Assembly: GCA_001898645.1 (NCBI GenBank) | Contig: MKUQ01000011.1 | Span: forward strand, 1-64,000 | Length of the DNA: 64,000 nt | From: Burkholderiales bacterium 70-64 | GTDB taxonomy: Bacteria > Pseudomonadota > Gammaproteobacteria > Burkholderiales > Burkholderiaceae_E | Direction of reading: 5' to 3' | Shown: positions 1 through 64,000 of the stretch, one piece after another | How positions within the stretch are numbered: position 1 is the stretch's first letter | How the letters are laid out: each line of letters starts with the position of its first letter | Notes under the pieces: generated by a model | What the model was told of the DNA's origin: nothing | Seen by the model: the letters and a program-made list of their open reading frames with translations, nothing else | Database searches by the model: none | Made by a program: the position numbers and the translations under genes

Positions 1-173
1 AGGCCCAGGGCGCCGTAGTCGAAGACCTTGGGGTCGATGCGGCGCCGGGCGAGCTCGGCGCGCGCGACATAGGCGGCGAACTCGATGCTGTGCAGGTTGG
101 CGAAGCTGCCCTGCCAGCGTGCGAACGGCGTGCTCCAGTAGGCACCGTAGGGAATCCGGGCTTTCAGCGTCAT
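1..173 (-). CDS. Thiolase-family protein, N-terminal part only
   Basis: The first 57 codons of a minus-strand gene that runs off the window start. The N-terminus (MTLKARIPYGAYWSTPFARW, then a region rich in Ala and Arg ending ..DYGALG) resembles the N-terminus of acetyl-CoA acetyltransferase (thiolase) proteins found beside acyl-CoA degradation genes. A good ribosome site, GGAAAGGAC, sits directly before the ATG at 173. No catalytic Cys is in the visible part, so the thiolase call rests on N-terminal resemblance and on the divergent beta-oxidation genes starting at 291. A thiolase here would complete the beta-oxidation set by cleaving 3-oxoacyl-CoA. Confidence 0.6.
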   Translation of the reverse strand, partial: MTLKARIPYGAYWSTPFARWQGSFANLHSIEFAAYVARAELARRRIDPKVFDYGALG

Positions 174-203
174 GTCCTTTCCAGTTGCAGAGTGGATAAT
201 TTG

Positions 204-231
204 TCTAGAATATCAATCCAAATTCTATAGA
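204..231. promoter_or_regulatory. Inverted repeat in the divergent acyl-CoA promoter region
   Basis: The 117 bases between the thiolase and fusion-enzyme starts are much richer in A+T than the surroundings. They hold a near-perfect inverted repeat, TCTAGAAT (204-211) and ATTCTATAGA (222-231), with a ten-base gap. Placement between two divergent starts suits an operator for a local repressor, but no regulator gene is adjacent in the visible sequence. Confidence 0.4.
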
Positions 232-290
232 TTGTTAATCAACCTCGGCAACCCCATCCGTTCAACCGGACAACATGCGAGAGTGACAAG

Positions 291-2312
291 ATGGCCTTCG
301 AGCACCAATCCCTGACCCTCCGGAAGCTGGCGATCATCGGCGCCGGGCATATCGGGCCCGACATCGCGCTTCATTTCGCCAGGAACCTGGCGTCGAAGGG
401 GGTCGAGATCGTCCTCGTCGACATCGCCGAGGACGCCCTGGGCCGCGCGCGCGAGAAGCTCGAGCGCAAGGTCGGCCGGGCCGTGGCCGGAGGCAGTCTT
501 GCCGCGGACCAGGCGGCCCGCGTCAAGGGCTCGATCGTCTACACCACCGACTATCACCGCCTCGCCGGAGCGAACCTGGTGCTGGAGGCGGCCACCGAAG
601 ACGAGGCCGTCAAGCACCGGATCTTCGAGGAGGTCGAGCGCATCTGCGACGACGACTGCATCCTGCTGTCGAACTCCTCGCACATGCAGCCCGAGGAGAT
701 CTTCGGCCATCTGCGCAAGCGCTCCCGCTGCCTGGTCGCGCACTACTTCTTTCCCGCGGAGCGCAACCCCATCGTCGAGATCGTGCCGGGCGCGGAGACC
801 GATCCGGCACTGACGGCGTTGCTGATGGACCTCTACGAAGCGATCGGCAAGGCGCCGATCAGGGTGCGCAGCTCCTACGCCTTTGCGGTCGACCCGATCT
901 TCGAGGGGCTCGTCCAGTGCGCCATCCTGTGCCGTGAGGCCGGGCTGGGCAACGAGAAGGAGATCGACGCGGTCGCGGTGCGGACGCTGGGCATGGGCAT
1001 CGGGCATTTCTCCATTATCAGCAGCGCCAACGGCAACTCGATCACCGACCACGGTCTCGACGAGATGCACGTGCGCCTGATGCCGTGGTTCCGCTCGCCG
1101 CGTTCCCTGAAGGAGAAGGTCAGGCTGGGGGAGGCGCGCTGGAACATCGCGGAGCGCGGCGAGACCGTGACCGTGAGCGGGGAGAAGGAGCTGCGCATCC
1201 GCGAGCAGTATCTCGGGTGCTACTTCGGCCTGGCGGCTTTCATCATGGATCTGGGGATCGTCGACATCGACGATCTCGACATGGCCGTGGGCATTGCGCT
1301 CGACATGCGGCCGCCTTTCACCATGATGAACGAGATGGGGATGGAGCAGGCGTACGCGCTGGTGTCGGCGTTCTGCGTGCAGCACCCGGGCTTCTGCATG
1401 CCGGAGAGCCTCGAGCGCGCCCGGGCCGCTTCCGGCTGGCAGCTGTCGAACGTCGTCCGTTCGAGGACCGGCGACGTGGCCGTGCTCAAGATCAGGCGTC
1501 CGCGCTCGCTCAATGCGCTCGACGAGGGCATCGTCCGTTCGCTCGAGCGGCTTCTGCGGGAAGCCGAGGCGGATGCAAACGTCGCGGCGGTGGTGATCAC
1601 GGGGCACGGCACCAGGGCCTTCGTGTCGGGCTCCGACATCGACATGCTGGCCGCGTGCCGCAATGCCGAGGACGGCTATCGCGTCTCCCGCGCGTTCCAG
1701 GCGCTGACCGTGCAGATCGAGCAGATGCGCAAGCCGGTGGTCTGCGCGCTCAACGGGCTGGCGTTCGGCGGGGGCGTCGAGCTCGCTCTTGCCTGTGCCG
1801 CACGGGTCGCCCGCGGTGGGCTGAAAGTGCTGGCCCGCCTGCCCGAGCCCAATCTCGGCATCATCCCCGGCGGCGGCGCGACCCAGCGCCTGCCGCGCCT
1901 GATCGGCGTCGAGGCCGCCGCCAGGCTGCTGAGGACCGCGTCGCCGGTGTCCTCCGACGAGGCGCTCGCGCTCGGCCTGGTCGATGAGCTCGTCGACGGC
2001 GATCCGCTCGAGGCGGCGGTGTCGCTGGCCCGGCGACTGGCGGTCGATCCCGGGCTGCGCAAGGCGCTCCCCCGGGGGCCGGTGCCATGCCCGGCCGGGC
2101 TGCCCACGGTCGAGCTCGGGCATCTGAGCCGGCGCATCGACGAGATCCTCGTCGAGGCGATCGTGGACGGCGCGCGCGGCAGCCTCGACGACGGGCTCGA
2201 GCTCGAGGCGCGGCTCGCCGGGCGCTGCATCGAAACCGAGGACGCGCGGATCGGCCTGTCGAACTTCGTGCAGAACGGCGCCCGTTCGCCGGCCTCGTTC
2301 GTGCACCGTTGA
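291..2312 (+). CDS. 3-hydroxyacyl-CoA dehydrogenase / enoyl-CoA hydratase fusion
   Basis: A 673-residue bifunctional beta-oxidation enzyme. Residues about 10-390 are the NAD-dependent 3-hydroxyacyl-CoA dehydrogenase: Rossmann motif GAGHIG at 17-22 and the catalytic-His region HYFFPAERNP. Residues about 400-660 are the crotonase fold: oxyanion-hole segments AFVSGSDID and NGLAFGGGVELAL, and the catalytic-Glu region LPEPNLGIIPGGGATQRL. Both crotonase glutamates are present. The dehydrogenase-first order is the reverse of FadB and matches the crotonyl-CoA hydratase/3-hydroxybutyryl-CoA dehydrogenase fusions. First gene of a three-gene plus-strand operon. It could process crotonyl-CoA made by the glutaryl-CoA dehydrogenase at 36676, though the two are far apart. 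Chain-length preference cannot be read. Confidence 0.88.
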   Translation: MAFEHQSLTLRKLAIIGAGHIGPDIALHFARNLASKGVEIVLVDIAEDALGRAREKLERKVGRAVAGGSLAADQAARVKGSIVYTTDYHRLAGANLVLEAATEDEAVKHRIFEEVERICDDDCILLSNSSHMQPEEIFGHLRKRSRCLVAHYFFPAERNPIVEIVPGAETDPALTALLMDLYEAIGKAPIRVRSSYAFAVDPIFEGLVQCAILCREAGLGNEKEIDAVAVRTLGMGIGHFSIISSANGNSITDHGLDEMHVRLMPWFRSPRSLKEKVRLGEARWNIAERGETVTVSGEKELRIREQYLGCYFGLAAFIMDLGIVDIDDLDMAVGIALDMRPPFTMMNEMGMEQAYALVSAFCVQHPGFCMPESLERARAASGWQLSNVVRSRTGDVAVLKIRRPRSLNALDEGIVRSLERLLREAEADANVAAVVITGHGTRAFVSGSDIDMLAACRNAEDGYRVSRAFQALTVQIEQMRKPVVCALNGLAFGGGVELALACAARVARGGLKVLARLPEPNLGIIPGGGATQRLPRLIGVEAAARLLRTASPVSSDEALALGLVDELVDGDPLEAAVSLARRLAVDPGLRKALPRGPVPCPAGLPTVELGHLSRRIDEILVEAIVDGARGSLDDGLELEARLAGRCIETEDARIGLSNFVQNGARSPASFVHR

Positions 2313-2328
2313 ACCGCAGGAGAAAGCC

Positions 2329-4104
2329 ATGACCATGAACGAACGACACTACGTGCCGCCGCTGGAGGACGTGCGCTTCCTCCTCGAGGAGGTCTTCGAC
2401 CTGGGGGACGTGCTCGGCCGCGACCCGTACCGGGACGCGGACATCGAGGTGGCGCTGGCCGTGCTCGAGCAGGCCGGCCGCTTCGCCGCCGACGTGCTGG
2501 GCCCGATCAATGCCGTGGGCGACGCGGTGGGCTCGCATCTCGTCGACGGGGCGGTCCGGACCCCGCCCGGCTTCAAGGACGCCTATCGCCGCTACTGCGA
2601 GGCGGGTTGGGTCGGGCTGGACCTGCCGGCGCAGTACGGGGGGCAGGGGCTGCCCCTGGTGGTCCAGGCGGGCGTGGCGGAGATGGTCACGGGATCGTGC
2701 ATGGCGTTCAGCATGCTGCCGCTGATGGGGCGTGCCGCGTCGCGGCTGCTGGTCGGGCATGCGGAGGCAGGCCTGCGCGACGCGATCGTTCCGCGGCTGG
2801 TTTCCGGGGAATGGACGGCGACGATCTGCATCTCCGAGCCCCAGGCCGGCTCCGACGTGGGCCGGATCTCCACCCGGGCCGCGCCGCGCGGCGACGGAAG
2901 CTGGGCGCTGACGGGCACGAAGATCTTCATCACCTACGGCGACCACGACCTGGCTGCGCAGATCATCCACATGGTGCTGGCGCGCACGCCGGGCGCGCCG
3001 GCCGGCACGCGCGGGCTGAGCCTGTTCATCGTCCCGAAGTTCGCGCTCACGCGTGACTGGGTGCCCGGCGAGCGCAACGCCGCTACCGTGGCGCGCGTCG
3101 AGCACAAGATGGGCCTGAAAGCTTCGCCGACCTGCGTGCTCGACCTCGACGGCGCGCAGGGGTTCATGGTCGGCGGCGAGGGCAACGGCCTGAAGACCAT
3201 GTTCGACATGGTCAACGTGATGCGGCTGGAGACCGGCATCCAGGGGCTGGCCGTGGGCGGCGCAGCCACCGCCAAGGCGCTCGCGTACACCGAGCAGCGG
3301 CTCCAGGGAGGCGCCGCCGAAGCGGCGCCGGTGCCGCTGATCGCGCATGCGGACGTGCGGCGGATGCTGTACACCATGCGCGCCCGGGTCGAGGCGATGC
3401 GCGCCATGATGTTCGAGACCGCGTTGCAGCTCGACCTGGCCGTGACGGCCGCGAGCGAGGAAGAGCGCGTCGCGGCGCGCGAGCAGGCGCAGTGGCTGCT
3501 GCCGATCTGCAAGGCGTTCTTCACGGCCACGGGCTTCGAGGTGGCCAACCTCGCGGTGCAGTGCTTCGGCGGCCACGGCTACGTGTCGGACGCCGGGGTC
3601 GAGCAGTACGTCCGCGACCTGCGCGTGGCATCGATCTACGAAGGCACCAACGGCATCCAGGCATTCGACCTGGTGGTGCGCAAGCTCATCGGCGACGAGG
3701 GGCGGCGCTACGGCGAGTTCGTCGGGCGCATCCGCAGGGATGTCGGCCTGACCGCGCACCGCGACGACATGCGCGGGATTCGCGCCGCGGTGGTGGATGG
3801 CCTGGGCCGCATCGAGCGCGTCAGCGCCGCGTATCGCGCGCTCGCGCCCGGGCAGCGCCGGAGTGCCGAGGGGGGCGCCGCCGCTTTCCTGGCGCTGGCG
3901 GGCAGGGTGGCGAGCGCGTGGATGTGGCTGAGGATGGCCGCCGTCGCGACCGGGCCGTCGGCGCTGCATCGCCGCAAGCGCGAGCTGGCGGCCTTCTATG
4001 CCGCCTACCTGATGCCCGAGATCCTGGCGCTCGAGCGCCAGGCCCTGCCCGGCGCCGCCTGCGTCGACGGGCTCGATGCCGGGACGCTGGCCGACTATGC
4101 GTGA
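2329..4104 (+). CDS. Acyl-CoA dehydrogenase, long (~590 aa) type
   Basis: A 591-residue flavoprotein that would put a 2,3 double bond into an acyl-CoA thioester. The ETF-type acyl-CoA dehydrogenase core carries ISEPQAGSDVG (flavin/substrate segment) and the catalytic-Glu region IYEGTNGIQAFD. The length and an extra C-terminal helical region of ~130 residues place it with the 590-600 residue ACADs that include DmdC, rather than with 380-residue short-chain enzymes. The start at 2329 has AGGAGA eight bases upstream; an in-frame ATG at 2335 is a weaker choice. It follows the fusion gene by 16 bases and overlaps the ligase gene by eight, so the three are probably co-translated. Substrate unknown. 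Confidence 0.85.
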   Translation: MTMNERHYVPPLEDVRFLLEEVFDLGDVLGRDPYRDADIEVALAVLEQAGRFAADVLGPINAVGDAVGSHLVDGAVRTPPGFKDAYRRYCEAGWVGLDLPAQYGGQGLPLVVQAGVAEMVTGSCMAFSMLPLMGRAASRLLVGHAEAGLRDAIVPRLVSGEWTATICISEPQAGSDVGRISTRAAPRGDGSWALTGTKIFITYGDHDLAAQIIHMVLARTPGAPAGTRGLSLFIVPKFALTRDWVPGERNAATVARVEHKMGLKASPTCVLDLDGAQGFMVGGEGNGLKTMFDMVNVMRLETGIQGLAVGGAATAKALAYTEQRLQGGAAEAAPVPLIAHADVRRMLYTMRARVEAMRAMMFETALQLDLAVTAASEEERVAAREQAQWLLPICKAFFTATGFEVANLAVQCFGGHGYVSDAGVEQYVRDLRVASIYEGTNGIQAFDLVVRKLIGDEGRRYGEFVGRIRRDVGLTAHRDDMRGIRAAVVDGLGRIERVSAAYRALAPGQRRSAEGGAAAFLALAGRVASAWMWLRMAAVATGPSALHRRKRELAAFYAAYLMPEILALERQALPGAACVDGLDAGTLADYA

Positions 4105-5644
4105 AACGAGCCGGATTCCGGAACTTCCGCCGGTGTTCCCGACCGCCGTGCACATGCTCGCGGCCGCAGCCTCGGCCTCGCCCGATCGCGAGGCGCTGGT
4201 GTGCGGCGCCGAGCGCCTCGGCTACGAGGAGTACGCGCGCTGCGTGGCCGGCTTCGCTGCCATGCTTCGGGCCGCGGGCGTGCGGGGAGGGCGCGTGGCC
4301 GTGATCCTCGGCAACTCGGTGGACATCTGCATTGCGCTGCTCGGGGCGCAGGCGGCGGGCGTGCAGGTCGCTCCGGTCAATCCCCTGCTCACGGAGCACG
4401 AGCTCGCTCCGCTGCTCGCGGACATCGACGCGGCCGCGATCGTCTACGACGCAGCATTGTCGGAGCTGATCGAGCCGCTGGCGCAACGCCTGGGCGTGCG
4501 CTGCCGGTTCGGCGTGGGTGCGGGGGAGCAGAGTCTTGCGCGCTGGCGTTCGACGCCGGCCTCGATCGGGCCGGACATGCTTCCGCGGCCGGAGTCGCTC
4601 GCGCTGCTCCTCTATACCGGCGGGACGACGGGTACTCCGAAGGGCGTGGACCTCACCCATGCCGCGGGCGCGCACGGCGTCGCGCAGCTGAACAGCCTCG
4701 TGCCGGCGCGCATGGAGGCCGAGCGGCTGCTGTGCGCGACGCCGCTGTGCCACATCTATTCGATCGCGGTCGGGATGTACAACATGCTGTACTGCCGCGG
4801 CACGCTGGTGATCCTGCCGCGCTATGCACCCGAGGCGGTGCTGGATGCGCTCGAGGCGGAGTCGATCACCATGCTGGCGGGCGGCCCCACGATGTTCGTC
4901 GGGCTGCTGGCCCACGAGAGCCTGGCGCGAAGGCGCTTCCCGCATCTGCGGTGCAGCTACTCGGGGTCGTCCGCCCTGCCCGAGGAAACCCTGAGGCGCT
5001 GGGAGCTTGCCACCGGGGCGCCGGTGCTCGAAGGATACGGGCAGACCGAGACGGGCGGCGGCGTCGTGTTCAATCCGCTCGAGGGTGTCCGCAAGCCCGG
5101 ATCGGTCGGCGTGCCGATGGCGGGCGTCGAGGTCGAGATCGTGGATGCGAGCACAGGGAACACGGTGCTGCCGGCCGGCGAGACGGGCGAGATCCGCCTC
5201 CGCGGGCCGCAGCTCATGTCGGGCTATCGTGGGCGCCCGGCGGACACGGCAGCCGCCTGGCGCGACGGCTGGCTGTACACCACCGACATCGGGCACCTGG
5301 ACGCGGACGGTTACCTGTACATCTCCGACCGTAAGAAGGACATGGTGATCGTGTCGGGATTCAACGTGTATCCGCGCGCGGTCGAGGAGGTGCTGTACCG
5401 GCATCCCGGCGTGCTCGAGGCGGCGGTGATCGGGGTGGCCGACGAATACCAGGGCGAGGCGCTGAAGGCGTTCGTGGTGCCGCGCCCGGGCAGCCGGATC
5501 GATGCGGAAGTCATCGTGCAGCACTGCAGGGCGCAGCTTGCGCCCTACAAGGTTCCGCGCCGGATCGTGCTCGTCGCTGCGTTGCCCAAGACTTCGGTGG
5601 GCAAGATCGACAAGAAACAGCTGCGCGGACCGGACGGCGCCTGA
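4097..5644 (+). CDS. Acyl-CoA synthetase (AMP-forming ligase)
   Basis: A ~515-residue ANL-superfamily adenylating enzyme that activates a carboxylic acid to its CoA thioester. Motifs in order: P-loop YTGGTTGTPKGV, EGYGQTETGG, the A8-region hinge TTDIGHLDADGYLYISDRKK, and the catalytic-lysine segment PKTSVGKIDK near the C-terminus. I chose the ATG at 4097, which overlaps the dehydrogenase stop as ATGCGTGA; an in-frame ATG at 4076 would add seven residues inside the previous gene. It supplies the substrate for the dehydrogenase and the fusion enzyme. Substrate class (fatty or aryl acid) is not determinable; an aryl acid is conceivable because a PadBCD-like oxidoreductase lies nearby. Confidence 0.87.
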   Translation: MRETSRIPELPPVFPTAVHMLAAAASASPDREALVCGAERLGYEEYARCVAGFAAMLRAAGVRGGRVAVILGNSVDICIALLGAQAAGVQVAPVNPLLTEHELAPLLADIDAAAIVYDAALSELIEPLAQRLGVRCRFGVGAGEQSLARWRSTPASIGPDMLPRPESLALLLYTGGTTGTPKGVDLTHAAGAHGVAQLNSLVPARMEAERLLCATPLCHIYSIAVGMYNMLYCRGTLVILPRYAPEAVLDALEAESITMLAGGPTMFVGLLAHESLARRRFPHLRCSYSGSSALPEETLRRWELATGAPVLEGYGQTETGGGVVFNPLEGVRKPGSVGVPMAGVEVEIVDASTGNTVLPAGETGEIRLRGPQLMSGYRGRPADTAAAWRDGWLYTTDIGHLDADGYLYISDRKKDMVIVSGFNVYPRAVEEVLYRHPGVLEAAVIGVADEYQGEALKAFVVPRPGSRIDAEVIVQHCRAQLAPYKVPRRIVLVAALPKTSVGKIDKKQLRGPDGA

Positions 5645-5714
5645 TCGCCTGCCGCGGGTCGCCGGCGCCGCCGCAACGGCACCGGTGACCGGGTGGGCGC
5701 GTGCCGGCCGTCGG

Positions 5715-6731
5715 TCAGCGCCGCGACAGCGCCATCGCGAAGATGAGGATCGCGCCGATGGCGATCGTCTGCGCGTAGGCGCCGACCTGCATCAGGTTCA
5801 TGCCGTTCTGCACCAGCACGATCAGCAGCGTGCCGATCACGACCTTGAAGGTGCGCCCCAGGCCGCCGGACAGGCTGACGCCGGCGATGACGCATGCGGC
5901 GATCGACTCCAGCGGCAGGCTGGCGCCGATGTTCGATTCGCCGGTGTCCAGGCGCGCGGTGAGCAGCAGGCCGGAGAGGGCCGACAGCGCGCCGGCGATC
6001 GCGAAGGCGCCGATGGTGACGCGCGTGGTGCGCACTCCCGAGAGCTCGGCCGCGCGAAGGTTGCCGCCGGTCGCGTAGAGGTGCCGGCCGTAGCGCGTCC
6101 ATTCCAGCAGCACGTAGGTGGCGATGATGACGACGACGGCGATCAGCGAGGGCACCGGCAGCCCCGCGATGCGGCCGAAGCCGAAGGTTTCGCCGAATGC
6201 CGGCGGCAGGCCGTAGATGGGCACGCCGCCGCTCACCAGCAGCGTGAGGCCGAATGCCACCGAGGACATGCCCAGCGTCATCATGAACGCGGGAATCCGC
6301 AGCACCGCGGTGCCGAACCCGTTGACCAGGCCGGCGGCGATGCCGACCGCCAGCCCGGTCGCGCAACCGGCGGCGATCGCCAGCGCCGGCGCATCGGGCC
6401 AGGCGGCGTGCGCCGCGGCCATGACGGTGGCGCCCGTCACCGAGGCCAGCGCCACCACCGTTCCGACCGAGAGATCGAGGCCGCCGCCGATCAGCACCAC
6501 GAGCTGCGCCAGCGAGACGATCATCAGGTAGACCGACTGCCGGGAGACGTTGATCAGGTTGTCGGCGCTCAGGAAGCCGGGCGCCTCGAGCGTGAAGATG
6601 GTGACGGCGAGCACGAACAGCACCGGCAGCACGATGGCCTCGCGGTGCCGAAGCAGCCATTTCCGGGCCGTGTCGAGCGCGGGGAGCGAGGGAGGGCGGG
6701 CGGAAGCGTGCGGGGACATCGGTACGGTCAT
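5715..6731 (-). CDS. ABC transporter permease, RbsC type
   Basis: A 338-residue inner-membrane permease with about eight to ten hydrophobic segments. The signature GGGLDLSVGTVVALASV is typical of the ribose/monosaccharide (RbsC, BPD_transp_2) family. The start ATG at 6731 is eight bases past the ATPase stop; an ATG four codons on is an alternative. It is the last gene of a minus-strand run (binding protein, ATPase, permease) and shares 70 bases of convergent spacer with the ligase gene. The cargo is unlikely to be a standard sugar, because the binding protein is TorT-like. Confidence 0.85.
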   Translation of the reverse strand: MTVPMSPHASARPPSLPALDTARKWLLRHREAIVLPVLFVLAVTIFTLEAPGFLSADNLINVSRQSVYLMIVSLAQLVVLIGGGLDLSVGTVVALASVTGATVMAAAHAAWPDAPALAIAAGCATGLAVGIAAGLVNGFGTAVLRIPAFMMTLGMSSVAFGLTLLVSGGVPIYGLPPAFGETFGFGRIAGLPVPSLIAVVVIIATYVLLEWTRYGRHLYATGGNLRAAELSGVRTTRVTIGAFAIAGALSALSGLLLTARLDTGESNIGASLPLESIAACVIAGVSLSGGLGRTFKVVIGTLLIVLVQNGMNLMQVGAYAQTIAIGAILIFAMALSRR

Positions 6732-6739
6732 GTCGATGA

Positions 6740-8293
6740 TCAGTCGAAGAACTGTTCGAGGATGCGCTGCTCGTCGTAGTCGCCGCGCTGGAACTCCGCG
6801 GCGAGGCGGCCGCCGCGCATCACGCACAGGCGGTGCGACAGGCCGAGCAGCTCCGGCAGGTCGGACGACACCAGCAGGATGGCCGCGCCGCCGGCGCTGA
6901 GTCCGGCCAGGTACTCGTAGATCGAGCGCCGCGCCCCCATGTCGACGCCGACGGTCGGCTCGTCGAACAGGTAGATGCCGACATCCTGGCCGAGGCCTTT
7001 TGCCAGCAGGGCCTTCTGCTGGTTGCCGCCCGAGAAGTTGGCGACGGCCTCGCCGACGCGATGGGTCGGGAAATCGACCTTGCGCGAGAGCTCGCCGACC
7101 AGCTCGGATTCGCCGCGCCGGCGCAGCAGGCGCCCCGACAACCGCCCGAACGACAGCGCGGACAGCGCGATGTTCTCGCGCGCGGGGCGCATCATGACGA
7201 GACCGTCGCGCTTGCGGTCGGCCGGCGAATACCACACGCCGGCCGCAATGGCGTCGGCGGGGTGCCGGAAGCTGCGGCGCTGCCCGTCCACGAGCAGCTC
7301 GCCGCGCGTGATCCTGCGCAGGCCGAAGCATGCCTGGGCGAGCTCGCTCTTGCCGCAGCCGACCAGGCCCGCGACGCCGACGATCTCGCCGGCGCGGACT
7401 TCCAGGCTGGCCTCGAGCACCGATTCGTCCGCCGTGCACAGGCCCCGCAGGGCGAGCCGCACCGGCGCATCGGCGTCGATGTGCACCGCGGCGGGGTAGA
7501 TGTCGGACAAGGCCCGGCCGGTCATCAGCTCCACCAGCTTAGCCTCGGGGGTATCGGCGGGCACGGTCGCGACCATGCGACCGTCGCGCAGGACCGTCAC
7601 TTCGTCGCCGATCAGCGGAATCTCGTGCATGCGATGGGTGATGTAGATGATCGCCGTGCCGCGGGCCCGCAGCCGCCCGATGAGCGCGAACAGCGCCTTC
7701 GTGTCGTGCTCGGAAAGCGACGCGGTCGGCTCGTCGAGGATCAGCAGGCGCGGATCCTGCCGGACTGCCTTGCAGATCTCGACCATCTGCTGCTTGCCGC
7801 GCGCGAGGTGATCGACCGGCGTATCCGGCTGCAGGTCGAAGCCGAGCTCCTCGATCACGTGCCGCGCCTGTGCGCGGGCCGACGACCTGGAGAGCAGCCC
7901 GATCGGACCGGTCGGCTCTTCGCCGAGCGCGATGTTCTCCGCCACCGTCAGGTGCGGAATCAGCGAGAACTCCTGGAAGACGGCCCGCACGCCGTGGGCG
8001 CGCGCTTCATTGACCGAGCGGAACGTGCCGCGATGGGTGCCGGTCTCGATGGTGCCGGCGCTCGGCTCGTTGGCGCCGGCGATCATCGAGATGAGCGTCG
8101 ACTTCCCGGCGCCGTTCTCGCCGAACAGCACGTGCACCCGCCCGGGCATGAAATCCAGGCTCACCGGCGACAAGGCGAGATTCGTGCCATAACGCTTGCT
8201 CAGCTCGAGCACGCGTAGCGCGGGCGAGCACGCGCCGGCCGCCGGGGACGGGCGGCCCCCGGTTGGGGACCGATGAGCCGTGAGGAGCGTCAT
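6740..8293 (-). CDS. ABC transporter ATP-binding protein, RbsA type (two NBDs)
   Basis: A 517-residue duplicated ATPase that energises the importer. The first domain has Walker A GENGAGKST, a signature-like LARGKQQMVEI and Walker B LLILDEPTAS. The second domain has the degenerate Walker A GLVGCGKSE and signature FSGGNQQKALLAK, with FDEPTVGVD. An intact first site and a degenerate second one is usual for RbsA/MglA proteins. It starts 17 bases after the binding-protein stop and ends eight bases before the permease start, so the three form one unit. Confidence 0.9.
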   Translation of the reverse strand: MTLLTAHRSPTGGRPSPAAGACSPALRVLELSKRYGTNLALSPVSLDFMPGRVHVLFGENGAGKSTLISMIAGANEPSAGTIETGTHRGTFRSVNEARAHGVRAVFQEFSLIPHLTVAENIALGEEPTGPIGLLSRSSARAQARHVIEELGFDLQPDTPVDHLARGKQQMVEICKAVRQDPRLLILDEPTASLSEHDTKALFALIGRLRARGTAIIYITHRMHEIPLIGDEVTVLRDGRMVATVPADTPEAKLVELMTGRALSDIYPAAVHIDADAPVRLALRGLCTADESVLEASLEVRAGEIVGVAGLVGCGKSELAQACFGLRRITRGELLVDGQRRSFRHPADAIAAGVWYSPADRKRDGLVMMRPARENIALSALSFGRLSGRLLRRRGESELVGELSRKVDFPTHRVGEAVANFSGGNQQKALLAKGLGQDVGIYLFDEPTVGVDMGARRSIYEYLAGLSAGGAAILLVSSDLPELLGLSHRLCVMRGGRLAAEFQRGDYDEQRILEQFFD

Positions 8294-8310
8294 GCCGGAT
8301 CCGGATGAGC

Positions 8311-9375
8311 CTACCTGCCGACCTTGAACACCGGCTTGAAGCTCGTCGGGGCGAGCACGGTCTCGGTCTTCAGGGTGCCGATGTCGTCCTTGGTGTACAT
8401 GCGCCCGATCGGCCCGACGTCGCGCAGCACCTCCTTGCCCTCGACCAGCCGGACCGCCTGGTCGACCGCGATGCGGCCGACGAGCACGACCGGCGCCATG
8501 TTGGAGGCCTCGATCGACTTGCTCTTGAGGCCCTGGTAGACGCCCGGCGTCAGGTACACCGAGACCACCTTGATCTTCGAGGTCAGCCCCCGGGCGCGCA
8601 GCACCGGCACCGCCGCCTCGGCGGTGACCGCCGTGCCCGCCACGTAGTCGATGTCCTTGTGCGTCTGCAGGATGTCCTCGATCAGGCGCGTCTGGACTTC
8701 CTTTCCGGTGTCGCCGTACTTGGTCTCGGCGATCTCGACCGCGCTGTCCTTGATCGCTTCACGAAAACCGCTGTTGAACAGCTCGACCCAGCCGGCGCCG
8801 GCCGGCCCCGGCAGCCAGGCGACCTTGACCGGCTTGCTGCCCTTCGGATGCTTCTCGGCCAGGTAGTGCCCGGCGCGCCAGCCTTCATCGCGCGGCAGCG
8901 TCAGCGACCGGGCGCCGACGTCCTTCGACGTCATGCCGTTGTAGGCGTCGACCACCGGGATGTTCTTGCGCTTGAGCTCCGCGACCAGGTTGCCGAGGCC
9001 GTCCTGCGAGATCGCGCCGATGACCACCGCCTTGGCGCCGCCGGCCACGCAGTTCTCGATCTGCGAGATCTGGTTGTTCAGCTGGGTGAAGCCCCCGGCG
9101 TCGAGCACCACGACGCGCACGCCGAGGCGCTTGGCCTCCTCGACGATCCCGTAGTTGGCGGCGAGCCAGAACGAGTCCTTCAGGTGAGGGAAGGAAACGC
9201 AGATGTCCCAGGGCTGGGCAGCCTTCGGCAGCCCGACGTAGTCGACCTTGGTGATCTTGCCGTCGGGGCCGGTGGAGTTCACCGGCAGCGGGAACCAGTC
9301 GCCGGCGTATGCGGCGCTCGAACAGCCCAGCAGGGTGGTGAGGGCCAGATGGCCCAGGAATCGCTTGCTCTTCAT
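8311..9375 (-). CDS. TorT-like periplasmic substrate-binding protein
   Basis: A 354-residue type-1 periplasmic binding protein. It has a Sec signal peptide ending AYA|G. The mature start DWFPLPVN and the blocks WDICVSFPHLKDSFWLA and VSQIENCV-like QISQIENCVAGG strongly recall TorT, the periplasmic TMAO-sensing partner of TorS in Escherichia coli. Here no TorS-type histidine kinase is nearby. Instead RbsA- and RbsC-type genes follow immediately (17-base gap), so it most likely delivers a ligand to an importer. A strong GAGGACGAG ribosome site precedes the ATG. Upstream in the same direction lie the three molybdoenzyme subunits. Ligand unknown; an N-oxide or S-oxide is a reasonable guess from TorT, not shown. 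Confidence 0.8.
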   Translation of the reverse strand: MKSKRFLGHLALTTLLGCSSAAYAGDWFPLPVNSTGPDGKITKVDYVGLPKAAQPWDICVSFPHLKDSFWLAANYGIVEEAKRLGVRVVVLDAGGFTQLNNQISQIENCVAGGAKAVVIGAISQDGLGNLVAELKRKNIPVVDAYNGMTSKDVGARSLTLPRDEGWRAGHYLAEKHPKGSKPVKVAWLPGPAGAGWVELFNSGFREAIKDSAVEIAETKYGDTGKEVQTRLIEDILQTHKDIDYVAGTAVTAEAAVPVLRARGLTSKIKVVSVYLTPGVYQGLKSKSIEASNMAPVVLVGRIAVDQAVRLVEGKEVLRDVGPIGRMYTKDDIGTLKTETVLAPTSFKPVFKVGR

Positions 9376-9417
9376 CGTCTCGTCCTCGCGGAACGTGGTG
9401 GGTCGGGAAAAGTCGTT

Positions 9418-10287
9418 CTAGCCGCGTGCGCGCGCCAGCGGATGCCCGCGGCGCAGTTTGCCGAACGCGTAGCCCTGCAATTGCGCGGCCCGCGTCACCA
9501 GCACGAACTTCAGGGTCCATCCCGGCAGCAGCGCGAGCAGGCCGGCGACCCCCTGCAGCGCCGGCGCGGCCGGCGCCGTCGCGGGCAGTGCGGCCGCGGC
9601 CAGCGCGGGTACGATCAGGGCCGCCGGCAGCAGGGTGCCGAGCACCACCACGACGGGCTCGAGCCGGCCGGCGAGCACGAGCGCGGGTTCGGGCGCGTCG
9701 TCGGCCTTCAGCTCCGAGCGGTAGCGCTTCCAGGCCAGCGCGCGTGCCGCGAGCGAGGCGAGCAGCAGCCACGGCAGCCATCCGGGCACGGCTGCGAGCA
9801 CGGCGAGCAGCGCCGTCATCAGGCCGCCGGCCTCGGCGAAGCCGGTGGCCACGACGAGCGGCACGATCGCGGCCTGGCGCCAGGCCGGAACGCCGCGCGT
9901 CGCTTTCAGGATTCGCCCCTGGCAATAGACGAAGGCGATGCCTCCCGCTGCGGCGGCCCACGACAGCACCGGCACGCCGAAGGCCAGGCCCGACAGCGCC
10001 AGGGCGAAGGTCGCCGTGGCCACGATCGCCTCGCGCGTCATCCACGAACGTTGCGGGTGGCGAAAGACGTTCATCGCGCGCCATGGGCGGCCGATCTCGA
10101 GCCATACGCAGGCGAGGCCGGCGCCGACCAGCACCAGCGCGAGCAGCCTGGTGGCGAGCGCGGCCGCATCTCCGGCACCGTGCACGGTCGCCAGTGCCAG
10201 CAGGGCGCCGCCGCTGCCGCCGAAGACGAAGTTGCAGGCCGCACGCCAGTCCCAGTGCCTCTGCAGGACCCTGCCGATGCGGATCAC
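9418..10287 (-). CDS. DmsC/NrfD-like membrane anchor of a molybdoenzyme
   Basis: A 289-residue very hydrophobic protein with about eight membrane segments (Ala/Leu-rich), resembling DMSO-reductase anchor subunits. The motif WLEIGRPWRAMNVFRHPQRS is the recognisable family block. It begins with GTG at 10287 in a GTGA overlap with the iron-sulfur subunit stop, so the two are translationally coupled. It should connect the iron-sulfur subunit to the quinone pool. The binding-protein gene follows after 42 bases. Which of DMSO/TMAO-type reductase or phenylacetyl-CoA oxidoreductase-type enzyme it serves is unresolved. Confidence 0.78.
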   Translation of the reverse strand: MIRIGRVLQRHWDWRAACNFVFGGSGGALLALATVHGAGDAAALATRLLALVLVGAGLACVWLEIGRPWRAMNVFRHPQRSWMTREAIVATATFALALSGLAFGVPVLSWAAAAGGIAFVYCQGRILKATRGVPAWRQAAIVPLVVATGFAEAGGLMTALLAVLAAVPGWLPWLLLASLAARALAWKRYRSELKADDAPEPALVLAGRLEPVVVVLGTLLPAALIVPALAAAALPATAPAAPALQGVAGLLALLPGWTLKFVLVTRAAQLQGYAFGKLRRGHPLARARG

Positions 10288-10934
10288 GCCTTCTCCTTGT
10301 CCCACAGGTAGTAGAAGCCGGGGTCGGTGCCCAGCTCCTCGTGCATCTGGAACCAGGTGTTCTCGCTCAGCAGCTTCGAGACGTTGCTGTCCGGGTCCTC
10401 GATGTCGCCGAAGGCGAGGGCATCGGCGATGCAGGCGTTGGCGCAGGCCGGCGAGGCGTCCGGATCGACGCCGGGCGTCAGGCCCCGGGCCTTGCCGGCA
10501 TCGATGCGATCGACGCAGAAGGTGCACTTCTGCGCGACGCCCAGGCGAGCCTCGTCGAAGCGCTGCGCCTCGGTGGCCGTGGCCGGGCCGTAGGCGAACG
10601 ACGGCTTCTCGACCTTGTAGCGGGCCTGGTAGGGACAGGCGACCGCGCAGTACGCACAGCCGATGCAGATGTCGTAGTCGATGGTGACGATGCCGTCGTC
10701 GCGCTTGCGCGTGGCGGTGCTCGGGCACACGTCCAGGCAGGGAGGGTCGGAGCAATGCTGGCAGCCCACCGGCATGAAGGTGCGCTCGACGTTCGGAAAC
10801 TCCCCCGTCTCGATGTCGAGCACCTTGCGCCACTGCACGCCCGGCGGCGTGGCGTTGGTGAGCTTGCAGGCCGCCGTGCAGGTCTGGCAGCCGACGCAGC
10901 GGCGCAGGTCGGCGACCATCGCATAGCGCGTCAT
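10284..10934 (-). CDS. Iron-sulfur subunit (four [4Fe-4S]) of a molybdoenzyme
   Basis: A 216-residue electron-transfer subunit of the DmsB/PsrB/PadC type. Four cysteine groups are visible: CVGCQTCTAACK, CQHCSDPPCLDVCP, CIGCAYCAVACP, and CTFC paired with CANACIADA. Together they fit four cubane clusters. The opening MTRYAMVADLRRCVGC and the ending GFYYLWDKEKA resemble the PadC-type subunits of phenylacetyl-CoA:acceptor oxidoreductase as I remember them, but DmsB-like proteins are close. No signal peptide. ATGA overlap with the catalytic gene upstream and GTGA overlap with the anchor downstream show a tight operon. Confidence 0.85.
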   Translation of the reverse strand: MTRYAMVADLRRCVGCQTCTAACKLTNATPPGVQWRKVLDIETGEFPNVERTFMPVGCQHCSDPPCLDVCPSTATRKRDDGIVTIDYDICIGCAYCAVACPYQARYKVEKPSFAYGPATATEAQRFDEARLGVAQKCTFCVDRIDAGKARGLTPGVDPDASPACANACIADALAFGDIEDPDSNVSKLLSENTWFQMHEELGTDPGFYYLWDKEKA

Positions 10935-13678
10935 CGCTGCTTCCCGACGCGCGCCACGGAGACCCTGACCGCGTCGATCGACGAGCCCGTGCCGTCGATC
11001 AGGTCCATGGTCATCGGCACCAGGTCATTGAGGCTCGGCATCTGGAAGTCTTTCGCGTAGGGCGTCTTCCAGTGGCCGAACTGGCCGATCATCACGATCA
11101 CGTCGGGGCGCACGCCCTCGCGCAGCAGCGCCTTGCCGCGCGTCCTGCCGACCGGGGAGGTGACCTCGATCAGGTCGCCGTCGGCGATTCCCAGCGCCGC
11201 GGCGCGCCTGCGGTTGATCATGATGCCGCTGTGGCCGGCCACGTTCTCGGCGACCTCGCGCATGAGCTGGATGCCCACGTTGCCGCCCCAGGCGTACTGC
11301 ATGCTGCGCGCGGTCAGCAGCCAGAACGGGAAATCGGCGATGTCGACTTCGAAGTTGCGCCGGTAGACCTCCTCCCACAGGCCGTTCAGGTCTTTCCACT
11401 CCGGGAAGGCCTCGTAGTCGTGCAGCTGCAGGTCCCACCAGTCGATGCCGTTCTCGTGCAGGCGGTTGGTGAGCTGCCTGCCGATGCGCAGCACGCGCTC
11501 CTGGTAGGGTAGCTCGAAGCGGTGATCCAGGTCGACCATGCGCGGGTAGAGGTACCAGTTCAGCTTCGAGAACGGCTTGGTCCGGAAGCCGTGCTCCTTG
11601 AACCAGTCGAGGCCGTCGCTGGCCGCGCCGTCGGTGACGTCGATGCTCGCTGCGCGGCACACCGCGTCCCAGATCTCCTCGACGCTGTGCTGGCGGCCGG
11701 TGTCGAGCGAGAAGTCGTAGCCTTCGCCCGCGAGCGGCAGGCCGCAGACCCCCGCGTTGATCATGGCGTTGAAGCCTTCCTGCAGCCCGGTGCGGCGCGC
11801 CAGCTCGGCGGCGATCCAGGTGAATTCGCGCGTCTCGCCCTGCGGCTCGACCACCGGCTGGCGCAGCACCCAGCCGCGCGCCTCCCAGAACTGCTCTTCG
11901 TAGCGCGTGCCGCCGAGGCGCACCAGCTGCGTGCCTTCGAGGTCGGTGCGGTCGGGCAGCAGGATGTCGGCGAAGTGATTGGTCTCGTCGTGCGTGTAGG
12001 CGAACGCGACCATGAACGGGAAGCGCGCGATGGTCTCGCCCAGCCGCGTGGTTTCCGAGAACGAGATCAGCGGGTTGCAGCGATAGACGAACCACACCTC
12101 CGGCGGGTTGGGCACCGGCCAGCTCGGCGCGCCGCGCCCCTGCAGCCTGAGCCAGGTGAGCGAGGTCGAGCCGACCGCCTGCGCGTAGGGCCCGTTGCCC
12201 GTGCCCGGGATGAGCGTGCTGTAGGCGTGGCGCACCGTCGGCTTGGCGATCCAGTTCTCGCGGTCCGTCGGGTGGAAGGGGTAGTCGAGGAAGCCGTCCG
12301 GTCCGGGGGTGACGGTGGCCATGCGGTCATGATCGAGCCCGGGCTTGGACAGCAGCACCGTGGTGCCCAGCAGTCCGCCCGGCACCTCGAGCCCGCCGAC
12401 CAGCACCATCAGCACGGTGCGTGCCCACACGCACTCGTAGGAGCCCCAGCCGTTGTTGACCGACTTGCCGATGGTGACCGCCACCGGCCGCAACGGCAGC
12501 ACGCGGCCGGCGATCTCGACCGTTGCGCCGATGCGGGCGTGCGACAGGAATTCGTTGGCGATGCGCCGGATCGTCTGCGCGGGCACATCGCACACGTCCG
12601 CGGCCCACTCCGGCGTGCGGCGGGCCACGTGGGCCATCAGCTTCGCGTGCGCGGGGATCGCCTCCACCCCCTGGTGGTGCCACAGCTGCTCGTCGGCGCC
12701 GACCTCGACGGCGTCCACGGGATAGGTGCCGGTCAGGGCGGGATCGATGTCCGGCGTGTCGTACGCGACGGCGCGCGCCGTGCGCAGGTCCCACACCAGC
12801 GGCTTGCGGCTGGCCGGGTCGCGCAGGTAGAAGCCGTTGGGCCCGATCAGGTAGGGCGAGGCGGTGCGCCGCTTCAGGAACGGCACGTCCAGTTCGTCCA
12901 GCGCATGCTCGTGCACCAGCACGTGGACCATGGCGTAGAGGAAGGCCGCGTCGGTCTTCGGCCTGATCGGGATCCATTCGGCAGCCTGGGCGCCGGTCAC
13001 CGACAGGTGGGGCTCGATCTGCACCCGCTTCATGCCGCGCACGCGGGCATCGGCGCCGCGGCGCACGCTGGTGACCCCGCCCGAGGCGTCGATGTTGAGC
13101 CCGAACGAGACGATGTACTCGACCATCGGCGTGTCGGGACAGACCGTGAAGCCGCGGTGCCACAGCTCGCCGTAGAGGTGCTCGGTGTGCTTGCACTTGA
13201 CCGTGCCCCCGGCACCCAGGCTCATGTCGATCGGGCCCCAGGCGGCGAAGAAGGCGGGAAACGCGCCCATGTACATCATGGGCGTGCCGGCGCCGCCCGT
13301 GCTGAAGGCGAAGCGCGGATCGCCGTTCCCGTCCAGGAGCCCGGTTTCGCGGATGTTGCGCAGCCGGGCGGCGATGGTGTCGAGCGCCTCGTCCCAGCTG
13401 ATCGGCACCCAGCCCGGATCCTCGTCGCGACCCTTGCGCGGGTTGGTGCGCTTCATCGGCTGCTGCAGCCGGTGCGGGTTGTAGATCTTCTGCACCAGCC
13501 CGTAGGGCTTGACGCAGATCTTGCCGTCGGCCGGGTGCAGGCCGCGGGCGCAGAAGTTCGGCTCGACCTTGGTCGCCACGCCGTCGACGACCTCCACCAT
13601 CAGCACGTCGGGGCCGTTGACGCACTGGTAGCAGTAGGTCGGGACCTTCTTGCGATTGCCTGCGATCGGTTGCGTCAT
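10931..13678 (-). CDS. Molybdopterin oxidoreductase catalytic subunit (PadB/DMSO-reductase family)
   Basis: A 915-residue bis-MGD enzyme of the DMSO reductase family. The N-terminal cluster region is unusual: C16-x2-C19 is followed by Pro at 23 where the third Cys of CxxCxxxC is expected, with C43 and C55 further on. A possible metal-ligand Cys lies in GGTVKCKHTEH, aligned to the usual ligand position only by eye. The C-terminal MGD-binding domain includes INRRRAAALGIADGDLIEV. There is no twin-arginine signal, so the active site should face the cytoplasm. I chose ATG 13678; an in-frame ATG at 13705 lacks a ribosome site. Candidates are a PadB-like phenylacetyl-CoA oxidoreductase or a cytoplasmic reductase for the compound brought in by the TorT-like importer. 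Confidence 0.82.
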   Translation of the reverse strand: MTQPIAGNRKKVPTYCYQCVNGPDVLMVEVVDGVATKVEPNFCARGLHPADGKICVKPYGLVQKIYNPHRLQQPMKRTNPRKGRDEDPGWVPISWDEALDTIAARLRNIRETGLLDGNGDPRFAFSTGGAGTPMMYMGAFPAFFAAWGPIDMSLGAGGTVKCKHTEHLYGELWHRGFTVCPDTPMVEYIVSFGLNIDASGGVTSVRRGADARVRGMKRVQIEPHLSVTGAQAAEWIPIRPKTDAAFLYAMVHVLVHEHALDELDVPFLKRRTASPYLIGPNGFYLRDPASRKPLVWDLRTARAVAYDTPDIDPALTGTYPVDAVEVGADEQLWHHQGVEAIPAHAKLMAHVARRTPEWAADVCDVPAQTIRRIANEFLSHARIGATVEIAGRVLPLRPVAVTIGKSVNNGWGSYECVWARTVLMVLVGGLEVPGGLLGTTVLLSKPGLDHDRMATVTPGPDGFLDYPFHPTDRENWIAKPTVRHAYSTLIPGTGNGPYAQAVGSTSLTWLRLQGRGAPSWPVPNPPEVWFVYRCNPLISFSETTRLGETIARFPFMVAFAYTHDETNHFADILLPDRTDLEGTQLVRLGGTRYEEQFWEARGWVLRQPVVEPQGETREFTWIAAELARRTGLQEGFNAMINAGVCGLPLAGEGYDFSLDTGRQHSVEEIWDAVCRAASIDVTDGAASDGLDWFKEHGFRTKPFSKLNWYLYPRMVDLDHRFELPYQERVLRIGRQLTNRLHENGIDWWDLQLHDYEAFPEWKDLNGLWEEVYRRNFEVDIADFPFWLLTARSMQYAWGGNVGIQLMREVAENVAGHSGIMINRRRAAALGIADGDLIEVTSPVGRTRGKALLREGVRPDVIVMIGQFGHWKTPYAKDFQMPSLNDLVPMTMDLIDGTGSSIDAVRVSVARVGKQR

Positions 13679-13815
13679 CGTCACGCCATCCCGCGGGGAA
13701 TTCATGCCGCGTCGGCGACACCCTACGGCGCGTCGCATCGCGCCGCTATCCGATAATTCCGTGCTTGATCCCGGAAGAGCGGGAAATCGCGCGGCTTTCG
13801 CCGAAGGCGCGCCGG

Positions 13816-14775
13816 TCAGCCGTACGCCGGTTCCGCCTCGAGCACCTCGTGAGCGACCTCGCGCAGGCAATCGATCAGCTCGGGCACCGCCGGGTTCGCC
13901 TCGTTATGGCGGGACCACACGGCGCCGATCGGAAGCGCGGCCCCGGGGACCGCGATCGGCAACACGCGCAGCATGCCCACGCGTGAATAGTGCAGCGCCA
14001 GATGCCGCGAGTAGAAGCTGATCGCGTTCGTCTCGCGCAGATAGGTGTTGCTGGCGGTCATCGATCCGGATTCGACCATTGCGGAGGCCGTCGTGAGCTC
14101 GAGCGCGGCGAGCGCTCCCTCGACGGTCGCGCGGAAGATCGACCCCAGCGGCGGCATCACGACCGGGTAGGGCAGCAGGTCGGCGGCCGCGATCCGTCGC
14201 CGCGTGGCGAGCGGGTGGCCCATCCCGCAGACCACCGCCACCCCGTCTCCCGGGTGCAGCGCGGCCGTCTCGAGGCCGAGTGTCATCGAGGCAGGCGGAA
14301 GGGTGCCGACGACCACGTCGAGGAGGCCCTCGCGAAGCAGCGGCAGCAATCGGTCCGCGGTGGCCTCCTGGAAACTGATGGCCGTGCCCGGCCGCCTGGC
14401 CTGCAGGCGTATCGCCGCCCGTGGCGCCAGCGCCGGCGCCGCGACCGGCAGCGTGCCGATGCGCACACGCCCGGTCGATCCCGAGCGCATCTGGCGCAAC
14501 TCGTCGCGGGCGGCGTCCAGATCGCGCAGCACTGAGCGCGATACCCGGATCAGGCACCGGCCGTAGGCGGTCGGCACCAGGCCTCTCGAGCCGCGCTCGA
14601 ATAGCGTGACCTCGAGCCCGCGCTCGAGCTCGGCAAGGGTCTTCGAAACCGCAGGCTGGGTGATGTTGAGGAAGGCGGCGGCCTTGCCGACGTGACGGAA
14701 GTCGTCGAGCGCCACGAGCAACTGCATGTGCCGCGGCTTGAGGTTGGCCCTGATGTACCACTCGAGTCTCGCCAT
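13816..14775 (-). CDS. LysR-family transcriptional regulator
   Basis: A 319-residue regulator. The winged helix-turn-helix lies at residues about 15-75 (KAAAFLNITQPAVSKTLAEL) and the effector-binding domain fills the rest. It is divergent from the sulfatase gene across a palindrome at 14804-14821 that fits a LysR box. In the other direction it is followed after 137 bases by the molybdoenzyme genes on the same strand. It may control the sulfatase-TRAP operon, the molybdoenzyme operon, or both; the divergent palindrome favours the sulfatase side. Confidence 0.9.
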   Translation of the reverse strand: MARLEWYIRANLKPRHMQLLVALDDFRHVGKAAAFLNITQPAVSKTLAELERGLEVTLFERGSRGLVPTAYGRCLIRVSRSVLRDLDAARDELRQMRSGSTGRVRIGTLPVAAPALAPRAAIRLQARRPGTAISFQEATADRLLPLLREGLLDVVVGTLPPASMTLGLETAALHPGDGVAVVCGMGHPLATRRRIAAADLLPYPVVMPPLGSIFRATVEGALAALELTTASAMVESGSMTASNTYLRETNAISFYSRHLALHYSRVGMLRVLPIAVPGAALPIGAVWSRHNEANPAVPELIDCLREVAHEVLEAEPAYG

Positions 14776-14803
14776 CGCCGGTCGCCCTCGTCGAGTCGCC
14801 CGA

Positions 14804-14821
14804 GATTACCGGAAGGTTATC
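14804..14821. promoter_or_regulatory. Probable LysR operator
   Basis: GATTACC-GGAA-GGTTATC is a dyad with six of seven pairs matching, and it contains the T-N11-A spacing typical of LysR boxes. It lies 28 bases before the LysR start and upstream of the divergent sulfatase. The GGAAGG inside it could be mistaken for a ribosome site for an ATG at 14826. Confidence 0.55.
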
Positions 14822-14906
14822 GACGATGCAGCAACATTCATTGGCCGCGCGGCGGCGGCGCTGCGATAGTCGTGCATCGTACCCGGCCACGCCCTCCCTG
14901 CGACGC

Positions 14907-16490
14907 ATGCCCGACCCGAGTCCACGACCGCTGCGCAACGTCCTGTTCGTCATGTGCGACCAGTTGCGCTGGGACTACCTGTCCTGTTACGGGCATCCGT
15001 CGCTCCGCACCCCGGCAATCGACGCGCTGGCCGCACGCGGCGTGCGCTTCGACGCCGCGTACGTGCAGTCGCCCGTGTGCGTGCCTTCGCGGATGTCGTT
15101 CTATACCGGCCGCTACGTCGGCAGCCACGGTACGACCTGGAACCATGTTCCGTTCGCGGCCGGCGAACAGACGCTGGGCGATCACCTCGCCCGGGCGGGC
15201 CGTCGCGCGGCGCTCGCCGGCAAGACGCACGTCGTGCCCGACTTCCCGGGCCTGCGGCGGCTCGGCATCGAGCCCGAGTCGCCCGAGGGCCGCCTGCGCC
15301 TCGACGGCGGGTTCGTCGAGCTCGACCGCTACGACGGGCACGCGCCGCCGGGGTCCGAGTCCGGCTATGCCGACTACCTGAGGGCACACGGCTACACGGG
15401 GGCCGATCCATGGACCGACTACGTGATCGCCGCCCGGGACGAGCATGGCGAGAAGGCGAGCGGCTGGCTGCTGCGCAACGCGCACCTGCCGGCGATCGTC
15501 CGCGAAGAGCACTCCGAGACCGCGTACATGACCGATCGCGCGATCGAGTTCATCGAGTCGCAGGGCGACGAGCCGTGGGTGCTGCACCTGTCGTACATCA
15601 AGCCGCACTGGCCGCTGATGGCGCCGGCGCCCTATCACGACATGTTCAGGTCGTCCGGCACCGGCAGGATCGTCCGCGCCGATCCCGCGTCGGAAAACCC
15701 GCACCCGGTCCTGCAGGCCTACCGCAAGGCGCACGAGGATTGCCTGAGCTACGGGCGCGAGGAGGTCGTCCGTCACGTCCGCCCGACTTACATGGGACTG
15801 GTCAGGCAGGTCGACGACCACCTGCAGCGCGTGCTCGACTGCCTGGAGCGCAGCGGCCGCGCGAAGGACACGCTGATCGTGTTCACTTCGGACCACGGCG
15901 ACCACCTCGGCGACCACGGGCTCGGCGAGAAGGAGCTGTTCTACGAGCAGGCGGTGCGCGTGCCGCTGATCGTCGTCGACCCCCGCCCGGGCGCGGACGC
16001 CACGCGGGGGACCGCGATCGACGCGTTCGTCGAGTCGGTCGACGTCGTGCCGACCCTGCTCGAGGCCATCGGGCTCGATCCGGCGCCGCACGTCGTCGAG
16101 GGGCGGTCGCTGCTGCCGCTGCTCGAAGGCCGCGGTGCGGGGGACTGGCGCGAGGCGGTGTTCAGCGAGCTCGACTTCTCCTTCCGTTCGGCGCGCCGCG
16201 TGCTGGGCCTGCCCGCCGACGGCTGCTACGGATGGATGGCGAGGACCCGACGCTGGAAGTACGTCCACTGGAAAGGCATGCGCCCGCAGCTGTTCGACAT
16301 GCTGCACGATCCGGACGAGCTGGTCGACCTGGGCGATGCGCCCGGCTGCGACGCGGTGCGGGCCGAGATGAGGCATCGGCTGATGGAGTGGTCGCTGAAC
16401 CGCAAGGCGCGTACCACGGTCGATGCTGCGGCGATCGAGCGGCGAACCGAGGACTGGCGGCGCAACGGCTTGTTCATCGGGGTATGGTGA
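14907..16490 (+). CDS. Sulfatase / phosphonate monoester hydrolase family enzyme
   Basis: A 527-residue alkaline-phosphatase-superfamily hydrolase. The Cys-type sulfatase motif is C58-V-P-S-R62 followed by MSFYTGR, so C58 would become formylglycine. Metal-binding regions are MCDQLRWD near residue 18 and TSDHGDHLGDHG. No signal peptide, so it works in the cytoplasm on an imported ester. I prefer ATG 14907; an ATG at 14826 would add 27 Arg-rich residues of non-coding character, and its apparent ribosome site is part of the LysR palindrome. No maturation enzyme is in the window. The TRAP genes that follow probably import the sulfate ester, or take up the freed acid. Phosphonate monoester hydrolase is the main alternative. 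Confidence 0.82.
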   Translation: MPDPSPRPLRNVLFVMCDQLRWDYLSCYGHPSLRTPAIDALAARGVRFDAAYVQSPVCVPSRMSFYTGRYVGSHGTTWNHVPFAAGEQTLGDHLARAGRRAALAGKTHVVPDFPGLRRLGIEPESPEGRLRLDGGFVELDRYDGHAPPGSESGYADYLRAHGYTGADPWTDYVIAARDEHGEKASGWLLRNAHLPAIVREEHSETAYMTDRAIEFIESQGDEPWVLHLSYIKPHWPLMAPAPYHDMFRSSGTGRIVRADPASENPHPVLQAYRKAHEDCLSYGREEVVRHVRPTYMGLVRQVDDHLQRVLDCLERSGRAKDTLIVFTSDHGDHLGDHGLGEKELFYEQAVRVPLIVVDPRPGADATRGTAIDAFVESVDVVPTLLEAIGLDPAPHVVEGRSLLPLLEGRGAGDWREAVFSELDFSFRSARRVLGLPADGCYGWMARTRRWKYVHWKGMRPQLFDMLHDPDELVDLGDAPGCDAVRAEMRHRLMEWSLNRKARTTVDAAAIERRTEDWRRNGLFIGVW

Positions 16491-16569
16491 GCCGGACCGC
16501 TGGCGATCGCCGGCGGTCGCGTTGGAGGATTCGATGCGTCGGCCGGCGGCATCGAGCACGGAGGAGACG

Positions 16570-17598
16570 ATGAAAATGACGTTGATCAGGAATGCGTTCG
16601 CGGCGGCGGCGCTGTGGTTCTCGCTGTGTGGCGGTGCCTATGCGCAGCACAAGCTGCTGCTCAGCACCTTCTTTCCTTCCACGCATCCCATCTATGCCGA
16701 GGTGATGGTGCCGTGGGCAAGGGACGTCGAGGCGGCCACGCAGGGCCGGGTCAAGGTGGAATTCTCCCCGAGCAGCCTGGCGCCTCCGCCCGGGCAGCTC
16801 GACATGGTCCAGAAGGGGATCGCCGACGTCACCCTGCAGTTCGCCGGCGTGGTGCCGAACCGGCTGCAGCTGGAGCTGGTCACCGAGCTGCCCGGCCCGG
16901 TGGCCGATTCGGCCAGGATGTCGCAGGCGCTGTGGAGCACCCACGAGCGCTTCTTCCGCAAGGCGGGAGAGTACAAGGGGCTGCACCTGCTGGCGCTGGT
17001 GGCGTTTCCGCCGCAGGAGCTGTTCTGCGTCAAGGAGCCGTACACGACGCTGGAGCAGCTGCGCTCGGCGAAGATCGCGACCACCCCGGGGACTGCCGCG
17101 CACCAGTATGGGGCCGTTACCACCGGCGTGGTGGCCGGCCCGGCCGTGCGCTTCTTCGAGACCGTGTCCAAAGGCATCGTGGACGCCTACGCCGGGGTGA
17201 CGCCGATCGACGTGATGAGCTTCAACCTTGCTCCGAGCACGCGCTGCGCGATTCGCTTCCCGGACCTTCGTACCGCCGGCTCGTTCGCGCTCGTGGCCGG
17301 CGAACGCAAATGGAAGGAGATCGCCGAGGGCGACCGCGCGGCGATCGAGGCGATTTCGGGCAAGGCGTTTGCCGAGCGCATGGCGGTCATGGACCGTGCC
17401 AACGCAGCCGCCACGCAGAAGCTGCTCGATGCCGGGGTCAAGTTCCACGATGCGAGCGCGCAGTTCACCGCCGAGCTGAAGAAGGCCTGGTCCTTCCTCG
17501 ACGAGGAGTGGATACGGGAGGCCGGCAAGCGGGGCATCGACGGTGCGGCCGCGCTCGAGCACTATCGCGCGCAGGTTCGCGGCGGCGCCGCGCGCTGA
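16570..17598 (+). CDS. TRAP transporter substrate-binding protein (DctP family)
   Basis: A 342-residue periplasmic binding protein. The Sec signal ends AYA|Q, and the mature protein opens HKLLLSTFFPSTHP as DctP proteins do. The TRAP signature area is ..IVDAYAGVTPIDVMSFNL, where the family usually has the substrate-carboxylate Arg earlier in the chain. The start ATG at 16570 has a strong GGAGGAG site six bases upstream; 49 upstream in-frame codons are not credible. It begins a compact P-Q-M set and follows the sulfatase by 79 bases. Ligand unknown; organic acids are usual for TRAP systems. Confidence 0.88.
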   Translation: MKMTLIRNAFAAAALWFSLCGGAYAQHKLLLSTFFPSTHPIYAEVMVPWARDVEAATQGRVKVEFSPSSLAPPPGQLDMVQKGIADVTLQFAGVVPNRLQLELVTELPGPVADSARMSQALWSTHERFFRKAGEYKGLHLLALVAFPPQELFCVKEPYTTLEQLRSAKIATTPGTAAHQYGAVTTGVVAGPAVRFFETVSKGIVDAYAGVTPIDVMSFNLAPSTRCAIRFPDLRTAGSFALVAGERKWKEIAEGDRAAIEAISGKAFAERMAVMDRANAAATQKLLDAGVKFHDASAQFTAELKKAWSFLDEEWIREAGKRGIDGAAALEHYRAQVRGGAAR

Positions 17599-17619
17599 GC
17601 CGCGGCGGGGGAGTCCTTC

Positions 17620-18102
17620 GTGCCTGCTCCATGGTTGCGCTGGCTCGAGCGCCTCGCCGGAACGGCATTATTCGCGATGCTGGCCCTGACGACCGCCGAC
17701 GTCGTCGGCCGCTATCTGTTCCGCCGGCCGCTGCCCGGGGTCATCGAGCTGGTCCAGTACGCGATGGTGCTCGTCGTCTTCGCGGCCCTGCCGGTGGTCA
17801 CCTTCAGGGGCCAGCACATCTCGGTCGGCCTGCTCGACGGCAAGCTGCACGGACGCGTCCGAAGGCTGCAGCAGGTCCTGGTGGGCGCGACCTGTGCGGT
17901 GGTGCTGGCGGCGCTCGCCTGGACGCTGTACGACGTCGCCGGTTCGATGCGCGAGCAGGGCGACGTCATCGGCTATCTCAGGCTGCCGACCTTCCTGGCG
18001 GCCTACCTGATGTCGGCGATGTCGCTGGTGACGGCCGGCATCTGTCTGCTGGCCGCACTGCGGCCGCCCGCCGCTGCCGATCCCGGGCAGCCGGCGCATT
18101 GA
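17620..18102 (+). CDS. TRAP transporter small permease (DctQ family)
   Basis: A 160-residue four-helix membrane protein. It begins with GTG at 17620 behind GGGGGAG. The family block DVVGRYLFRRPLPGVIELVQY sits in helix 1-2, and the region around FRGQHISVGLL precedes helix 3. It scaffolds the large permease and lies 21 bases after the binding protein and 16 bases before DctM. Confidence 0.88.
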   Translation: MPAPWLRWLERLAGTALFAMLALTTADVVGRYLFRRPLPGVIELVQYAMVLVVFAALPVVTFRGQHISVGLLDGKLHGRVRRLQQVLVGATCAVVLAALAWTLYDVAGSMREQGDVIGYLRLPTFLAAYLMSAMSLVTAGICLLAALRPPAAADPGQPAH

Positions 18103-18118
18103 TCCGGGGCGGATTCCG

Positions 18119-19408
18119 ATGCTGATCTCCCTCCTCGGGCTGGCGGCCCTCTTTGTGCTGGCCTTCCTCGGCGTGCCGCTGGGCTTCGCCATGATCGCCG
18201 TCGGCACGCTCGGCTTCGCGTGGTTCCGGGGCATCGAACCGGCGCTGGCGATGGCTGCGCAGCAGGCCGTCGACATGTCGATGAGCTACGGCATGTCGGT
18301 GATTCCCCTGTTCGTGGTGATGGGGGCGTTCATCTTCAAGGCAGGCATGGCCGACGACCTGTTCGGCGCGGCGCAGCGCTGGATGGGCCACCTGCGCGGT
18401 GGCCTCGCCCATGCCGCTCTCGGGGCCTGCGCCGGCTTCGGCGCGGTCTGCGGCAGCTCGCTTGCCACCGCCGCGACGATGGCGCGCGTGGCCGAGCCGG
18501 AGATGCGCCGCCACGGCTACGATCCGGCCTTCTCGGGCGCGACCATCGCCGCCGGGGGCACGCTCGGCATCCTGATCCCGCCCAGCGTGCCGATGGTGAT
18601 CTACGGGATCCTGACCGAAACCGACATCGCCAGGCTGTTCGCTGCCGGCGTCGTGCCCGGCATCCTGCTCACCTTCCTCTACATGATCGCGGTCTGGTTC
18701 ACGGCGCTCGCATGGCCCGCGAAGTGCGGGCACCGGGTCCAGGCAACATGGGGCGAGCGGGCGGCGGCGCTGCGGGGAACCTTGCCGGTGCTGGGGCTGT
18801 TCCTGGTGGTGCTGGGCGGCCTCTATCTGGGAATCTTCACCCCCAGCGAAAGCGCCGGCGTGGGCGCCGCCGGCGCGCTGGCGTTCATGGTGCTGCGCGG
18901 GAAGGCGACGCGGCGCGCGATCGGCGAGGCCCTGTCGGAATCGACCCTGCTGACCGCCAGCCTGCTCATGATCACGATCGGGGCAGGCATTTTCACCAAC
19001 TTCCTGACGATTTCCGGACTGACCGCCTCGGCGGCGGCGTGGGTGCAGTCGCTCGAAGCGCCGCCGCTCGGCGTCGTGGTCGCGATGTGCTTCGTCTACA
19101 TCGTTCTCGGCTGCTTCTTCGACAGCCTGGCCATGATCTTCCTGACGATCCCGGTATTCTTCCCGATCGTCTCGGCGCTGGGGCTGGATCCGGTCTGGTT
19201 CGGCATCATCGTCGTCATCGTGGTCGAGCTGGGGCTGCTCACGCCCCCGATGGGCATGAACGTGTTCATCGTGAAGGCGCTCATCCCCGGGGTCGGCATG
19301 TGGGAGATCTTCTTCAACATCGGCCTGTTCGTGGTGGCCGCCCTGGTGTGCCTGGCGATCGTCCTGTGGGTGCCGCAGGTCGCCTTGTGGCTGCCGTCCC
19401 TGATGTGA
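18119..19408 (+). CDS. TRAP transporter large permease (DctM family)
   Basis: A 429-residue permease of about 12-14 membrane segments that performs Na+- or H+-coupled uptake with DctQ and the DctP protein. Typical blocks are GVPLGFAMIAVG near the N-terminus, AAGGTLGILIPPSVPMVIYG in the middle and the C-terminal GLLTPPMGMNVFIVK. It closes the sulfatase-TRAP operon and is followed by a GC-rich hairpin at 19418. Confidence 0.92.
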   Translation: MLISLLGLAALFVLAFLGVPLGFAMIAVGTLGFAWFRGIEPALAMAAQQAVDMSMSYGMSVIPLFVVMGAFIFKAGMADDLFGAAQRWMGHLRGGLAHAALGACAGFGAVCGSSLATAATMARVAEPEMRRHGYDPAFSGATIAAGGTLGILIPPSVPMVIYGILTETDIARLFAAGVVPGILLTFLYMIAVWFTALAWPAKCGHRVQATWGERAAALRGTLPVLGLFLVVLGGLYLGIFTPSESAGVGAAGALAFMVLRGKATRRAIGEALSESTLLTASLLMITIGAGIFTNFLTISGLTASAAAWVQSLEAPPLGVVVAMCFVYIVLGCFFDSLAMIFLTIPVFFPIVSALGLDPVWFGIIVVIVVELGLLTPPMGMNVFIVKALIPGVGMWEIFFNIGLFVVAALVCLAIVLWVPQVALWLPSLM

Positions 19409-19417
19409 GACGGACCG

Positions 19418-19438
19418 GCGTGCCGCCTTGCGGCACGC
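19418..19438 (+). terminator. GC-rich hairpin after the TRAP operon
   Basis: GCGTGCCG and CGGCACGC form a perfect eight-pair stem around a five-base loop (CCTTG), ten bases after the dctM stop. There is no T-run after it, so it is a weak intrinsic terminator at best, or an mRNA-end stabiliser. Confidence 0.5.
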
Positions 19439-19460
19439 ATCCTCCGGCCGTGCTGCTGTA

Positions 19461-19474
19461 TTGATCTGCATCAA
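19461..19474. promoter_or_regulatory. Perfect FNR/Anr box
   Basis: TTGATCTGCATCAA matches the FNR/Anr consensus TTGAT-N4-ATCAA exactly. It lies 128 bases before the AraC-family gene at 19602. A -10-like TGCATAGGT at about 19496-19504 sits at roughly the distance expected for an FNR site centred near -41.5, so oxygen-limited activation of the regulator is plausible. Confidence 0.7.
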
Positions 19475-19601
19475 CGGCGCAGCCTCGGACGTGCTTGCAT
19501 AGGTTGCCGGGGTCCAGCACAATTTCTTCAGACTTGAACTAATTGCCCGGGATCACCGAAGGGTAGGGCACGGGCGTCGCTCGGACACGGAGGAGGAGAG
19601 C

Positions 19602-20603
19602 GTGGCCGGTCTTCGGACAAGCGCGGTCGCCGACAGGCAGGCCCTGCATGCGTATTCCATCCTGCGCACGGCGGACCTCGACGAGGCCTGCAGGTGCGTC
19701 GCACAGGTGCTCTCGCCGCACGAGCTGCGCATCGTGCGGCGCACCCACCGGCTCGACGCGCACATGTGTCACGCCCCCCTGGGCGGCGTCTCGATCAACC
19801 GGCTGCGCTACGGGGCCACGGTCGACATCGACGTCGGCTGTACCGGCGATTTCCTGCTGGTGATGATGCCGCTCGCCGGGACCGCCGACATCCACTGCGG
19901 CAACGAATCGATCCGTTCGACGCCGGCGCTCGCTTCGGTGGTCTCGCCCACGCTGCCGCTGCGCATGCAGAGCCGCAACGATGCCGACCAGATCATGGTG
20001 CGCATCGATCGCGGGCTCATCGAGCGCCACTGTGCGCAGCATCTCGGCCGCGAGCTGCGACGTCCCGTCGAGTTCCGGCTCGGGATGGACCTCTCGGGAG
20101 GCAGGGGCGCGAGCTGGCGTGGCCTGATCCGCTACCTGGTGTCGGAGCTCGACCGCGAAACCAATGTCTTCACCTCGCCGCTCACCCGCGTGCATGTCGA
20201 GCAGCTGGTGGTGTCCACGCTGCTGCTGGTCCAGCCCCACGGATACCACGAGGAGCTGACGCGCCCGGCGCGGCCGGTCGCGCCCGGGTACGTGAAGCGG
20301 GTGGAAGAGTTCATCGAGGCCCACGCGGAGGAGCCGCTGACCATCGGCGACCTGGCGGCGCATGCGGGCGTCAGCGCGAGCACGCTGTTCGCCGGCTTCC
20401 GCGATCATCGCAAGACGACCCCCATGGCCCACCTGCGGCGCGTGCGCCTGCAGCGCGCCCGCCACGACATGCAGACCGCTGCGCCCGCCAGCACCACCGT
20501 CACCGACGTGGCCTTGCGCTGGGGGTTCACCCACCTCGGCCGCTTCGCGGCAGACTACAAGCGCTGGTTCGGCGAGTCACCCTCGGCGACACTGCGGCAC
20601 TGA
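19602..20603 (+). CDS. AraC-family transcriptional regulator (first)
   Basis: A 333-residue regulator. Residues about 30-220 are an AraC-type sensory domain (the AraC_binding_2-like kind), and residues about 235-333 carry the two helix-turn-helix units (LTIGDLAAHAGVSASTLFAGF and VTDVALRWGFTHLGRFAADY). It starts with GTG at 19602 behind AGGAGGAGAG. An FNR box upstream suggests its level responds to oxygen. It converges on the FAD oxidoreductase at 20625 with 21 bases between stops. It probably controls the genes to its right. Confidence 0.88.
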   Translation: MAGLRTSAVADRQALHAYSILRTADLDEACRCVAQVLSPHELRIVRRTHRLDAHMCHAPLGGVSINRLRYGATVDIDVGCTGDFLLVMMPLAGTADIHCGNESIRSTPALASVVSPTLPLRMQSRNDADQIMVRIDRGLIERHCAQHLGRELRRPVEFRLGMDLSGGRGASWRGLIRYLVSELDRETNVFTSPLTRVHVEQLVVSTLLLVQPHGYHEELTRPARPVAPGYVKRVEEFIEAHAEEPLTIGDLAAHAGVSASTLFAGFRDHRKTTPMAHLRRVRLQRARHDMQTAAPASTTVTDVALRWGFTHLGRFAADYKRWFGESPSATLRH

Positions 20604-20624
20604 GGGCGCGCGCCGCGCACGGCC

Positions 20625-22202
20625 TCAACGTCCCGCGAGCGCGCAGGCCAGCATATAGCCCGAGCCGGCGCCGGTGCCGGCGCCCGGCCAGGTCGAGGCG
20701 CCGATGTGATAGAGCCTGTGCACGCCGGTGCGCCAGCGCGAGCGGCCGAAGGCCGGGCGCAGCAGGAAGAACTGGTCCAGGTGGTGGCTGCCGGACAGGC
20801 TGTCGCCCGCCACCAGGTTGGGGTTGTCGCGCTCGAGGTCGTCGGGCGACAGCACGCAGCGCCCCAGCACCGAGGCGCGCAAGCCGGGGGCGTGTCGTTC
20901 GAGCAGGTCCAGCATCCGGTCGGCATAGCGCTCCTTGAGGGAATCCCAGGCTGCCGGCTCGATCTCTCCCCTGGCGTCGCCGCGCACCCGCGACGGGACG
21001 ACGCGGACCTGGATCCACACCACGTGCCGTCCCGCCGGCGCCCGCTGCGGGTCGATCGCGCTCGGCTGCCCCACCACCATCACCGGCTCGCCGGGGAGCA
21101 GGCCGGCCATGGCCTCCTGGTAGATGCGCGCCATCTGGTCGAGCGAGGGCGCCACGTGCACGTAGGCGAATTCGTTCAGCGCGTCGCCGGCGCGCCAGCA
21201 GGGCAGCGCCGTCGTCGCCAGGTGGATCATCATCGTGGCCGGCCCCGGCCGCAGCGCGCGTGCGCCTTCGCTGCCTCGCGGCGCTGCGTCGGCCAGCAGC
21301 GGGCCGTAGAGCGCGCGCGGATGCACGTTGGCGATCACCGCGCGGCGCGCCTCGATGCGCTGGCCGCCGGCGACCACGACCGCACGCGCCGCGCCGCCGT
21401 GCACCTCGATGCGCTCGACCGTGCAGCCCGTGCGCACTTCGCCGCCGGCCTGCCGGATCGCGCCGGTCATCGCGCGCACGATGACGTCGGCGCCGCCCTG
21501 CCCGAGGGCCATGCCGAACTGCTGGGCCGCCATCGACTCCAGGTAGGGGAACAGGGCGCCGCCGGCGATGTCGGGGGCGAAATCGAGATGCATGCCCCAG
21601 GCCGCCATCATGGCCTTGACCGAGTCGTCCTCGAACGCCGCGTCCAGCCAGGCGCGCGGCGAGGAGACGAGCAGCTTCGCGACGTCGGCCACGCCGACGC
21701 TGCCGAGCGCGCGCCACATGCGCCATGCCGCGCGCGCCGCCGCCCACGAGGGCATGGGCGAGCCGAGCAGCGCGAACAGGTGCGGCGCGCGCGCCGCGAA
21801 GCCGGCGCCCAGCTCGCGCCAGCGCTCGGCATCGCGCGCGCTGCGCGCGGCGATGCGTCTCGCCGTCGCCTCGCCGTCCTGCTCGACCCCCAGCCAGTGC
21901 GCATCGTGCGCATCGCCGAAGACCGAGGCGAAGCTGCGCGGCGCCGGCACGAAGGCGAGCCCTGCCGCGGCGAGGCGCTCGCGGTGCGCGGCGACGAAGG
22001 GCGAGCCGGCGAACAGGCTCAGGTTCATCGCGTAGAGGTCGTGCCGGAATCCGGGCAGGGTGAGCTCGGCGGTCTTGACGGCGCCCCCGGCCACCGCGTG
22101 GCGTTCCAGCACCAGCACCTTCCAGCCGCGGGCCGACAGGTGCACCGCCGCGGCCAGGCCGTTGTGGCCCGCCCCGACGACGACGGCGTCGAAGTCCGCC
22201 AT
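20625..22202 (-). CDS. FAD-dependent oxidoreductase, phytoene-desaturase-like (paralogue A)
   Basis: A 525-residue flavoprotein of the COG1233 type. The FAD Rossmann motif is VVVGAGHNGLAAA at residues about 6-18, and the C-terminal FAD-contact block is HIGASTWPGAGTGAGSG. It belongs with phytoene dehydrogenase-related amine-oxidase-fold proteins, most of which are not carotenoid enzymes in this setting. Blocks such as ELTLPGFRHD, QPSAID and LSPDDLER recur in the protein at 23370, so the two are paralogues. The second AraC gene lies 17 bases upstream on the same strand. Reaction unknown; likely a C-C desaturation or isomerisation of a ring compound. Confidence 0.72.
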   Translation of the reverse strand: MADFDAVVVGAGHNGLAAAVHLSARGWKVLVLERHAVAGGAVKTAELTLPGFRHDLYAMNLSLFAGSPFVAAHRERLAAAGLAFVPAPRSFASVFGDAHDAHWLGVEQDGEATARRIAARSARDAERWRELGAGFAARAPHLFALLGSPMPSWAAARAAWRMWRALGSVGVADVAKLLVSSPRAWLDAAFEDDSVKAMMAAWGMHLDFAPDIAGGALFPYLESMAAQQFGMALGQGGADVIVRAMTGAIRQAGGEVRTGCTVERIEVHGGAARAVVVAGGQRIEARRAVIANVHPRALYGPLLADAAPRGSEGARALRPGPATMMIHLATTALPCWRAGDALNEFAYVHVAPSLDQMARIYQEAMAGLLPGEPVMVVGQPSAIDPQRAPAGRHVVWIQVRVVPSRVRGDARGEIEPAAWDSLKERYADRMLDLLERHAPGLRASVLGRCVLSPDDLERDNPNLVAGDSLSGSHHLDQFFLLRPAFGRSRWRTGVHRLYHIGASTWPGAGTGAGSGYMLACALAGR

Positions 22203-22219
22203 GGATGCGCTTCGCGCCG

Positions 22220-23194
22220 CTACGAGGCGTGCAGGGTGTGCGAGGGCGTACAGCCGAACCGCTGGCGGTACTGGGTGGCGAAGCGGCCCATGTGCACGAA
22301 GCCGTGCTCGAGGGCGACGTCGGTCACGTTGAGCGTGCGGCCGGCGCGGCGCGCATCGACGAGCATGCGGTGCACGGCCTCGAGGCGCACCCGGCGGGCA
22401 TAGGCCAGGGGCGAGGATTCGCCGTGGCGGCGGAAGATCGCCTCCAGCGTGCGGCCGCTCACGCAGGCATGGTCGGCGATCTCGTCGAGGCGCAGCGCAC
22501 GGTCCGGATGGGCGTGGATGAATTCCTTGGCGCGGCGCAGGCAGCGTTCGTCGCCGCGCAGGCTGTCCGCGGCCGCGAGCGGCTCGTACAGCATCGCCTT
22601 GAAGCCGCACAGCAGGAATTCCTCCATCGCCGCGTAGGCGGCCGGGTGGCGAAGCCACCGGTCGCCGTGTCGATCGAGGTTGCCGGTGAGATCGAGCACC
22701 GCCTGCCACCAGGCGGCAACGTCGGGATCATGACGCGGCCGCGTCAGCGCGAACCGCGGCGCCGCCTTCGTATCGGGACCCGCCAGGCGGCGCTGGAGCG
22801 CCTCGCGCGACACCTGCAGCAGGAGCATCTGGCAGCTGCCGTTCCACAGCATGCGGCTCGGCACGTGCGGCTGCAGGATGCTGAGCATGCCGGGGTCGAC
22901 CTCCGCCTCCTCGCCGCCGCAGGCGAGCCGGGCGGCGCCGCGCAAGGGCAGCTGGATGAGGTAGAAATCGCCGCGCTCGCCGGGATCGATCAGCACCTCG
23001 GTGCCGTAGCTCAGCACGTTGAGCGAGAGGTCGTGCAGCCGCAGCTGGTTGTGGCAGACGTCGAGGCGGGCGCGGGGGCCGCGCACTTCCAGGCGATGCG
23101 GCGAGAAGACCCGGCCCATGCGTTCGCTCGCATCCTCGGCGCTGCGCGAGCGGATCAGGGGATGGGCCGCGAGGAGCGGCGGTGTTGCGCGCAA
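22220..23194 (-). CDS. AraC-family transcriptional regulator (second)
   Basis: A 324-residue regulator with the same layout as the one at 19602: sensory domain at about 30-215 and paired helix-turn-helix units at about 225-324 (LRLDEIADHACVSGRTLEAIF, VTDVALEHGFVHMGRFATQY). The start is TTG at 23194 behind GGGGG; no better ATG is nearby. It is divergent from the FAD oxidoreductase at 23370 and co-directional with paralogue A at 20625, placing it to control both. Confidence 0.85.
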   Translation of the reverse strand: MRATPPLLAAHPLIRSRSAEDASERMGRVFSPHRLEVRGPRARLDVCHNQLRLHDLSLNVLSYGTEVLIDPGERGDFYLIQLPLRGAARLACGGEEAEVDPGMLSILQPHVPSRMLWNGSCQMLLLQVSREALQRRLAGPDTKAAPRFALTRPRHDPDVAAWWQAVLDLTGNLDRHGDRWLRHPAAYAAMEEFLLCGFKAMLYEPLAAADSLRGDERCLRRAKEFIHAHPDRALRLDEIADHACVSGRTLEAIFRRHGESSPLAYARRVRLEAVHRMLVDARRAGRTLNVTDVALEHGFVHMGRFATQYRQRFGCTPSHTLHAS

Positions 23195-23247
23195 TTCCAG
23201 GCCCCCGGAGCGGATGCAGGCTCCTCAGGGAGCCTGATAGCAAGTTA

Positions 23248-23261
23248 GTTTAGAGTTAAAC
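23248..23261. promoter_or_regulatory. Dyad in the divergent AraC/oxidoreductase promoter
   Basis: GTTTA-GAGT-TAAAC is a perfect five-pair dyad inside the only A+T-rich patch of the 175-base divergent region. A second short inverted repeat, CATGGC and GCCATG, follows at about 23283-23299. AraC proteins usually bind direct repeats, so the dyad may be a different regulator's site or a promoter element. Confidence 0.3.
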
Positions 23262-23369
23262 GAGTGACCTTGCAACGGACCCATGGCACGGGGCCATGAC
23301 GGCTTTCGGCTAGCGCGGCGCGGAATCCGGATAGTCAGCGGTGCGGCGCCGTGCCACGATCGCCGGGAT

Positions 23370-24965
23370 ATGGCGGCTACTCGAACCCCGGTCTCGGACG
23401 TGCTGATCGTCGGCAGCGGCATCAATTCGCTGGTGTGCGCCGCGCTGCTCGCGCGCAGCGGGCGTTCGGTGTGCGTGATCGAGCGCGAGGCGGTGCTCGG
23501 CGGCTGTATCCGCACCGAGGAGCTGACGCTGCCGGGCTTTCGCCACGACACGCTGTCGGCCGCTCACCCGCTGTTCGTGGCCGGTCCCGCCTATGCGGCG
23601 CTCGGCCCCGCGCTGCATGCGGCGGGGCTCGAATACCGCAACAGCGCGTCGCCCACCGGCGTGCTGCTGCCCGACGGGCGGCATCTGGTGCTCGCCACCT
23701 CGCGCGCCGCCAACGTCGAGCGCTTCGAGCGCGAAGCGCACGGTGACGGCGCTGCCTATGCCGCGGCGATGAAGGAGGTGCAGGAGAACGCCGAGGTCGT
23801 GTTCGCCCTGCTCGGCAACGAGCTGTGGAGCGGCGGCACCGGAAAAGCCCTGCTGAAGCAGGCGTGGAAGCGCGGCGCGCACCCGTTCGCCGGCTTCCTG
23901 GGCGCCTCGCTCACCAGCTGCCGGGCGTGGCTCGACGGCGCCGTGCGCTCGGACACGCTGCGCGCGCTGCTCGCGCCCTGGGTGCTGCATACCGGGCTCG
24001 GCCCCGACAGCCCGCTGTCGGCGCTGATGGCCAAGGTGGTGGCGTTCACGCTCGAGGCCGTCGGCATGCCGCTGGTGCGCGGCGGCAATGCCAACACGGT
24101 CGCCGCGTTCCGCTCGGTCATCGAAGCGGCCGGCGGCGAGCTGCGCACGGACGCCGACGTGGTGCAGGTGCTCGTCGAGGATGGGGTGGCGCGCGGCGTC
24201 GAGCTCGCCGACGGGAGCCGCCTGCATGCCCGCGAGGTGGTCTGCAACGTCACGCCGACCCAGCTCTACGGCCGCCTGCTCGCGCCGGCCGACGTGCCGG
24301 AAGCGGTGGCGGGGCAGGCCCGCGCCTGGCGTTACGGCAAGGGCAACATGCAGATCCACCTCGCCCTGTCGCAGCCGCCGCGCTGGCCCGCCGCCGAGCT
24401 CTCGGAAGTGGTGTACCTGCACCTGAGCGCCGGACCCGAGGCCGTCTCGCGCGCGGTGAACGAGGCCGAGCGCGGCATGCTGCCCGCCGAGCCGACGATC
24501 TGCGTGTCGCAGCCGAGTGCGATCGACGACAGCCGCGCACCGCCCGGGCAGTGCGTGCTGTGGATACAGGTGCCCGAATGTCCGCGCCGGGTGCGCGGCG
24601 ACGCCGCCGGGCTGATCGATGCGCCCGCCGACGGCGCGTGGACCGAAGCGCTGCGCGAAGCCTACGCCGATCGCGTGGTCGAGCGCATCGCGCGGCATGC
24701 CCCGAACCTGCGCGACGGCATCCTCGCACGCCGCGTGCTGTCGCCGTCCGACCTCGAGCGCATGAACGTGAACCTGGTCGGCGGCGACCCCTACGGCGGC
24801 GACTGCGCCATCGACCAGTCGTTCCTGTGGCGGCCGCTGCGCGCCACGCGCAACCATGCGACGCCGATCCGCCACCTCTGGCACATCGGCGCCTCGACCC
24901 ACCCCGGCCCCGGCCTGGGCGGCGTTTCCGGTTTCCATGTCGCGCGCCGGCTCGGCGCGCGCTGA
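23370..24965 (+). CDS. FAD-dependent oxidoreductase, phytoene-desaturase-like (paralogue B)
   Basis: A 531-residue flavoprotein paralogous to the one at 20625. The FAD motif is LIVGSGINSLVCA, with Ser where the third Gly is usual, and the C-terminal block is HIGASTHPGPGLGGVSG. I chose ATG 23370; the 29 upstream codons lack coding character. It opens a plus-strand run with the cyclase (28 bases on), the 2-oxoacid oxidoreductase subunits, RidA and the ABC importer. Two diverged copies may act on successive intermediates or form a heteromer. Substrate unknown. Confidence 0.72.
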   Translation: MAATRTPVSDVLIVGSGINSLVCAALLARSGRSVCVIEREAVLGGCIRTEELTLPGFRHDTLSAAHPLFVAGPAYAALGPALHAAGLEYRNSASPTGVLLPDGRHLVLATSRAANVERFEREAHGDGAAYAAAMKEVQENAEVVFALLGNELWSGGTGKALLKQAWKRGAHPFAGFLGASLTSCRAWLDGAVRSDTLRALLAPWVLHTGLGPDSPLSALMAKVVAFTLEAVGMPLVRGGNANTVAAFRSVIEAAGGELRTDADVVQVLVEDGVARGVELADGSRLHAREVVCNVTPTQLYGRLLAPADVPEAVAGQARAWRYGKGNMQIHLALSQPPRWPAAELSEVVYLHLSAGPEAVSRAVNEAERGMLPAEPTICVSQPSAIDDSRAPPGQCVLWIQVPECPRRVRGDAAGLIDAPADGAWTEALREAYADRVVERIARHAPNLRDGILARRVLSPSDLERMNVNLVGGDPYGGDCAIDQSFLWRPLRATRNHATPIRHLWHIGASTHPGPGLGGVSGFHVARRLGAR

Positions 24966-24992
24966 TTGCCTACACCCTCGATGGAGATCCTC

Positions 24993-25775
24993 ATGAGCCT
25001 GGACCTCACGCAACTCGCCGAACAGATCGCCGCCGGACGGATCCGCGTCGTCGATCTCACCCATACGCTGTCGCCGGAGTTCCCGGCGCTGAAGCTGCCG
25101 CCCGAGTTCGGGCAGGTCTGGGCCTTCAAGCAGGAGCGCATCTCGCGCTACGATGCCGCCGGCCCGGCCTGGTACTGGAACAATTTCTCCTGCGGCGAGC
25201 ACACCGGCACGCACTTCGATGCCCCGGTGCACTGGGTCACCGGGAAGGACTACCCGCGCAACAGCGTCGACACCATCGACCCGGCACGCTTCTTCGGACC
25301 GGCGGCCGTGGTGGACGCCAGCGCCGAGGTGGCCGCCGACCCCGACTGGGTGCTGACGGTGGAGTTCCTGCAGGCCTGGGAGGCGAAGCACGGGCGCATT
25401 CCCGCCGGCGCCTGGCTGCTGTTCCGCACCGACTGGTCCAAGCGGCTGGCCGATCCGGCCGCGTACGCCAACTTCCGCGAGGACGGCCCGCATACGCCGG
25501 GGCCCTCGAAGGAGGCGGTCGAGTGGCTGATCAAGGAGCGCGACGTGCGCGGCTTCGGGGTGGAGACGATCAACACCGACGCCGGCCAGTCGCATTCGTG
25601 GCCGACGCCGTACCCCTGTCACACGCTGATGCACGGGGCCAACCGCTTCGGCCTGCAGTGCCTGAACAACCTCGACCAGCTTCCGCCGCACGGCGCGTTC
25701 ATCTTCTCCGCGCCGCTGAAGATCCAGAACGGCTCGGGCAGCCCGCTGCGCGTGCTGGCGCTGGTGGCCGGCTGA
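24993..25775 (+). CDS. Cyclase-family hydrolase (kynurenine-formamidase-like)
   Basis: A 260-residue protein of the PF04199 cyclase family, metal-dependent amide or enol-lactone hydrolases that include bacterial kynurenine formamidase and isatin hydrolase. The metal-binding motif HTGTHFDAPVHW is intact, with a further conserved block GFGVETINTDAG. I chose ATG 24993, which has GGAG seven bases upstream; an ATG at 24981 overlaps that site. It lies between an FAD oxidoreductase and a 2-oxoacid oxidoreductase, which suggests it opens a ring or cleaves an amide in the same pathway. No other kynurenine genes are present. Confidence 0.8.
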   Translation: MSLDLTQLAEQIAAGRIRVVDLTHTLSPEFPALKLPPEFGQVWAFKQERISRYDAAGPAWYWNNFSCGEHTGTHFDAPVHWVTGKDYPRNSVDTIDPARFFGPAAVVDASAEVAADPDWVLTVEFLQAWEAKHGRIPAGAWLLFRTDWSKRLADPAAYANFREDGPHTPGPSKEAVEWLIKERDVRGFGVETINTDAGQSHSWPTPYPCHTLMHGANRFGLQCLNNLDQLPPHGAFIFSAPLKIQNGSGSPLRVLALVAG

Positions 25776-25785
25776 GGAAAGTCCG

Positions 25786-27930
25786 ATGGCGGAAAGATCA
25801 TTCGCGCGCGAGGTCGAGACGCTGCGCGTGCCGGCGGGCACCGAGTTTCGCGGGGAGGGCATCCTGGCGGTGACCAAGGCGCTGCTCGAGGCCGGCGTCG
25901 GCTACGTGAGCGGCTACCAGGGATCGCCGATCTCGCACCTGATGGACGTGCTGGCCGACGCCCAGCCCATCCTCGAAGAGCTGGGCGTGTATTTCGAGCC
26001 GGCCGCCAACGAGGCCTGCGCGGCGGCCACGCTGTCGGCGTCGGTGATGTACCCGGTCCGTGGGGCGGTCACCTGGAAGTCGACGGTGGGCACCAACGTG
26101 GCCTCCGACGCGCTGGCCAACCTCTCCTCGGGCGGGGTGACCGGCGGCGCGCTGGTGATCGTCGGCGAAGACTACGGCGAAGGCTCCTCGATCATGCAGG
26201 AGCGCACCCACGCCTTCGCGATGAAGTCGCAGATGTGGCTGCTCGATCCGCGGCCCAACCTGCCGGCCATCGTGCAGGCGGTGCACGACGGCTTCGAGCT
26301 GTCGGAGGCCAGCCATACGCCGGTGATGCTGCAGCTGCGCATCCGCTCCTGCCACCTGCACGGCAGCTTCGTCACGCGCGAGAACCGCCGGCCGGCGTTC
26401 ACGCTGCGCGAGGCGCTCGAGTCGCCGCAGCGCGACACCAACCGCATCGTGCTGCCGCCGGCCTCGTTCCTGCACGAGCGCGAGAAGATCGAGCAGCGCT
26501 GGCCGGCCGCGGTGAAGTTCATCACCGAGCGCGGCCTGAACGAGTTCTTCGACGGCGACATCGAGGAGCTCGGCATCGTGATGCTCGGCGGCATGTACAA
26601 CAACGTGCTGCGTGCGCTCATGCTGCACGGCCTGGCCGACCTGTTCGGCGCCTCGCGCATCCCGCTGTACGTGCTCAACGTGGCCTATCCGCTGGTCGAG
26701 GAGGAAGTATTGCGCTTCTTCCGCGGCAAGAAGGCGGTGCTGGTGGTCGAGGAGGGGCAGCCGGACTATCACGAGCAGAACCTGCACGCGATCCTGCGCC
26801 GCGCCGGCGTGGACACCGCGCTGCACGGCAAGGACATGCTGCCGATGGGCGGCGACTACACCGTGGCCGTGCTGCGCAGGGGGCTGCGCAGCTTCCTCGA
26901 GCGCTACCGTCCGGACGTGCTGGCGTCGGCTGCCCCCGCCCCGGGCCACGCCGCGGCGCTCGACCGCGTGCTGCCGCCGCGCCCGCCCGGGCTGTGCGTG
27001 GGCTGCCCCGAGCGGCCGATCTTCTCCTCGTTCAAGCTGGTCGAGCGCAAGCACGGGCCGCGCCACGTGTCCTCCGACATCGGCTGCCACCTGTTCTCGA
27101 TCATGCCGCCGTTCAACCTCGGCGCCACCACCATGGGCTACGGCCTGGGCGTGGCCAGCGCCTCGGCCTTCAACGTGAAGGACGGCAAGCGCGCGGTGGC
27201 CTTCATCGGCGACGGCGGCTTCTGGCACAACGGGCTGTCCAGCGGCATCGGCAACGCGGTGTTCAACCGCAACGACGGCGTCACCGTCATCGTCGACAAC
27301 AACTACTCCGCGGCCACCGGCGGGCAGGACATCCTCTCGTCGCGCGCGGTCAACGCCAGGCGCAGCACCATGCACCCGATCGAGCGCGCGGTGCGCGGGG
27401 TCGGCGTCGAGTGGGTGCGCACGGTCGATCGCACCTACGACGTGACGCGCATGCGCGACGTGCTCGAAGAGGCGCTGACCACCGACTACCAGGGGCCGAA
27501 GGTGGTCATCGCGCAGAGCGAGTGCATGCTCAACCGCCAGCGCCGCGAGAAGCCCAGGGCGGCCGCGGCGGTCAAGGCCGGCCAGCGCGTGCTCAAGGAG
27601 CGCTTCGGCGTCGACGCGGCGGTGTGCAGCGGCGACCATGCCTGCATGCGCCTGTCGGGCTGCCCCAGCCTGACGCTGGCGCCGAGCGGCGATCCGCTCA
27701 AGCAGGATCCGGTGGCGTACGTCGACGAGCACTGCGTGGCCTGCGGGCATTGCGGCGAGGTGGCCGACGCGGCGGTGCTGTGCCCGTCGTTCTACAAGAC
27801 GCAGTGGGTGCGCAACCCCAGCCGCTTCGAGCGCCTCGTGCAGGCGCTGCGCGAACGTGTGGTCGGCTGGATGCAGGCGGGCCAGGCGCGTGCGCTGGCG
27901 CGCCGTGCGCTCTATCCGGAGCAGGCATGA
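25786..27930 (+). CDS. iorA: Indolepyruvate ferredoxin oxidoreductase-type alpha subunit
   Basis: A 714-residue TPP-dependent enzyme that would convert an aryl or other 2-oxoacid to the acyl-CoA and reduce ferredoxin. Order: pyrimidine-binding domain (SGYQGSPISHLMD), middle domain, TPP-binding domain with GDGGFWHNG to VIVDNNYSA (residues about 474-505), and a C-terminal ferredoxin-like segment with CSGDHACMRLSGC and CVACGHC (from about 613). It overlaps the next subunit as ATGA. Indolepyruvate or phenylpyruvate is the family's usual substrate; the true one is not readable. FNR-linked regulation upstream would suit an oxygen-sensitive enzyme. Confidence 0.85.
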   Translation: MAERSFAREVETLRVPAGTEFRGEGILAVTKALLEAGVGYVSGYQGSPISHLMDVLADAQPILEELGVYFEPAANEACAAATLSASVMYPVRGAVTWKSTVGTNVASDALANLSSGGVTGGALVIVGEDYGEGSSIMQERTHAFAMKSQMWLLDPRPNLPAIVQAVHDGFELSEASHTPVMLQLRIRSCHLHGSFVTRENRRPAFTLREALESPQRDTNRIVLPPASFLHEREKIEQRWPAAVKFITERGLNEFFDGDIEELGIVMLGGMYNNVLRALMLHGLADLFGASRIPLYVLNVAYPLVEEEVLRFFRGKKAVLVVEEGQPDYHEQNLHAILRRAGVDTALHGKDMLPMGGDYTVAVLRRGLRSFLERYRPDVLASAAPAPGHAAALDRVLPPRPPGLCVGCPERPIFSSFKLVERKHGPRHVSSDIGCHLFSIMPPFNLGATTMGYGLGVASASAFNVKDGKRAVAFIGDGGFWHNGLSSGIGNAVFNRNDGVTVIVDNNYSAATGGQDILSSRAVNARRSTMHPIERAVRGVGVEWVRTVDRTYDVTRMRDVLEEALTTDYQGPKVVIAQSECMLNRQRREKPRAAAAVKAGQRVLKERFGVDAAVCSGDHACMRLSGCPSLTLAPSGDPLKQDPVAYVDEHCVACGHCGEVADAAVLCPSFYKTQWVRNPSRFERLVQALRERVVGWMQAGQARALARRALYPEQA

Positions 27931-29474
27931 ACGACGACATGCGGCAGTGGCCCATCACGATCGCCGTGCAGGCGCTCGGCGGGCAGGGCGGCGGCGTGCT
28001 GGTCGACTGGATCGTCGACCTGGCCGAGCACGGCGGCTACATCGCGCAGTCCACCTCGGTGGCCGGGGTCGCGCAGCGCACCGGGGCCACCATCTACTAC
28101 ATCGAGCTGGTGCCGCGCAGCGCCCTGCCGTCCGACGGGCGCATGCCGGTGCTGGCCCAGATGCCGGTGCCCGGCGAGGTCGACATCGTGATCGCCTCCG
28201 AGCTGATGGAGGCCGGCCGGGCGGTGCAGCGCGGCTTCGTCACGTCCGCGCGCACGACGGTGATCGCCTCCTCGCACCGCACCTTCTCGCCCGACGAGAA
28301 ATCCGTGCCGGGCAACGGCGTGGCCGACGCCGTCACCGTGCTCGAGGCGGTGCGTGCGCAGGCGCGCCGCTTCGTGCACGGCGACATGCAGGCGCTCGCC
28401 GTATCCCACGGCAGCGTGATCTCCGCCAGCCTGTTCGGCGCGCTGGCCGGCAGCGACTCGCTGCCGTTCGCGCAGGAGGCCTTCGAGGACACCGTGCGCC
28501 GCTCCGGCGTCGGCGTCGAGGCGAGCCTGCGCGCCCTGCGCGCCGCGGCCGACCTGGCGCGCCAGCCGGCGCCGGCCCCGGCACCGGTCGATCCGATGTA
28601 CACGGCGCCGCGGCCGCTGCCCGAGCGCGCCGCCAGCCCCACGCTGCAGCCCCTGGTCGATCGCGTGCGGCGCGTCTTTCCCGAGTCGGCGTGGCCGCTG
28701 CTCGGGGCCGGGCTGGCACGCGTCGTGGAATACCAGGACGTCGCCTACGGCACCGAGTACCTCGATCGCATGGAGCAGGTGCTCGCGTGGGACCGTCAAT
28801 CCGGCGGCGCGGTGCGCGGCCACCAATTGACGGTGGAGGCGGCACGCCAGGTGGCGGTCGCCATGGCCTACGACGACGTGATCCGGGTCGCCGACCTGAA
28901 GACGCGCGCCGAGCGCTTCGCGCGCGTGCGCGCGGAGGTCGGCGCCGGCGCCGGCGAGGTGGTCCAGACGGAGGAATATTTCCATCCCCGCCTCGAAGAG
29001 GTCTGCTCCGTCCTGCCCGCGGGCCTGGGGCGCTGGATCGAATCGTCGCCGCGCCTGCGGGCCTGGCTGGAGCCGCGGCTGGATCGCGGCCGGCGGCTGC
29101 ATCCCGGCACCGTGTGGGGGCATCTGCAGCTGCGCGCGGTGGCGGCCATGCGCCGCTGGCGGCGCGGTTCGCTGCGCCATCTGCGCGAGCAGGCGCATCT
29201 CGGCGAGTGGCTCGCCGCGGTGCAGCGGGCGACGGCGGGCGATCCGGCGCTCGCGCTCGAGCTGGTGCGCTGCCGGCGCCTGATCAAGGGCTATAGCGAC
29301 ACCCACGCGCGCGGCAGCGGGCGCTTCGACCGGCTGATGGCCGCCGCCGCGCTGCTCGCGCCGCGCCCCGATGCCGCCGCGGCGCTCGAGAGCCTGCGCG
29401 AGGCGGCGCTGCGCGACGCCTCGGGCCAGGCGCTGGAAGCGCGCTGGCATGCGCTCGGGCTGCCCCGGCCCTGA
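27927..29474 (+). CDS. iorB: Indolepyruvate oxidoreductase beta-type subunit with long C-terminal extension
   Basis: A 515-residue partner of the alpha subunit. Residues about 1-200 are the gamma-type 2-oxoacid oxidoreductase domain (IAVQALGGQGGGVLVDWI, TSVAGVAQRTGATIYYIE). Residues about 220-515 form an alpha-helical extension found in long IorB-like proteins (DUF6537-type, by length and position). It starts inside the previous stop (ATGA). IorB proteins of archaea are about 200 residues, so this is the long bacterial form. Confidence 0.82.
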   Translation: MNDDMRQWPITIAVQALGGQGGGVLVDWIVDLAEHGGYIAQSTSVAGVAQRTGATIYYIELVPRSALPSDGRMPVLAQMPVPGEVDIVIASELMEAGRAVQRGFVTSARTTVIASSHRTFSPDEKSVPGNGVADAVTVLEAVRAQARRFVHGDMQALAVSHGSVISASLFGALAGSDSLPFAQEAFEDTVRRSGVGVEASLRALRAAADLARQPAPAPAPVDPMYTAPRPLPERAASPTLQPLVDRVRRVFPESAWPLLGAGLARVVEYQDVAYGTEYLDRMEQVLAWDRQSGGAVRGHQLTVEAARQVAVAMAYDDVIRVADLKTRAERFARVRAEVGAGAGEVVQTEEYFHPRLEEVCSVLPAGLGRWIESSPRLRAWLEPRLDRGRRLHPGTVWGHLQLRAVAAMRRWRRGSLRHLREQAHLGEWLAAVQRATAGDPALALELVRCRRLIKGYSDTHARGSGRFDRLMAAAALLAPRPDAAAALESLREAALRDASGQALEARWHALGLPRP

Positions 29475-29486
29475 GACGAGACGCGG

Positions 29487-29903
29487 GTGATCGCCGTGAC
29501 CGCGCACCGCGTCCTGCAGCCCGCCGGGTGGGTGCGCCCGATCGGGCACGTCAACGGCGTCGAGGCGCGCGGGCGCCAGATCTTTCTCGGCGGGCAGATC
29601 GGCTGGAACGAGCATGCCGAGTTCGAGTCCTTCGACCTCGTGGGCCAGGTCAGGCAGACGCTGCGCAACGTGGTGACGCTGCTGGCCGATGCCGGAGCGG
29701 GACCCGAGCACATCACGCGCATGACCTGGTACCTCGTCGACAAGCGCGACTACCTGCGCCAGCTGCCCGCGATCGGCGCGGCGTACTGCGAGGTGATCGG
29801 GCGCCAGTTTCCGCCGATGACGGCAGTCGAGGTGCGCTCCCTGATCGAGGACCGGGCGCTGGTCGAGATCGAAGTCACCGCGGTGGTGGGCGACGACGCA
29901 TGA
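29487..29903 (+). CDS. RidA-family protein lacking the archetypal arginine
   Basis: A 138-residue YjgF/YER057c/UK114 protein. Start GTG at 29487, with a second GTG three codons on. The fold is recognisable from GRQIFLGGQIGWN and the C-terminal AVEVRSL..ALVEIEV block. Where RidA has FPARSCVEV, this protein has FPPMTAVEV, so the arginine needed for imine/enamine deamination is a Met. That points to a non-archetypal Rid subgroup with another function, probably on a pathway intermediate. Twelve bases after iorB, so co-transcribed. Confidence 0.85.
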   Translation: MIAVTAHRVLQPAGWVRPIGHVNGVEARGRQIFLGGQIGWNEHAEFESFDLVGQVRQTLRNVVTLLADAGAGPEHITRMTWYLVDKRDYLRQLPAIGAAYCEVIGRQFPPMTAVEVRSLIEDRALVEIEVTAVVGDDA

Positions 29904-29998
29904 AGGCCCGTCCACCCGGCCCCGTGTCCTGCCCGAGGGCGATGCCCGGCTCCGTTGCCGGATACGCCCATCCCTTGTCGCTGTCCCTGGAGAGATCG

Positions 29999-31552
29999 AT
30001 GAAAACGTCGAGCAACGCCGCCCGATCGTCCGCACGCAGGGGCTTCCTCTGCGGCACCGGCCTGACGCTGGCCGCCCTGGGCGCAGCCGGTCCGCTGCGC
30101 GTCCTGGCGCAGACCCGGAACACGCTGACCATCGCCTACAACGTGGACCTGCCCTCGTGGGACCCGACGGTCGGTCCCTCGGCCGTGAACCCGACCATCC
30201 AGTCGCTGTACAAGGCGGTGTTCTCGCAGTTCATCGACCAGAACGCCGACCTCAGCCTGAAGCCCGACCTGCTCACGGAATGGGGCTGGAACGCCGACAA
30301 GAGCAGGATCAGCTGTACCGTGCGCCGCGGCGCGAAGTGGCACGACGGCAGCGCGGTGACCGCCGAGGACGTGGCCTGGTCGCTGCGCCGCGCGAGCGAT
30401 CCCAAGACCGGCAACCCGATCCAGTTCATCTGGAGCAAGGTGGACAACGTGCAGGTGCAGGGCGACAAGGTCACCGCCGAGGTGAAGGAGTTCGAGCCCG
30501 CCTTCTTCAAGTGGATGGCCTTCCTGACCGGCTACGTGATGCCCAGGGCCTACTACGAGAAGGTGGGCGCCGCCGGCTTCGAGAAGAAACCCGTGGGCAG
30601 CGGGCCGTACATGGTCGAGGAATTCGTGCAGGGCTCGTACCTGAAGCTGCGCGCCTTCAAGGACTACTTCGGCCCCAAGCCCGCCTTCGAGACGGTGGTG
30701 GTCAAGTTCACGACCGACCCTTCCGCGCGCGTGGCCGAGATCGAATCGGGACGCTCCGACCTGACGCTGGAGATCCCCTACGAGGAAGCCGAGCGGCTCA
30801 GGGCCAAGGGCTTCAACGCCAGCATCGCCCCGGTGTCGGACATCGGCATGATCTTCCTGACCAACGTCGAGCCCATGACCAACGACAAGGTGCGCCAGGC
30901 GCTGGCCATGGCCGTCGACAAGAAGGGGCTGGCGGGCAAGCTGCTCAGGGGCCACGTGAAGCCCATCGACACGCTGCAGGCACCCAGCTACGAAGCCTAC
31001 GACCCCGGCATCAAGGCGCCCTACGATCCGAAGAAGGCCGCTGCGCTGATGGCCGAGGCGGGCTACACGCGCGACAAGCCGCTGAAGTTCAAGGTGCAGA
31101 CCACGCGCGGCTTCAAGCCCAAGGACTTCGAGGTCATGCAGGCCATCGCCGGCATGTGGAAGGCGATCGGCGCCGACGTCGACCTCGAGGTCTACGAGGT
31201 CGCCAAGCACTTCGAGCTGCGCGCCCAGCACAAGCTGGCGCCGGCGGCCTTCTACAACTGGGGCAACTCGATCGGGGACCCGTCCACCTCGACCGCCCAC
31301 GCCATGTTCAGCCAGTCGCCGCACTCGGCCTGGAAGGACCCCAAGCTCGACGCGCTCATCGGCCCCCTCTGGGGAGAGAAGGATGAAGCCAGGCGCATCG
31401 CGGGCTACAAGGCGGTGGACAAGTACATCGCCGACAACGCGCTGGTCATCCCGCTGTTCCAGTACAGCCAGACGGTGGTCTTCCGCAAGGGATTGAAGTT
31501 CGCACCGCACGGCGCCGGCTTCGTGCTGCCGCAGGCGGTGGGCAAGGCCTGA
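29999..31552 (+). CDS. ABC transporter substrate-binding protein, peptide/opine type (SBP_bac_5)
   Basis: A 517-residue periplasmic binding protein of the DppA/OppA class. The N-terminus has a twin-arginine motif, SARRGFLCG, followed by a hydrophobic stretch ending VLAQ, so it is probably Tat-exported. The mature protein carries the family block ..RRGAKWHDGSAVTAEDVAWS. First of five genes encoding a complete importer. Ligands of this class go well beyond peptides; the neighbouring enzymes suggest an aromatic or amide compound. Confidence 0.86.
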   Translation: MKTSSNAARSSARRGFLCGTGLTLAALGAAGPLRVLAQTRNTLTIAYNVDLPSWDPTVGPSAVNPTIQSLYKAVFSQFIDQNADLSLKPDLLTEWGWNADKSRISCTVRRGAKWHDGSAVTAEDVAWSLRRASDPKTGNPIQFIWSKVDNVQVQGDKVTAEVKEFEPAFFKWMAFLTGYVMPRAYYEKVGAAGFEKKPVGSGPYMVEEFVQGSYLKLRAFKDYFGPKPAFETVVVKFTTDPSARVAEIESGRSDLTLEIPYEEAERLRAKGFNASIAPVSDIGMIFLTNVEPMTNDKVRQALAMAVDKKGLAGKLLRGHVKPIDTLQAPSYEAYDPGIKAPYDPKKAAALMAEAGYTRDKPLKFKVQTTRGFKPKDFEVMQAIAGMWKAIGADVDLEVYEVAKHFELRAQHKLAPAAFYNWGNSIGDPSTSTAHAMFSQSPHSAWKDPKLDALIGPLWGEKDEARRIAGYKAVDKYIADNALVIPLFQYSQTVVFRKGLKFAPHGAGFVLPQAVGKA

Positions 31553-31575
31553 GCCGCGCGTCCGGGCGGCGGGCC

Positions 31576-32595
31576 GTGCGGCGTCTGGCGATGGCGCGCC
31601 TGCGCCACGCATGGCACGTCGCGCTCACGCTGCTGGGCGTGAGCGTGGTCGTCTTCGTGCTGATGCGCGTGGTGCCCGGCGACCCGGTGGCGATGATGAT
31701 CCCGCCGGGCGCCGGCCCGGAGGACATCGCCCGCCTGCGCGCCTTCTACGGCCTGGACCGCTCGATCCCGGCGCAGTACGGGGTGTGGCTGCTGCACGCG
31801 GTGCAGGGTGAGCTCGGCACCTCCATCGCCTTCAAGCGGGACGTGCTCGAGTTGATCGGCCAGCACCTGCCGGCCACGCTGGAGCTGGGCTTCACTGCGC
31901 TGGTGCTCGCGGTGCTGGCCGGCGGCAGCGCCGGCGTGGTCTCGGCCGCGATGCACGGGCGCTGGATCTCGTCGCTGACCGACGGTGCGGCCGCGGTCGT
32001 GCAGGCCGTGCCCGACTTCCTCTGGGGGCTGGTGTTCATCCTGCTGTTCGGCGTGGTCTGGATCTGGCTGCCGATTTCCGGGCGCCTCGATCCCCTGCTG
32101 GACTTCCACCCGGTCACCGGCTTCGTGTTCTTCGAGAGCCTGCTGCGCGGGCGCCTCGACGTCACCGCCTCGGTGTTCTCGCATTCGGTGGCCCCGGCGC
32201 TGGCGCTGGCGCTGCCGGTGGCGGCGATGATCGCGCGCGTGCTCAAGGCCTCGATGCAGGAGGCGCTGGCAGCCGACTACGTGCTGCTCGCCCGGCTCAA
32301 GGGCCTGTCCGCGACGCGCGTGTTGCTGGTCGAAGCGCTGCCGAACGCCGTGACGCCGACCCTGCAGCTCACCGGGGTGCAGTTCGCCTTCCTGCTCGGC
32401 GGCACCGTGCTGATCGAGCGCCTGTTCAGCTACCCCGGCATCGGCAGCCTCTCCATCAGCGCCGTGGTGGCGCGCGACCTGCCCCTGATCCAGGGCGTGG
32501 TGCTGACCTTCGCGGTGCTGTTCATCGCCATCAACCTGGTGGTGGAAGCGCTCACCGTGGCGCTCAATCCGCGGCTGCGGAGCCGGCAGCGATGA
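31576..32595 (+). CDS. ABC transporter permease, DppB type
   Basis: A 339-residue permease with about six membrane segments. Blocks typical of the class are VVPGDPVAMMI, the periplasmic loop, and the cytoplasmic EAA-type segment YVLLARLKGLSATRVLLVEALPNA. Start GTG 31576 (ATG 31591 is an alternative). It overlaps the second permease as ATGA. Confidence 0.88.
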   Translation: MRRLAMARLRHAWHVALTLLGVSVVVFVLMRVVPGDPVAMMIPPGAGPEDIARLRAFYGLDRSIPAQYGVWLLHAVQGELGTSIAFKRDVLELIGQHLPATLELGFTALVLAVLAGGSAGVVSAAMHGRWISSLTDGAAAVVQAVPDFLWGLVFILLFGVVWIWLPISGRLDPLLDFHPVTGFVFFESLLRGRLDVTASVFSHSVAPALALALPVAAMIARVLKASMQEALAADYVLLARLKGLSATRVLLVEALPNAVTPTLQLTGVQFAFLLGGTVLIERLFSYPGIGSLSISAVVARDLPLIQGVVLTFAVLFIAINLVVEALTVALNPRLRSRQR

Positions 32596-33476
32596 GCCGA
32601 CGCGCGGTGGCGCCGCTCGGCGCGCGCCTGGTGCGCAGCCCGCGCGTGCTGTTCGGCGGGCTGGTGTGCCTGCTGCTGGTGGCCGCCGCCCTGCTGGCGC
32701 CCTGGCTCGCGCCGATGGATCCGCTGGAGCAGGATCTGCTGTCGCCGTTCGAGCCGCCGGCCTGGTCGGGCGCGGCCGCGCCGCCGTCGCCGGACGACGC
32801 GCCGCGCCACTGGCTGGGCACCGATAACCTCGGCCGCGACGTGCTCTCGCGGCTGATCTACGGCGCGCGCACGGCGCTGATCGTCGCGGTCACGGCAGCG
32901 CTGCTGGCCGCGCTCGCCGGCAGCACGCTGGGCGCGCTGGCCGGCTACGCCGGGGGGCGGGCCGACACCGTGATCGGCCGGCTCGTCGACGTGTGGATGT
33001 CCTTTCCGCCGGTGCTGCTGGCGATCGTGCTGGTCTCGGTGATCGGCACCGGCCTGGTCTCGGTGATCGTGGCGATCGCGATCGTGGACTGGACGCGCTT
33101 CTGCCGCGTGGTGCGTGCCGAGACGCGGGCCCAGCGGGCGCTCGACTACGTCACGTCGGCGAGGATGCTCGGCCTGTCGGCGCCGCGCATCCTGCTCACC
33201 GAGGTGCTGCCCAACGTGACGCCCCTGCTGATCACGCTGCTGACGCTGGAGATGGGCATCGCGATCGTGGTCGAGGCGATGCTCAGCTTCGTCGGCCTCT
33301 CGGTCGCCTCGGGCGCCTCCACCTGGGGCGGCATGCTCGGCGAAGGGCGCCTCTACGTGAACCAGGCGCCCTGGCTGATGGTGCTGCCGATGGCTGCGAT
33401 GATGCTCGCGGTGCTGGGCCTCAATGCCCTCGGCGACGGCCTGCGGCGCGAGCTCGATCCGGTGGTGCGCCGGTGA
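32592..33476 (+). CDS. ABC transporter permease, DppC type
   Basis: A 294-residue permease. It has the DppC N-terminal helix, the HWLGTDNLGRDVLSRLIYGA block, and the EAA-type segment DYVTSARMLGLSAPRILLTE. Start overlaps the previous stop and the stop overlaps the GTG of the first ATPase (GTGA), so expression is coupled. Confidence 0.9.
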   Translation: MSRRAVAPLGARLVRSPRVLFGGLVCLLLVAAALLAPWLAPMDPLEQDLLSPFEPPAWSGAAAPPSPDDAPRHWLGTDNLGRDVLSRLIYGARTALIVAVTAALLAALAGSTLGALAGYAGGRADTVIGRLVDVWMSFPPVLLAIVLVSVIGTGLVSVIVAIAIVDWTRFCRVVRAETRAQRALDYVTSARMLGLSAPRILLTEVLPNVTPLLITLLTLEMGIAIVVEAMLSFVGLSVASGASTWGGMLGEGRLYVNQAPWLMVLPMAAMMLAVLGLNALGDGLRRELDPVVRR

Positions 33477-34369
33477 GCGCCGCTGCCGCGCCCGGGCCGG
33501 TGCTGCGGATCGAGGATCTCCACCTGCAGATCCACGATGCCGGGCGCGTCACGACGATCCTGCGCGGGGTGAGCCTTGCCGTGCCGGCCGGGCGCATCCA
33601 TGCCCTGGTCGGCGAATCGGGCGGCGGCAAGTCCATGGTCACTCGCGCCGCCACCGGCCTGCTGCCGGCCGGAGCGCGCATCACCGCCGGACGCATCGTG
33701 CTGGCCGGCGAGGACGTCACCGGCTGGAAGGAATCGCGCTGGCGCGGCGTGCGCGGGCGCGTCGTCAGCATGGTGCTGCAGGATCCGCTCACGGCGTTGA
33801 ATCCCGGACGGCGCATCGGCGCGCAGATGAGCGACGTGCTGCGCCTGCACCGCGGCCTGGCCGGCGCCGGCGCGTGGGCCGAGGCCGCCGCGCTGCTGGA
33901 CCGCGTGCACGTGCGCGAAGCGCAGCGCGTGCTGCGCTCGTATCCCCACGAGCTCTCCGGCGGCATGCGACAGCGCGTCGTGATCGCGATGGCCTGGGCC
34001 TGCCGGCCGCAGCTCATCATCTGCGACGAGCCGACCACCGCGCTCGACGTCACCGTGCAGAAGCAGGTGCTGCGCCTGATCCGCGAGCTGACCGGGGAAG
34101 GGCAGGGCGTGCTGCTGGTGACGCACGATCTCGGGGTGGTGGCCAAGCTCTGCCACAGCATGAGCGTGATCCACGGCGGGCGCGTCCTCGAGAGCGGCGC
34201 CGTCGAGGAGGTCTACGCCCGTCCCCGGCATCCCTACACGCGTGCGCTGCTGGCGGCCACGCCGCGCTTCGACCGGCCCGGGGACGCGCTGGTGCCCGTG
34301 GACGAGGCGCTGATCGCCGGGCTCGACGCGCAGGCGCAGGCCTACGATCGCGAAAGAGGCCTTCGATGA
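33473..34369 (+). CDS. ABC transporter ATP-binding protein, DppD type
   Basis: A 298-residue ATPase starting at GTG 33473 in a GTGA overlap. Walker A is GESGGGKSM, with Met where Ser/Thr usually follows the Lys-Ser pair, signature LSGGMRQRVVIA, Walker B LIICDEPTTALDV. The C-terminal oligopeptide-class tail RHPYTRALLAA is present. Pairs with the ATPase that follows. Confidence 0.9.
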   Translation: MSAAAAPGPVLRIEDLHLQIHDAGRVTTILRGVSLAVPAGRIHALVGESGGGKSMVTRAATGLLPAGARITAGRIVLAGEDVTGWKESRWRGVRGRVVSMVLQDPLTALNPGRRIGAQMSDVLRLHRGLAGAGAWAEAAALLDRVHVREAQRVLRSYPHELSGGMRQRVVIAMAWACRPQLIICDEPTTALDVTVQKQVLRLIRELTGEGQGVLLVTHDLGVVAKLCHSMSVIHGGRVLESGAVEEVYARPRHPYTRALLAATPRFDRPGDALVPVDEALIAGLDAQAQAYDRERGLR

Positions 34370-35184
34370 GCGGGCGGCTGCTCGAAGTGGCCGGCCTCGG
34401 GCTCGACCTGCCCGACCTCGCCGCCAAGCCGGTATTCGGGCCGGCTCCCCGCCGCACCATCCTGCGCGACGTGAGCTTCACGCTGGCGCGCGGCGGCGCG
34501 CTGGGCGTGATCGGCGAATCGGGCAGTGGGAAGTCGACCCTGGCGCGCGCGCTGACCCTGCTGTTTCCGCCGCAGCGCGGGCGCATCGTGTTCGACGGGG
34601 TCGACGTGACCGCGCTGCCGGCTGCGCAGCTGCCGGGTTATCGCGTGCGGCTGCAGCTGGTGTTCCAGGACCCGATGTCGTCGCTGAACCCGCGCCGCCG
34701 CGTCGGCGCCAGCGTGACGCAGCCGCTGCGCGCGCTCGGGCGCGTCTCCCGCGCGCAGGCCGACGCGGCCGCCGCCGCGCTGCTCGATCGCGTCGGCCTG
34801 GCCGCGGAGCTGCGGCATCGCTATCCCCACGAGCTGTCGGGCGGACAGCGCCAGCGCGTCGGCATCGCCCGCGCGCTGGCCGTGCAGCCGCAGGCGCTCA
34901 TCGCCGACGAGATCACCTCGGGGCTGGACGTCTCGGCGCAGGCGCGCATCGTCGTGCTGCTCGGGCAGCTGCGCCGCGAGCTGGGGCTGTCGGTGATCTT
35001 CATCAGCCACGACCTCTCGCTGGTGCGCAGCCTGTGCGACGACGTGCTGATCATGCGCGGCGGCGAGGTGGTCGAGCAGGGCGCGGCGGCCGAGGTGCTC
35101 GCCTCGCCCCGGCACCCGTACACCCGGGCGCTGCTCGACGCGATCCCGCTGCCGGTGCCCGATGCCGGCTGGCTCGATCGCTAG
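34366..35184 (+). CDS. ABC transporter ATP-binding protein, DppF type
   Basis: A 272-residue ATPase in ATGA overlap with its partner. Walker A GESGSGKST, signature LSGGQRQRVGIA, Walker B ALIADEITSGLDV, and the C-terminal RHPYTRALLDA. Last gene of the importer. It meets the ferredoxin gene tail to tail with a single base between stops. Confidence 0.9.
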   Translation: MSGRLLEVAGLGLDLPDLAAKPVFGPAPRRTILRDVSFTLARGGALGVIGESGSGKSTLARALTLLFPPQRGRIVFDGVDVTALPAAQLPGYRVRLQLVFQDPMSSLNPRRRVGASVTQPLRALGRVSRAQADAAAAALLDRVGLAAELRHRYPHELSGGQRQRVGIARALAVQPQALIADEITSGLDVSAQARIVVLLGQLRRELGLSVIFISHDLSLVRSLCDDVLIMRGGEVVEQGAAAEVLASPRHPYTRALLDAIPLPVPDAGWLDR

Positions 35185-35185
35185 C

Positions 35186-35509
35186 CTAGCGCTCCAGGTA
35201 CTGCAGCTTGTCGGCCGTGTCCTTCCAGTCCTCGGCGTCGGGCAGGGGATCCTGCTTGCGCGTGATGGCGGGCCAGGAGGGAGCCAGCTCGGCGTTGAGC
35301 GCGATGAAGCCGACCTGCTCGGCGGGCACGTCTTCCTCGGCCTTGATGGCGTCGACCGGGCACTCGGGCACGCACACGGCGCAGTCGATGCATTCGTCGG
35401 GGTCGATGACGAGCATGTTGGGGCCGACGCGGAAGCAGTCGACCGGGCATACGTCGACGCAGTCGGTGTAGCGGCAGCGGATACAGGAATCGAGAACGAC
35501 GTGGGTCAT
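35186..35509 (-). CDS. fdxA: 7Fe ferredoxin (FdxA)
   Basis: A 107-residue ferredoxin. The N-terminal C9-x2-C12-x4-C17-x3-C21 arrangement and the second motif [12 protein letters not shown] are those of FdxA-type proteins with one [3Fe-4S] and one [4Fe-4S] cluster. The C-terminal half (ending KLQYLER) is the usual extension. Convergent with the ABC operon; the LysR gene at 35581 lies upstream on the same strand. It is a candidate carrier for either the 2-oxoacid oxidoreductase or the 6-hydroxynicotinate reductase, but FdxA is also a common housekeeping ferredoxin. Confidence 0.93.
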
Positions 35510-35580
35510 GGCGGTGAAGGAGGGGGAGGCATCAGGGATGGTGCAACGCTCGCGATTTTACGCCCCCTCGCGCTTTCGCA

Positions 35581-36492
35581 TCAGCCCAGCCCGGAGGCGG
35601 TGCGGTAGGCGCGGGCCTCTTCCTCCAGCCATGCGCGGAAGGTGCGCAGCAGCGGGCTCTCGGCCTTGCGCTCGGGATAGATCAGGTAGTACGAGCGGTC
35701 GCTCAGGTAGCGGTGGTCGACCAGCTCGAGCAGCAGGCCGCGGCGCAGCTCGTCCTCGATCAGGAAGCGCGGGATGAGGGCCGCGCCCATGCCCTGGATG
35801 GCCGCTTCGGTGAGCATGGAGAACAGCTCCATGCGCGGGCCGGCGAGGTCGTTGTCGATGCGCAGGCCGAGCGATTCGAACCACAGCCGCCATGCGTAGG
35901 GGCGCGTGCTCTGCTGCAGCAGGCGCAGGCGGCCGAGCTCGCGCGCCGCGATCCGGCGGCGCGGCGCGATCAGCCTGGGGCTGCCCACGGCCACCAGGTT
36001 CTCGCGCATCAGGAACACGCCCTCGGTGCCGGGCCAGTTCGATTCGCCGGCGTAGATCGCGGCGTCGAAGGGCGTGTCGTCGAACAGGAACGGCCGCGTG
36101 CGCGGCGTGAGGTTCACCGCCACGTCGGCATGGGCGCCGGTGAAGGCGCCGAGTCGCGGCAGCAGCCAGCGCGTGGCGAAGGTGGGCACGACCGCCAGCT
36201 CCAGGATGCCGCCGCGCCCGCCGCTCGACATCACCGCGAGCGCGTCGCGCTCGATCTCGTCCAGGCGCGCCGCCACCTGGCGGCCGTAGTTCGTGCCTGC
36301 CTCGGTGAGCACCACCCCGCGCCGGGTGCGCCTGAACAGCTCCAGCCCGAGGAATTCCTCCAGCCCGGCCACCTGCCGGCACACCGCGCTCTGCGTCACC
36401 GACAGCTCGCGGGCCGCCTTGGTGAAGCTCTGGTGGCGCGCGGCCGATTCGAAGGCCACCAGCGCCAGGTTGGAAGGGATCTTTCTGCGCAT
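35581..36492 (-). CDS. LysR-family regulator (GcvA-like)
   Basis: A 303-residue regulator with N-terminal helix-turn-helix (FTKAARELSVTQSAVCRQVAGLEEFLGLELF) and a C-terminal effector domain. GGAGG precedes the ATG. It is divergent from glutaryl-CoA dehydrogenase, and LysR genes in this position commonly control gcdH (GcdR-like arrangement). Glutarate or glutaryl-CoA is the natural guess for effector. Confidence 0.9.
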   Translation of the reverse strand: MRRKIPSNLALVAFESAARHQSFTKAARELSVTQSAVCRQVAGLEEFLGLELFRRTRRGVVLTEAGTNYGRQVAARLDEIERDALAVMSSGGRGGILELAVVPTFATRWLLPRLGAFTGAHADVAVNLTPRTRPFLFDDTPFDAAIYAGESNWPGTEGVFLMRENLVAVGSPRLIAPRRRIAARELGRLRLLQQSTRPYAWRLWFESLGLRIDNDLAGPRMELFSMLTEAAIQGMGAALIPRFLIEDELRRGLLLELVDHRYLSDRSYYLIYPERKAESPLLRTFRAWLEEEARAYRTASGLG

Positions 36493-36522
36493 CGCATGCC
36501 TCCGGCATCTTTACGGAGTGCA

Positions 36523-36582
36523 TGTTACGCACATATCAGTGACAACAAGTCGGTTGCGGGGAGCCCTGTGCGCTCCTAGAGT
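36523..36582 (+). promoter_or_regulatory. Probable gcdH promoter with LysR site
   Basis: TTGCGG (36554-36559), a 17-base spacer and TAGAGT (36577-36582) form a plausible sigma-70 promoter facing gcdH. Just upstream, TGTTAC (36523-36528) and GTGACA (36539-36544) make an imperfect dyad at about -65 to -45 from the predicted start, where LysR activators normally bind. By-eye matches only. Confidence 0.4.
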
Positions 36583-36675
36583 AATGGCCTTCAGGCGCGA
36601 TGCCGGTCGAGGAATGACCGAATCGCACAAGCGTACGGCGCAAGGCCGCTTCCCCCTTCTACCTCGCGATACACC

Positions 36676-37869
36676 ATGAGCCAGTCATCCGGGCGCCCCT
36701 CCTTCCATTGCGACGATCCCCTCCTGCTCGACGAGCAACTGAGCGCCGAGGAGCGCCAGGTGCGCGATGCCGCGCGCGCCTATTGCCAGGAGCGGCTGGC
36801 GCCGCGCGTGCTCGAGGCGTTCCGGCACGAGCGCACCGATGCGGCCATCTTTCGCGAGATGGGGGCGCTCGGCCTGCTCGGCGCGACCATCCCCGAGCAG
36901 TACGGCGGGGCGGGCCTGAACTACGTCTGCTACGGCCTGGTGGCGCGCGAGGTCGAGCGCGTCGATTCCGGCTATCGCTCGATGATGAGCGTGCAGAGCT
37001 CCCTGGTCATGGTGCCGATCAATGCGTTCGGTACCGAGGCGCAGAAGCTCAAATATCTTCCGGCGCTGGCCAGCGGCGAGTCGATCGGCTGCTTCGGCCT
37101 GACCGAGCCCAACCACGGCTCCGATCCCGGCAGCATGGTCACCCGCGCGAAGAAGGTGGCGGGCGGCTATCGGCTCACCGGCGCGAAGACCTGGATCACC
37201 AACGCCCCGATCGCCGATGTCTTCGTCATCTGGGCCAAGGACGACGAAGGCGCCATCCGCGGCTTCCTGCTGGAGAAAGGCGCCAAGGGGCTGTCGGCTC
37301 CGGCGATCCACGGCAAGGTCGGCCTGCGCGCCTCGATCACCGGCGAGATCGTGATGGACGAGGTGTTCTGCCCGGAGGAGAATGCCTTTCCGGAAGTGCG
37401 CGGGCTGCGCGGGCCGTTCACCTGCCTGAACAGCGCGCGCTACGGCATCGCCTGGGGCGCGCTGGGCGCCGCCGAAGACTGCTTCCATCGCGCGCGCCAG
37501 TACGTGCTCGATCGCAAACAGTTCGGCCGGCCGCTGGCGGCCAACCAGCTGATCCAGAAGAAGCTCGCCGACATGCTCACCGAGATCGCGCTCGGCCTGC
37601 AGGGGTGCCTGCGGCTCGGCCGCATGAAGGACGAAGGCGTGGCGGCAGTGGAGCTGACCAGCATCATGAAGCGCAACTCGTGCGGCAAGTCGCTCGAGAT
37701 CGCCCGCACGGCGCGCGACATGCTGGGCGGCAACGGCATCAGCGACGAGTTCGGCGTGGCGCGCCACCTGGTGAACCTGGAGGTGGTCAATACCTACGAG
37801 GGCACCCACGACGTGCACGCGCTCATCCTCGGGCGCGCGATCACCGGCATCGCGGCGTTCTCGAACTGA
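36676..37869 (+). CDS. gcdH: Glutaryl-CoA dehydrogenase
   Basis: A 397-residue acyl-CoA dehydrogenase that oxidatively decarboxylates glutaryl-CoA to crotonyl-CoA and CO2, passing electrons to ETF. Features: [15 protein letters not shown], the catalytic-Glu block [20 protein letters not shown] and the N-terminal [13 protein letters not shown] typical of GcdH. No clear ribosome site precedes the ATG. Gene order gcdH, CoA-transferase, aldehyde dehydrogenase is the reverse of the order in which the enzymes would act on glutarate semialdehyde. In nicotinate breakdown it would be the last pathway-specific step before crotonyl-CoA. Confidence 0.94.
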
Positions 37870-37877
37870 AGCCGGCG

Positions 37878-39167
37878 ATGTCCGACGCGACCGCCTCCGC
37901 TTCCGATGCTCCCGGCGCATTGCCCGGCGACGGCGCACCCGGCCGTGCGCCGCCGCTGGCCGGCGTGCGCGTGCTCGATCTCTCGCGGGTGCTGGCCGGG
38001 CCATGGGCAGGCCAGCTGCTGGCCGACCTCGGCGCCGACGTGATCAAGGTCGAGCGCCCGGGCGCGGGCGACGACACCCGCAGCTGGGGGCCGCCCTACC
38101 TGAAGGACGCCGCCGGCCGCGACACCGGCGAGGCGGCCTACTTCCTGTGCGCCAACCGCAACAAGCGCTCGGTCACCATCGACATGGCGCAGCCCGAAGG
38201 GCAGTCGCTGGTGCGCCGCCTGGCACAGCAGGCCGACGTGCTGCTGGAGAACTTCAAGCTCGGCGGCCTGAAGCAGTACGGGCTGGACTACGCCAGCCTG
38301 AGCGCATCGAATCCGCGCCTGGTGTACTGCTCGATCACCGGCTTCGGCCAGGACGGGCCGTACGCGCCGCGCGCCGGCTACGATTTCCTCATCCAGGGCA
38401 TGGGCGGCCTGATGAGCGTCACCGGGCGCGCCGACGGCGAGGAAGGCGCCGGCCCGCAGAAGGTGGGGGTGGCGCTCACCGACATCATGACCGGCCTGTA
38501 CGCCACCATCGCCGTGCAGGCCGCGCTCGCCGAGCGCGAGCGCTCGGGCCGCGGCCAGCACATCGACCTGGCGCTGCTCGACGTGCAGATCGCCTGCCTC
38601 GCCAACCAGGCCTCCAACTACCTGGCCGGGGGCGTGGTGCCGCGGCGCATGGGCAACGCGCATCCGAACATCGTGCCCTACCAGGACTTCCCGACCGCCG
38701 ACGGCGACATGATCCTCGCCATCGGCAACGACGGCCAGTTCGCCCGTTTCTGCGCCATCGCCGGCCATCCCGAATGGGCCGAGGATGCGCGCTTCGCCAC
38801 CAACCCGCAGCGGGTGGCCCATCGTGCCGTGCTCATCCCGCTGCTGCGCCAGGCGACCGTGACGCGCACCACCCGCGAGTGGATCGCCGCGCTCGAATCG
38901 GCCGGCGTGCCCTGCGGGCCGATCAACCGGCTCGACGAGGTGTTCGCCGACCCGCAGGTGCGCGCGCGCGGTCTGCGCATCGAGCTGCCGCACCCGCAGG
39001 CCGGCACGGTGCCGCTGGTGGCCAACCCGATGCGGCTGTCGGCCTCGCCCGTCGTCTATCGCAACGCGCCGCCGCAGCTCGGCCAGCACACCGACGAGGT
39101 GCTGCACGAATGGCTGGGGCTCGACGAGGCCGCAATCGCCGCGCTGCGACGCGGGAATGTCGTTTGA
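37878..39167 (+). CDS. CaiB/BaiF-type CoA-transferase, probably for glutarate
   Basis: A 429-residue family III CoA-transferase. After a Pro/Ala-rich N-terminus, residues from about 28 on show the family block GVRVLDLSRVLAGPWAGQLL, GADVIKVERP, and the catalytic-Asp region HIDLALLDVQ. It starts eight bases after gcdH, so it most likely makes glutaryl-CoA from glutarate with succinyl-CoA as donor, as the SUGCT-like family does. ATG 37878 chosen; no strong ribosome site, suggesting coupling to gcdH. Confidence 0.87.
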   Translation: MSDATASASDAPGALPGDGAPGRAPPLAGVRVLDLSRVLAGPWAGQLLADLGADVIKVERPGAGDDTRSWGPPYLKDAAGRDTGEAAYFLCANRNKRSVTIDMAQPEGQSLVRRLAQQADVLLENFKLGGLKQYGLDYASLSASNPRLVYCSITGFGQDGPYAPRAGYDFLIQGMGGLMSVTGRADGEEGAGPQKVGVALTDIMTGLYATIAVQAALAERERSGRGQHIDLALLDVQIACLANQASNYLAGGVVPRRMGNAHPNIVPYQDFPTADGDMILAIGNDGQFARFCAIAGHPEWAEDARFATNPQRVAHRAVLIPLLRQATVTRTTREWIAALESAGVPCGPINRLDEVFADPQVRARGLRIELPHPQAGTVPLVANPMRLSASPVVYRNAPPQLGQHTDEVLHEWLGLDEAAIAALRRGNVV

Positions 39168-39177
39168 GGAGCACAGC

Positions 39178-40608
39178 ATGCATCGCAACTACATCGCCGG
39201 CGAGTGGGTCGAGGGGACCGACGTCCGCCGCAACGTCAATCCCTCGAATCTCGACGACCTGGTCGGCGAGTACGCCCAGGCCGATGCGGCGCAGACCGCC
39301 GTCGCCGTCGAGGCTGCCCGCGCGGCCGCCGCCGCATGGGCGCGCGGCCCGCTGCAGGCGCGCGCCGACGCGCTCGATCGCATCGGCGCCGAGCTGCTGG
39401 CACGCAAGGAGGAGCTCGGCGACCTGCTCGCCCGCGAGGAGGGCAAGACGCTGCCCGAGGCGATCGGCGAGGTGGCGCGCGCCGGCCAGATCTTCCGCTT
39501 CTTCGCCGGCGAGGTGGTGCGTATGGGCGGCGAGCACCTGCCTTCGGTGCGTCCCGGCGTCGAGGTCGACATCACCCGCGAGCCGGTCGGCGTGGTGGGC
39601 ATCATCACGCCCTGGAACTTCCCGATCGCGATCCCGGCCTGGAAGATCGCCCCGGCCCTGGCCTACGGCAACTGCGTGGTGTTCAAGCCGGCCGACCTGG
39701 TGCCCGGCTCGGCCTGGGCGCTGGCCGAGGTCATCAGCCGGGCCGGGCTGCCGGCGGGCGTGTTCAACCTGGTCATGGGGCCGGGCGGACGCGTCGGCCA
39801 GACGCTCATCGGGCACAAGGGGGTCGATGCGATCAGCTTCACCGGCTCGGTGAGCACCGGGCGGCGCGTGCTGGCGGGCGCGGCCGAGCGCTTCGCCAAG
39901 GTGCAGCTCGAGATGGGCGGCAAGAATCCGCTGGTGGTGCTCGACGACGCCGATCTCGCGCGCGCGGTCGAGTGCGCGGTGCAGGGCGCCTACTATTCCA
40001 CCGGCCAGCGCTGCACCGCCTCGAGCCGCTTCATCGTCCAGAAGGGCATCCTGCCGCGCTTCGTGGAGGCGGTCTCGCAGCGCCTGCAGCGCCTGAAGGT
40101 GGACGACGCGCGCGCCGCCGGCACCGACATCGGCCCGGTGGTCGACGACAGCCAGCTCGAGCAGGACCAGGCCTACATCGAGATCGGCCGCCAGGAAGGG
40201 GCGCGGCTGGTCACCGGCGGCGCGCGCCTCGAGCGCGCCACCCCGGGCTACTACTTCGAGCCGGCGCTGTTCACCGAGACCGGGCCGGGCATGCGCATCG
40301 CGCGCGAGGAGATCTTCGGCCCGGTGGCCTGCGTGATCGCCGCTGACGACCTCGATCACGCGCTGGCCCTGGCCAACGACACCGAGTTCGGCCTGTCGGC
40401 CGGCATCTGCACGAGCTCGCTGGCCGCGGCGACCCGCTTCAAGCGCGAGGCGCAGGCCGGCATGGTGATGGTCAACGTGCCCACCGCGGGCGTCGATTAT
40501 CACGTGCCCTTCGGCGGGCGCAAGGGCTCGAGCTACGGGCCGCGCGAGCAGGGCCGCTACGCGGCCGAGTTCTTCACCACGGTGAAGACGGCGTATACGG
40601 CGGCCTGA
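39178..40608 (+). CDS. Aldehyde dehydrogenase (alpha-ketoglutarate/glutarate-semialdehyde type)
   Basis: A 476-residue NAD(P)-dependent aldehyde dehydrogenase. The catalytic Cys is in TGQRCTASS and the general-base Glu in LEMGGKNP. The C-terminal block VNVPTAGVDYHVPFGGRKGS is characteristic of alpha-ketoglutaric semialdehyde dehydrogenases. GAGGAG before ATG 39178 decides the start over an in-frame ATG at 39157. Next to gcdH and the CoA-transferase, the most sensible substrate is glutarate semialdehyde, the product expected from decarboxylated 2-formylglutarate. Ten bases after the CoA-transferase. Confidence 0.88.
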   Translation: MHRNYIAGEWVEGTDVRRNVNPSNLDDLVGEYAQADAAQTAVAVEAARAAAAAWARGPLQARADALDRIGAELLARKEELGDLLAREEGKTLPEAIGEVARAGQIFRFFAGEVVRMGGEHLPSVRPGVEVDITREPVGVVGIITPWNFPIAIPAWKIAPALAYGNCVVFKPADLVPGSAWALAEVISRAGLPAGVFNLVMGPGGRVGQTLIGHKGVDAISFTGSVSTGRRVLAGAAERFAKVQLEMGGKNPLVVLDDADLARAVECAVQGAYYSTGQRCTASSRFIVQKGILPRFVEAVSQRLQRLKVDDARAAGTDIGPVVDDSQLEQDQAYIEIGRQEGARLVTGGARLERATPGYYFEPALFTETGPGMRIAREEIFGPVACVIAADDLDHALALANDTEFGLSAGICTSSLAAATRFKREAQAGMVMVNVPTAGVDYHVPFGGRKGSSYGPREQGRYAAEFFTTVKTAYTAA

Positions 40609-40620
40609 GGCGGCGAACCC

Positions 40621-40644
40621 CCTGCGCCTTCTTCTGCGCGCAGG
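40621..40644. terminator. Hairpin between convergent operons
   Basis: CCTGCGC and GCGCAGG form a seven-pair stem around a ten-base pyrimidine-rich loop in the 52-base gap between the aldehyde dehydrogenase and the hydroxylase large-subunit stops. No T-run; possible bidirectional terminator. Confidence 0.35.
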
Positions 40645-40660
40645 CGGCGACGCCCGCCGG

Positions 40661-43600
40661 TCACGGTTGCGACGGCGAGGCGCGTACCCGCGCCACCGCC
40701 TGCTCCAGGTCGCGCCACGGCGGCTTGCCGGGCGCGTAGCGCTGGCGCATCCAGGCCGCCAGCTCCGCCACCTGGCGGTCGTCGAGCGCCTGAGCGTAGG
40801 CCGGCATGAAGCCGATGGCGCGCGTCGGGGGCGCCTGGATGCCTTCGAGGATGACCCGCACGAGGTTGTCGGGGCGTTCCGCGTGCAGGTTGCTGTTGAG
40901 CGCCAGCGGCGTGTTCACGCCCAGCAGGTGCGGCCCGTCGCCGTCGTGGTGGCAGGCGCCGCAGGCGACCTCGAACATGCGCGAGGCTGTGCCCGGCGCG
41001 GCGCGCTCCGAGGTAAGGGCCGAGGTGCGTGCCTCGAGGACCGCGGCCTGGGCCGCCGCCGCGGCCTCGGTCTCGGAAACCGGCGGGTTGAACGAGGCCA
41101 GGTAGTGCGCCATCGCGCGCACGTCCTCGTCGGGCAGCGCCGCGAGCTCCGCGACCACCGGCGCCATCGGGCCCGAAGCCACGCCGTGCAGCGGGCTGTG
41201 GCCGTGGCGCAGGTAGCGATAGAACGCCTCCTCGGTCCACGGCACCGGCGCACGGCTGGCCGAGGTGAGCGCCGGCGCTTCCCAGCCCTTGACCATGGCG
41301 CCGCCGAGGTAGGCCGTGCCGCTGCGCTCGGCGCCCAGGACGTTGCGCTCGGTGTGGCAGGCGCTGCAATGGCCCAGCCCGTTGACCAGGTACTCGCCGC
41401 GGTTCCATTGCACCGAGCGTGACGGATCGGCTGCGGTCACCGCGCCGGGCTGCAGGAACAGCGCGTTCCACAGGGCCATCAGCGGGCGCATGCCGTACGG
41501 GAATGCGAGCTGCGTCGGGGCCGTCTCGCGGCGTACCGGCGGCTGGCTCATCAGGTACGCATAGAGCGCGGTCAGGTCTTCGTCGCTGGTACGCGTGTAC
41601 GAGGTGTACGGGAACGCCGGATAGAGGTGCCGGCCGTCGCGCGAGATGCCTTCGCGCATCGCGCGCTGGAATGCGGCCAGCGACCAGGCGCCGATGCCGG
41701 TCTCGACGTCGGGCGTGAGGTTGGTGGTGTGGATGGTGCCGAAGGGTGTTTCCATGGCGAGGCCGCCGGCGTTCGGCGGACCGCCAGGCGCGGTGTGGCA
41801 GCCCACGCAGTTGCCGACCGCCGCGAGCTGGCGGCCGCGCTCGAGGGTGGCAGCGGTGTACATCGAGATGTCGGCGCGCGCGATCGGCGCGATCGCCGCG
41901 CGCCAGCCGAGCGCGCCCGCGGTGAAGCCGGCTACGCCGGCGAGCAGCGCGCCGGCGGCGGCCCACCAGCGCTTGCCGCGCGGCCAGCGCGCAGATGCCG
42001 GCGGCGCGTGCGCAGCCGCTGCCCGGCCTTCGTCGCGTCGCGGCTGCGGCGCGCCGGCAGGCGCGGGCAGCGGGTTGAGCGCCGCGCGCACCACCTCGGC
42101 CGTGAACGGCGGCTGCCGGAAGCGGATGCCGGTGGCATCGAAGATGGCGTTGGCGATGGCCGCCGTGCCGGGCACCGATGCGGACTCGCCGACGCCGAGC
42201 GGCGGCTCGCCGGGACGCGGCATCGTCACCACCTCGATGACCGGCACCTCGCGGAAGCTGAGGATGGGGTAGCTGCCCCATTCGCGGCCCGAGACGACGC
42301 TGGTGGCCGGATCGATGCGCACGCGCTCCCTGAGCGCGCGGCTGGTGGTCTGGATCACGTTGCCCTGGACCTGGTGGCGCACGCCGGCCGGATTGATGGT
42401 CAGCCCTGCGTCCTGGCCGACCACCACGCGCTTGACGTGCACCTCGCCGGTGTTGCGGTCGACGTCGACGTCGGCGATCCAGGCCGACCAGGCGGCGGCC
42501 ACGCCCGGCCACTGCCCGTGCACGTAGCGCGCGTAGGCGACACCGCGCCCGTGCAGCACGTCGCCGGTGGCGCCCATCTGCTGCGGTCCGTCGTGCGCGA
42601 CCCAGCCGGCGCGCTCGGCGGTGGCGCGCAGCAGCTCGCTGGCGCGCGGATCCTGCAGGTGGCGCAGCCTGAACTCGAGCGGATCGGCGTGCGCCGCGGT
42701 GGCCAGCTCGTCGACGAACGACTCGTGCGCGAACGAATTGGGCAGCGCCGAGACGCCGCGCAGCCACGATGCGCGCAGGATCGGCGCCATGTCGTGGATG
42801 GTGACCCGCAGGTTGGGCACCGAGTACGGCGGGCGCGCGGTGCGGTCGCCCATCTCGAACGAGCGCGCCACCGGATCGACGGTGCGCGTCAGCAGCAGCG
42901 CCAGCGTGGGCGCGCCGTTGGACGGATAGGAGACCGAGAAGTCGTAGGCGCCGAAGGCGCCGCCGGCATCGAGCCCGCCGCGCACCTGCATCCACTGCGC
43001 GGTGCCCTTGGGCTCCCACAGGTGCTCCTGCTCGCGGCTCAGCTGCACCCGCACCGGCGCGCCGACCGCGCGCGCGAGCAGCGCGGCGTCGGCGGCCACG
43101 TCGTCGGCACAGTTGCGCCCGTAGCAGCCGGCGGCCTCCATGCGGATCACCTCGACCGCCGGATCGGCGACGCCGAGCAGCCTGGCGATGTCGGCGCGCA
43201 GCACGTGCGGGTTCTGCGTGCCCGCCCAGACCGTGAGCACGTGGGGCCGGGCCTCCTCGCCGTGCCACTCGGCCACCGCGCACGACGGCCCGATCGAGGC
43301 GTGCATCTGGTAGGGCCACACGTAGGTGCGCGACATCGGCGCGGCGGCGCCGGCCAGCGCCGCCTCGACGTCGCCTTCGTCGACCACCTTGCGCGTGCTG
43401 GACGGATTGGCGCGCAGCGCGTTCTCGAGATCCTCGAGCGGAGGCAGCCCCGGCCACGCCTTCCAGCGCACGCGCAGCGCGGCGGCGGCCTGCTCGGCGT
43501 GCTCCTCGCGCTCGGCCACCACGCCGACGAAATCGCGGATCACCACCACCGCACGGATGCCGGGGATGTGGGCGATCGATGCTTCGTCGACCGACTCGAG

Positions 43601-44353
43601 CGTGTTGCCGATGAACTCGCCGTGGTCGGCCCCCGCGTACGGCGGGCGCACCACGCGGCCGTGCAGCATGCCGGGCAGGCGCAGGTCGTGCACGAAGGCG
43701 GTTTCGCCGAAGGCCTTGGCGGGGATGTCGACGCGCGGCACGGGCTGGCCGACGATGCGGTATTCGGCGCCCGGCTTGAGCCGGACCTGCGTGTCCAGGC
43801 GCAGCTCGTAGCGTCGGCCGCGCAGCAGTGCGCCGTAGCCGATGCGGCGGCCGGCTTCGGGGCCGTCGCTGCACTCGACCATGCCGTCGCGCACCGTGAG
43901 CGATCCGGGCGCGGCGCCGAGGACCTCGGCGGCGCGCTCGACGAGGAAGGCGCGCGCCTGGGCCGCCGCCTGCCGCAGCGGCACCGCAGTGACCTGGATC
44001 GAGGCGCTGGCGATGGTCAGCCCCTGGTTGGGCGCGCGCGCCGTGTCGCCCAGCACCATGTGCACCCGCTCGAAGGGCACGTCGAGCTCCTCGGCGACGA
44101 TCTGGGCCAGCGCGGTGCGCAGGCCCGTGCCGAGGTCGACGTGGCCGTTCAGGGCGATGACCTGGCCGTCGTCCCAAACCGAGAGCAGGACCTCGGGGCC
44201 TTCGGCGGGGTCGGCCGGCACGCTCGGCGGCTGGCCGCGCGCCGGGGGTGGGGGCGGGGGAGGCTCGCGGGTGACGACCAGCACGCCGTCGGCGGCGAGG
44301 AAATCGGCGCGGGTGCGCAACTGCTCCGGGCGGCTCACGGCGGATTCGTTCAC
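40661..44353 (-). CDS. nicB: Nicotinate dehydrogenase large subunit: Mo-hydroxylase fused to three-haem cytochrome c
   Basis: A 1230-residue fusion. Residues about 45-760 are a xanthine-oxidase-family molybdenum subunit (GHVDLGTGLRTALAQIVAEE, the QNPHVLRADIA block, GVGESASVPGTAAIANAI near its end). A single membrane segment lies at about 796-817. The C-terminal part has three haem c sites, CVGCH (849), CSACH (996) and CGACH (1131). This layout is that of NicB of Pseudomonas nicotinate dehydrogenase, which 6-hydroxylates nicotinate and passes electrons to cytochromes. A run of seven prolines near residue 31-37 is a linker oddity. With the 2Fe-2S subunit six bases upstream. Isoquinoline oxidoreductase is a family alternative, but the neighbouring ring reductase and enamidase favour nicotinate. 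Confidence 0.87.
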   Translation of the reverse strand: MNESAVSRPEQLRTRADFLAADGVLVVTREPPPPPPPARGQPPSVPADPAEGPEVLLSVWDDGQVIALNGHVDLGTGLRTALAQIVAEELDVPFERVHMVLGDTARAPNQGLTIASASIQVTAVPLRQAAAQARAFLVERAAEVLGAAPGSLTVRDGMVECSDGPEAGRRIGYGALLRGRRYELRLDTQVRLKPGAEYRIVGQPVPRVDIPAKAFGETAFVHDLRLPGMLHGRVVRPPYAGADHGEFIGNTLESVDEASIAHIPGIRAVVVIRDFVGVVAEREEHAEQAAAALRVRWKAWPGLPPLEDLENALRANPSSTRKVVDEGDVEAALAGAAAPMSRTYVWPYQMHASIGPSCAVAEWHGEEARPHVLTVWAGTQNPHVLRADIARLLGVADPAVEVIRMEAAGCYGRNCADDVAADAALLARAVGAPVRVQLSREQEHLWEPKGTAQWMQVRGGLDAGGAFGAYDFSVSYPSNGAPTLALLLTRTVDPVARSFEMGDRTARPPYSVPNLRVTIHDMAPILRASWLRGVSALPNSFAHESFVDELATAAHADPLEFRLRHLQDPRASELLRATAERAGWVAHDGPQQMGATGDVLHGRGVAYARYVHGQWPGVAAAWSAWIADVDVDRNTGEVHVKRVVVGQDAGLTINPAGVRHQVQGNVIQTTSRALRERVRIDPATSVVSGREWGSYPILSFREVPVIEVVTMPRPGEPPLGVGESASVPGTAAIANAIFDATGIRFRQPPFTAEVVRAALNPLPAPAGAPQPRRDEGRAAAAHAPPASARWPRGKRWWAAAGALLAGVAGFTAGALGWRAAIAPIARADISMYTAATLERGRQLAAVGNCVGCHTAPGGPPNAGGLAMETPFGTIHTTNLTPDVETGIGAWSLAAFQRAMREGISRDGRHLYPAFPYTSYTRTSDEDLTALYAYLMSQPPVRRETAPTQLAFPYGMRPLMALWNALFLQPGAVTAADPSRSVQWNRGEYLVNGLGHCSACHTERNVLGAERSGTAYLGGAMVKGWEAPALTSASRAPVPWTEEAFYRYLRHGHSPLHGVASGPMAPVVAELAALPDEDVRAMAHYLASFNPPVSETEAAAAAQAAVLEARTSALTSERAAPGTASRMFEVACGACHHDGDGPHLLGVNTPLALNSNLHAERPDNLVRVILEGIQAPPTRAIGFMPAYAQALDDRQVAELAAWMRQRYAPGKPPWRDLEQAVARVRASPSQP

Positions 44354-44359
44354 GCCTTC

Positions 44360-44896
44360 TCAGGTCTCGGCAGGCTGGGGAATCGCCGAGGCGGGTGCGG
44401 TTTCGCTGCCGGCCGCGGCCAGGAGGCCGGCGGCCCGCAGCACCGCGTCCACGATCTCCACGTGCGTGCCGCAACGGCACAGGTTGCCCGACAGCGCCCG
44501 GCGGACGTCGGCCTCGCTGGGGCGCGGGCACTCCGCCAGCAGGGCCGCCGCCATCATGATCATGCCGTTCAGGCAGTAGCCGCACTGCGCTGCCTGCGCG
44601 TCGACGAAGGCCTGCTGCACCGGGTGCGGGCGCTCGCGGCTGCCCAACCCTTCGAGAGTGGTGACGGTGCGCCCGGCCACGCCGCCGACCGGGATCACGC
44701 AGGCGCGCGCGGCCACGCCGTCCACCAGCACGGTGCACGCCCCGCACTGCCCCAGGCCGCAGCCGTACTTCGGGCCGTTCAGGCCCAGGTCGTTGCGCAG
44801 CACGGTGAGCAGCGACGCCTCGGGCGGCACGGCGAGCGCATGCGTCGTGCCGTTGACCTCGAGCACCAGCGGCGCGGCGGCGGCGTGCTTCGACAT
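44360..44896 (-). CDS. nicA: Nicotinate dehydrogenase [2Fe-2S] subunit
   Basis: A 178-residue small subunit with the plant-type cluster CGLGQCGACTVLVDG and the second cluster ligands CGYCLNG and CRCG, the standard pair for xanthine-oxidase-family small subunits. The C-terminal ~20 residues (Ala/Ser/Pro-rich) exceed the typical ~157-residue NicA. It passes electrons from the Mo site of the large subunit toward the fused cytochromes. Gene starts 61 bases after the MarR stop. Confidence 0.9.
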   Translation of the reverse strand: MSKHAAAAPLVLEVNGTTHALAVPPEASLLTVLRNDLGLNGPKYGCGLGQCGACTVLVDGVAARACVIPVGGVAGRTVTTLEGLGSRERPHPVQQAFVDAQAAQCGYCLNGMIMMAAALLAECPRPSEADVRRALSGNLCRCGTHVEIVDAVLRAAGLLAAAGSETAPASAIPQPAET

Positions 44897-44957
44897 GGCT
44901 TGCTCCCGAGTGCGAGATGCGGTGGATGCCCGTTTGCGGCCGAGGCCGTCCGGCCGG

Positions 44958-45407
44958 TTACGCCGCCGGGCCGTCGTCGCCGATGCGGCGCAGCAGCGCG
45001 ACCAGCGTCTGGCGCTCGCCGGCGTCGAGGTCGCCGAAGGTGAGCTCGGTGATCTGCTCGGCGATGGGGGTGACGGTCTCGACGATCGTGCGTCCGGCCG
45101 GCGTGAGCGTCATGACCATCCTGCGCGCATCGCCCGGCTCGTGTGCGACCTGGAGCAGCTCGCGCCACTTCAGGCGCTCGATGATGCCGCGCACCGAGGG
45201 CTCGTCGATCGCGGTGGCCGCGACGACATCCGGCACCTGGCAGGAGCCGCGGTCGCGCACCGTGCACAGCACGACGAACTGGCCGGCGGTCAGCTGCGTA
45301 TCGGCCACCATCTCCTTGAAGATGGCGGCATGGCGCTGGTAGGCGCGGCGCAGGAGGAATCCGACCTGCTCGGAGAACTTGTACTCGGTGGAGGGTGCGG
45401 AAGCCAT
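44958..45407 (-). CDS. MarR-family regulator (NicR-like position)
   Basis: A 149-residue winged-helix regulator: recognition region CQVPDVVAATAIDEPSVRGIIERL and wing HEPGDARRMVMTLTPAG. In Pseudomonas putida a MarR-type protein, NicR, represses nic genes and responds to 6-hydroxynicotinate. Position directly upstream of nicA-nicB suggests the same role. Orthology to NicR is not established by the sequence alone. Confidence 0.85.
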   Translation of the reverse strand: MASAPSTEYKFSEQVGFLLRRAYQRHAAIFKEMVADTQLTAGQFVVLCTVRDRGSCQVPDVVAATAIDEPSVRGIIERLKWRELLQVAHEPGDARRMVMTLTPAGRTIVETVTPIAEQITELTFGDLDAGERQTLVALLRRIGDDGPAA

Positions 45408-45459
45408 GGGGATCTCCGATGGTTGGGAAAGGGAAGGGCGGGCCGTGCCAGGGAGGAGC

Positions 45460-46212
45460 TCAGACGCTCAGGTAGGCCCGGCGCACCTCCTCGTTGACGG
45501 CCAGCTCGTCCATCGAACCGGTGAAACGGATCTGCCCCTTCTCGAGCACGTAGGCGCGGTCGGACACCAGCTCGGCGAAGTGCATGTTCTGCTCCGAGAG
45601 CAGGATGCTCACGCCCTGCGCCTTCAGCTCCATGATCATGTGCGCCATCTGCTCCACGATCACCGGCGCCACGCCTTCGGAAGGCTCGTCGAGGAGCACC
45701 AGGAAGGGATTGCCCATCAGCGTGCGCGCGACGGTGAGCATCTGCTGCTCGCCGCCGCTCATGCGGCCGCCCGGGCGGTCGGGCATCTCGCCCAGGTTGG
45801 GGAACAGGCTGAACAGACGCTGCGGCGTCCAGGTCGGCGCCTCGCTGCCGTCGGGCCAGCGTCGCGGCGCCTGCCGCCCCACCTCGAGGTTCTCGAGCAC
45901 GGTGAGGTCGGTGAAGATGCGCCGGTCCTCGGGCACGAACCCCAGCCCGTGCGAGGCGACTTCGTGCGGCTCGCTGGCGGAGATGTCGCGGCCCATGAAG
46001 GCGAGCGTGCCCCGGCGCTTGTCGAGCATGCCCATGATGGCGCTCAGGGTCGTGGACTTGCCGGCGCCGTTGCGGCCCATCAGCGCGACGACTTCGCCCC
46101 GGTGCACCTGCAGGTCGACCTCGAACAGGATCTGCGCGGCACCGTACCAGGCGCACAGCCCGCGCACGTCGAGCAGGGCGGCGTCGGCGCCGGCATGCGC
46201 TGGCGCGCTCAT
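45460..46212 (-). CDS. livF: Branched-chain-type ABC transporter ATPase (LivF)
   Basis: A 250-residue ATPase: Walker A GRNGAGKST, signature MSGGEQQMLTVAR, Walker B LVLLDEPSEGVAPV. Starts in ATGA overlap with livG. Last transporter gene in the nicotinate operon, 52 bases before the MarR gene. Context suggests uptake of nicotinate or a related pyridine carboxylate rather than amino acids. Confidence 0.9.
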   Translation of the reverse strand: MSAPAHAGADAALLDVRGLCAWYGAAQILFEVDLQVHRGEVVALMGRNGAGKSTTLSAIMGMLDKRRGTLAFMGRDISASEPHEVASHGLGFVPEDRRIFTDLTVLENLEVGRQAPRRWPDGSEAPTWTPQRLFSLFPNLGEMPDRPGGRMSGGEQQMLTVARTLMGNPFLVLLDEPSEGVAPVIVEQMAHMIMELKAQGVSILLSEQNMHFAELVSDRAYVLEKGQIRFTGSMDELAVNEEVRRAYLSV

Positions 46213-46994
46213 TGCCCGCTCCCCGCGGCGGCGAGCGCCTTCTTCTCGAAGGTCTTGCCGCTGCCGAAATACACCTCCTGGACCTTGGGATGGTCGCGGA
46301 TCTCGGCCGGCTGGCCCTCGGCGATCAGCCGCCCGCGCGCCAGCACCACCATCCGGTCGGCGTAGGCGAACACCACGTCCATGCTGTGCTCGGTGAACAG
46401 CACGCCCATGTTGCGCTCGATCACCAGCTTCTTGGTGAGGGCCATCAGGTCGTTGCGTTCGCCCGGGGCCATGCCGGCGGTGGGCTCGTCCATCAGCAGC
46501 AGCTTCGGTGAATTGGCCATCGCGATGGCCAGCTCGACGCGCTTGACGTCGCCGTAGGCGAGCACGCTGCACGGCCGGTCGGCCTGCGCGGCCATGCCCA
46601 CCTGCTCGAGCAGCGCCAGCGCCTCGGCGCGCCGGTGCGCCGCCGCCGGGCGCCACAGCGAATACACCTTGTGGTCGGCCGAGATGAGCGCCATCTGCAC
46701 GTTCTCCACCACCGTGAGCGAGGCGAAGGTGGCGGCGATCTGGAACGTGCGCCCGACGCCCAGCCGCCAGATCTGGCGCGGCTTCAGGCCGACCAGCTCG
46801 ACGCCGTCGAGCCTGATCGAGCCGGCATCGGCGCGCAGCTGGCCGTTGACCATGTTGAAGGTGGTCGACTTGCCCGCGCCGTTGGGGCCGATCAGAGCGA
46901 GCAGCTCGCCCGCGGCGAGCTGGAAATCGATGCCGTCGACGGCCTTGACGCCGCCGAACGACTTGCCCAATCCGGAAACCGTCAGCAGGCTCAC
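46209..46994 (-). CDS. livG: Branched-chain-type ABC transporter ATPase (LivG)
   Basis: A 261-residue ATPase: Walker A GPNGAGKST, a modified signature LAYGDVKRVELAIA, Walker B LLLMDEPTAGMAPG. ATGA overlaps on both sides link it to livF and to the fused permease. Confidence 0.9.
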   Translation of the reverse strand: MSLLTVSGLGKSFGGVKAVDGIDFQLAAGELLALIGPNGAGKSTTFNMVNGQLRADAGSIRLDGVELVGLKPRQIWRLGVGRTFQIAATFASLTVVENVQMALISADHKVYSLWRPAAAHRRAEALALLEQVGMAAQADRPCSVLAYGDVKRVELAIAMANSPKLLLMDEPTAGMAPGERNDLMALTKKLVIERNMGVLFTEHSMDVVFAYADRMVVLARGRLIAEGQPAEIRDHPKVQEVYFGSGKTFEKKALAAAGSGQ

Positions 46995-48889
46995 GGCCGT
47001 CCCTCCTTCGCTTCACGCCTGCCGTAGACGATCTGGCGTGCGAACCCGGCGATGCCCTGCGGAAAGAGCATCACGAGGATCAGGATGATGACCCCGAGCA
47101 TGGCGCGCCAGTACTCGGTGTTGCGCGCGACGGCGTCGTGCAGCCAGGTGAAGGTGACCGCACCGACCGCGCCGCCCGACAGCGTCTGCAGGCCGCCGAG
47201 CAGCACCATGACCAGCCCGTCGACCGACTTGGTCACGTACAGGGTCTCGGGCGAGATGCTGCCCTTGGAGAAGGCGTACAGCGAGCCCGCCACGCCAGCG
47301 AACAGGCCGGCGATCACGAATGCCGTCCACTGCACGCGCTTGACGTCGATGCCGATGGCGTCGGCGCGCAGCGGGGAGTCGCGGGTGGCGCGCATGGCAT
47401 AGCCGAAGGGCGCGTAGAGGAAGCGCCTGAGCGCGAGCACGGCCGCGACCACCAGCGCCAGCGTGAGGTAGTAGTACGCGCGGCTGTCGGTGAGCCAGGG
47501 TGCCGGCCATACGCCGGTCAACCCGTTGCTGCCCCCGGTGACGCTGTCCCACTGGTAGGCGATGGCCCAGGTGATCTGCGCGAAGGCGAGGGTGAGCATG
47601 GCCAGGTAGACCCCCGACAGGCGCACGCAGAACCAGCCGTACACCAGCGCGCCGAGCGCCGCCGCCAGGGGCGCGAGGACCAGCGCCAGCTCCATGGGCA
47701 CGGCGAGCGCGCGCACCAGCAGCGCCGCCGCGTAGGCGCCCAGCCCGAAGTAGGCGGCATGGCCGAACGAGTGCATGCCGGCCGGCCCCATGATGAAGTG
47801 CAGGCTGGTGGCGAAGAGTGCCGCGACCAGCAGGTCGATCGCCAGCACCGCGACGTAGGGCGACTGGGTGGTGAACGCCGGCATCGCGACCAGGGCCAGC
47901 AGCAGGGCCGCCGCCGCGGCCTTGAACAGGTTGTCGGGCGGCCGCAGCGGCGCCTCGATCGTGCCGGCATGCCGGCTCGCGGCCTGCGGGCGCCCCATCA
48001 GGCCCCATGGCCGCACCACCAGCACCACCGCCATCACCAGGAACTCGACCACCAGCGTGAGCCGGGAGAAGGAGATGCCGAAGCCGAACACCTCCACCAG
48101 CCCGAGCCAGATGCACACGGCCTTGAGCTCGGCGATGATCAGCGCGGCGACGTAGGCGCCGGGGATCGATCCCATGCCGCCCACCACCACCACCACGAAG
48201 GCGGCGCCGATGGTGTTCAGGTCCAGCTCGAGGTTGGCCGGCTCGCGCGGCAGCTGCAGCGCGCCGCCCAGCCCGGCCAGCAGCGCGCCGAGGGCGAACA
48301 CCGCGGTGAACAGCCACGCCTGGTTCACGCCGAGGGCGCCGACCATGTCGCGGTCCTGCGTGGCCGCGCGCACCAGCGTCCCCCAGCGGGTACGGGTGAG
48401 CAGCAGCCACAGCGCCCCCAGCACCACCGGCCCGGCGACGATCAGGAACAGGTCGTAGGACGGGAACTGGCGCCCGAGGATGGGCACCGATCCGGACAGG
48501 CCCGGCGCGCGGGGCCCGAGCAGCTCCTCGGGGCCCCACAGCCACAGCACCGCGTCCTTGATCACCAGCACCAGGGCGAAGGTGGCCAGCAGCTGGAACA
48601 GCTCGGGGGCGTGATAGATCCTTCGCAGCAGCACGATCTCCACCAGCCCGCCCAGCAGCCCGACCACCACCGCGGCCAGCAGCAGGGCGGGCCAGAAGCC
48701 GAGGCCGCCGCCCAGCCGCTCGACCAGGGTGTAGGCGACGTAGATGCCCAGCATGTAGAACGAGCCGTGCGCGAAGTTCACGATGCGCGTCACGCCGAAG
48801 ATCAGCGACAGCCCCGCCGCCACCAGGAACAGCGACGAGGCGCCGGCCAGTCCGTTGAGAAGCTGGACGACGAAGCTGGAGAAGCTCAT
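46991..48889 (-). CDS. Fused LivH-LivM permease
   Basis: A 632-residue protein joining both permeases of a Liv-type importer. Residues about 1-290 are the LivH part (GASSLFLVAAGLSLIFGVTR, GALGVN, and VVVVGGMGSIPGAYVAALI). Residues about 325-632 are the LivM part (GPAGMHSFGHAAYFGLGAY, DSPLRADAIGIDVKRVQ, VMVLLGGLQTLSGGAVGA). No stop or frame change interrupts the join, so it is a true fusion. Coupled to livG by overlap and 27 bases after the binding protein. Confidence 0.9.
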   Translation of the reverse strand: MSFSSFVVQLLNGLAGASSLFLVAAGLSLIFGVTRIVNFAHGSFYMLGIYVAYTLVERLGGGLGFWPALLLAAVVVGLLGGLVEIVLLRRIYHAPELFQLLATFALVLVIKDAVLWLWGPEELLGPRAPGLSGSVPILGRQFPSYDLFLIVAGPVVLGALWLLLTRTRWGTLVRAATQDRDMVGALGVNQAWLFTAVFALGALLAGLGGALQLPREPANLELDLNTIGAAFVVVVVGGMGSIPGAYVAALIIAELKAVCIWLGLVEVFGFGISFSRLTLVVEFLVMAVVLVVRPWGLMGRPQAASRHAGTIEAPLRPPDNLFKAAAAALLLALVAMPAFTTQSPYVAVLAIDLLVAALFATSLHFIMGPAGMHSFGHAAYFGLGAYAAALLVRALAVPMELALVLAPLAAALGALVYGWFCVRLSGVYLAMLTLAFAQITWAIAYQWDSVTGGSNGLTGVWPAPWLTDSRAYYYLTLALVVAAVLALRRFLYAPFGYAMRATRDSPLRADAIGIDVKRVQWTAFVIAGLFAGVAGSLYAFSKGSISPETLYVTKSVDGLVMVLLGGLQTLSGGAVGAVTFTWLHDAVARNTEYWRAMLGVIILILVMLFPQGIAGFARQIVYGRREAKEGRP

Positions 48890-48916
48890 GGTTCGATCCC
48901 GGCGCGGCGCGAGGCG

Positions 48917-50137
48917 TCAGTCGGCGGAGCGCAGCTTCTTCACTTCCGCATCCGAGGGCTGGAACTTCGCGCCGTCGAGATAGCGGAAATCCACCATCAG
49001 CCCTTTCCCGTTCTCGTATTTCGTGCGGCCCACGTAGGCCCCCATGGTCGACTGGTGATCCTGGGGCCGGTAGCTGATCTTGCCGAACGGGGTGTCGACC
49101 TGCAGGCCCTCGAAGGCCGCGATGAGCTTCGCGGTATCGGTGCTGCCCGCCTTGGCGATGCCGGCGGCCAGCGACTTGATCGCGCTGTAGCCGACCACCG
49201 AGCCCAGGCGCGGGTAGTCATTGAACTTCGCCTGGTAGGCCTTCAGGAACGCCTCGTGCTCGGGCGTCTTGATGGCGTACCAGGGGTAGCCGGTGACCAC
49301 CCAGCCGGTCGGGGTTTCGGCCTTCAGGGGATCGATGTATTCCGGTTCGCCGGTGAGCAGGCTCACCACCTCGCGCCCCTGGAACAGGCCGCGCGTGTTG
49401 CCCTCGCGCACGAACTTGGCCAGGTCGGCGGCGAACAGCACGTTGAAGATGGCGTCGGGCTTGGCGTCGGCGAGCGCCTGCACGACGCTGCCGGCATCGA
49501 CCCGGCCCAGCGGCGGCGCCTGCTCGGCCACGAACTCCACGTCGGGCTGCGCTGCCTTGAGCAGCTGCTTGAAGGTGGCCGCCGCCGACTGGCCGTACTC
49601 GTAGTTGGGGAAGACCAGCGCCCAGCGCTTCTTCTTCATCGCCGCCGCCTCGGGCACCAGCATCGCGACCTGCATGTAGGTCGACGGGCGCAGGCGGAAC
49701 GTGTAGCGGTTGCCGTCGGCCCAGACGATCTTGTCGGTCAGCGGCTCGCTGGCGAGATAGAAGAACTTCTTCTGCTTGGCGAAATCGGTCAGCGCCAGCC
49801 CGATGTTGGAGAGGAACGCTCCGGTGAGCACGTCGACCTTCTCGCGCGAGACCAGCTCCTCGGCCACGCGCACGGCGTCGCCCGGGTTGCCGTTGTCGTC
49901 GCGGCTGACCAGCTCCACCTTCTTGCCGTTGATGCCGCCGGCCTTGTTGATCTCCTCGACGGCGAGATCCATGCCCTTCTTGTAGGGCTCGAGGAACAGG
50001 GGCTGCGCCTTGTAGCTGTTCACCTCTCCGATCTTGATCACGCCCTGGGCGTGCGCCGGCGCCGCCAGCGCGGTCGCGCCCAGGGCCGCCAGCGCGGCCA
50101 GGCCGGTGCGCAGGGACTGCTTCGTTGTTGCCATCAT
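48917..50137 (-). CDS. Liv-type periplasmic binding protein
   Basis: A 406-residue type-1 binding protein with a Sec signal ending AHA|Q, then IKIGEVNSYKAQP and the typical LVSRDDNGNPGDAVRVAEEL block. Start ATG 50137 has GGAGA five bases upstream; a second ATG follows directly. Position between pathway genes and the permease makes it the likely nicotinate- or hydroxynicotinate-recognition component. Related Liv binding proteins bind many aromatic acids. Confidence 0.88.
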   Translation of the reverse strand: MMATTKQSLRTGLAALAALGATALAAPAHAQGVIKIGEVNSYKAQPLFLEPYKKGMDLAVEEINKAGGINGKKVELVSRDDNGNPGDAVRVAEELVSREKVDVLTGAFLSNIGLALTDFAKQKKFFYLASEPLTDKIVWADGNRYTFRLRPSTYMQVAMLVPEAAAMKKKRWALVFPNYEYGQSAAATFKQLLKAAQPDVEFVAEQAPPLGRVDAGSVVQALADAKPDAIFNVLFAADLAKFVREGNTRGLFQGREVVSLLTGEPEYIDPLKAETPTGWVVTGYPWYAIKTPEHEAFLKAYQAKFNDYPRLGSVVGYSAIKSLAAGIAKAGSTDTAKLIAAFEGLQVDTPFGKISYRPQDHQSTMGAYVGRTKYENGKGLMVDFRYLDGAKFQPSDAEVKKLRSAD

Positions 50138-50191
50138 GTGTCTCCGGTTGGCGATGGACGTTGGGGGAGGGGCGGAGGCCGGCACCCGCGC

Positions 50192-50776
50192 TCAGCGCAG
50201 GCCGTCCTCGCCCTTGATCTCGCTGGCCTTCAGGCCGCCGACGCGCGCCAGCGGGCGCCCGCTGTCGGTCACGGCGATGGCCACCACGATTTCGTTGGCG
50301 CGCGGCGCATCGCTCACGCGGGCTTCGATGGCATCGAAATGGCTGCGCACGAAGGCGGCATCCTTGTGGCCCAGCGGCACGTCGATGGCCGTGCCCAGGC
50401 CGCCGCGCTTCTTGGCCGAAGGCACCAGCGCAGCGCCTTTCTCCACCGCCGCGCGCAGCGTGGCCCCCATCTTGGGGTGCAGGATGGCCGCGGCGTGCTC
50501 GAGCTCGCCGGCCTCGCCGACGATGGCGGCCTTGCCGTAGCTCTGCGCCTGCGCGGGCGCGATGCCGAGCGCCTCCACGCAGCGGCGCCCGAGCAGCCCG
50601 CCGAGCTCCTCGCCGATGGCGACCAGCTCGTCGAGGTTCTCGACGTAGCGGCCGGCGCACGGGTTCTCGATCACCGCCATCGCCAGGGCGCGGCGCGTGG
50701 GCGGCTCGACGGCGTGGTTCATTTCGCGGAGGGTTTCGTCGACTTGCACGATCAGCTTGCGGATCCGGGCGGCCAT
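50192..50776 (-). CDS. PF06684 'amino acid synthesis' family protein, copy 1
   Basis: A 194-residue soluble protein of the PF06684 family, whose name does not reflect a proven function. Blocks: ENPCAGRYVENLDELV, SYGKAAIVGEAGELEHAAA, KKRGGLGTAIDVPLGHKDAA, and EIVVAIAVTDSGRPLARVGGL. The second copy at 50820 shares this layout (NPFARRYV, YGKGAIVGSAGELEHG, KKVGAPGTTLDVPLTHINAS). Both lie between the ring reductase and the importer. They may be a heteromeric enzyme for a step lacking an assigned enzyme, such as 2-formylglutarate decarboxylation; that is speculation. Confidence 0.78.
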   Translation of the reverse strand: MAARIRKLIVQVDETLREMNHAVEPPTRRALAMAVIENPCAGRYVENLDELVAIGEELGGLLGRRCVEALGIAPAQAQSYGKAAIVGEAGELEHAAAILHPKMGATLRAAVEKGAALVPSAKKRGGLGTAIDVPLGHKDAAFVRSHFDAIEARVSDAPRANEIVVAIAVTDSGRPLARVGGLKASEIKGEDGLR

Positions 50777-50819
50777 GGGGTTTTCTCCGGGAGGTTGTCG
50801 GACGGCGGCGGCCGGCGCG

Positions 50820-51461
50820 TCAGCGCAGGCCGTCCCATTGGGCGATGTCGGCGGCCTTCAGCCCGCCCACGCGGGCGTGCACCCGCGCGCCGGTGCTCAT
50901 CGCCAGGATGAAGACCAGCTCGTCGGGCGCGGGCGCACCGGGCACGCGCACCTCGACCGCGTCGAAGTGGCTGCGCACGTAGCTGGCGTTGATGTGGGTC
51001 AGCGGCACGTCGAGGGTGGTGCCGGGCGCGCCGACCTTCTTGGTCGACGGAACGATCGCCAATGCATTGCCGGGCTGGCCGGTCTTCTTCTCGCCCTCGC
51101 CGCGGGCGTAGGCGGCGCGGTCGCCCTTCCAGCCGAGCAGCTCGCGCATCGCATAGCCGCCCGGTACGTGCCACAGCGCGCCGTGCTCGAGCTCGCCGGC
51201 GCTGCCGACGATCGCGCCCTTGCCGTAGGCTTCGATGCGCTCGACCGGCACGTCCATCGAGGCACGCAGGCGGTGCGCCATGTCCAGGCCGACGGGGTTG
51301 AGCGCCTCCATCATCGGCAGGATGTCGGCCACGTAGCGCCTGGCGAACGGATTGGTCAGCACCGCGGCGATCCAGCCGCGGCGCGGCGCCACTGCGGCGA
51401 CCGGCCCGAATTCGTGGTGGATGTCCTCGACCTGGGACAGGATGCGCCGGATTTCGATCAT
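50820..51461 (-). CDS. PF06684 'amino acid synthesis' family protein, copy 2
   Basis: A 213-residue paralogue of the neighbouring protein, 43 bases upstream of it. I chose ATG 51461 (GGGAG upstream); the longer open frame above it overlaps the UPF0280 gene and lacks coding character. It is about 20 residues longer than copy 1 because of an insert around GWKGDRAAYARGEGEKKTG. The GELEH and DVPL blocks shared by both copies hold the best candidates for active-site residues. Function unknown. Confidence 0.75.
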   Translation of the reverse strand: MIEIRRILSQVEDIHHEFGPVAAVAPRRGWIAAVLTNPFARRYVADILPMMEALNPVGLDMAHRLRASMDVPVERIEAYGKGAIVGSAGELEHGALWHVPGGYAMRELLGWKGDRAAYARGEGEKKTGQPGNALAIVPSTKKVGAPGTTLDVPLTHINASYVRSHFDAVEVRVPGAPAPDELVFILAMSTGARVHARVGGLKAADIAQWDGLR

Positions 51462-51481
51462 CGCCAGACTCCCGAGTATCG

Positions 51482-52390
51482 TCAGTGTGCGTGCGCCGCC
51501 ACGCCGGTGCGCGGCAGCGTGCCCGCGGCGGCGGCGCCGTGCGCGCCGGCCAGCGCCATCATCCCCTGGCACACCAGTGCGCAGGACCAGATCAGGCCGT
51601 GTTCGTGCAGCGTCTGCGCGCGCTCGCGGCCCGAGCTCAGCGCGCGCTGCACCGTCTCGCGATCGAGGCGCGGCACGTCGACCGTGACCGGCAGGCTGCC
51701 GAGGTCGCTGTCGTCCTTCAGCTCGCAGGCCGGCCGCCGCACGATGCGAGCATCGTCGACGTCGACCGCGTTGGCGATCACGGTGGCCGCCGCATCGGCC
51801 TCGGCCGCGCTGCGCGCGAGCACGGTCACGCTGTCGGCGATGCCCAGCGAGAAGCTGCGTCCGCGCCAGCCGCTGGTCGCCACGCCGCGCACCGGTAGCT
51901 CGTGGCCGACGTCGAACCAGCCGTCGGTGCGGATCCCGTCGCGCAGCTGGGCGGCGTCGAGCCGCCCGATGTCGGCGTACAGGCCGATGCGCACCGAGCG
52001 CTCCGGGGCCAGGTGCAGCGCGATGTCGCCGCCGTTGTTGATCCAGGCGCGATCGACGCCCGGCCGCGCGTAGTGCCCGATCAGTTCCTGGGCCACGGCG
52101 CCCGCTACCGCAGCCATCGGGGTGATGAAGCCCGCGCGATAGGGGCGACAGGCCGACCACATGCGCCGCGCCACCGCGCCGCGCAGTGGACAGGGGTCCG
52201 CGCCCACCGGCCTGCGCAGGACCGCCAGCTCGCCGACCAGCTCCTCGAGGATGGTCTCGAAGCGTTCCCAGGCGGCGGCGTGCGAGGCCTGCAGCGCATC
52301 GGGCCGGCCGTCGGCGCCGATGACGATGTCGATCGGACCGTGCTGGAAGTGCCAGCGGCCATCGGGCAGCAGGGCGCGTTGCGCGGGCAT
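51482..52390 (-). CDS. UPF0280 / ApbE-like protein
   Basis: A 302-residue protein of the UPF0280 family, distantly related in fold to ApbE flavin transferases. Recognisable blocks: ARRMWSACRPYRAGFITPMAAVAGAVAQELI, INNGGDIALHL and GIRTDGW..VRGVATSGWRGRSFSLGIAD. The N-N-G-G-D and T-S-G-x-R-G-R-S segments resemble ApbE active-site motifs. It starts ten bases after the ring-reductase stop, so it may install or handle that enzyme's flavin. No signal peptide, unlike periplasmic ApbE. Confidence 0.8.
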   Translation of the reverse strand: MPAQRALLPDGRWHFQHGPIDIVIGADGRPDALQASHAAAWERFETILEELVGELAVLRRPVGADPCPLRGAVARRMWSACRPYRAGFITPMAAVAGAVAQELIGHYARPGVDRAWINNGGDIALHLAPERSVRIGLYADIGRLDAAQLRDGIRTDGWFDVGHELPVRGVATSGWRGRSFSLGIADSVTVLARSAAEADAAATVIANAVDVDDARIVRRPACELKDDSDLGSLPVTVDVPRLDRETVQRALSSGRERAQTLHEHGLIWSCALVCQGMMALAGAHGAAAAGTLPRTGVAAHAH

Positions 52391-52400
52391 GGCGGCGGCT

Positions 52401-54029
52401 TCAGCCGATCACCGGCGGGCGGCCCAGCGGCCAGGGATTGCCGGCCGGGGCCTGGAGCCAGCGGCGCGCCACGGGCGCGCCGTCGTTGTGCCAGGCGCCG
52501 TGGCGCAGCACCTCCTCGAGCGGGCGCACGTGGTCGACGTGCCCGCCCAGGGCGCGGAAGTCGTCCAGGCGCATGCTGAACTCGATCGGCGCCACCAGGG
52601 CCGGCGTCGGTACCGTGCCGAAGCTGTGGTCGGGCATGCGCATGACGTCGGTCATCACGGTGATGCCGCCGCCGGGCCAGACATAGGCCGGCGCGCCGCC
52701 GCAGGTGACGTTGACCAGCGCCTGCTTGATGGAGCGGGTGAGCAGCACCGGGTTCTCGGTCACCCCGGCGCGCAGGCTGCCGCCGGCGCCGCCGAGGAAG
52801 AGCACCGTGCACAGCGACGGCTCGCAGTTCTCGCCGATGCGCTCGACGATGGCGTGCAGCGCCTGCGGCATGGCCTCCTCGCGCGGCGTGAGGGTCTCGT
52901 CGAGCACGTACCACGCGGCATGCTCGCCGGTGGTGGAGGTCATCAGCAGGCGCAGCCCCGGCCACGCCACCGCGCCGTCCCAGCCTTCGATGATCGACAG
53001 CGGGTCGGCGATGTCGGTGCCGCCCCAGCCGGTGCCCGGATTGGCCACCTGGAAGTAGCGCCCCGGCGTCGACTTGCGCCCGCGCACCTTGATGCCCGAG
53101 GGCCGCATGTCCAGGCAGCGCCCCGCCTGGTGCTCGGTGAGCACGCCGGTGATGTGGTCGTCGACCACGACCACCTCGTCGGCGAGCCCGTAGAGCTGGC
53201 GCGCGAAGATGCCGACCGTGGCCGATCCGCAGCCCACGCGCATGCGCTGCTCCTCGGCGCCGTTGACGATGGGCGCGCGCCCGGCCTGCACCACGATCTG
53301 CGAGCCGCCGTCGATGGTGAGCTCCACCGCCGCCTTGTTGCCCAGCGCCTGCATCACCTCGAGCGTGACGCGGCCTTCCTTCTTGCTGCCGCCGGTGAGA
53401 TGGTGCACGCCGCCCAGCGAGAGCATCTGCGAGCCGTATTCGGCGGTGGTCACGTGGCCGACCACTTCGCCTTTACATCGCACGTTCGCCTGCTCGGGGC
53501 CGAGGTAGCGGTCGGTATCGATCTTGAGCTTGAAGCTGCAGTAGCTGAAGATGCCCTCGGTCACCACGGTGACCATGTCGACGCCGTCGGCTTTCGATCC
53601 CACGATGAAGGGCGCCGGCTTGTAGTCGGGGTAGGTGGTCGAGGAGCCGATCCCGGTGACGAACACCTGGTCGGCGTGCAGCAGGTCGCCCGACCAGGCC
53701 GCCCCCGCCTCGGCGGCCGCCGGCGTCTCGCCCTCCGGCGCCGGCAGGGCCGCACGCTCGGCGAACGCCACCAGCTCGGGCTCGCCCTCGGCGATCTGGC
53801 GGCGCAGCATGACCACCGGGTCGACGCGCACCAGCGTGCCCTCGTGGTTGGCGTAGCGGTCGCAGGCGCCGGTGCGCCCCGGGGCGATCTGGCACAGCAC
53901 CGGGCATGCGTTGCACTCGATCTTGCCGGCCGCCATGCGCTCGTTGCGCGGGCGCGCCCGCTCGAGGATCTGTGGCAGGGGCGGCTCGTCGATCCCCGGA
54001 AGGCCGTCTGTCCTGGTGTGCTCGGTCAT
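52401..54029 (-). CDS. hnr: 6-Hydroxynicotinate reductase
   Basis: A 542-residue iron-sulfur flavoprotein-type enzyme. An N-terminal [4Fe-4S] motif is C39-x2-C42-x3-C46 with C56. The remainder carries VTEGIFSYCSFKLKID, GGVHHLTGGSKKEGR and MRVGCGSATVGIFARQL. It resembles 6-hydroxynicotinate reductase of Eubacterium barkeri, which uses reduced ferredoxin to form 1,4,5,6-tetrahydro-6-oxonicotinate. First gene of a long minus-strand operon, with a plausible promoter at 54136-54164 and divergent from an Fpr-type reductase that could supply electrons. Recognition is from memory of the family; a database match would settle it. Confidence 0.82.
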   Translation of the reverse strand: MTEHTRTDGLPGIDEPPLPQILERARPRNERMAAGKIECNACPVLCQIAPGRTGACDRYANHEGTLVRVDPVVMLRRQIAEGEPELVAFAERAALPAPEGETPAAAEAGAAWSGDLLHADQVFVTGIGSSTTYPDYKPAPFIVGSKADGVDMVTVVTEGIFSYCSFKLKIDTDRYLGPEQANVRCKGEVVGHVTTAEYGSQMLSLGGVHHLTGGSKKEGRVTLEVMQALGNKAAVELTIDGGSQIVVQAGRAPIVNGAEEQRMRVGCGSATVGIFARQLYGLADEVVVVDDHITGVLTEHQAGRCLDMRPSGIKVRGRKSTPGRYFQVANPGTGWGGTDIADPLSIIEGWDGAVAWPGLRLLMTSTTGEHAAWYVLDETLTPREEAMPQALHAIVERIGENCEPSLCTVLFLGGAGGSLRAGVTENPVLLTRSIKQALVNVTCGGAPAYVWPGGGITVMTDVMRMPDHSFGTVPTPALVAPIEFSMRLDDFRALGGHVDHVRPLEEVLRHGAWHNDGAPVARRWLQAPAGNPWPLGRPPVIG

Positions 54030-54082
54030 GGAGATTTCACCTCGTTGGCGGCGTGCCGGCGACCCTTGTGGGCGGGCACGAC

Positions 54083-54125
54083 TTGATGTAGGATTCGCCG
54101 AACGTTGATGTTGTGTTTGCTACAT
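54083..54125. promoter_or_regulatory. Direct and inverted repeats in the hnr leader
   Basis: TTGATGT occurs at 54083-54089 and again at 54105-54111, 22 bases apart (two helical turns). ATGTAG (54086-54091) and CTACAT (54120-54125) form a perfect inverted repeat across the same span. Lying just downstream of the predicted hnr start point, this suits a repressor site for the nearby TetR or MarR protein. Confidence 0.4.
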
Positions 54126-54135
54126 GAAAAGCCGC

Positions 54136-54164
54136 AATCTAACGAATTCGACGCCCGCTTGCAA
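54136..54164 (-). promoter_or_regulatory. Predicted sigma-70 promoter for the nicotinate operon
   Basis: Read on the minus strand: TTGCAA (54164-54159), a 17-base spacer, and TAGATT (54141-54136); four of six matches at each element with ideal spacing. It would start transcription about 100 bases before the 6-hydroxynicotinate reductase ATG. The whole 200-base divergent region (54030-54229) is richer in A+T than the flanks. Confidence 0.45.
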
Positions 54165-54229
54165 GGGGTTTCACGCCGCCGCCGGTGCAAAATGAGTCGC
54201 CGGCCCCAACAGCCAACCTCCATCCGTCC

Positions 54230-55003
54230 ATGAGCGCCTTCAACGAAGAACGTGTGCTGAGCGTCCATCACTGGACCGACCGCCTGTTCAGCTTCACGAC
54301 CACGCGCGACGCCGCGCTGCGGTTCAGCAACGGCCATTTCACGATGATCGGTCTGCGGGTCGACGGCAAGCCGCTGCTTCGGGCCTACAGCATCGCGAGC
54401 GCCAATTACGAGGATCATCTCGAGTTCCTCAGCATCAAGGTCGACGAGGGTCCGCTCACCTCGCGCCTGCAGCACATCCGGGTCGGCGATCCGATCATCG
54501 TCGGTCGCAAGCCCACGGGTACGCTGGTCGTCGACTATCTGCTGCCCGGCAAGCGGCTGTACCTCCTCGCCACCGGCACCGGGCTGGCACCTTTCATGAG
54601 CATTGTGCGCGATCCGGCGACCTACGAAAAGTTCGAGCACATCGTGCTGGTGCACGGCGTGCGCAAGGTCGACGAGCTGGCCTACCACGACCTGCTGGTG
54701 GAGCACCTGCCGTCGCACGAGTTCCTCGGCGACATCGTGTCGTCGCAGATGCACTACTATCCGACGGTGACCCGCGAGGAATACCGCAACATGGGGCGCA
54801 TCACCGACCTGATCGAAAGCGGCAAGCTGTGTTCCGACTTGTGTATGCCCGCGCTCGATCCCGCCGAAGATCGCGTGATGATCTGCGGCAGTCCCGCCAT
54901 GCTGCGCGACCTCAAGCACCTGCTCGAGCAGCGCGGCTTCGCCGAGGGCAACACCTCGGTGCCGGGCCATTACGTCATCGAGCGCGCGTTCGCCGAGCAG
55001 TGA
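54230..55003 (+). CDS. Ferredoxin-NADP+ reductase (Fpr type)
   Basis: A 257-residue FAD enzyme of the bacterial Fpr subclass. FAD-binding blocks: LLRAYSIASANYEDHLEF (R-x-Y-S-x-A) and KPTGTLVVDYL. NADP-binding blocks: LLATGTGLAPFMSI and MICGSPAMLRDLKHLL. The C-terminus is GHYVIERAFAEQ. ATG 54230 chosen; an in-frame GTG at 54185 has no ribosome site. It is divergent from the ferredoxin-dependent reductase gene, so it probably sends electrons from NADPH via ferredoxin to that enzyme. Upstream of the TetR and enamidase genes on the same strand. Confidence 0.88.
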   Translation: MSAFNEERVLSVHHWTDRLFSFTTTRDAALRFSNGHFTMIGLRVDGKPLLRAYSIASANYEDHLEFLSIKVDEGPLTSRLQHIRVGDPIIVGRKPTGTLVVDYLLPGKRLYLLATGTGLAPFMSIVRDPATYEKFEHIVLVHGVRKVDELAYHDLLVEHLPSHEFLGDIVSSQMHYYPTVTREEYRNMGRITDLIESGKLCSDLCMPALDPAEDRVMICGSPAMLRDLKHLLEQRGFAEGNTSVPGHYVIERAFAEQ

Positions 55004-55047
55004 CCGCTGCCGTCCTCGCCCCGGGACTACGTCAGGAGGCTACACCG

Positions 55048-55770
55048 ATGTCGAACAGCACCGCGGCGCGTGCCGTTGCGAGCAGGAGCGGCCCGCGGCG
55101 CAAGCCCGGGGTGCGCGAACGGGCGGCGCAGGCGACCCGCGAGAGCCTGCTGCGCGCGGCGATCAAGGTCTTCGCCCGGCATGGCCTGCACGGCGGCAGC
55201 GTCGAGAAGATCGCCAAGGCAGCCCGCTCCTACGACCGGATGATCTACTACTACTTCGGCAGCAAGGAGGAGCTGTTCGTCGCGGCCCTGGAGGAGATCT
55301 ACCGCCGCTTCAACGAAGCCGAGGCCAGGCTCGATCTCGATCCGGCGCGGCCCGTCGAGTCGCTGCGGGCGGTGGTGCACTTCGTGCTCGACTACTACCG
55401 CCGCAACCCCGAGTTCGTCGCGCTGCTCAACAGCGAGAACCTGCACCGCGGCAGGCACATCGGGAAGTCGCTGCGCGCGCGCGAGTACTCCTCGCCCGCC
55501 GTCGGCATCCTCGACGCGCTGCTGCGCAGCGGCGTCTCGCAGGGCCTGTTCCGGCCCGACGTGTCGGCGCGCGACCTGTACCTGCTGATCGCGGCCACCG
55601 GCTACTTCTACCAGTCCAACCGCTTCACGCTCTCGGCTTTCCTGGGCGAGGATCTCGAGGCCCCCGAAGCGATCGAGCACTGGGAGTCATTCGCCCAGGA
55701 GGCGGTCCTGCGCACGGTGCTCGTCGCCGCGCCGCCGCCCGACGGCGCGGCCGCCGTCGCGGCCGTCTGA
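55048..55770 (+). CDS. TetR-family transcriptional regulator
   Basis: A 240-residue regulator. Helix-turn-helix at residues about 28-75 (LLRAAIKVFARHGLHGGSVEKIAKAA, YDRMIYYYFGSKEELF), followed by a ligand-binding domain of the TetR_C type. AGGAGG precedes ATG 55048. In Pseudomonas putida a TetR-like NicS co-regulates nic genes, so a comparable role is likely; the repeats at 54083-54125 are its best candidate site. Lies between fpr (44 bases) and the enamidase (42 bases). Confidence 0.9.
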   Translation: MSNSTAARAVASRSGPRRKPGVRERAAQATRESLLRAAIKVFARHGLHGGSVEKIAKAARSYDRMIYYYFGSKEELFVAALEEIYRRFNEAEARLDLDPARPVESLRAVVHFVLDYYRRNPEFVALLNSENLHRGRHIGKSLRAREYSSPAVGILDALLRSGVSQGLFRPDVSARDLYLLIAATGYFYQSNRFTLSAFLGEDLEAPEAIEHWESFAQEAVLRTVLVAAPPPDGAAAVAAV

Positions 55771-55812
55771 CCGACCCCCGGCGCATCCATCCGACCCACG
55801 AGGAGCGAACCC

Positions 55813-57003
55813 ATGGCACAGACAGTCGAACAGGCCCGTTCGGGCAAGGTGGTCATTCGCAACATCGGCCTGCTGCTGTCGGGCGACATCGACCGGCCGG
55901 TGCTCGATGCCGACACCGTGGTCGTGCGCGACGGCCGGATCACGGCCTTCGGCAAGGAGGCCGACTGCGACGTCGCGCAGCCCGACGTGCTGATCGACGC
56001 GCGGCGCACCTGCGTCTGCCCGGGCCTGATCGACAGCCACGTCCACCCGGTGTTCGGCGACTGGACGCCGCGCCAGGGCCAGCTCGGCTGGATCGACTCG
56101 ACCCTGCACGGCGGCGTGACCACGATGATCTCGGCCGGGGAGGTGCACCTGCCCGGACGCCCGAAGGACATCGTCGGGCTCAAGGCGCTGGCGATCACTG
56201 CCCAGCGCGCTTTCGACAACTTCCGCCCGGGCGGGATGAAGGTGCTCGCCGGCGCCCCGGTGCTCGAGCAGGGCATGGTGGAAGAAGACTTCCGCGAGCT
56301 CGCCCAGGCAGGCGTGAAACTGCTGGGCGAGGTCGGCCTGGGCTCGGTCAAGGCGGGCGAGGAGGCCCGGCGCATGGTCGCCTGGGCGCGCAAGTACGGC
56401 ATCCAGAGCACCATCCATACTGGAGGGCCGTCGATCCCCGGTTCGGGCCTGATCGACAAGGACGTGGTGCTCGAGGCCGACGCCGACGTCATCGGGCACA
56501 TCAACGGCGGCCATACCGCTTTGCCCGAGGCGCACGTGTGCGAGCTGTGCGAGAAGTCGTCGCGCGCCATCGAGATCGTGCACAACGGCAACGAGAAGGT
56601 CGCCATCGCCGCGGCCCGCGCCGCGCTGCAGCTGAAGTGCCCGCACCGCGTGATCCTCGGCACCGACGGCCCCGCCGGCTCGGGCGTGCAGCCGCTCGGC
56701 ATCCTGCGCATGATCGCGCTGCTCTCCAGCGTCGGCGGCATCCCCGCCGAATCGGTGTTCTGCTTCGCCACCGGCAACACGGCCCGCCTGCGCGGGCTCG
56801 ACTGCGGCCTGGTGGAGGTCGGGCGCGCCGCCGACTTCGTCTTCATGGACCGCGCGCAGCACACGGCCGGCCGCGGCCTGCTCGAGAGCGTGCAGCTCGG
56901 CGACATCCCCGGCGTCGGCATGGTGATGATCGACGGCATCGTGCGCTGCGGGCGCAGCCGCAACACGCCGCCGGCGACCGAGATCCCGCTCGTGGTCCAC
57001 TGA
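55813..57003 (+). CDS. ena: Enamidase (6-oxotetrahydronicotinate hydrolase)
   Basis: A 396-residue amidohydrolase that should hydrolyse 1,4,5,6-tetrahydro-6-oxonicotinate to 2-formylglutarate and ammonia. Metal-site candidates follow the Eubacterium barkeri enamidase pattern: H76 and H78 (DSHVHP), E173 (LGEVGLG), H202 (IHTGG), H229 (GHINGG) and the Asp of GTDGPAGSG. Close family marks are LHGGVTTMISAGE, PGRPKD and the C-terminal SRNTPPA. Downstream of the TetR gene and in the same direction as fpr. The resemblance is strong enough that a generic imidazolonepropionase or dihydroorotase call would be less apt. Confidence 0.87.
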   Translation: MAQTVEQARSGKVVIRNIGLLLSGDIDRPVLDADTVVVRDGRITAFGKEADCDVAQPDVLIDARRTCVCPGLIDSHVHPVFGDWTPRQGQLGWIDSTLHGGVTTMISAGEVHLPGRPKDIVGLKALAITAQRAFDNFRPGGMKVLAGAPVLEQGMVEEDFRELAQAGVKLLGEVGLGSVKAGEEARRMVAWARKYGIQSTIHTGGPSIPGSGLIDKDVVLEADADVIGHINGGHTALPEAHVCELCEKSSRAIEIVHNGNEKVAIAAARAALQLKCPHRVILGTDGPAGSGVQPLGILRMIALLSSVGGIPAESVFCFATGNTARLRGLDCGLVEVGRAADFVFMDRAQHTAGRGLLESVQLGDIPGVGMVMIDGIVRCGRSRNTPPATEIPLVVH

Positions 57004-57026
57004 GCGCCGCGGCGAGTGCCATGGCT

Positions 57027-57069
57027 TATGATGGGCGGCAGGCGCCGGTCCGGCGTGCTGCCCGCCCAT
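57027..57069 (+). promoter_or_regulatory. Hairpin just before the pncB start, with a -10-like element
   Basis: A long imperfect stem: 57031-57038 pairs with 57062-57069 (eight pairs), 57039-57041 with 57058-57060, and 57043-57046 with 57052-57055, leaving a five-base loop. It ends four bases before the pncB ATG and fills the place of a ribosome site. TATGAT at 57027-57032 resembles a -10 box. It may terminate the enamidase transcript or limit pncB translation. Confidence 0.4.
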
Positions 57070-57073
57070 CGCG

Positions 57074-58249
57074 ATGATCATCACCTCGCTGCTCGACACC
57101 GACCTGTACAAGTTCACGATGATGCAGGTCGTGCTGCATCACTTCCCGGGCGCGCAGGTCGAGTACCGCTTCAAGTGCCGCAACGAGGGCATCGACCTGC
57201 GGCCGTTCGTCGGCGCGATCGAGGAGGAGGTGCAGAACCTGTGCTCGCTGCGCTTTCGCGAGCGCGAGCTCGACTATCTGCGCGGCCTGCGCTTCATCAA
57301 GAGCGACTTCGTCGACTTCCTCGGCCTGTTCCAGATGAACCACAAGTACATCACGATCGCGCCCTCGCCGAAGGACGACGGCGAGATCGACATCGTGATC
57401 CGCGGGCCGTGGCTGCACACCATCCTGTTCGAAGTGCCGGTGCTGGCGATCGTCAACGAGATCTACTTCCGCGAGACGGTCCGGCTGCCCGACTACGCCG
57501 AGGGTCGGCGGCGGCTCGAAGCCAAGATCGCGCTGCTCGCCGGCGACCCCGATCTCGCCGGCCTGCGCCTGGCCGACTACGGCACGCGCCGGCGCTTCTC
57601 GCGGCTGTGGCACGAGGAGGTGCTGCTCACCTGCCGGGAGAAGCTCGGGGCGATCTTCACCGGCACCTCGAACGTGCACTACGCCATGAAGCACGGCATG
57701 ACCCCGCTGGGCACCATGGCGCACGAGTACCTCCAGGCCTGCCAGGCGCTCGGCCCGCGCCTGCGCGACACGCAGGTGTTCGGCTTCGAGACCTGGGCGC
57801 GCGAGTATCGCGGCGACCTCGGCATCGCGCTGTCCGACGTCTACGGCATGAGCGCGTTCCTGCGCGACTTCGACATGTACTTCTGCAAGCTCTTCGACGG
57901 GGCCCGCCACGATTCGGGCGATCCCTTCGAGTGGGGCGAGCGGCTCATCAGCCACTACGAGGCCAACCGCGTCGATCCGAAGACCAAGACGCTGGTGTTC
58001 TCGGACGCGCTCACCTTTCCCCTGATGGCCGCGCTGTACCAGCGTTTCCGTGACCGCACCCGCGTCGCCTTCGGCATCGGCACCAACCTCACCAACGACC
58101 TCGGCCATGCGCCGCTGCAGATCGTGATCAAGATGGTCCGCTGCAACGGCCAGCCGGTGGCCAAGCTGTCCGACACGCCGGCCAAGAACATGTGCGACGA
58201 CGCGGCCTACCTGCAGTACCTGCGCCAGGTCTTCGAGATCCAGGGCTGA
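57074..58249 (+). CDS. pncB: Nicotinate phosphoribosyltransferase
   Basis: A 391-residue NAD-salvage enzyme joining nicotinate and PRPP to form nicotinate mononucleotide with ATP hydrolysis. Family blocks: [20 protein letters not shown] at the N-terminus, [10 protein letters not shown], the His-bearing [11 protein letters not shown] (phosphorylated His in PncB), [12 protein letters not shown] and [11 protein letters not shown]. Length is typical of PncB. It competes with the catabolic hydroxylase for the same substrate, so its position next to the degradative genes is notable. Confidence 0.95.
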
Positions 58250-58253
58250 TCGC

Positions 58254-58259
58254 TATAAT
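58254..58259 (+). promoter_or_regulatory. Consensus -10 box abutting a start codon
   Basis: A perfect TATAAT ends seven bases before the ATG at 58267. Transcription would begin at or next to the A of the ATG, giving a leaderless or nearly leaderless message. The -35 region (about 58231-58237, CTTCGAG) is weak. Confidence 0.45.
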
Positions 58260-58266
58260 CGGCGCG

Positions 58267-59232
58267 ATGAATGCGCGTCCCAGGCTGCTGGTCACCCGCC
58301 AGGTCTTCCCCCAGGTCATCGAGCGGCTCGCGCCGTACTTCGAGCTCGACGCCAACCAGGACGACGAGGACTGGCCGCGCGCCACGCTGCTGGCGCGCGC
58401 GGCCGATCGCGACGCGCTCTTCGTCGCCGCCTCCGACCGCGTCGACCGCGAGCTGCTGGCGGCCTGTCCGCGCCTGCGCATGGTGGCCACCGGCTCGGTG
58501 GGCTACAACCACATCGACCTGGCGGCGTGCCGCGAGCGCGGCATCGCGGTCAGCAACACGCCCGACGTGCTCACCGAGGCCACTGCCGACATGGCGTGGG
58601 CGCTGCTGCTGTCCACGGCGCGGCGCGTCACCGAGTCCGAGCACTGGCTGCGTGCCGGCCAGTGGCAGCGCTGGGCGTTCGACCAGTTCCTCGGCGCCGA
58701 CGTGCACGGCACGACGTTGGGCATCCTCGGCATGGGGCGCATCGGCTCGGCGGTCGCGCGGCGCGCGCGCGGCTTCGACATGAAGGTCATCTACCACAAC
58801 CGCAGCCGCGCGGCCAACGAGGCCGAGCTCGGCGCGCGGCTCGTCGACCGCGCCACGCTGCTGGCCGAAGCCGATCACCTCGTGCTGGTGCTGCCGTATT
58901 CGGAGGCGACGCACCACGTCATCGGCGCGCGCGAGCTCGCCGCCATGAAATCCACTGCGACGCTGGTCAACATCGCCCGCGGCGGCATCGTCGACGACGC
59001 CGCGCTCGTCGAGGCCCTGCGGGCAGGGCGCATCGCCGGCGCCGGCCTCGATGTCTTCGAAGGCGAGCCGGCGCTGGACCCGCGGCTGCTCGCCGTGCCC
59101 AACGTCGTGCTCACGCCGCACATCGGCAGCGCCACGCGCAGCTCGCGCATGGCCATGGCGATGCTGGCCGCCGACAACCTGGTGGCGTTCGCCGCGGGGC
59201 AGCCGCTGCCCACCCCGGTCGCCGCCGGCTGA
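58267..59232 (+). CDS. D-2-hydroxyacid dehydrogenase (glycerate/glyoxylate reductase type)
   Basis: A 321-residue NAD(P)-dependent dehydrogenase. Nucleotide-binding GILGMGRIGSAVARRA at about residue 155, catalytic Arg in NIARGGIVDDAALVEAL, Glu in VFEGEPALDP and His in TPHIGSATR. It most resembles glyoxylate/hydroxypyruvate reductases. Begins right after pncB with its own -10 box, so probably separately transcribed. Not obviously part of nicotinate breakdown. Confidence 0.9.
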   Translation: MNARPRLLVTRQVFPQVIERLAPYFELDANQDDEDWPRATLLARAADRDALFVAASDRVDRELLAACPRLRMVATGSVGYNHIDLAACRERGIAVSNTPDVLTEATADMAWALLLSTARRVTESEHWLRAGQWQRWAFDQFLGADVHGTTLGILGMGRIGSAVARRARGFDMKVIYHNRSRAANEAELGARLVDRATLLAEADHLVLVLPYSEATHHVIGARELAAMKSTATLVNIARGGIVDDAALVEALRAGRIAGAGLDVFEGEPALDPRLLAVPNVVLTPHIGSATRSSRMAMAMLAADNLVAFAAGQPLPTPVAAG

Positions 59233-59275
59233 GCATCCGACCGACCGCCCGACCGACCGGACCACGGAGACCACC

Positions 59276-59551
59276 ATGTCGGAGATCCATCTCCAGCGCC
59301 GGCACAAGCTCGGCCTGCAAAAGGCGAAGGAGGCGGCGCAGAAGGTCGCCGACGACATGGCCGAGTCGTTCGACATCGCCAGCGAGTGGGACGGCAACGC
59401 GCTGAACTTCTCGCGCGCCGGCGTCTCCGGGCGCATGAAGATCACCCGCGACAAGGTGGTGCTCGAGGCGCGGCTCGGCCTGCTCCTGGCGGCGTTCAAG
59501 CCGCGCATCGAGGAGCGGCTGCAGAAGGACTTCGACCGCTATTTCGCCTGA
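59276..59551 (+). CDS. Polyhydroxyalkanoic acid system family protein
   Basis: A 91-residue protein of the PHA_gran_rgn family (PF09650), small proteins found near polyhydroxyalkanoate genes. It opens MSEIHLQRRHKLGLQKAKEA, then a mixed beta region and ends EERLQKDFDRYF. ATG 59276 chosen; the preceding stretch of CCGA-type repeats is not coding. Exact role unknown. Two genes on come ACBP and WS/DGAT, also storage-lipid functions. Confidence 0.85.
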   Translation: MSEIHLQRRHKLGLQKAKEAAQKVADDMAESFDIASEWDGNALNFSRAGVSGRMKITRDKVVLEARLGLLLAAFKPRIEERLQKDFDRYFA

Positions 59552-59590
59552 AGTGGAACCGCTCCTCCTGCGTACGGCGGAGTCATCGAC

Positions 59591-60847
59591 GTGAGCCCCG
59601 CTCCCTTCGAGCTGGTCGGCTCGATCCTGTTCGCCGTCGCCGTCGTGCATACCTTCTCGGCGAAGGCCTTCGAGCGCCTGGCGCATGCGCAGCCGGCGCA
59701 TGCGGGCGTCTGGCACCTGCTGGGCGAGGTCGAGGTCGTGTTCGGCTTCTGGGCCATGGTGCTCGTCGTCTACCTGGCGCTCGCGGGCGAGCACGGGCAG
59801 GCGCTGCGCTATCTCGAGTCGCGCAACTTCACCGAGCCGATGTTCGTGTTCGTGATCATGGTGGTGGCGGCCAGCCGCCCGATCCTGCAGCTCGCGCTCG
59901 CCTGCGTGCGCTGGGTCGCGCGCGCGATGCCGATGCCGCGGCCGATGGCCACCTACTTCCTGGCGTTGTCGCTGCTGCCGCTGCTGGGTTCGTTCATCAC
60001 CGAGCCGGCAGCCATGACGCTGGCGGCGCTGCTGCTGCGCGACCGCTTCTACGGCGCCGGGCTGTCGACGCGCCTGAAGTACGCCACGCTCGGGGTGCTG
60101 TTCGTGAACGTCTCGATCGGCGGCACGCTCACGCCCTACGCGGCCCCGCCGGTGCTGATGGTGGCCGGCACCTGGGGTTGGGACCTGGCCTACATGCTGG
60201 CCCATTTCGGCTGGCGCTCGGCACTCGCGACAGTGGTCAACGCGCTCGGCGTGACGCTGCTGTTTCGCGCCGAGCTGCGCCTCGTCGCCGAGGCCGGCCG
60301 GCAGGACGAGGCGCCGGTGCCGCCGGCGCTGGTCCTCGTGCACCTGCTGTTCCTGGCCGGCGTGGTGGTGTTCGCGCACCACCCGGTGGTGTTCATGGGG
60401 CTGTTCCTGTTCTTCCTGGGCGTCGCGCATGCCTACGGCCGGCACCAGGACCGCCTGATGCTGCGCGAAGGGCTGATGGTGGCCTTCTTCCTCGCCGGCC
60501 TGGTCGTGCTCGGCGGGCAGCAGCAGTGGTGGCTGCAGCCGCTGCTCTCGGGCATGAGCCCGACCGCCGTGTACTACGGCGCGACCGCGCTCACGGCGGT
60601 GACCGACAACGCTGCGCTCACCTATCTCGGCTCGCTGGTGCAGGGGCTGAGCGAGGAGTTCAAATACTCGCTGGTGGCCGGCGCCGTCACCGGCGGCGGC
60701 CTCACCGTGATCGCCAATGCGCCCAATCCGGCCGGCTACGCCATCCTGAAGAGCCGTTTCGAGGACGAGGAGATCAGCGCGCTCGGCCTGCTCGCGGCGG
60801 CGGCCGTGCCCACCCTGGTGGCGATCGCCGCCTTCCGTCTGATCTAG
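59591..60847 (+). CDS. Putative Na+/H+ antiporter, ArsB/NhaD-like membrane protein
   Basis: A 418-residue protein with about 11-12 membrane segments. Mid-protein blocks GSFITEPAAMTLAALLL and NVSIGGTLTPYAAPPVLMVA are hallmarks of the 'putative Na+/H+ antiporter' family (PF07399-like), within the ion-transporter superfamily, and a second repeat has TALTAVTDNAALTYLGSLV. Start GTG 59591. Convergent with ACBP, 45 bases between stops. Ion specificity not readable. Confidence 0.78.
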   Translation: MSPAPFELVGSILFAVAVVHTFSAKAFERLAHAQPAHAGVWHLLGEVEVVFGFWAMVLVVYLALAGEHGQALRYLESRNFTEPMFVFVIMVVAASRPILQLALACVRWVARAMPMPRPMATYFLALSLLPLLGSFITEPAAMTLAALLLRDRFYGAGLSTRLKYATLGVLFVNVSIGGTLTPYAAPPVLMVAGTWGWDLAYMLAHFGWRSALATVVNALGVTLLFRAELRLVAEAGRQDEAPVPPALVLVHLLFLAGVVVFAHHPVVFMGLFLFFLGVAHAYGRHQDRLMLREGLMVAFFLAGLVVLGGQQQWWLQPLLSGMSPTAVYYGATALTAVTDNAALTYLGSLVQGLSEEFKYSLVAGAVTGGGLTVIANAPNPAGYAILKSRFEDEEISALGLLAAAAVPTLVAIAAFRLI

Positions 60848-60892
60848 CCGGATCCGGTTCCGGCAGGCTCCCCGGGTCGGGCGCCTTGCGCG

Positions 60893-61150
60893 TCAGCCCT
60901 TCAGCTCTTCGACCAGGTCGATGTACTGCTGCTTCGCCTCGTCGCGGTCGGTGCCCTCGAGCTGCTTCCAGGCATCCCACTTGGCGCGCGCGACCATGTC
61001 GGTGAAGCCGGGCCGCTTGCCGTCGACATCGCCCGTGCTGGCCTGCTTGTACAGCGCATAGAGCTTGAGCAGCGTCATGTTGTCGGGACGTTCGGGCAGG
61101 CTCTTCGATTCGCTCACCGCCCGCTCGAACCGGGCATCCAGGTCGGCCAT
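60893..61150 (-). CDS. Acyl-CoA-binding protein
   Basis: An 85-residue four-helix ACBP. The conserved blocks YALYKQASTGDVDGKRPGF and AKWDAW hold the acyl-CoA-binding Lys and Tyr residues. ACBP is common in eukaryotes and sporadic in bacteria. It buffers long-chain acyl-CoA esters, and its divergent neighbour is a WS/DGAT that consumes acyl-CoA. The 114-base divergent spacer has an A+T-rich patch with TATCAT/TATGAT in opposite directions near 61200, fitting overlapping promoters. Confidence 0.94.
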   Translation of the reverse strand: MADLDARFERAVSESKSLPERPDNMTLLKLYALYKQASTGDVDGKRPGFTDMVARAKWDAWKQLEGTDRDEAKQQYIDLVEELKG

Positions 61151-61264
61151 GGCATCTCCTCGATTGATCGGCAGCGCGGTCGGCGACCCGCTTGTTACGT
61201 ATCATAGCAACGCTCCGGCGCTCGTTTCGCCGGGCCGTCGGTGAACCGGGGGGCAGGGGACAGC

Positions 61265-62722
61265 ATGGGTCGCGAGAGGATGTCCAGCGTCGATACCGCC
61301 TGGTTGCGCATGGACAGCGCGCGCAACCTGATGATGATCGTCGGCGTGTTCGTGTTCGAGGCGCCCGTCGAGATGGCGCGCCTGGCCCGGGTGCTCGAGG
61401 AGCGCCTGCTGGTCTATCCCCGCTTCCGGCAGAAGATCGAGAGCGACGCCGTCGGCCATGCCTGGGTCGACGACGAGGAGTTCCGCCTCGATCGCCACCT
61501 CAGGCGCGTGCGCCTGCGCGGCAGCGGCGGCGATCGGGAGCTGCAGCAGCTGGCCGCGCGGCTGGCGGTGCAGCCGCTCGACCCGGCGCATCCGCTGTGG
61601 CAGTTCCACCTGGTCGAGAACTATCGCGGCACCTGCGCGATGGTGACCCGTATCCATCACTGCATCGCCGACGGGATCGCGCTGGTGGGGGTGATGCTCT
61701 CGCTCACCGATGCCGTGGCGCCGCGGCGCGACCCCGGCGAAGGCGGCGCCGGCGAGGTCGAGTCCAATCCCTGGGCGCCGTACCTGAAGCCGCTGACGCG
61801 CGGCACGGTCGCCGCCATCGACGCCACCGGCACCCTGGTGACGAAGTCGATCGACGTCGCGGCGCACCCCGACCGGCTGGCCGACTATACGCAGGTCGGC
61901 ACACGGGTGATCCGCGACACGCTGGCGATCCTGCTCATGTCCGACGACACGCCGACCCGGCTCAAGGGCACGCCGGGCGGGCGCAAGGCGTTCGCCTGGA
62001 ACGATCCGCTCGCGCTGGACGAAGTCAAGGCCGTGTGCCGGGGGCTCGGCGCCTCGGTGAACGACGTGCTGCTCGCCTGTGCGGCCGGCGCGCTGCGCCG
62101 CTACCTGCTCGCCCGGGGCGACGAAGTCGCGCCCGACTGCGAGATCCGCGCGATGGTGCCGGTGAACCTGCGTCCGGAGTCCGAGCCGGTCGGTGGCCTG
62201 GGCAACCGCTTCGGCCTGGTGCCGCTGTGCCTGCCGGTGGGCATCGCCAGCCCGGTGGAGCGGGTGGCCGAGATACGCCGGCGCATGAGCGAGCTGAAGG
62301 CGGGCTACCAGCCTGCCGTCGCCTACGTCCTGCTGGCCATCGCGGGCCACCTTCCGCACCTGGTCCAGACGGAGGTGCTCGAGTACCTGGGCAACAAGGG
62401 CAGCATGGTCATGACCAACGTGCCGGGCCCGACCGCGATGATCCGGATGGCCGGCGTGCCCCTGTCGAGGATGATGTTCTGGGTGCCGCAGTCGGGCGAC
62501 ATCGGCCTGGGCGTGTCCATCCTCTCCTACGCCGGCGGGGTCCAGTTCGGCCTCATGAGCGACGTCGCGCTGTGCCCCGATCCGCAGCGGATCATCGACG
62601 GCTTCGCGCCCGAGTTCGAGCGCCTGGTGCTCGCGCTCGCCATGCTGCCCAACGGCTTCCTGCTCGGGCGCGAGCTGGCGCCGGGCGAGCTCGAGCACGC
62701 CTTGCTGCTGGAGACGGCGTGA
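61265..62722 (+). CDS. Wax ester synthase / diacylglycerol acyltransferase (WS/DGAT)
   Basis: A 485-residue acyltransferase that makes wax esters or triacylglycerol from acyl-CoA. The catalytic motif HHCIADG lies at about residue 135, with the later blocks VNDVLLACAAGALRRYL and GNRFGLVPLCLP and the C-terminal DUF1298-type domain (NVPGPTAMIRMAG). ATG 61265 has AGGGGA close upstream; GTG 61241 and ATG 61280 are alternatives. Coupled by GTGA overlap to the DUF924 gene. Confidence 0.9.
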   Translation: MGRERMSSVDTAWLRMDSARNLMMIVGVFVFEAPVEMARLARVLEERLLVYPRFRQKIESDAVGHAWVDDEEFRLDRHLRRVRLRGSGGDRELQQLAARLAVQPLDPAHPLWQFHLVENYRGTCAMVTRIHHCIADGIALVGVMLSLTDAVAPRRDPGEGGAGEVESNPWAPYLKPLTRGTVAAIDATGTLVTKSIDVAAHPDRLADYTQVGTRVIRDTLAILLMSDDTPTRLKGTPGGRKAFAWNDPLALDEVKAVCRGLGASVNDVLLACAAGALRRYLLARGDEVAPDCEIRAMVPVNLRPESEPVGGLGNRFGLVPLCLPVGIASPVERVAEIRRRMSELKAGYQPAVAYVLLAIAGHLPHLVQTEVLEYLGNKGSMVMTNVPGPTAMIRMAGVPLSRMMFWVPQSGDIGLGVSILSYAGGVQFGLMSDVALCPDPQRIIDGFAPEFERLVLALAMLPNGFLLGRELAPGELEHALLLETA

Positions 62723-63312
62723 GCGCGCCGCAGGTCGGGCCGGGGCCGGACGAGGTGCTGGCGTTCTGGTTCGACGGCGCCGACGGGCGTGCGCGCGGCC
62801 GCGTGCGCCCCGAGTGGTTCTCCAAGGATCCTGCCTTCGATGCGGCGATCCGCTCGCGTTTCGGCTCCCTGATCGAGCGCGCGCTCGCCGGCGGCTGCGA
62901 CGACTGGGGGCGCGACGCCGCCACGGTGCCGGCACTGATCCTCGTTCTCGACCAGTTCACGCGCAATGTCTTCCGCGACACTCCCCGCATGTTCGCGGGC
63001 GATGCCGCCGGGCTCGCCGCGGCGCGGCGCGTCGTGGCCGAGGGATGGGACCTGCGCTACGACAGCTTGCGGCGCTGGTTCTGCTACATGCCGTTCGAGC
63101 ACTCGGAGTCGCTGGCCGACCAGCGCGAAGCGCTGCGCCTGTTCGGCGCCCTGCGCGACGATCCGCTGGCCGGCGGCGCCTGGCCCTGGGCGCAGCGTCA
63201 CCACGACGTCATCGAGCGCTTCGGCCGGTTCCCGCACCGCAACGAGCTGCTCGGGCGCGCATCGACGCCGGACGAGGCCGCGTTCCTCCTCGAGCCCGGC
63301 TCGCGCTTCTGA
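62719..63312 (+). CDS. DUF924 family protein
   Basis: A 197-residue all-helical protein (TPR-like fold). Family blocks: VLAFWFDGAD at the start, LILVLDQFTRNVFRDTPRMFAGD and RRWFCYMPFEHSESLADQ, then ERFGRFPHRNELLGR. GTG 62719 overlaps the WS/DGAT stop. No catalytic function is established for the family. Confidence 0.88.
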   Translation: MSAPQVGPGPDEVLAFWFDGADGRARGRVRPEWFSKDPAFDAAIRSRFGSLIERALAGGCDDWGRDAATVPALILVLDQFTRNVFRDTPRMFAGDAAGLAAARRVVAEGWDLRYDSLRRWFCYMPFEHSESLADQREALRLFGALRDDPLAGGAWPWAQRHHDVIERFGRFPHRNELLGRASTPDEAAFLLEPGSRF

Positions 63313-63325
63313 TAGCCGTTCGCGC

Positions 63326-64000
63326 GTGGCGCTGCATCTCCGCTTCGACCACCGCTTCGAGCGCCTCGCCGATGCCCTGCTCGAGTCGCTCGAGGAGGCG
63401 CCGGGCGGGCCGCTGGCCGAGCGCACGGTCATCGTGCCCAGCATCGGGGTGGGGCGCTGGCTGCAGCGCCGCGAGGCCGAGCGCTTCGGCGTCAGTGCGC
63501 GGCTGCGCCCGGAGTTCGCCGGCCGCTGGCTGTGGCGCACCATGCGCTCGGTGCTGCCCGGCCTGCCGGCGCGCTCCCCCTTCGAGCCCGGGCGGGCCTG
63601 CTGGGTCCTGCTCGAACTGCTCGGCGAGCTGCCCGAGGAGCCGGGGTTCGCGCTGGTGCGCGCGCGCGTGCGCCAGTCGGGCTCGACGGTGCGCCTGGCG
63701 CTGGCCGAGTCGGTCGCGGCCTGCTTCGACCGCTACCTCGCCTACCGCCGCGACTGGCTCGCGCGCTGGCAGCGCGGCCTTTGGGCCGAAGGCGAGGCGC
63801 CGCTCGGCCCGCACGAGGCGTGGCAGCGCTGGCTCTGGCAGCGCCTGCTCGAGCGCCTGCCCGACGTGCGCCGCGAGCACCCCTACGACCAGTTCGTGCG
63901 CTGCCTCGAGCATGACGATGCGCAGGTGCGCCGCGCGCTGGCCGGCACCCGCGTATCGCTGTTCGGGCGCGTCGACCTCTCGCCCGAGCAGTTCGCGCTG
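63326..64000 (+). CDS. recC: RecC (exodeoxyribonuclease V gamma chain), N-terminal part
   Basis: An open frame of 225 codons from GTG 63326 to the window end. It has no stop and shows RecC marks: VIVPSIGVGRWLQRREAERFG, the WLWRTMRSVLP region, and CFDRYLAYRRDWLARWQRG. RecC proteins are over 1,000 residues, so most lies beyond the window. The protein scans for Chi and, with RecB and RecD, processes double-strand breaks. Starts 13 bases after the DUF924 gene. Confidence 0.85.
   Translation, partial: MALHLRFDHRFERLADALLESLEEAPGGPLAERTVIVPSIGVGRWLQRREAERFGVSARLRPEFAGRWLWRTMRSVLPGLPARSPFEPGRACWVLLELLGELPEEPGFALVRARVRQSGSTVRLALAESVAACFDRYLAYRRDWLARWQRGLWAEGEAPLGPHEAWQRWLWQRLLERLPDVRREHPYDQFVRCLEHDDAQVRRALAGTRVSLFGRVDLSPEQFAL

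Follow-up and report, generated by a model that had tools for sequence, protein, structure and literature searches.

A probable aerobic route of reductive nicotinate degradation in a Burkholderiales genome, with candidate roles for its helper proteins

The nicotinate fermentation of Eubacterium barkeri involves a four-subunit hydroxylase, a 6-hydroxynicotinate reductase (Hnr) that reportedly holds a covalent flavin, and an enamidase, and it carries 2-formylglutarate onward through 2-hydroxymethylglutarate and B12 steps. In Pseudomonas putida, the NicAB hydroxylase is composed of a [2Fe-2S] subunit and a molybdopterin-cytochrome c subunit, and the NicCDEFX genes follow downstream. A cluster of Azorhizobium caulinodans, Bradyrhizobium, and SG-6C comprises, in the excerpts available of its description, the genes of the first three steps including Hnr, a glutarate route, a putative nicotinate ABC transporter, and two conserved proteins of no known role (Shettigar 2012, PMC3511419). 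There, SG-6C is described as possessing a protein 42% identical to E. barkeri Hnr within a cluster of similar kind. According to the same excerpts, the neonicotinoid residue 6-chloronicotinate feeds the route via 6-hydroxynicotinate (PMC3511419). The route thus bears on soil clean-up.

The locus described here (Table 1) lies in a 64,000-nucleotide stretch of Burkholderiales bacterium 70-64, hereafter the window. It has the Hnr and enamidase families in common with E. barkeri, whereas its hydroxylase is cytochrome-c linked and its 2-formylglutarate would proceed to glutaryl-CoA. With P. putida it shares, by domain make-up, both hydroxylase subunits, but its downstream genes are reductive ones in place of NicCDEFX. 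The locus can thus be regarded as a hybrid, since its hydroxylase is of the cytochrome-c-linked two-gene type, which we take to be the NicAB type of aerobic pseudomonads, and not of the four-subunit E. barkeri type. Compared with the Azorhizobium/Bradyrhizobium/SG-6C cluster, the window adds fpr, tetR, and pncB, and holds fdxA and the glutarate genes within 25 kb; two AA_synth genes accompany hnr, as opposed to one in f49 genomes. Since the pathway is already known, what the locus itself adds is another host and a more complete set of genes. Comparison with relatives suggests, in addition, likely jobs for some helper proteins of previously unknown role.

The original prediction placed a reductive nicotinate route here, and an ORF check across 36676-57003 found the genes where it had located them. 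Both diagnostic enzymes fall into the expected families. The enamidase aligns over its full length with the solved E. barkeri enamidase 2vun (E 7.1e-107, residues 11-390 to 2-381) and is a member of that family. Hnr matched no family at E <= 0.001 in Pfam and NCBIfam searches, and is classed via the names of its relatives on plasmids, 17 of 26 of which (57-78% identity) are annotated as 6-hydroxynicotinate reductase, the remaining nine being nameless, "hypothetical protein," or unannotated. A Cys-x2-Cys-x3-Cys-x8-10-Cys motif occurs in 66 of 69 extracted Hnr ORFs, the three misses being N-terminally cut calls. Much of the gene set around hnr recurs, in 71 loci and 31 further genomes of a sample that has the clostridial Hnr neighborhoods (E. 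barkeri) outside it. The 71 Hnr loci of other genomes share enamidase (59), UPF0280 (69), and fpr (53), and the proposed clustering is thus non-random. Genes beyond those originally listed include fpr, tetR, marR, UPF0280, two AA_synth (DUF1185) genes, a branched-chain-type ABC transporter, fdxA, and pncB. Judged by sequence comparison, the locus very probably encodes reductive nicotinate breakdown in its aerobic version.

In the proposed route, nicotinate would be taken up by the branched-chain-type ABC transporter and converted to 6-hydroxynicotinate by a NicAB-type molybdenum hydroxylase delivering electrons to cytochrome c. Hnr, supplied from NADPH through Fpr and the 7Fe ferredoxin FdxA, would then reduce the ring to 1,4,5,6-tetrahydro-6-oxonicotinate, which the enamidase would open and deaminate to 2-formylglutarate. 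Following CO2 loss, semialdehyde dehydrogenase, CoA-transferase, and glutaryl-CoA dehydrogenase would lead to crotonyl-CoA. The cluster is nearly complete, with no gene assigned to the decarboxylation of 2-formylglutarate. The hydroxylase predicted at 40661-44896 is of the right superfamily and is encoded by two genes, which often take a matching position in relatives' loci, but the curated models leave its substrate unnamed. PDB matches of the NicB-like subunit are the cytochrome and large subunits of 8gy3 and, more weakly, nicotinate dehydrogenase 3hrd.

Table 1. Features of the nicotinate locus and its surroundings, in window coordinates
Feature	Position	Strand	Basis
7Fe ferredoxin of FdxA type; may carry electrons to Hnr	35186..35509	-	NCBIfam FdxA_Protbact
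LysR-family regulator	35581..36492	-	Pfam LysR_substrate, HTH_1
Glutaryl-CoA dehydrogenase (GCDH)	36676..37869	+	PDB 3gnc/3eom
Family III CoA-transferase (putatively glutarate)	37878..39167	+	Pfam CoA_transf_3
Aldehyde dehydrogenase (ALDH; putatively glutarate semialdehyde)	39157..40608	+	Pfam Aldedh, 538 bits
NicB-like molybdopterin subunit, C-terminal cytochrome c part	40661..44353	-	Pfam MoCoBD_1, MoCoBD_2, Cytochrom_C
NicA-like [2Fe-2S] subunit	44360..44896	-	Pfam Fer2_2, Fer2
MarR-family regulator	44958..45407	-	NCBIfam MarR-type models, under cut-offs
ABC transporter ATPase, LivF/UrtE type	45460..46212	-	Profile match
ABC transporter ATPase, LivG/UrtD type	46209..46994	-	Profile match
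Fused two-domain ABC permease	46991..48889	-	Pfam BPD_transp_2; UrtB-/UrtC-type models on two halves
Periplasmic binding protein, candidate nicotinate receptor (putative ligand)	48917..50185	-	Pfam Peripla_BP_6
AAS1, DUF1185/AA_synth, close to SPO0826	50192..50776	-	Pfam AA_synth; 2qtp
AAS2, second AA_synth paralog	50820..51461	-	Pfam AA_synth; 3byq, 145 bits
UPF0280 protein with ApbE fold; candidate for loading flavin onto Hnr	51482..52390	-	NF003322; 2o34; fold model
Hnr, 6-hydroxynicotinate reductase	52401..54029	-	Annotation of relatives; Cys motif
Palindrome ATGTAG-N6-CTACAT (1 mismatch), candidate operator	54108..54125	.	Conserved between hnr and fpr
Ferredoxin-NADP reductase (Fpr)	54230..55003	+	NCBIfam NF008178; annotated likewise in a relative
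TetR-family regulator	55048..55770	+	NCBIfam RutR and related models, under cut-offs; annotated likewise in a relative
Enamidase	55813..57003	+	PDB 2vun
Nicotinate phosphoribosyltransferase PncB (salvage, neighbor)	57074..58249	+	NCBIfam TIGR01514, 459 bits, cut-off 270

UPF0280 accompanies Hnr throughout the genomes sampled, scoring above its cut-off in all 32 that have Hnr and in none of the 366 others, with a gap of 14-495 bp. The window protein scores 407 bits against NF003322 (cut-off 290) and matches 2o34 at E 2e-5, and its predicted model (pLDDT 91.6) displays the whole ApbE fold. Like the ApbE flavin transferases, UPF0280 proteins carry the GGD and ATSG motifs (67/67 sequences) and an AD-x3-T-like motif (A[DN]-x3-[TS], 65/67). 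Pfam ApbE PF02424 is matched by 18 of 19 members (best E 7.7e-5), the window protein falling under the cut-off (13.8 bits; cut-off 25.6). Unlike ApbE, the 19 N-termini inspected have no lipoprotein-like start, and the HxxDPxTG segment, which holds the His general base, is gapped in the UPF0280 profile alignment (DPxTG in 0/67). The partner Hnr, in turn, lacks the DxxSGAT-type target of ApbE (D-x-x-[ST]-G-A-[ST] in 0 of 69 sequences). An ApbE-type flavinylation at the Hnr GSAT stretch (GCGSATVG, around residue 271) was considered and rejected, as the aligned position varies among T, A, and V and the full motif is absent from all 69 Hnr sequences.

These features suggest that UPF0280 most likely loads flavin onto Hnr. 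There is nearly an even chance, though, that it attaches no flavin and instead acts as a chaperone for flavin, as an FAD hydrolase, or as a structural partner of Hnr that retains the ApbE fold. The gapped segment is where ApbE has its general base, His257, according to excerpts of a review (PMC12052999), and this loss, together with the missing Hnr target motif, favors such a non-attaching role; the near-universal GGD, ATSG, and A[DN]-x3-[TS] motifs argue against it, as does the account of H257G in Vibrio ApbE in the same excerpts, where transferase activity is described as decreased and not as abolished. A literature search covering few subscription papers linked UPF0280 neither to flavin nor to Hnr, and the term UPF0280 was absent from it. 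We know of no UPF0280 protein with an earlier function, and flavin loading would be the first. UPF0280, of unknown function so far, would thereby gain a specific, testable job, tied to one unusual flavoenzyme in all sampled Hnr genomes.

Beyond the window, Hnr bacteria seem to be split between two unrelated ring-opening enzymes, one probably ATP-driven. Hnr clusters with no enamidase nearby contain HyuA and HyuB proteins similar to caprolactamase/5-oxoprolinase (CapAB, OplAB), the two HyuA proteins and HyuB matching CapA and CapB best at 499-505 and 321 bits, far under the cut-offs of 1000. Such a caprolactamase-like opener possibly takes the place of the enamidase in 14 to 16 of the 32 Hnr genomes sampled. 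OplAB, as excerpted from its description, opens delta-valerolactam in an ATP-dependent manner (PMC11033972), and the literature search, again with few subscription papers in its scope, did not tie hydantoinase-type enzymes to the nicotinate pathway. A joint reading, which we offer tentatively and at somewhat less than even probability, is that UPF0280 forms a new cytosolic ApbE branch serving Hnr and that an ATP-driven caprolactamase-like opener replaces the enamidase in about half of the sampled Hnr genomes. UPF0280 would then do without the classical catalytic segment, its sole purpose in the Hnr subgroup would be to attach or load the Hnr flavin, and the flavin site and chemistry on Hnr would differ from the ApbE threonine phosphoester.

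The proposed electron supply to Hnr involves two proteins of differing profile scores. Fpr reaches 154.5 bits against NF008178, under the cut-off of 390, and FdxA 165.6 bits against FdxA_Protbact, over the cut-off of 135. An FdxA gene lies within 1.2 kb of hnr at 12 of the 71 loci of relatives. Two observations count against an FdxA-Hnr partnership, namely, the 17 kb between fdxA and hnr in the window and the four further FdxA paralogs (59-84% identity) in the genome.

Among the glutarate genes assigned to the route, GCDH belongs to the decarboxylating glutaryl-CoA dehydrogenase sequence family: its best PDB matches are 3gnc/3eom (728 bits, E 2e-218, query residues 7-395), nine of the ten best PDB sequences bear this name (one "putative"; 329-728 bits), the tenth is an acyl-CoA dehydrogenase at 573 bits, and the next match scores 254 bits. 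The CoA-transferase and ALDH stay below curated cut-offs, with best NCBIfam models for succinate-glutarate CoA-transferase (NF052585, 562 bits, cut-off 750) and 2-oxoglutarate-semialdehyde dehydrogenase (517 bits, cut-off 770), and they are linked to hnr in few relatives. Among the 24 distinct genomes searched, four have a CoA-transferase with 61% or higher identity no farther than 15 kb from hnr. The complete block, with gcdh beside the CoA-transferase gene, occurs in only one, that of Lautropia sp. SCN 69-89 (L217), the nearest relative, which preserves the window order marR-nicA-nicB-aldh-coaT-gcdh-lysR-fdxA. This sparse linkage and the sub-threshold models would fit a separate glutarate or lysine catabolic unit (gcdh-coaT-aldh, with lysR and fdxA) merely adjoining the nicotinate cluster, an explanation we consider unlikely. 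The linked pieces differ in order and strand among L217, L218, and L220, as though the association had been reassembled at least twice; L220 packs aldh, fdxA, hnr, ena, and coaT into 10 kb, in two more genomes (G411 and G413) a gene for a CoA-transferase of 42% identity lies 11 kb downstream of hnr, and the Azorhizobium route passes through glutarate according to excerpts of its description (PMC3511419).

Less probable still is that the locus handles another pyridine (e.g., a substituted nicotinate or external 6-hydroxynicotinate), in which case Hnr and enamidase would convert analogues and nicotinate would not be the natural substrate. The generic branched-chain amino-acid/urea type of the uptake system might suggest this, as might Hnr-family clusters whose molybdenum hydroxylase is of another, three-part kind and which have no enamidase in their vicinity. 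Against it, the enamidase is co-linear with 2vun, pncB, a nicotinate gene, adjoins the cluster, and SG-6C, reportedly with a similar cluster, is described in excerpts as using nicotinate as sole carbon source with 6-hydroxynicotinate as a transient (PMC3511419). The existence of the three-part-hydroxylase clusters implies that the Hnr family is perhaps not limited to one substrate.

Within the nicotinate pathway, the AA_synth proteins can be tentatively placed by their distribution. AAS1 and AAS2 score 238.8 and 216 bits against Pfam PF06684 (cut-off 27), and AAS1 is identical to SPO0826 (2qtp) at 133 of 191 aligned residues (70%; 278 bits), such that a structural-genomics candidate for amino-acid metabolism closely resembles a nicotinate-cluster protein that accompanies enamidase. 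Counting only copies in the vicinity of hnr or ena, AAS1 was detected in all 18 enamidase genomes and in one of the 14 that have Hnr but no enamidase. The amino-acid role proposed for AA_synth in excerpts of the JCSG paper (PMC2954203) is weakened for AAS1 by this pattern. One Hnr genome (G139) has no AA_synth match at all, and AA_synth is thus not required for Hnr itself. The most likely place of AAS1 is at the enamidase step or in handling the product of that step; by analogy with a remark on TgnF in excerpts of another paper (PMC7913881), we would guess at a role in opening or tautomerizing aldehyde-acid products.

Four long minus-strand ORFs (54026-54970, 55027-55680, 57026-58108, and 58207-59508) match no Pfam family; because the opposite strand is occupied by fpr, tetR, pncB, and a gene for a 2-hydroxyacid dehydrogenase, they are taken for shadows and are not counted as genes. 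Control of the locus probably involves the TetR or MarR repressor acting at the hnr-fpr palindrome, which recurs with at most one mismatch in 34 of 47 hnr-fpr intergenic regions, compared with a mean of 0.0 over 20 shuffles.

The nicotinate-locus genes named in the original prediction exist where it placed them, as open reading frames and family and structure matches in the window confirm, and they form part of a larger set arranged in three runs (table below). The locus belongs, with good support, to an already published kind of cluster. Its interest lies in the parts without an assigned role, which become testable by comparison with relatives.

Positions of the gene runs, the palindrome and neighboring features in the window
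Feature	Position	Strand	Content
Run 1	54029 down to 40661	-	hnr, UPF0280, AAS2, AAS1, binding protein, fused permease, two ABC ATPases, marR, [2Fe-2S] subunit, molybdopterin-cytochrome c subunit (to 40661)
Run 2	from 54230	+	fpr, tetR, ena, pncB, 2-hydroxyacid dehydrogenase gene
Run 3	36676-40608	+	gcdh, CoA-transferase, aldehyde dehydrogenase; preceded on the opposite strand by lysR and FdxA ferredoxin
Palindrome	54108-54125		window copy, one mismatch
Cyclase and TPP enzyme	24966-27927		putative cyclase gene (PF04199), then 714-residue TPP-dependent enzyme; preceded by an FAD oxidoreductase
Second molybdenum enzyme	10287-13870		molybdopterin oxidoreductase and 4Fe-4S partner subunit

The enzymes are predicted with unequal firmness. 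Enamidase and glutaryl-CoA dehydrogenase are firm predictions from alignment to solved enzymes of the same names. The putative identity of Hnr (6-hydroxynicotinate reductase) rests on the annotation of relatives, carried by 17 of 26 plasmid records with an Hnr relative, and on the 42% identity of one relative to the E. barkeri enzyme, as reported by Shettigar 2012 (PMC3511419). The hydroxylase fits nicotinate hydroxylase by superfamily and includes a cytochrome c part. For the CoA-transferase, aldehyde dehydrogenase, and Fpr (ferredoxin-NADP reductase), the best model matches all fall under curated cut-offs, and their substrates are therefore only inferred. Residues about 164-252 of Hnr (52401-54029) weakly resemble the C-terminal barrel of the glycine-cleavage T-protein, a likeness found by Pfam in 19 of 19 members and suggested by a low-confidence structure model.

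UPF0280, an ApbE-fold protein, accompanies Hnr in nearly all loci and in all Hnr genomes sampled. One genome-contig scan with Hnr yielded 71 loci, many shortened by contig ends, of which 69 contain UPF0280, 61 AAS1, 59 ena, 53 fpr, and 46 AAS2; in the two without UPF0280 (L057, L059), the sequence stops at or just past hnr. Among 398 genomes drawn from the phylum, Hnr occurs in 32, spanning 16 genera, and the UPF0280 model NF003322 exceeds its cut-off in exactly these 32, with further short matches under cut-off in G293 and G373. Hnr and UPF0280 matches lie 14-495 bp apart, the distance in genome G016 being taken from the nearer of two Hnr pieces. AA_synth (PF06684) is found in 59 of the 398 genomes, including 31 of the 32. 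Because the genomes are related, Fisher values for co-occurrence are not honest probabilities; counting by genus (16/16) is safer. The Hnr of G016 (L169) is split over two frames as adjoining matches, and the UPF0280 match of G386 contains one internal stop; each may reflect sequencing error or decay. Genome G000 has an intact ApbE on contig C35 and a second match on C33 (129362-130045), in two pieces inside one 504-residue open frame.

The AA_synth paralogs AAS1 and AAS2 separate in a midpoint-rooted tree of 61 sequences, branch supports not considered. AAS1 is present in 18/18 enamidase genomes and lies near hnr in 1 of 14 Hnr genomes without enamidase; G123 and G194 carry AAS2 and AAS1 as a pair next to ena, on a different contig from hnr. 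AAS1 matches PDB entry 2qtp at 133 of 191 aligned residues. That this entry is SPO0826 follows from its 194-residue length and PMC2954203, the PDB listing carrying no gene name. According to that paper, four branched-chain-type ABC transporter genes neighbor SPO0826, much as such genes lie beside AA_synth in the window.

Two kinds of ring opener, the second of them putative, seem to accompany Hnr. Enamidase at least 62% identical occurs in 18 of 398 genomes, every one Hnr-positive; any match at E 0.001 extends to 187, the additional ones being weak amidohydrolase matches bar two, namely the 43% relatives adjoining an AA_synth gene in Hnr-negative G289 and G238. In these (L172, 4080-5838; L173, 5074-6815), the enamidase relative immediately follows the AA_synth gene; could the pair serve a different substrate? 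HyuA, a hydantoinase/caprolactamase-type protein, reaches at least 62% identity with the copy in locus L156 in all 14 Hnr genomes without enamidase and in 0 of 29 Hnr-negative genomes searched; G123 and G194 encode both proteins, and the next-best match anywhere in the 61 genomes searched is 46%. The 104 loci examined divide into 70 with ena only, 9 with hyuA only, none with both, and 25 with neither, the last including L170 and L171, which are not Hnr loci.

HyuA-bearing Hnr-UPF0280 clusters with no enamidase nearby are L154, L155, L156, L162, L165, L168, L169, L142, L066, L186, and L187, several with HyuB alongside; named examples of the type lie on plasmids of Fuscovulum ytuae and Pseudosulfitobacter. 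Most carry a different, three-part molybdenum hydroxylase with an FAD subunit, and their substrate may therefore differ from nicotinate. The best matches of L156 HyuA and HyuB and of L066 HyuA are caprolactamase models, under cut-off. By analogy with OplAB, which PMC11033972 describes as opening delta-valerolactam using ATP, ATP-dependent ring opening in these clusters is plausible.

The hnr-fpr intergenic region holds a conserved palindrome, ATGTAG-N6-CTACAT. Of 47 regions, 34 have it with one mismatch or none (6 exact) and 39 when two mismatches are allowed, counts inflated by shared descent; 20 local shuffles gave means of 0.0 and 0.25, respectively. Even so, the arms are conserved and the six-base spacer is variable. 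Other spacings from 0 to 12 reach at most 3/47 each at one mismatch, N12 rising to 14/47 when two are allowed. The inverse order, CTACAT-N8/N9-ATGTAG, appears at one mismatch in 13/47 (N8) and 9/47 (N9), and a second, overlapping predicted site may therefore exist. Another window match, at 57122 with two mismatches, is within chance expectation.

Electrons would most likely reach Hnr from NADPH through Fpr and then FdxA, since fpr is divergent from hnr in the window and in many relatives, and FdxA genes lie near hnr or with the glutarate genes. An FdxA gene lies within 1.2 kb of the hnr start in 12/71 loci, and two more of 102 loci checked have other matches (L022, partial; L153, distant). In the window, and likewise in L217, its closest relative, FdxA is grouped with genes for the glutarate steps. 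The genome encodes four further FdxA, and the window copy therefore need not be the sole donor.

The glutarate genes themselves are seldom linked to hnr. The CoA-transferase search covered 24 distinct genomes (25 handles, G207 and G409 being counted as one because their match positions are identical), all with a match at E 1e-80. A CoA-transferase at least 61% identical lies within 15 kb of hnr in G398, G399, G418, and G417, and G411 and G413 have one of 42% identity 11 kb downstream of it. All three genes were seen together only in G398 (L217); L218 and L220 have the CoA-transferase and aldehyde dehydrogenase, and L219 the CoA-transferase. The linkage is thus a local feature confined to a few lineages.

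Within the window, nicotinate phosphoribosyltransferase (57074-58249), a salvage enzyme, adjoins enamidase, likewise in the closest relative L002, placing salvage and breakdown of one vitamin side by side. The cyclase and TPP enzyme stretch looks like a separate catabolic unit.
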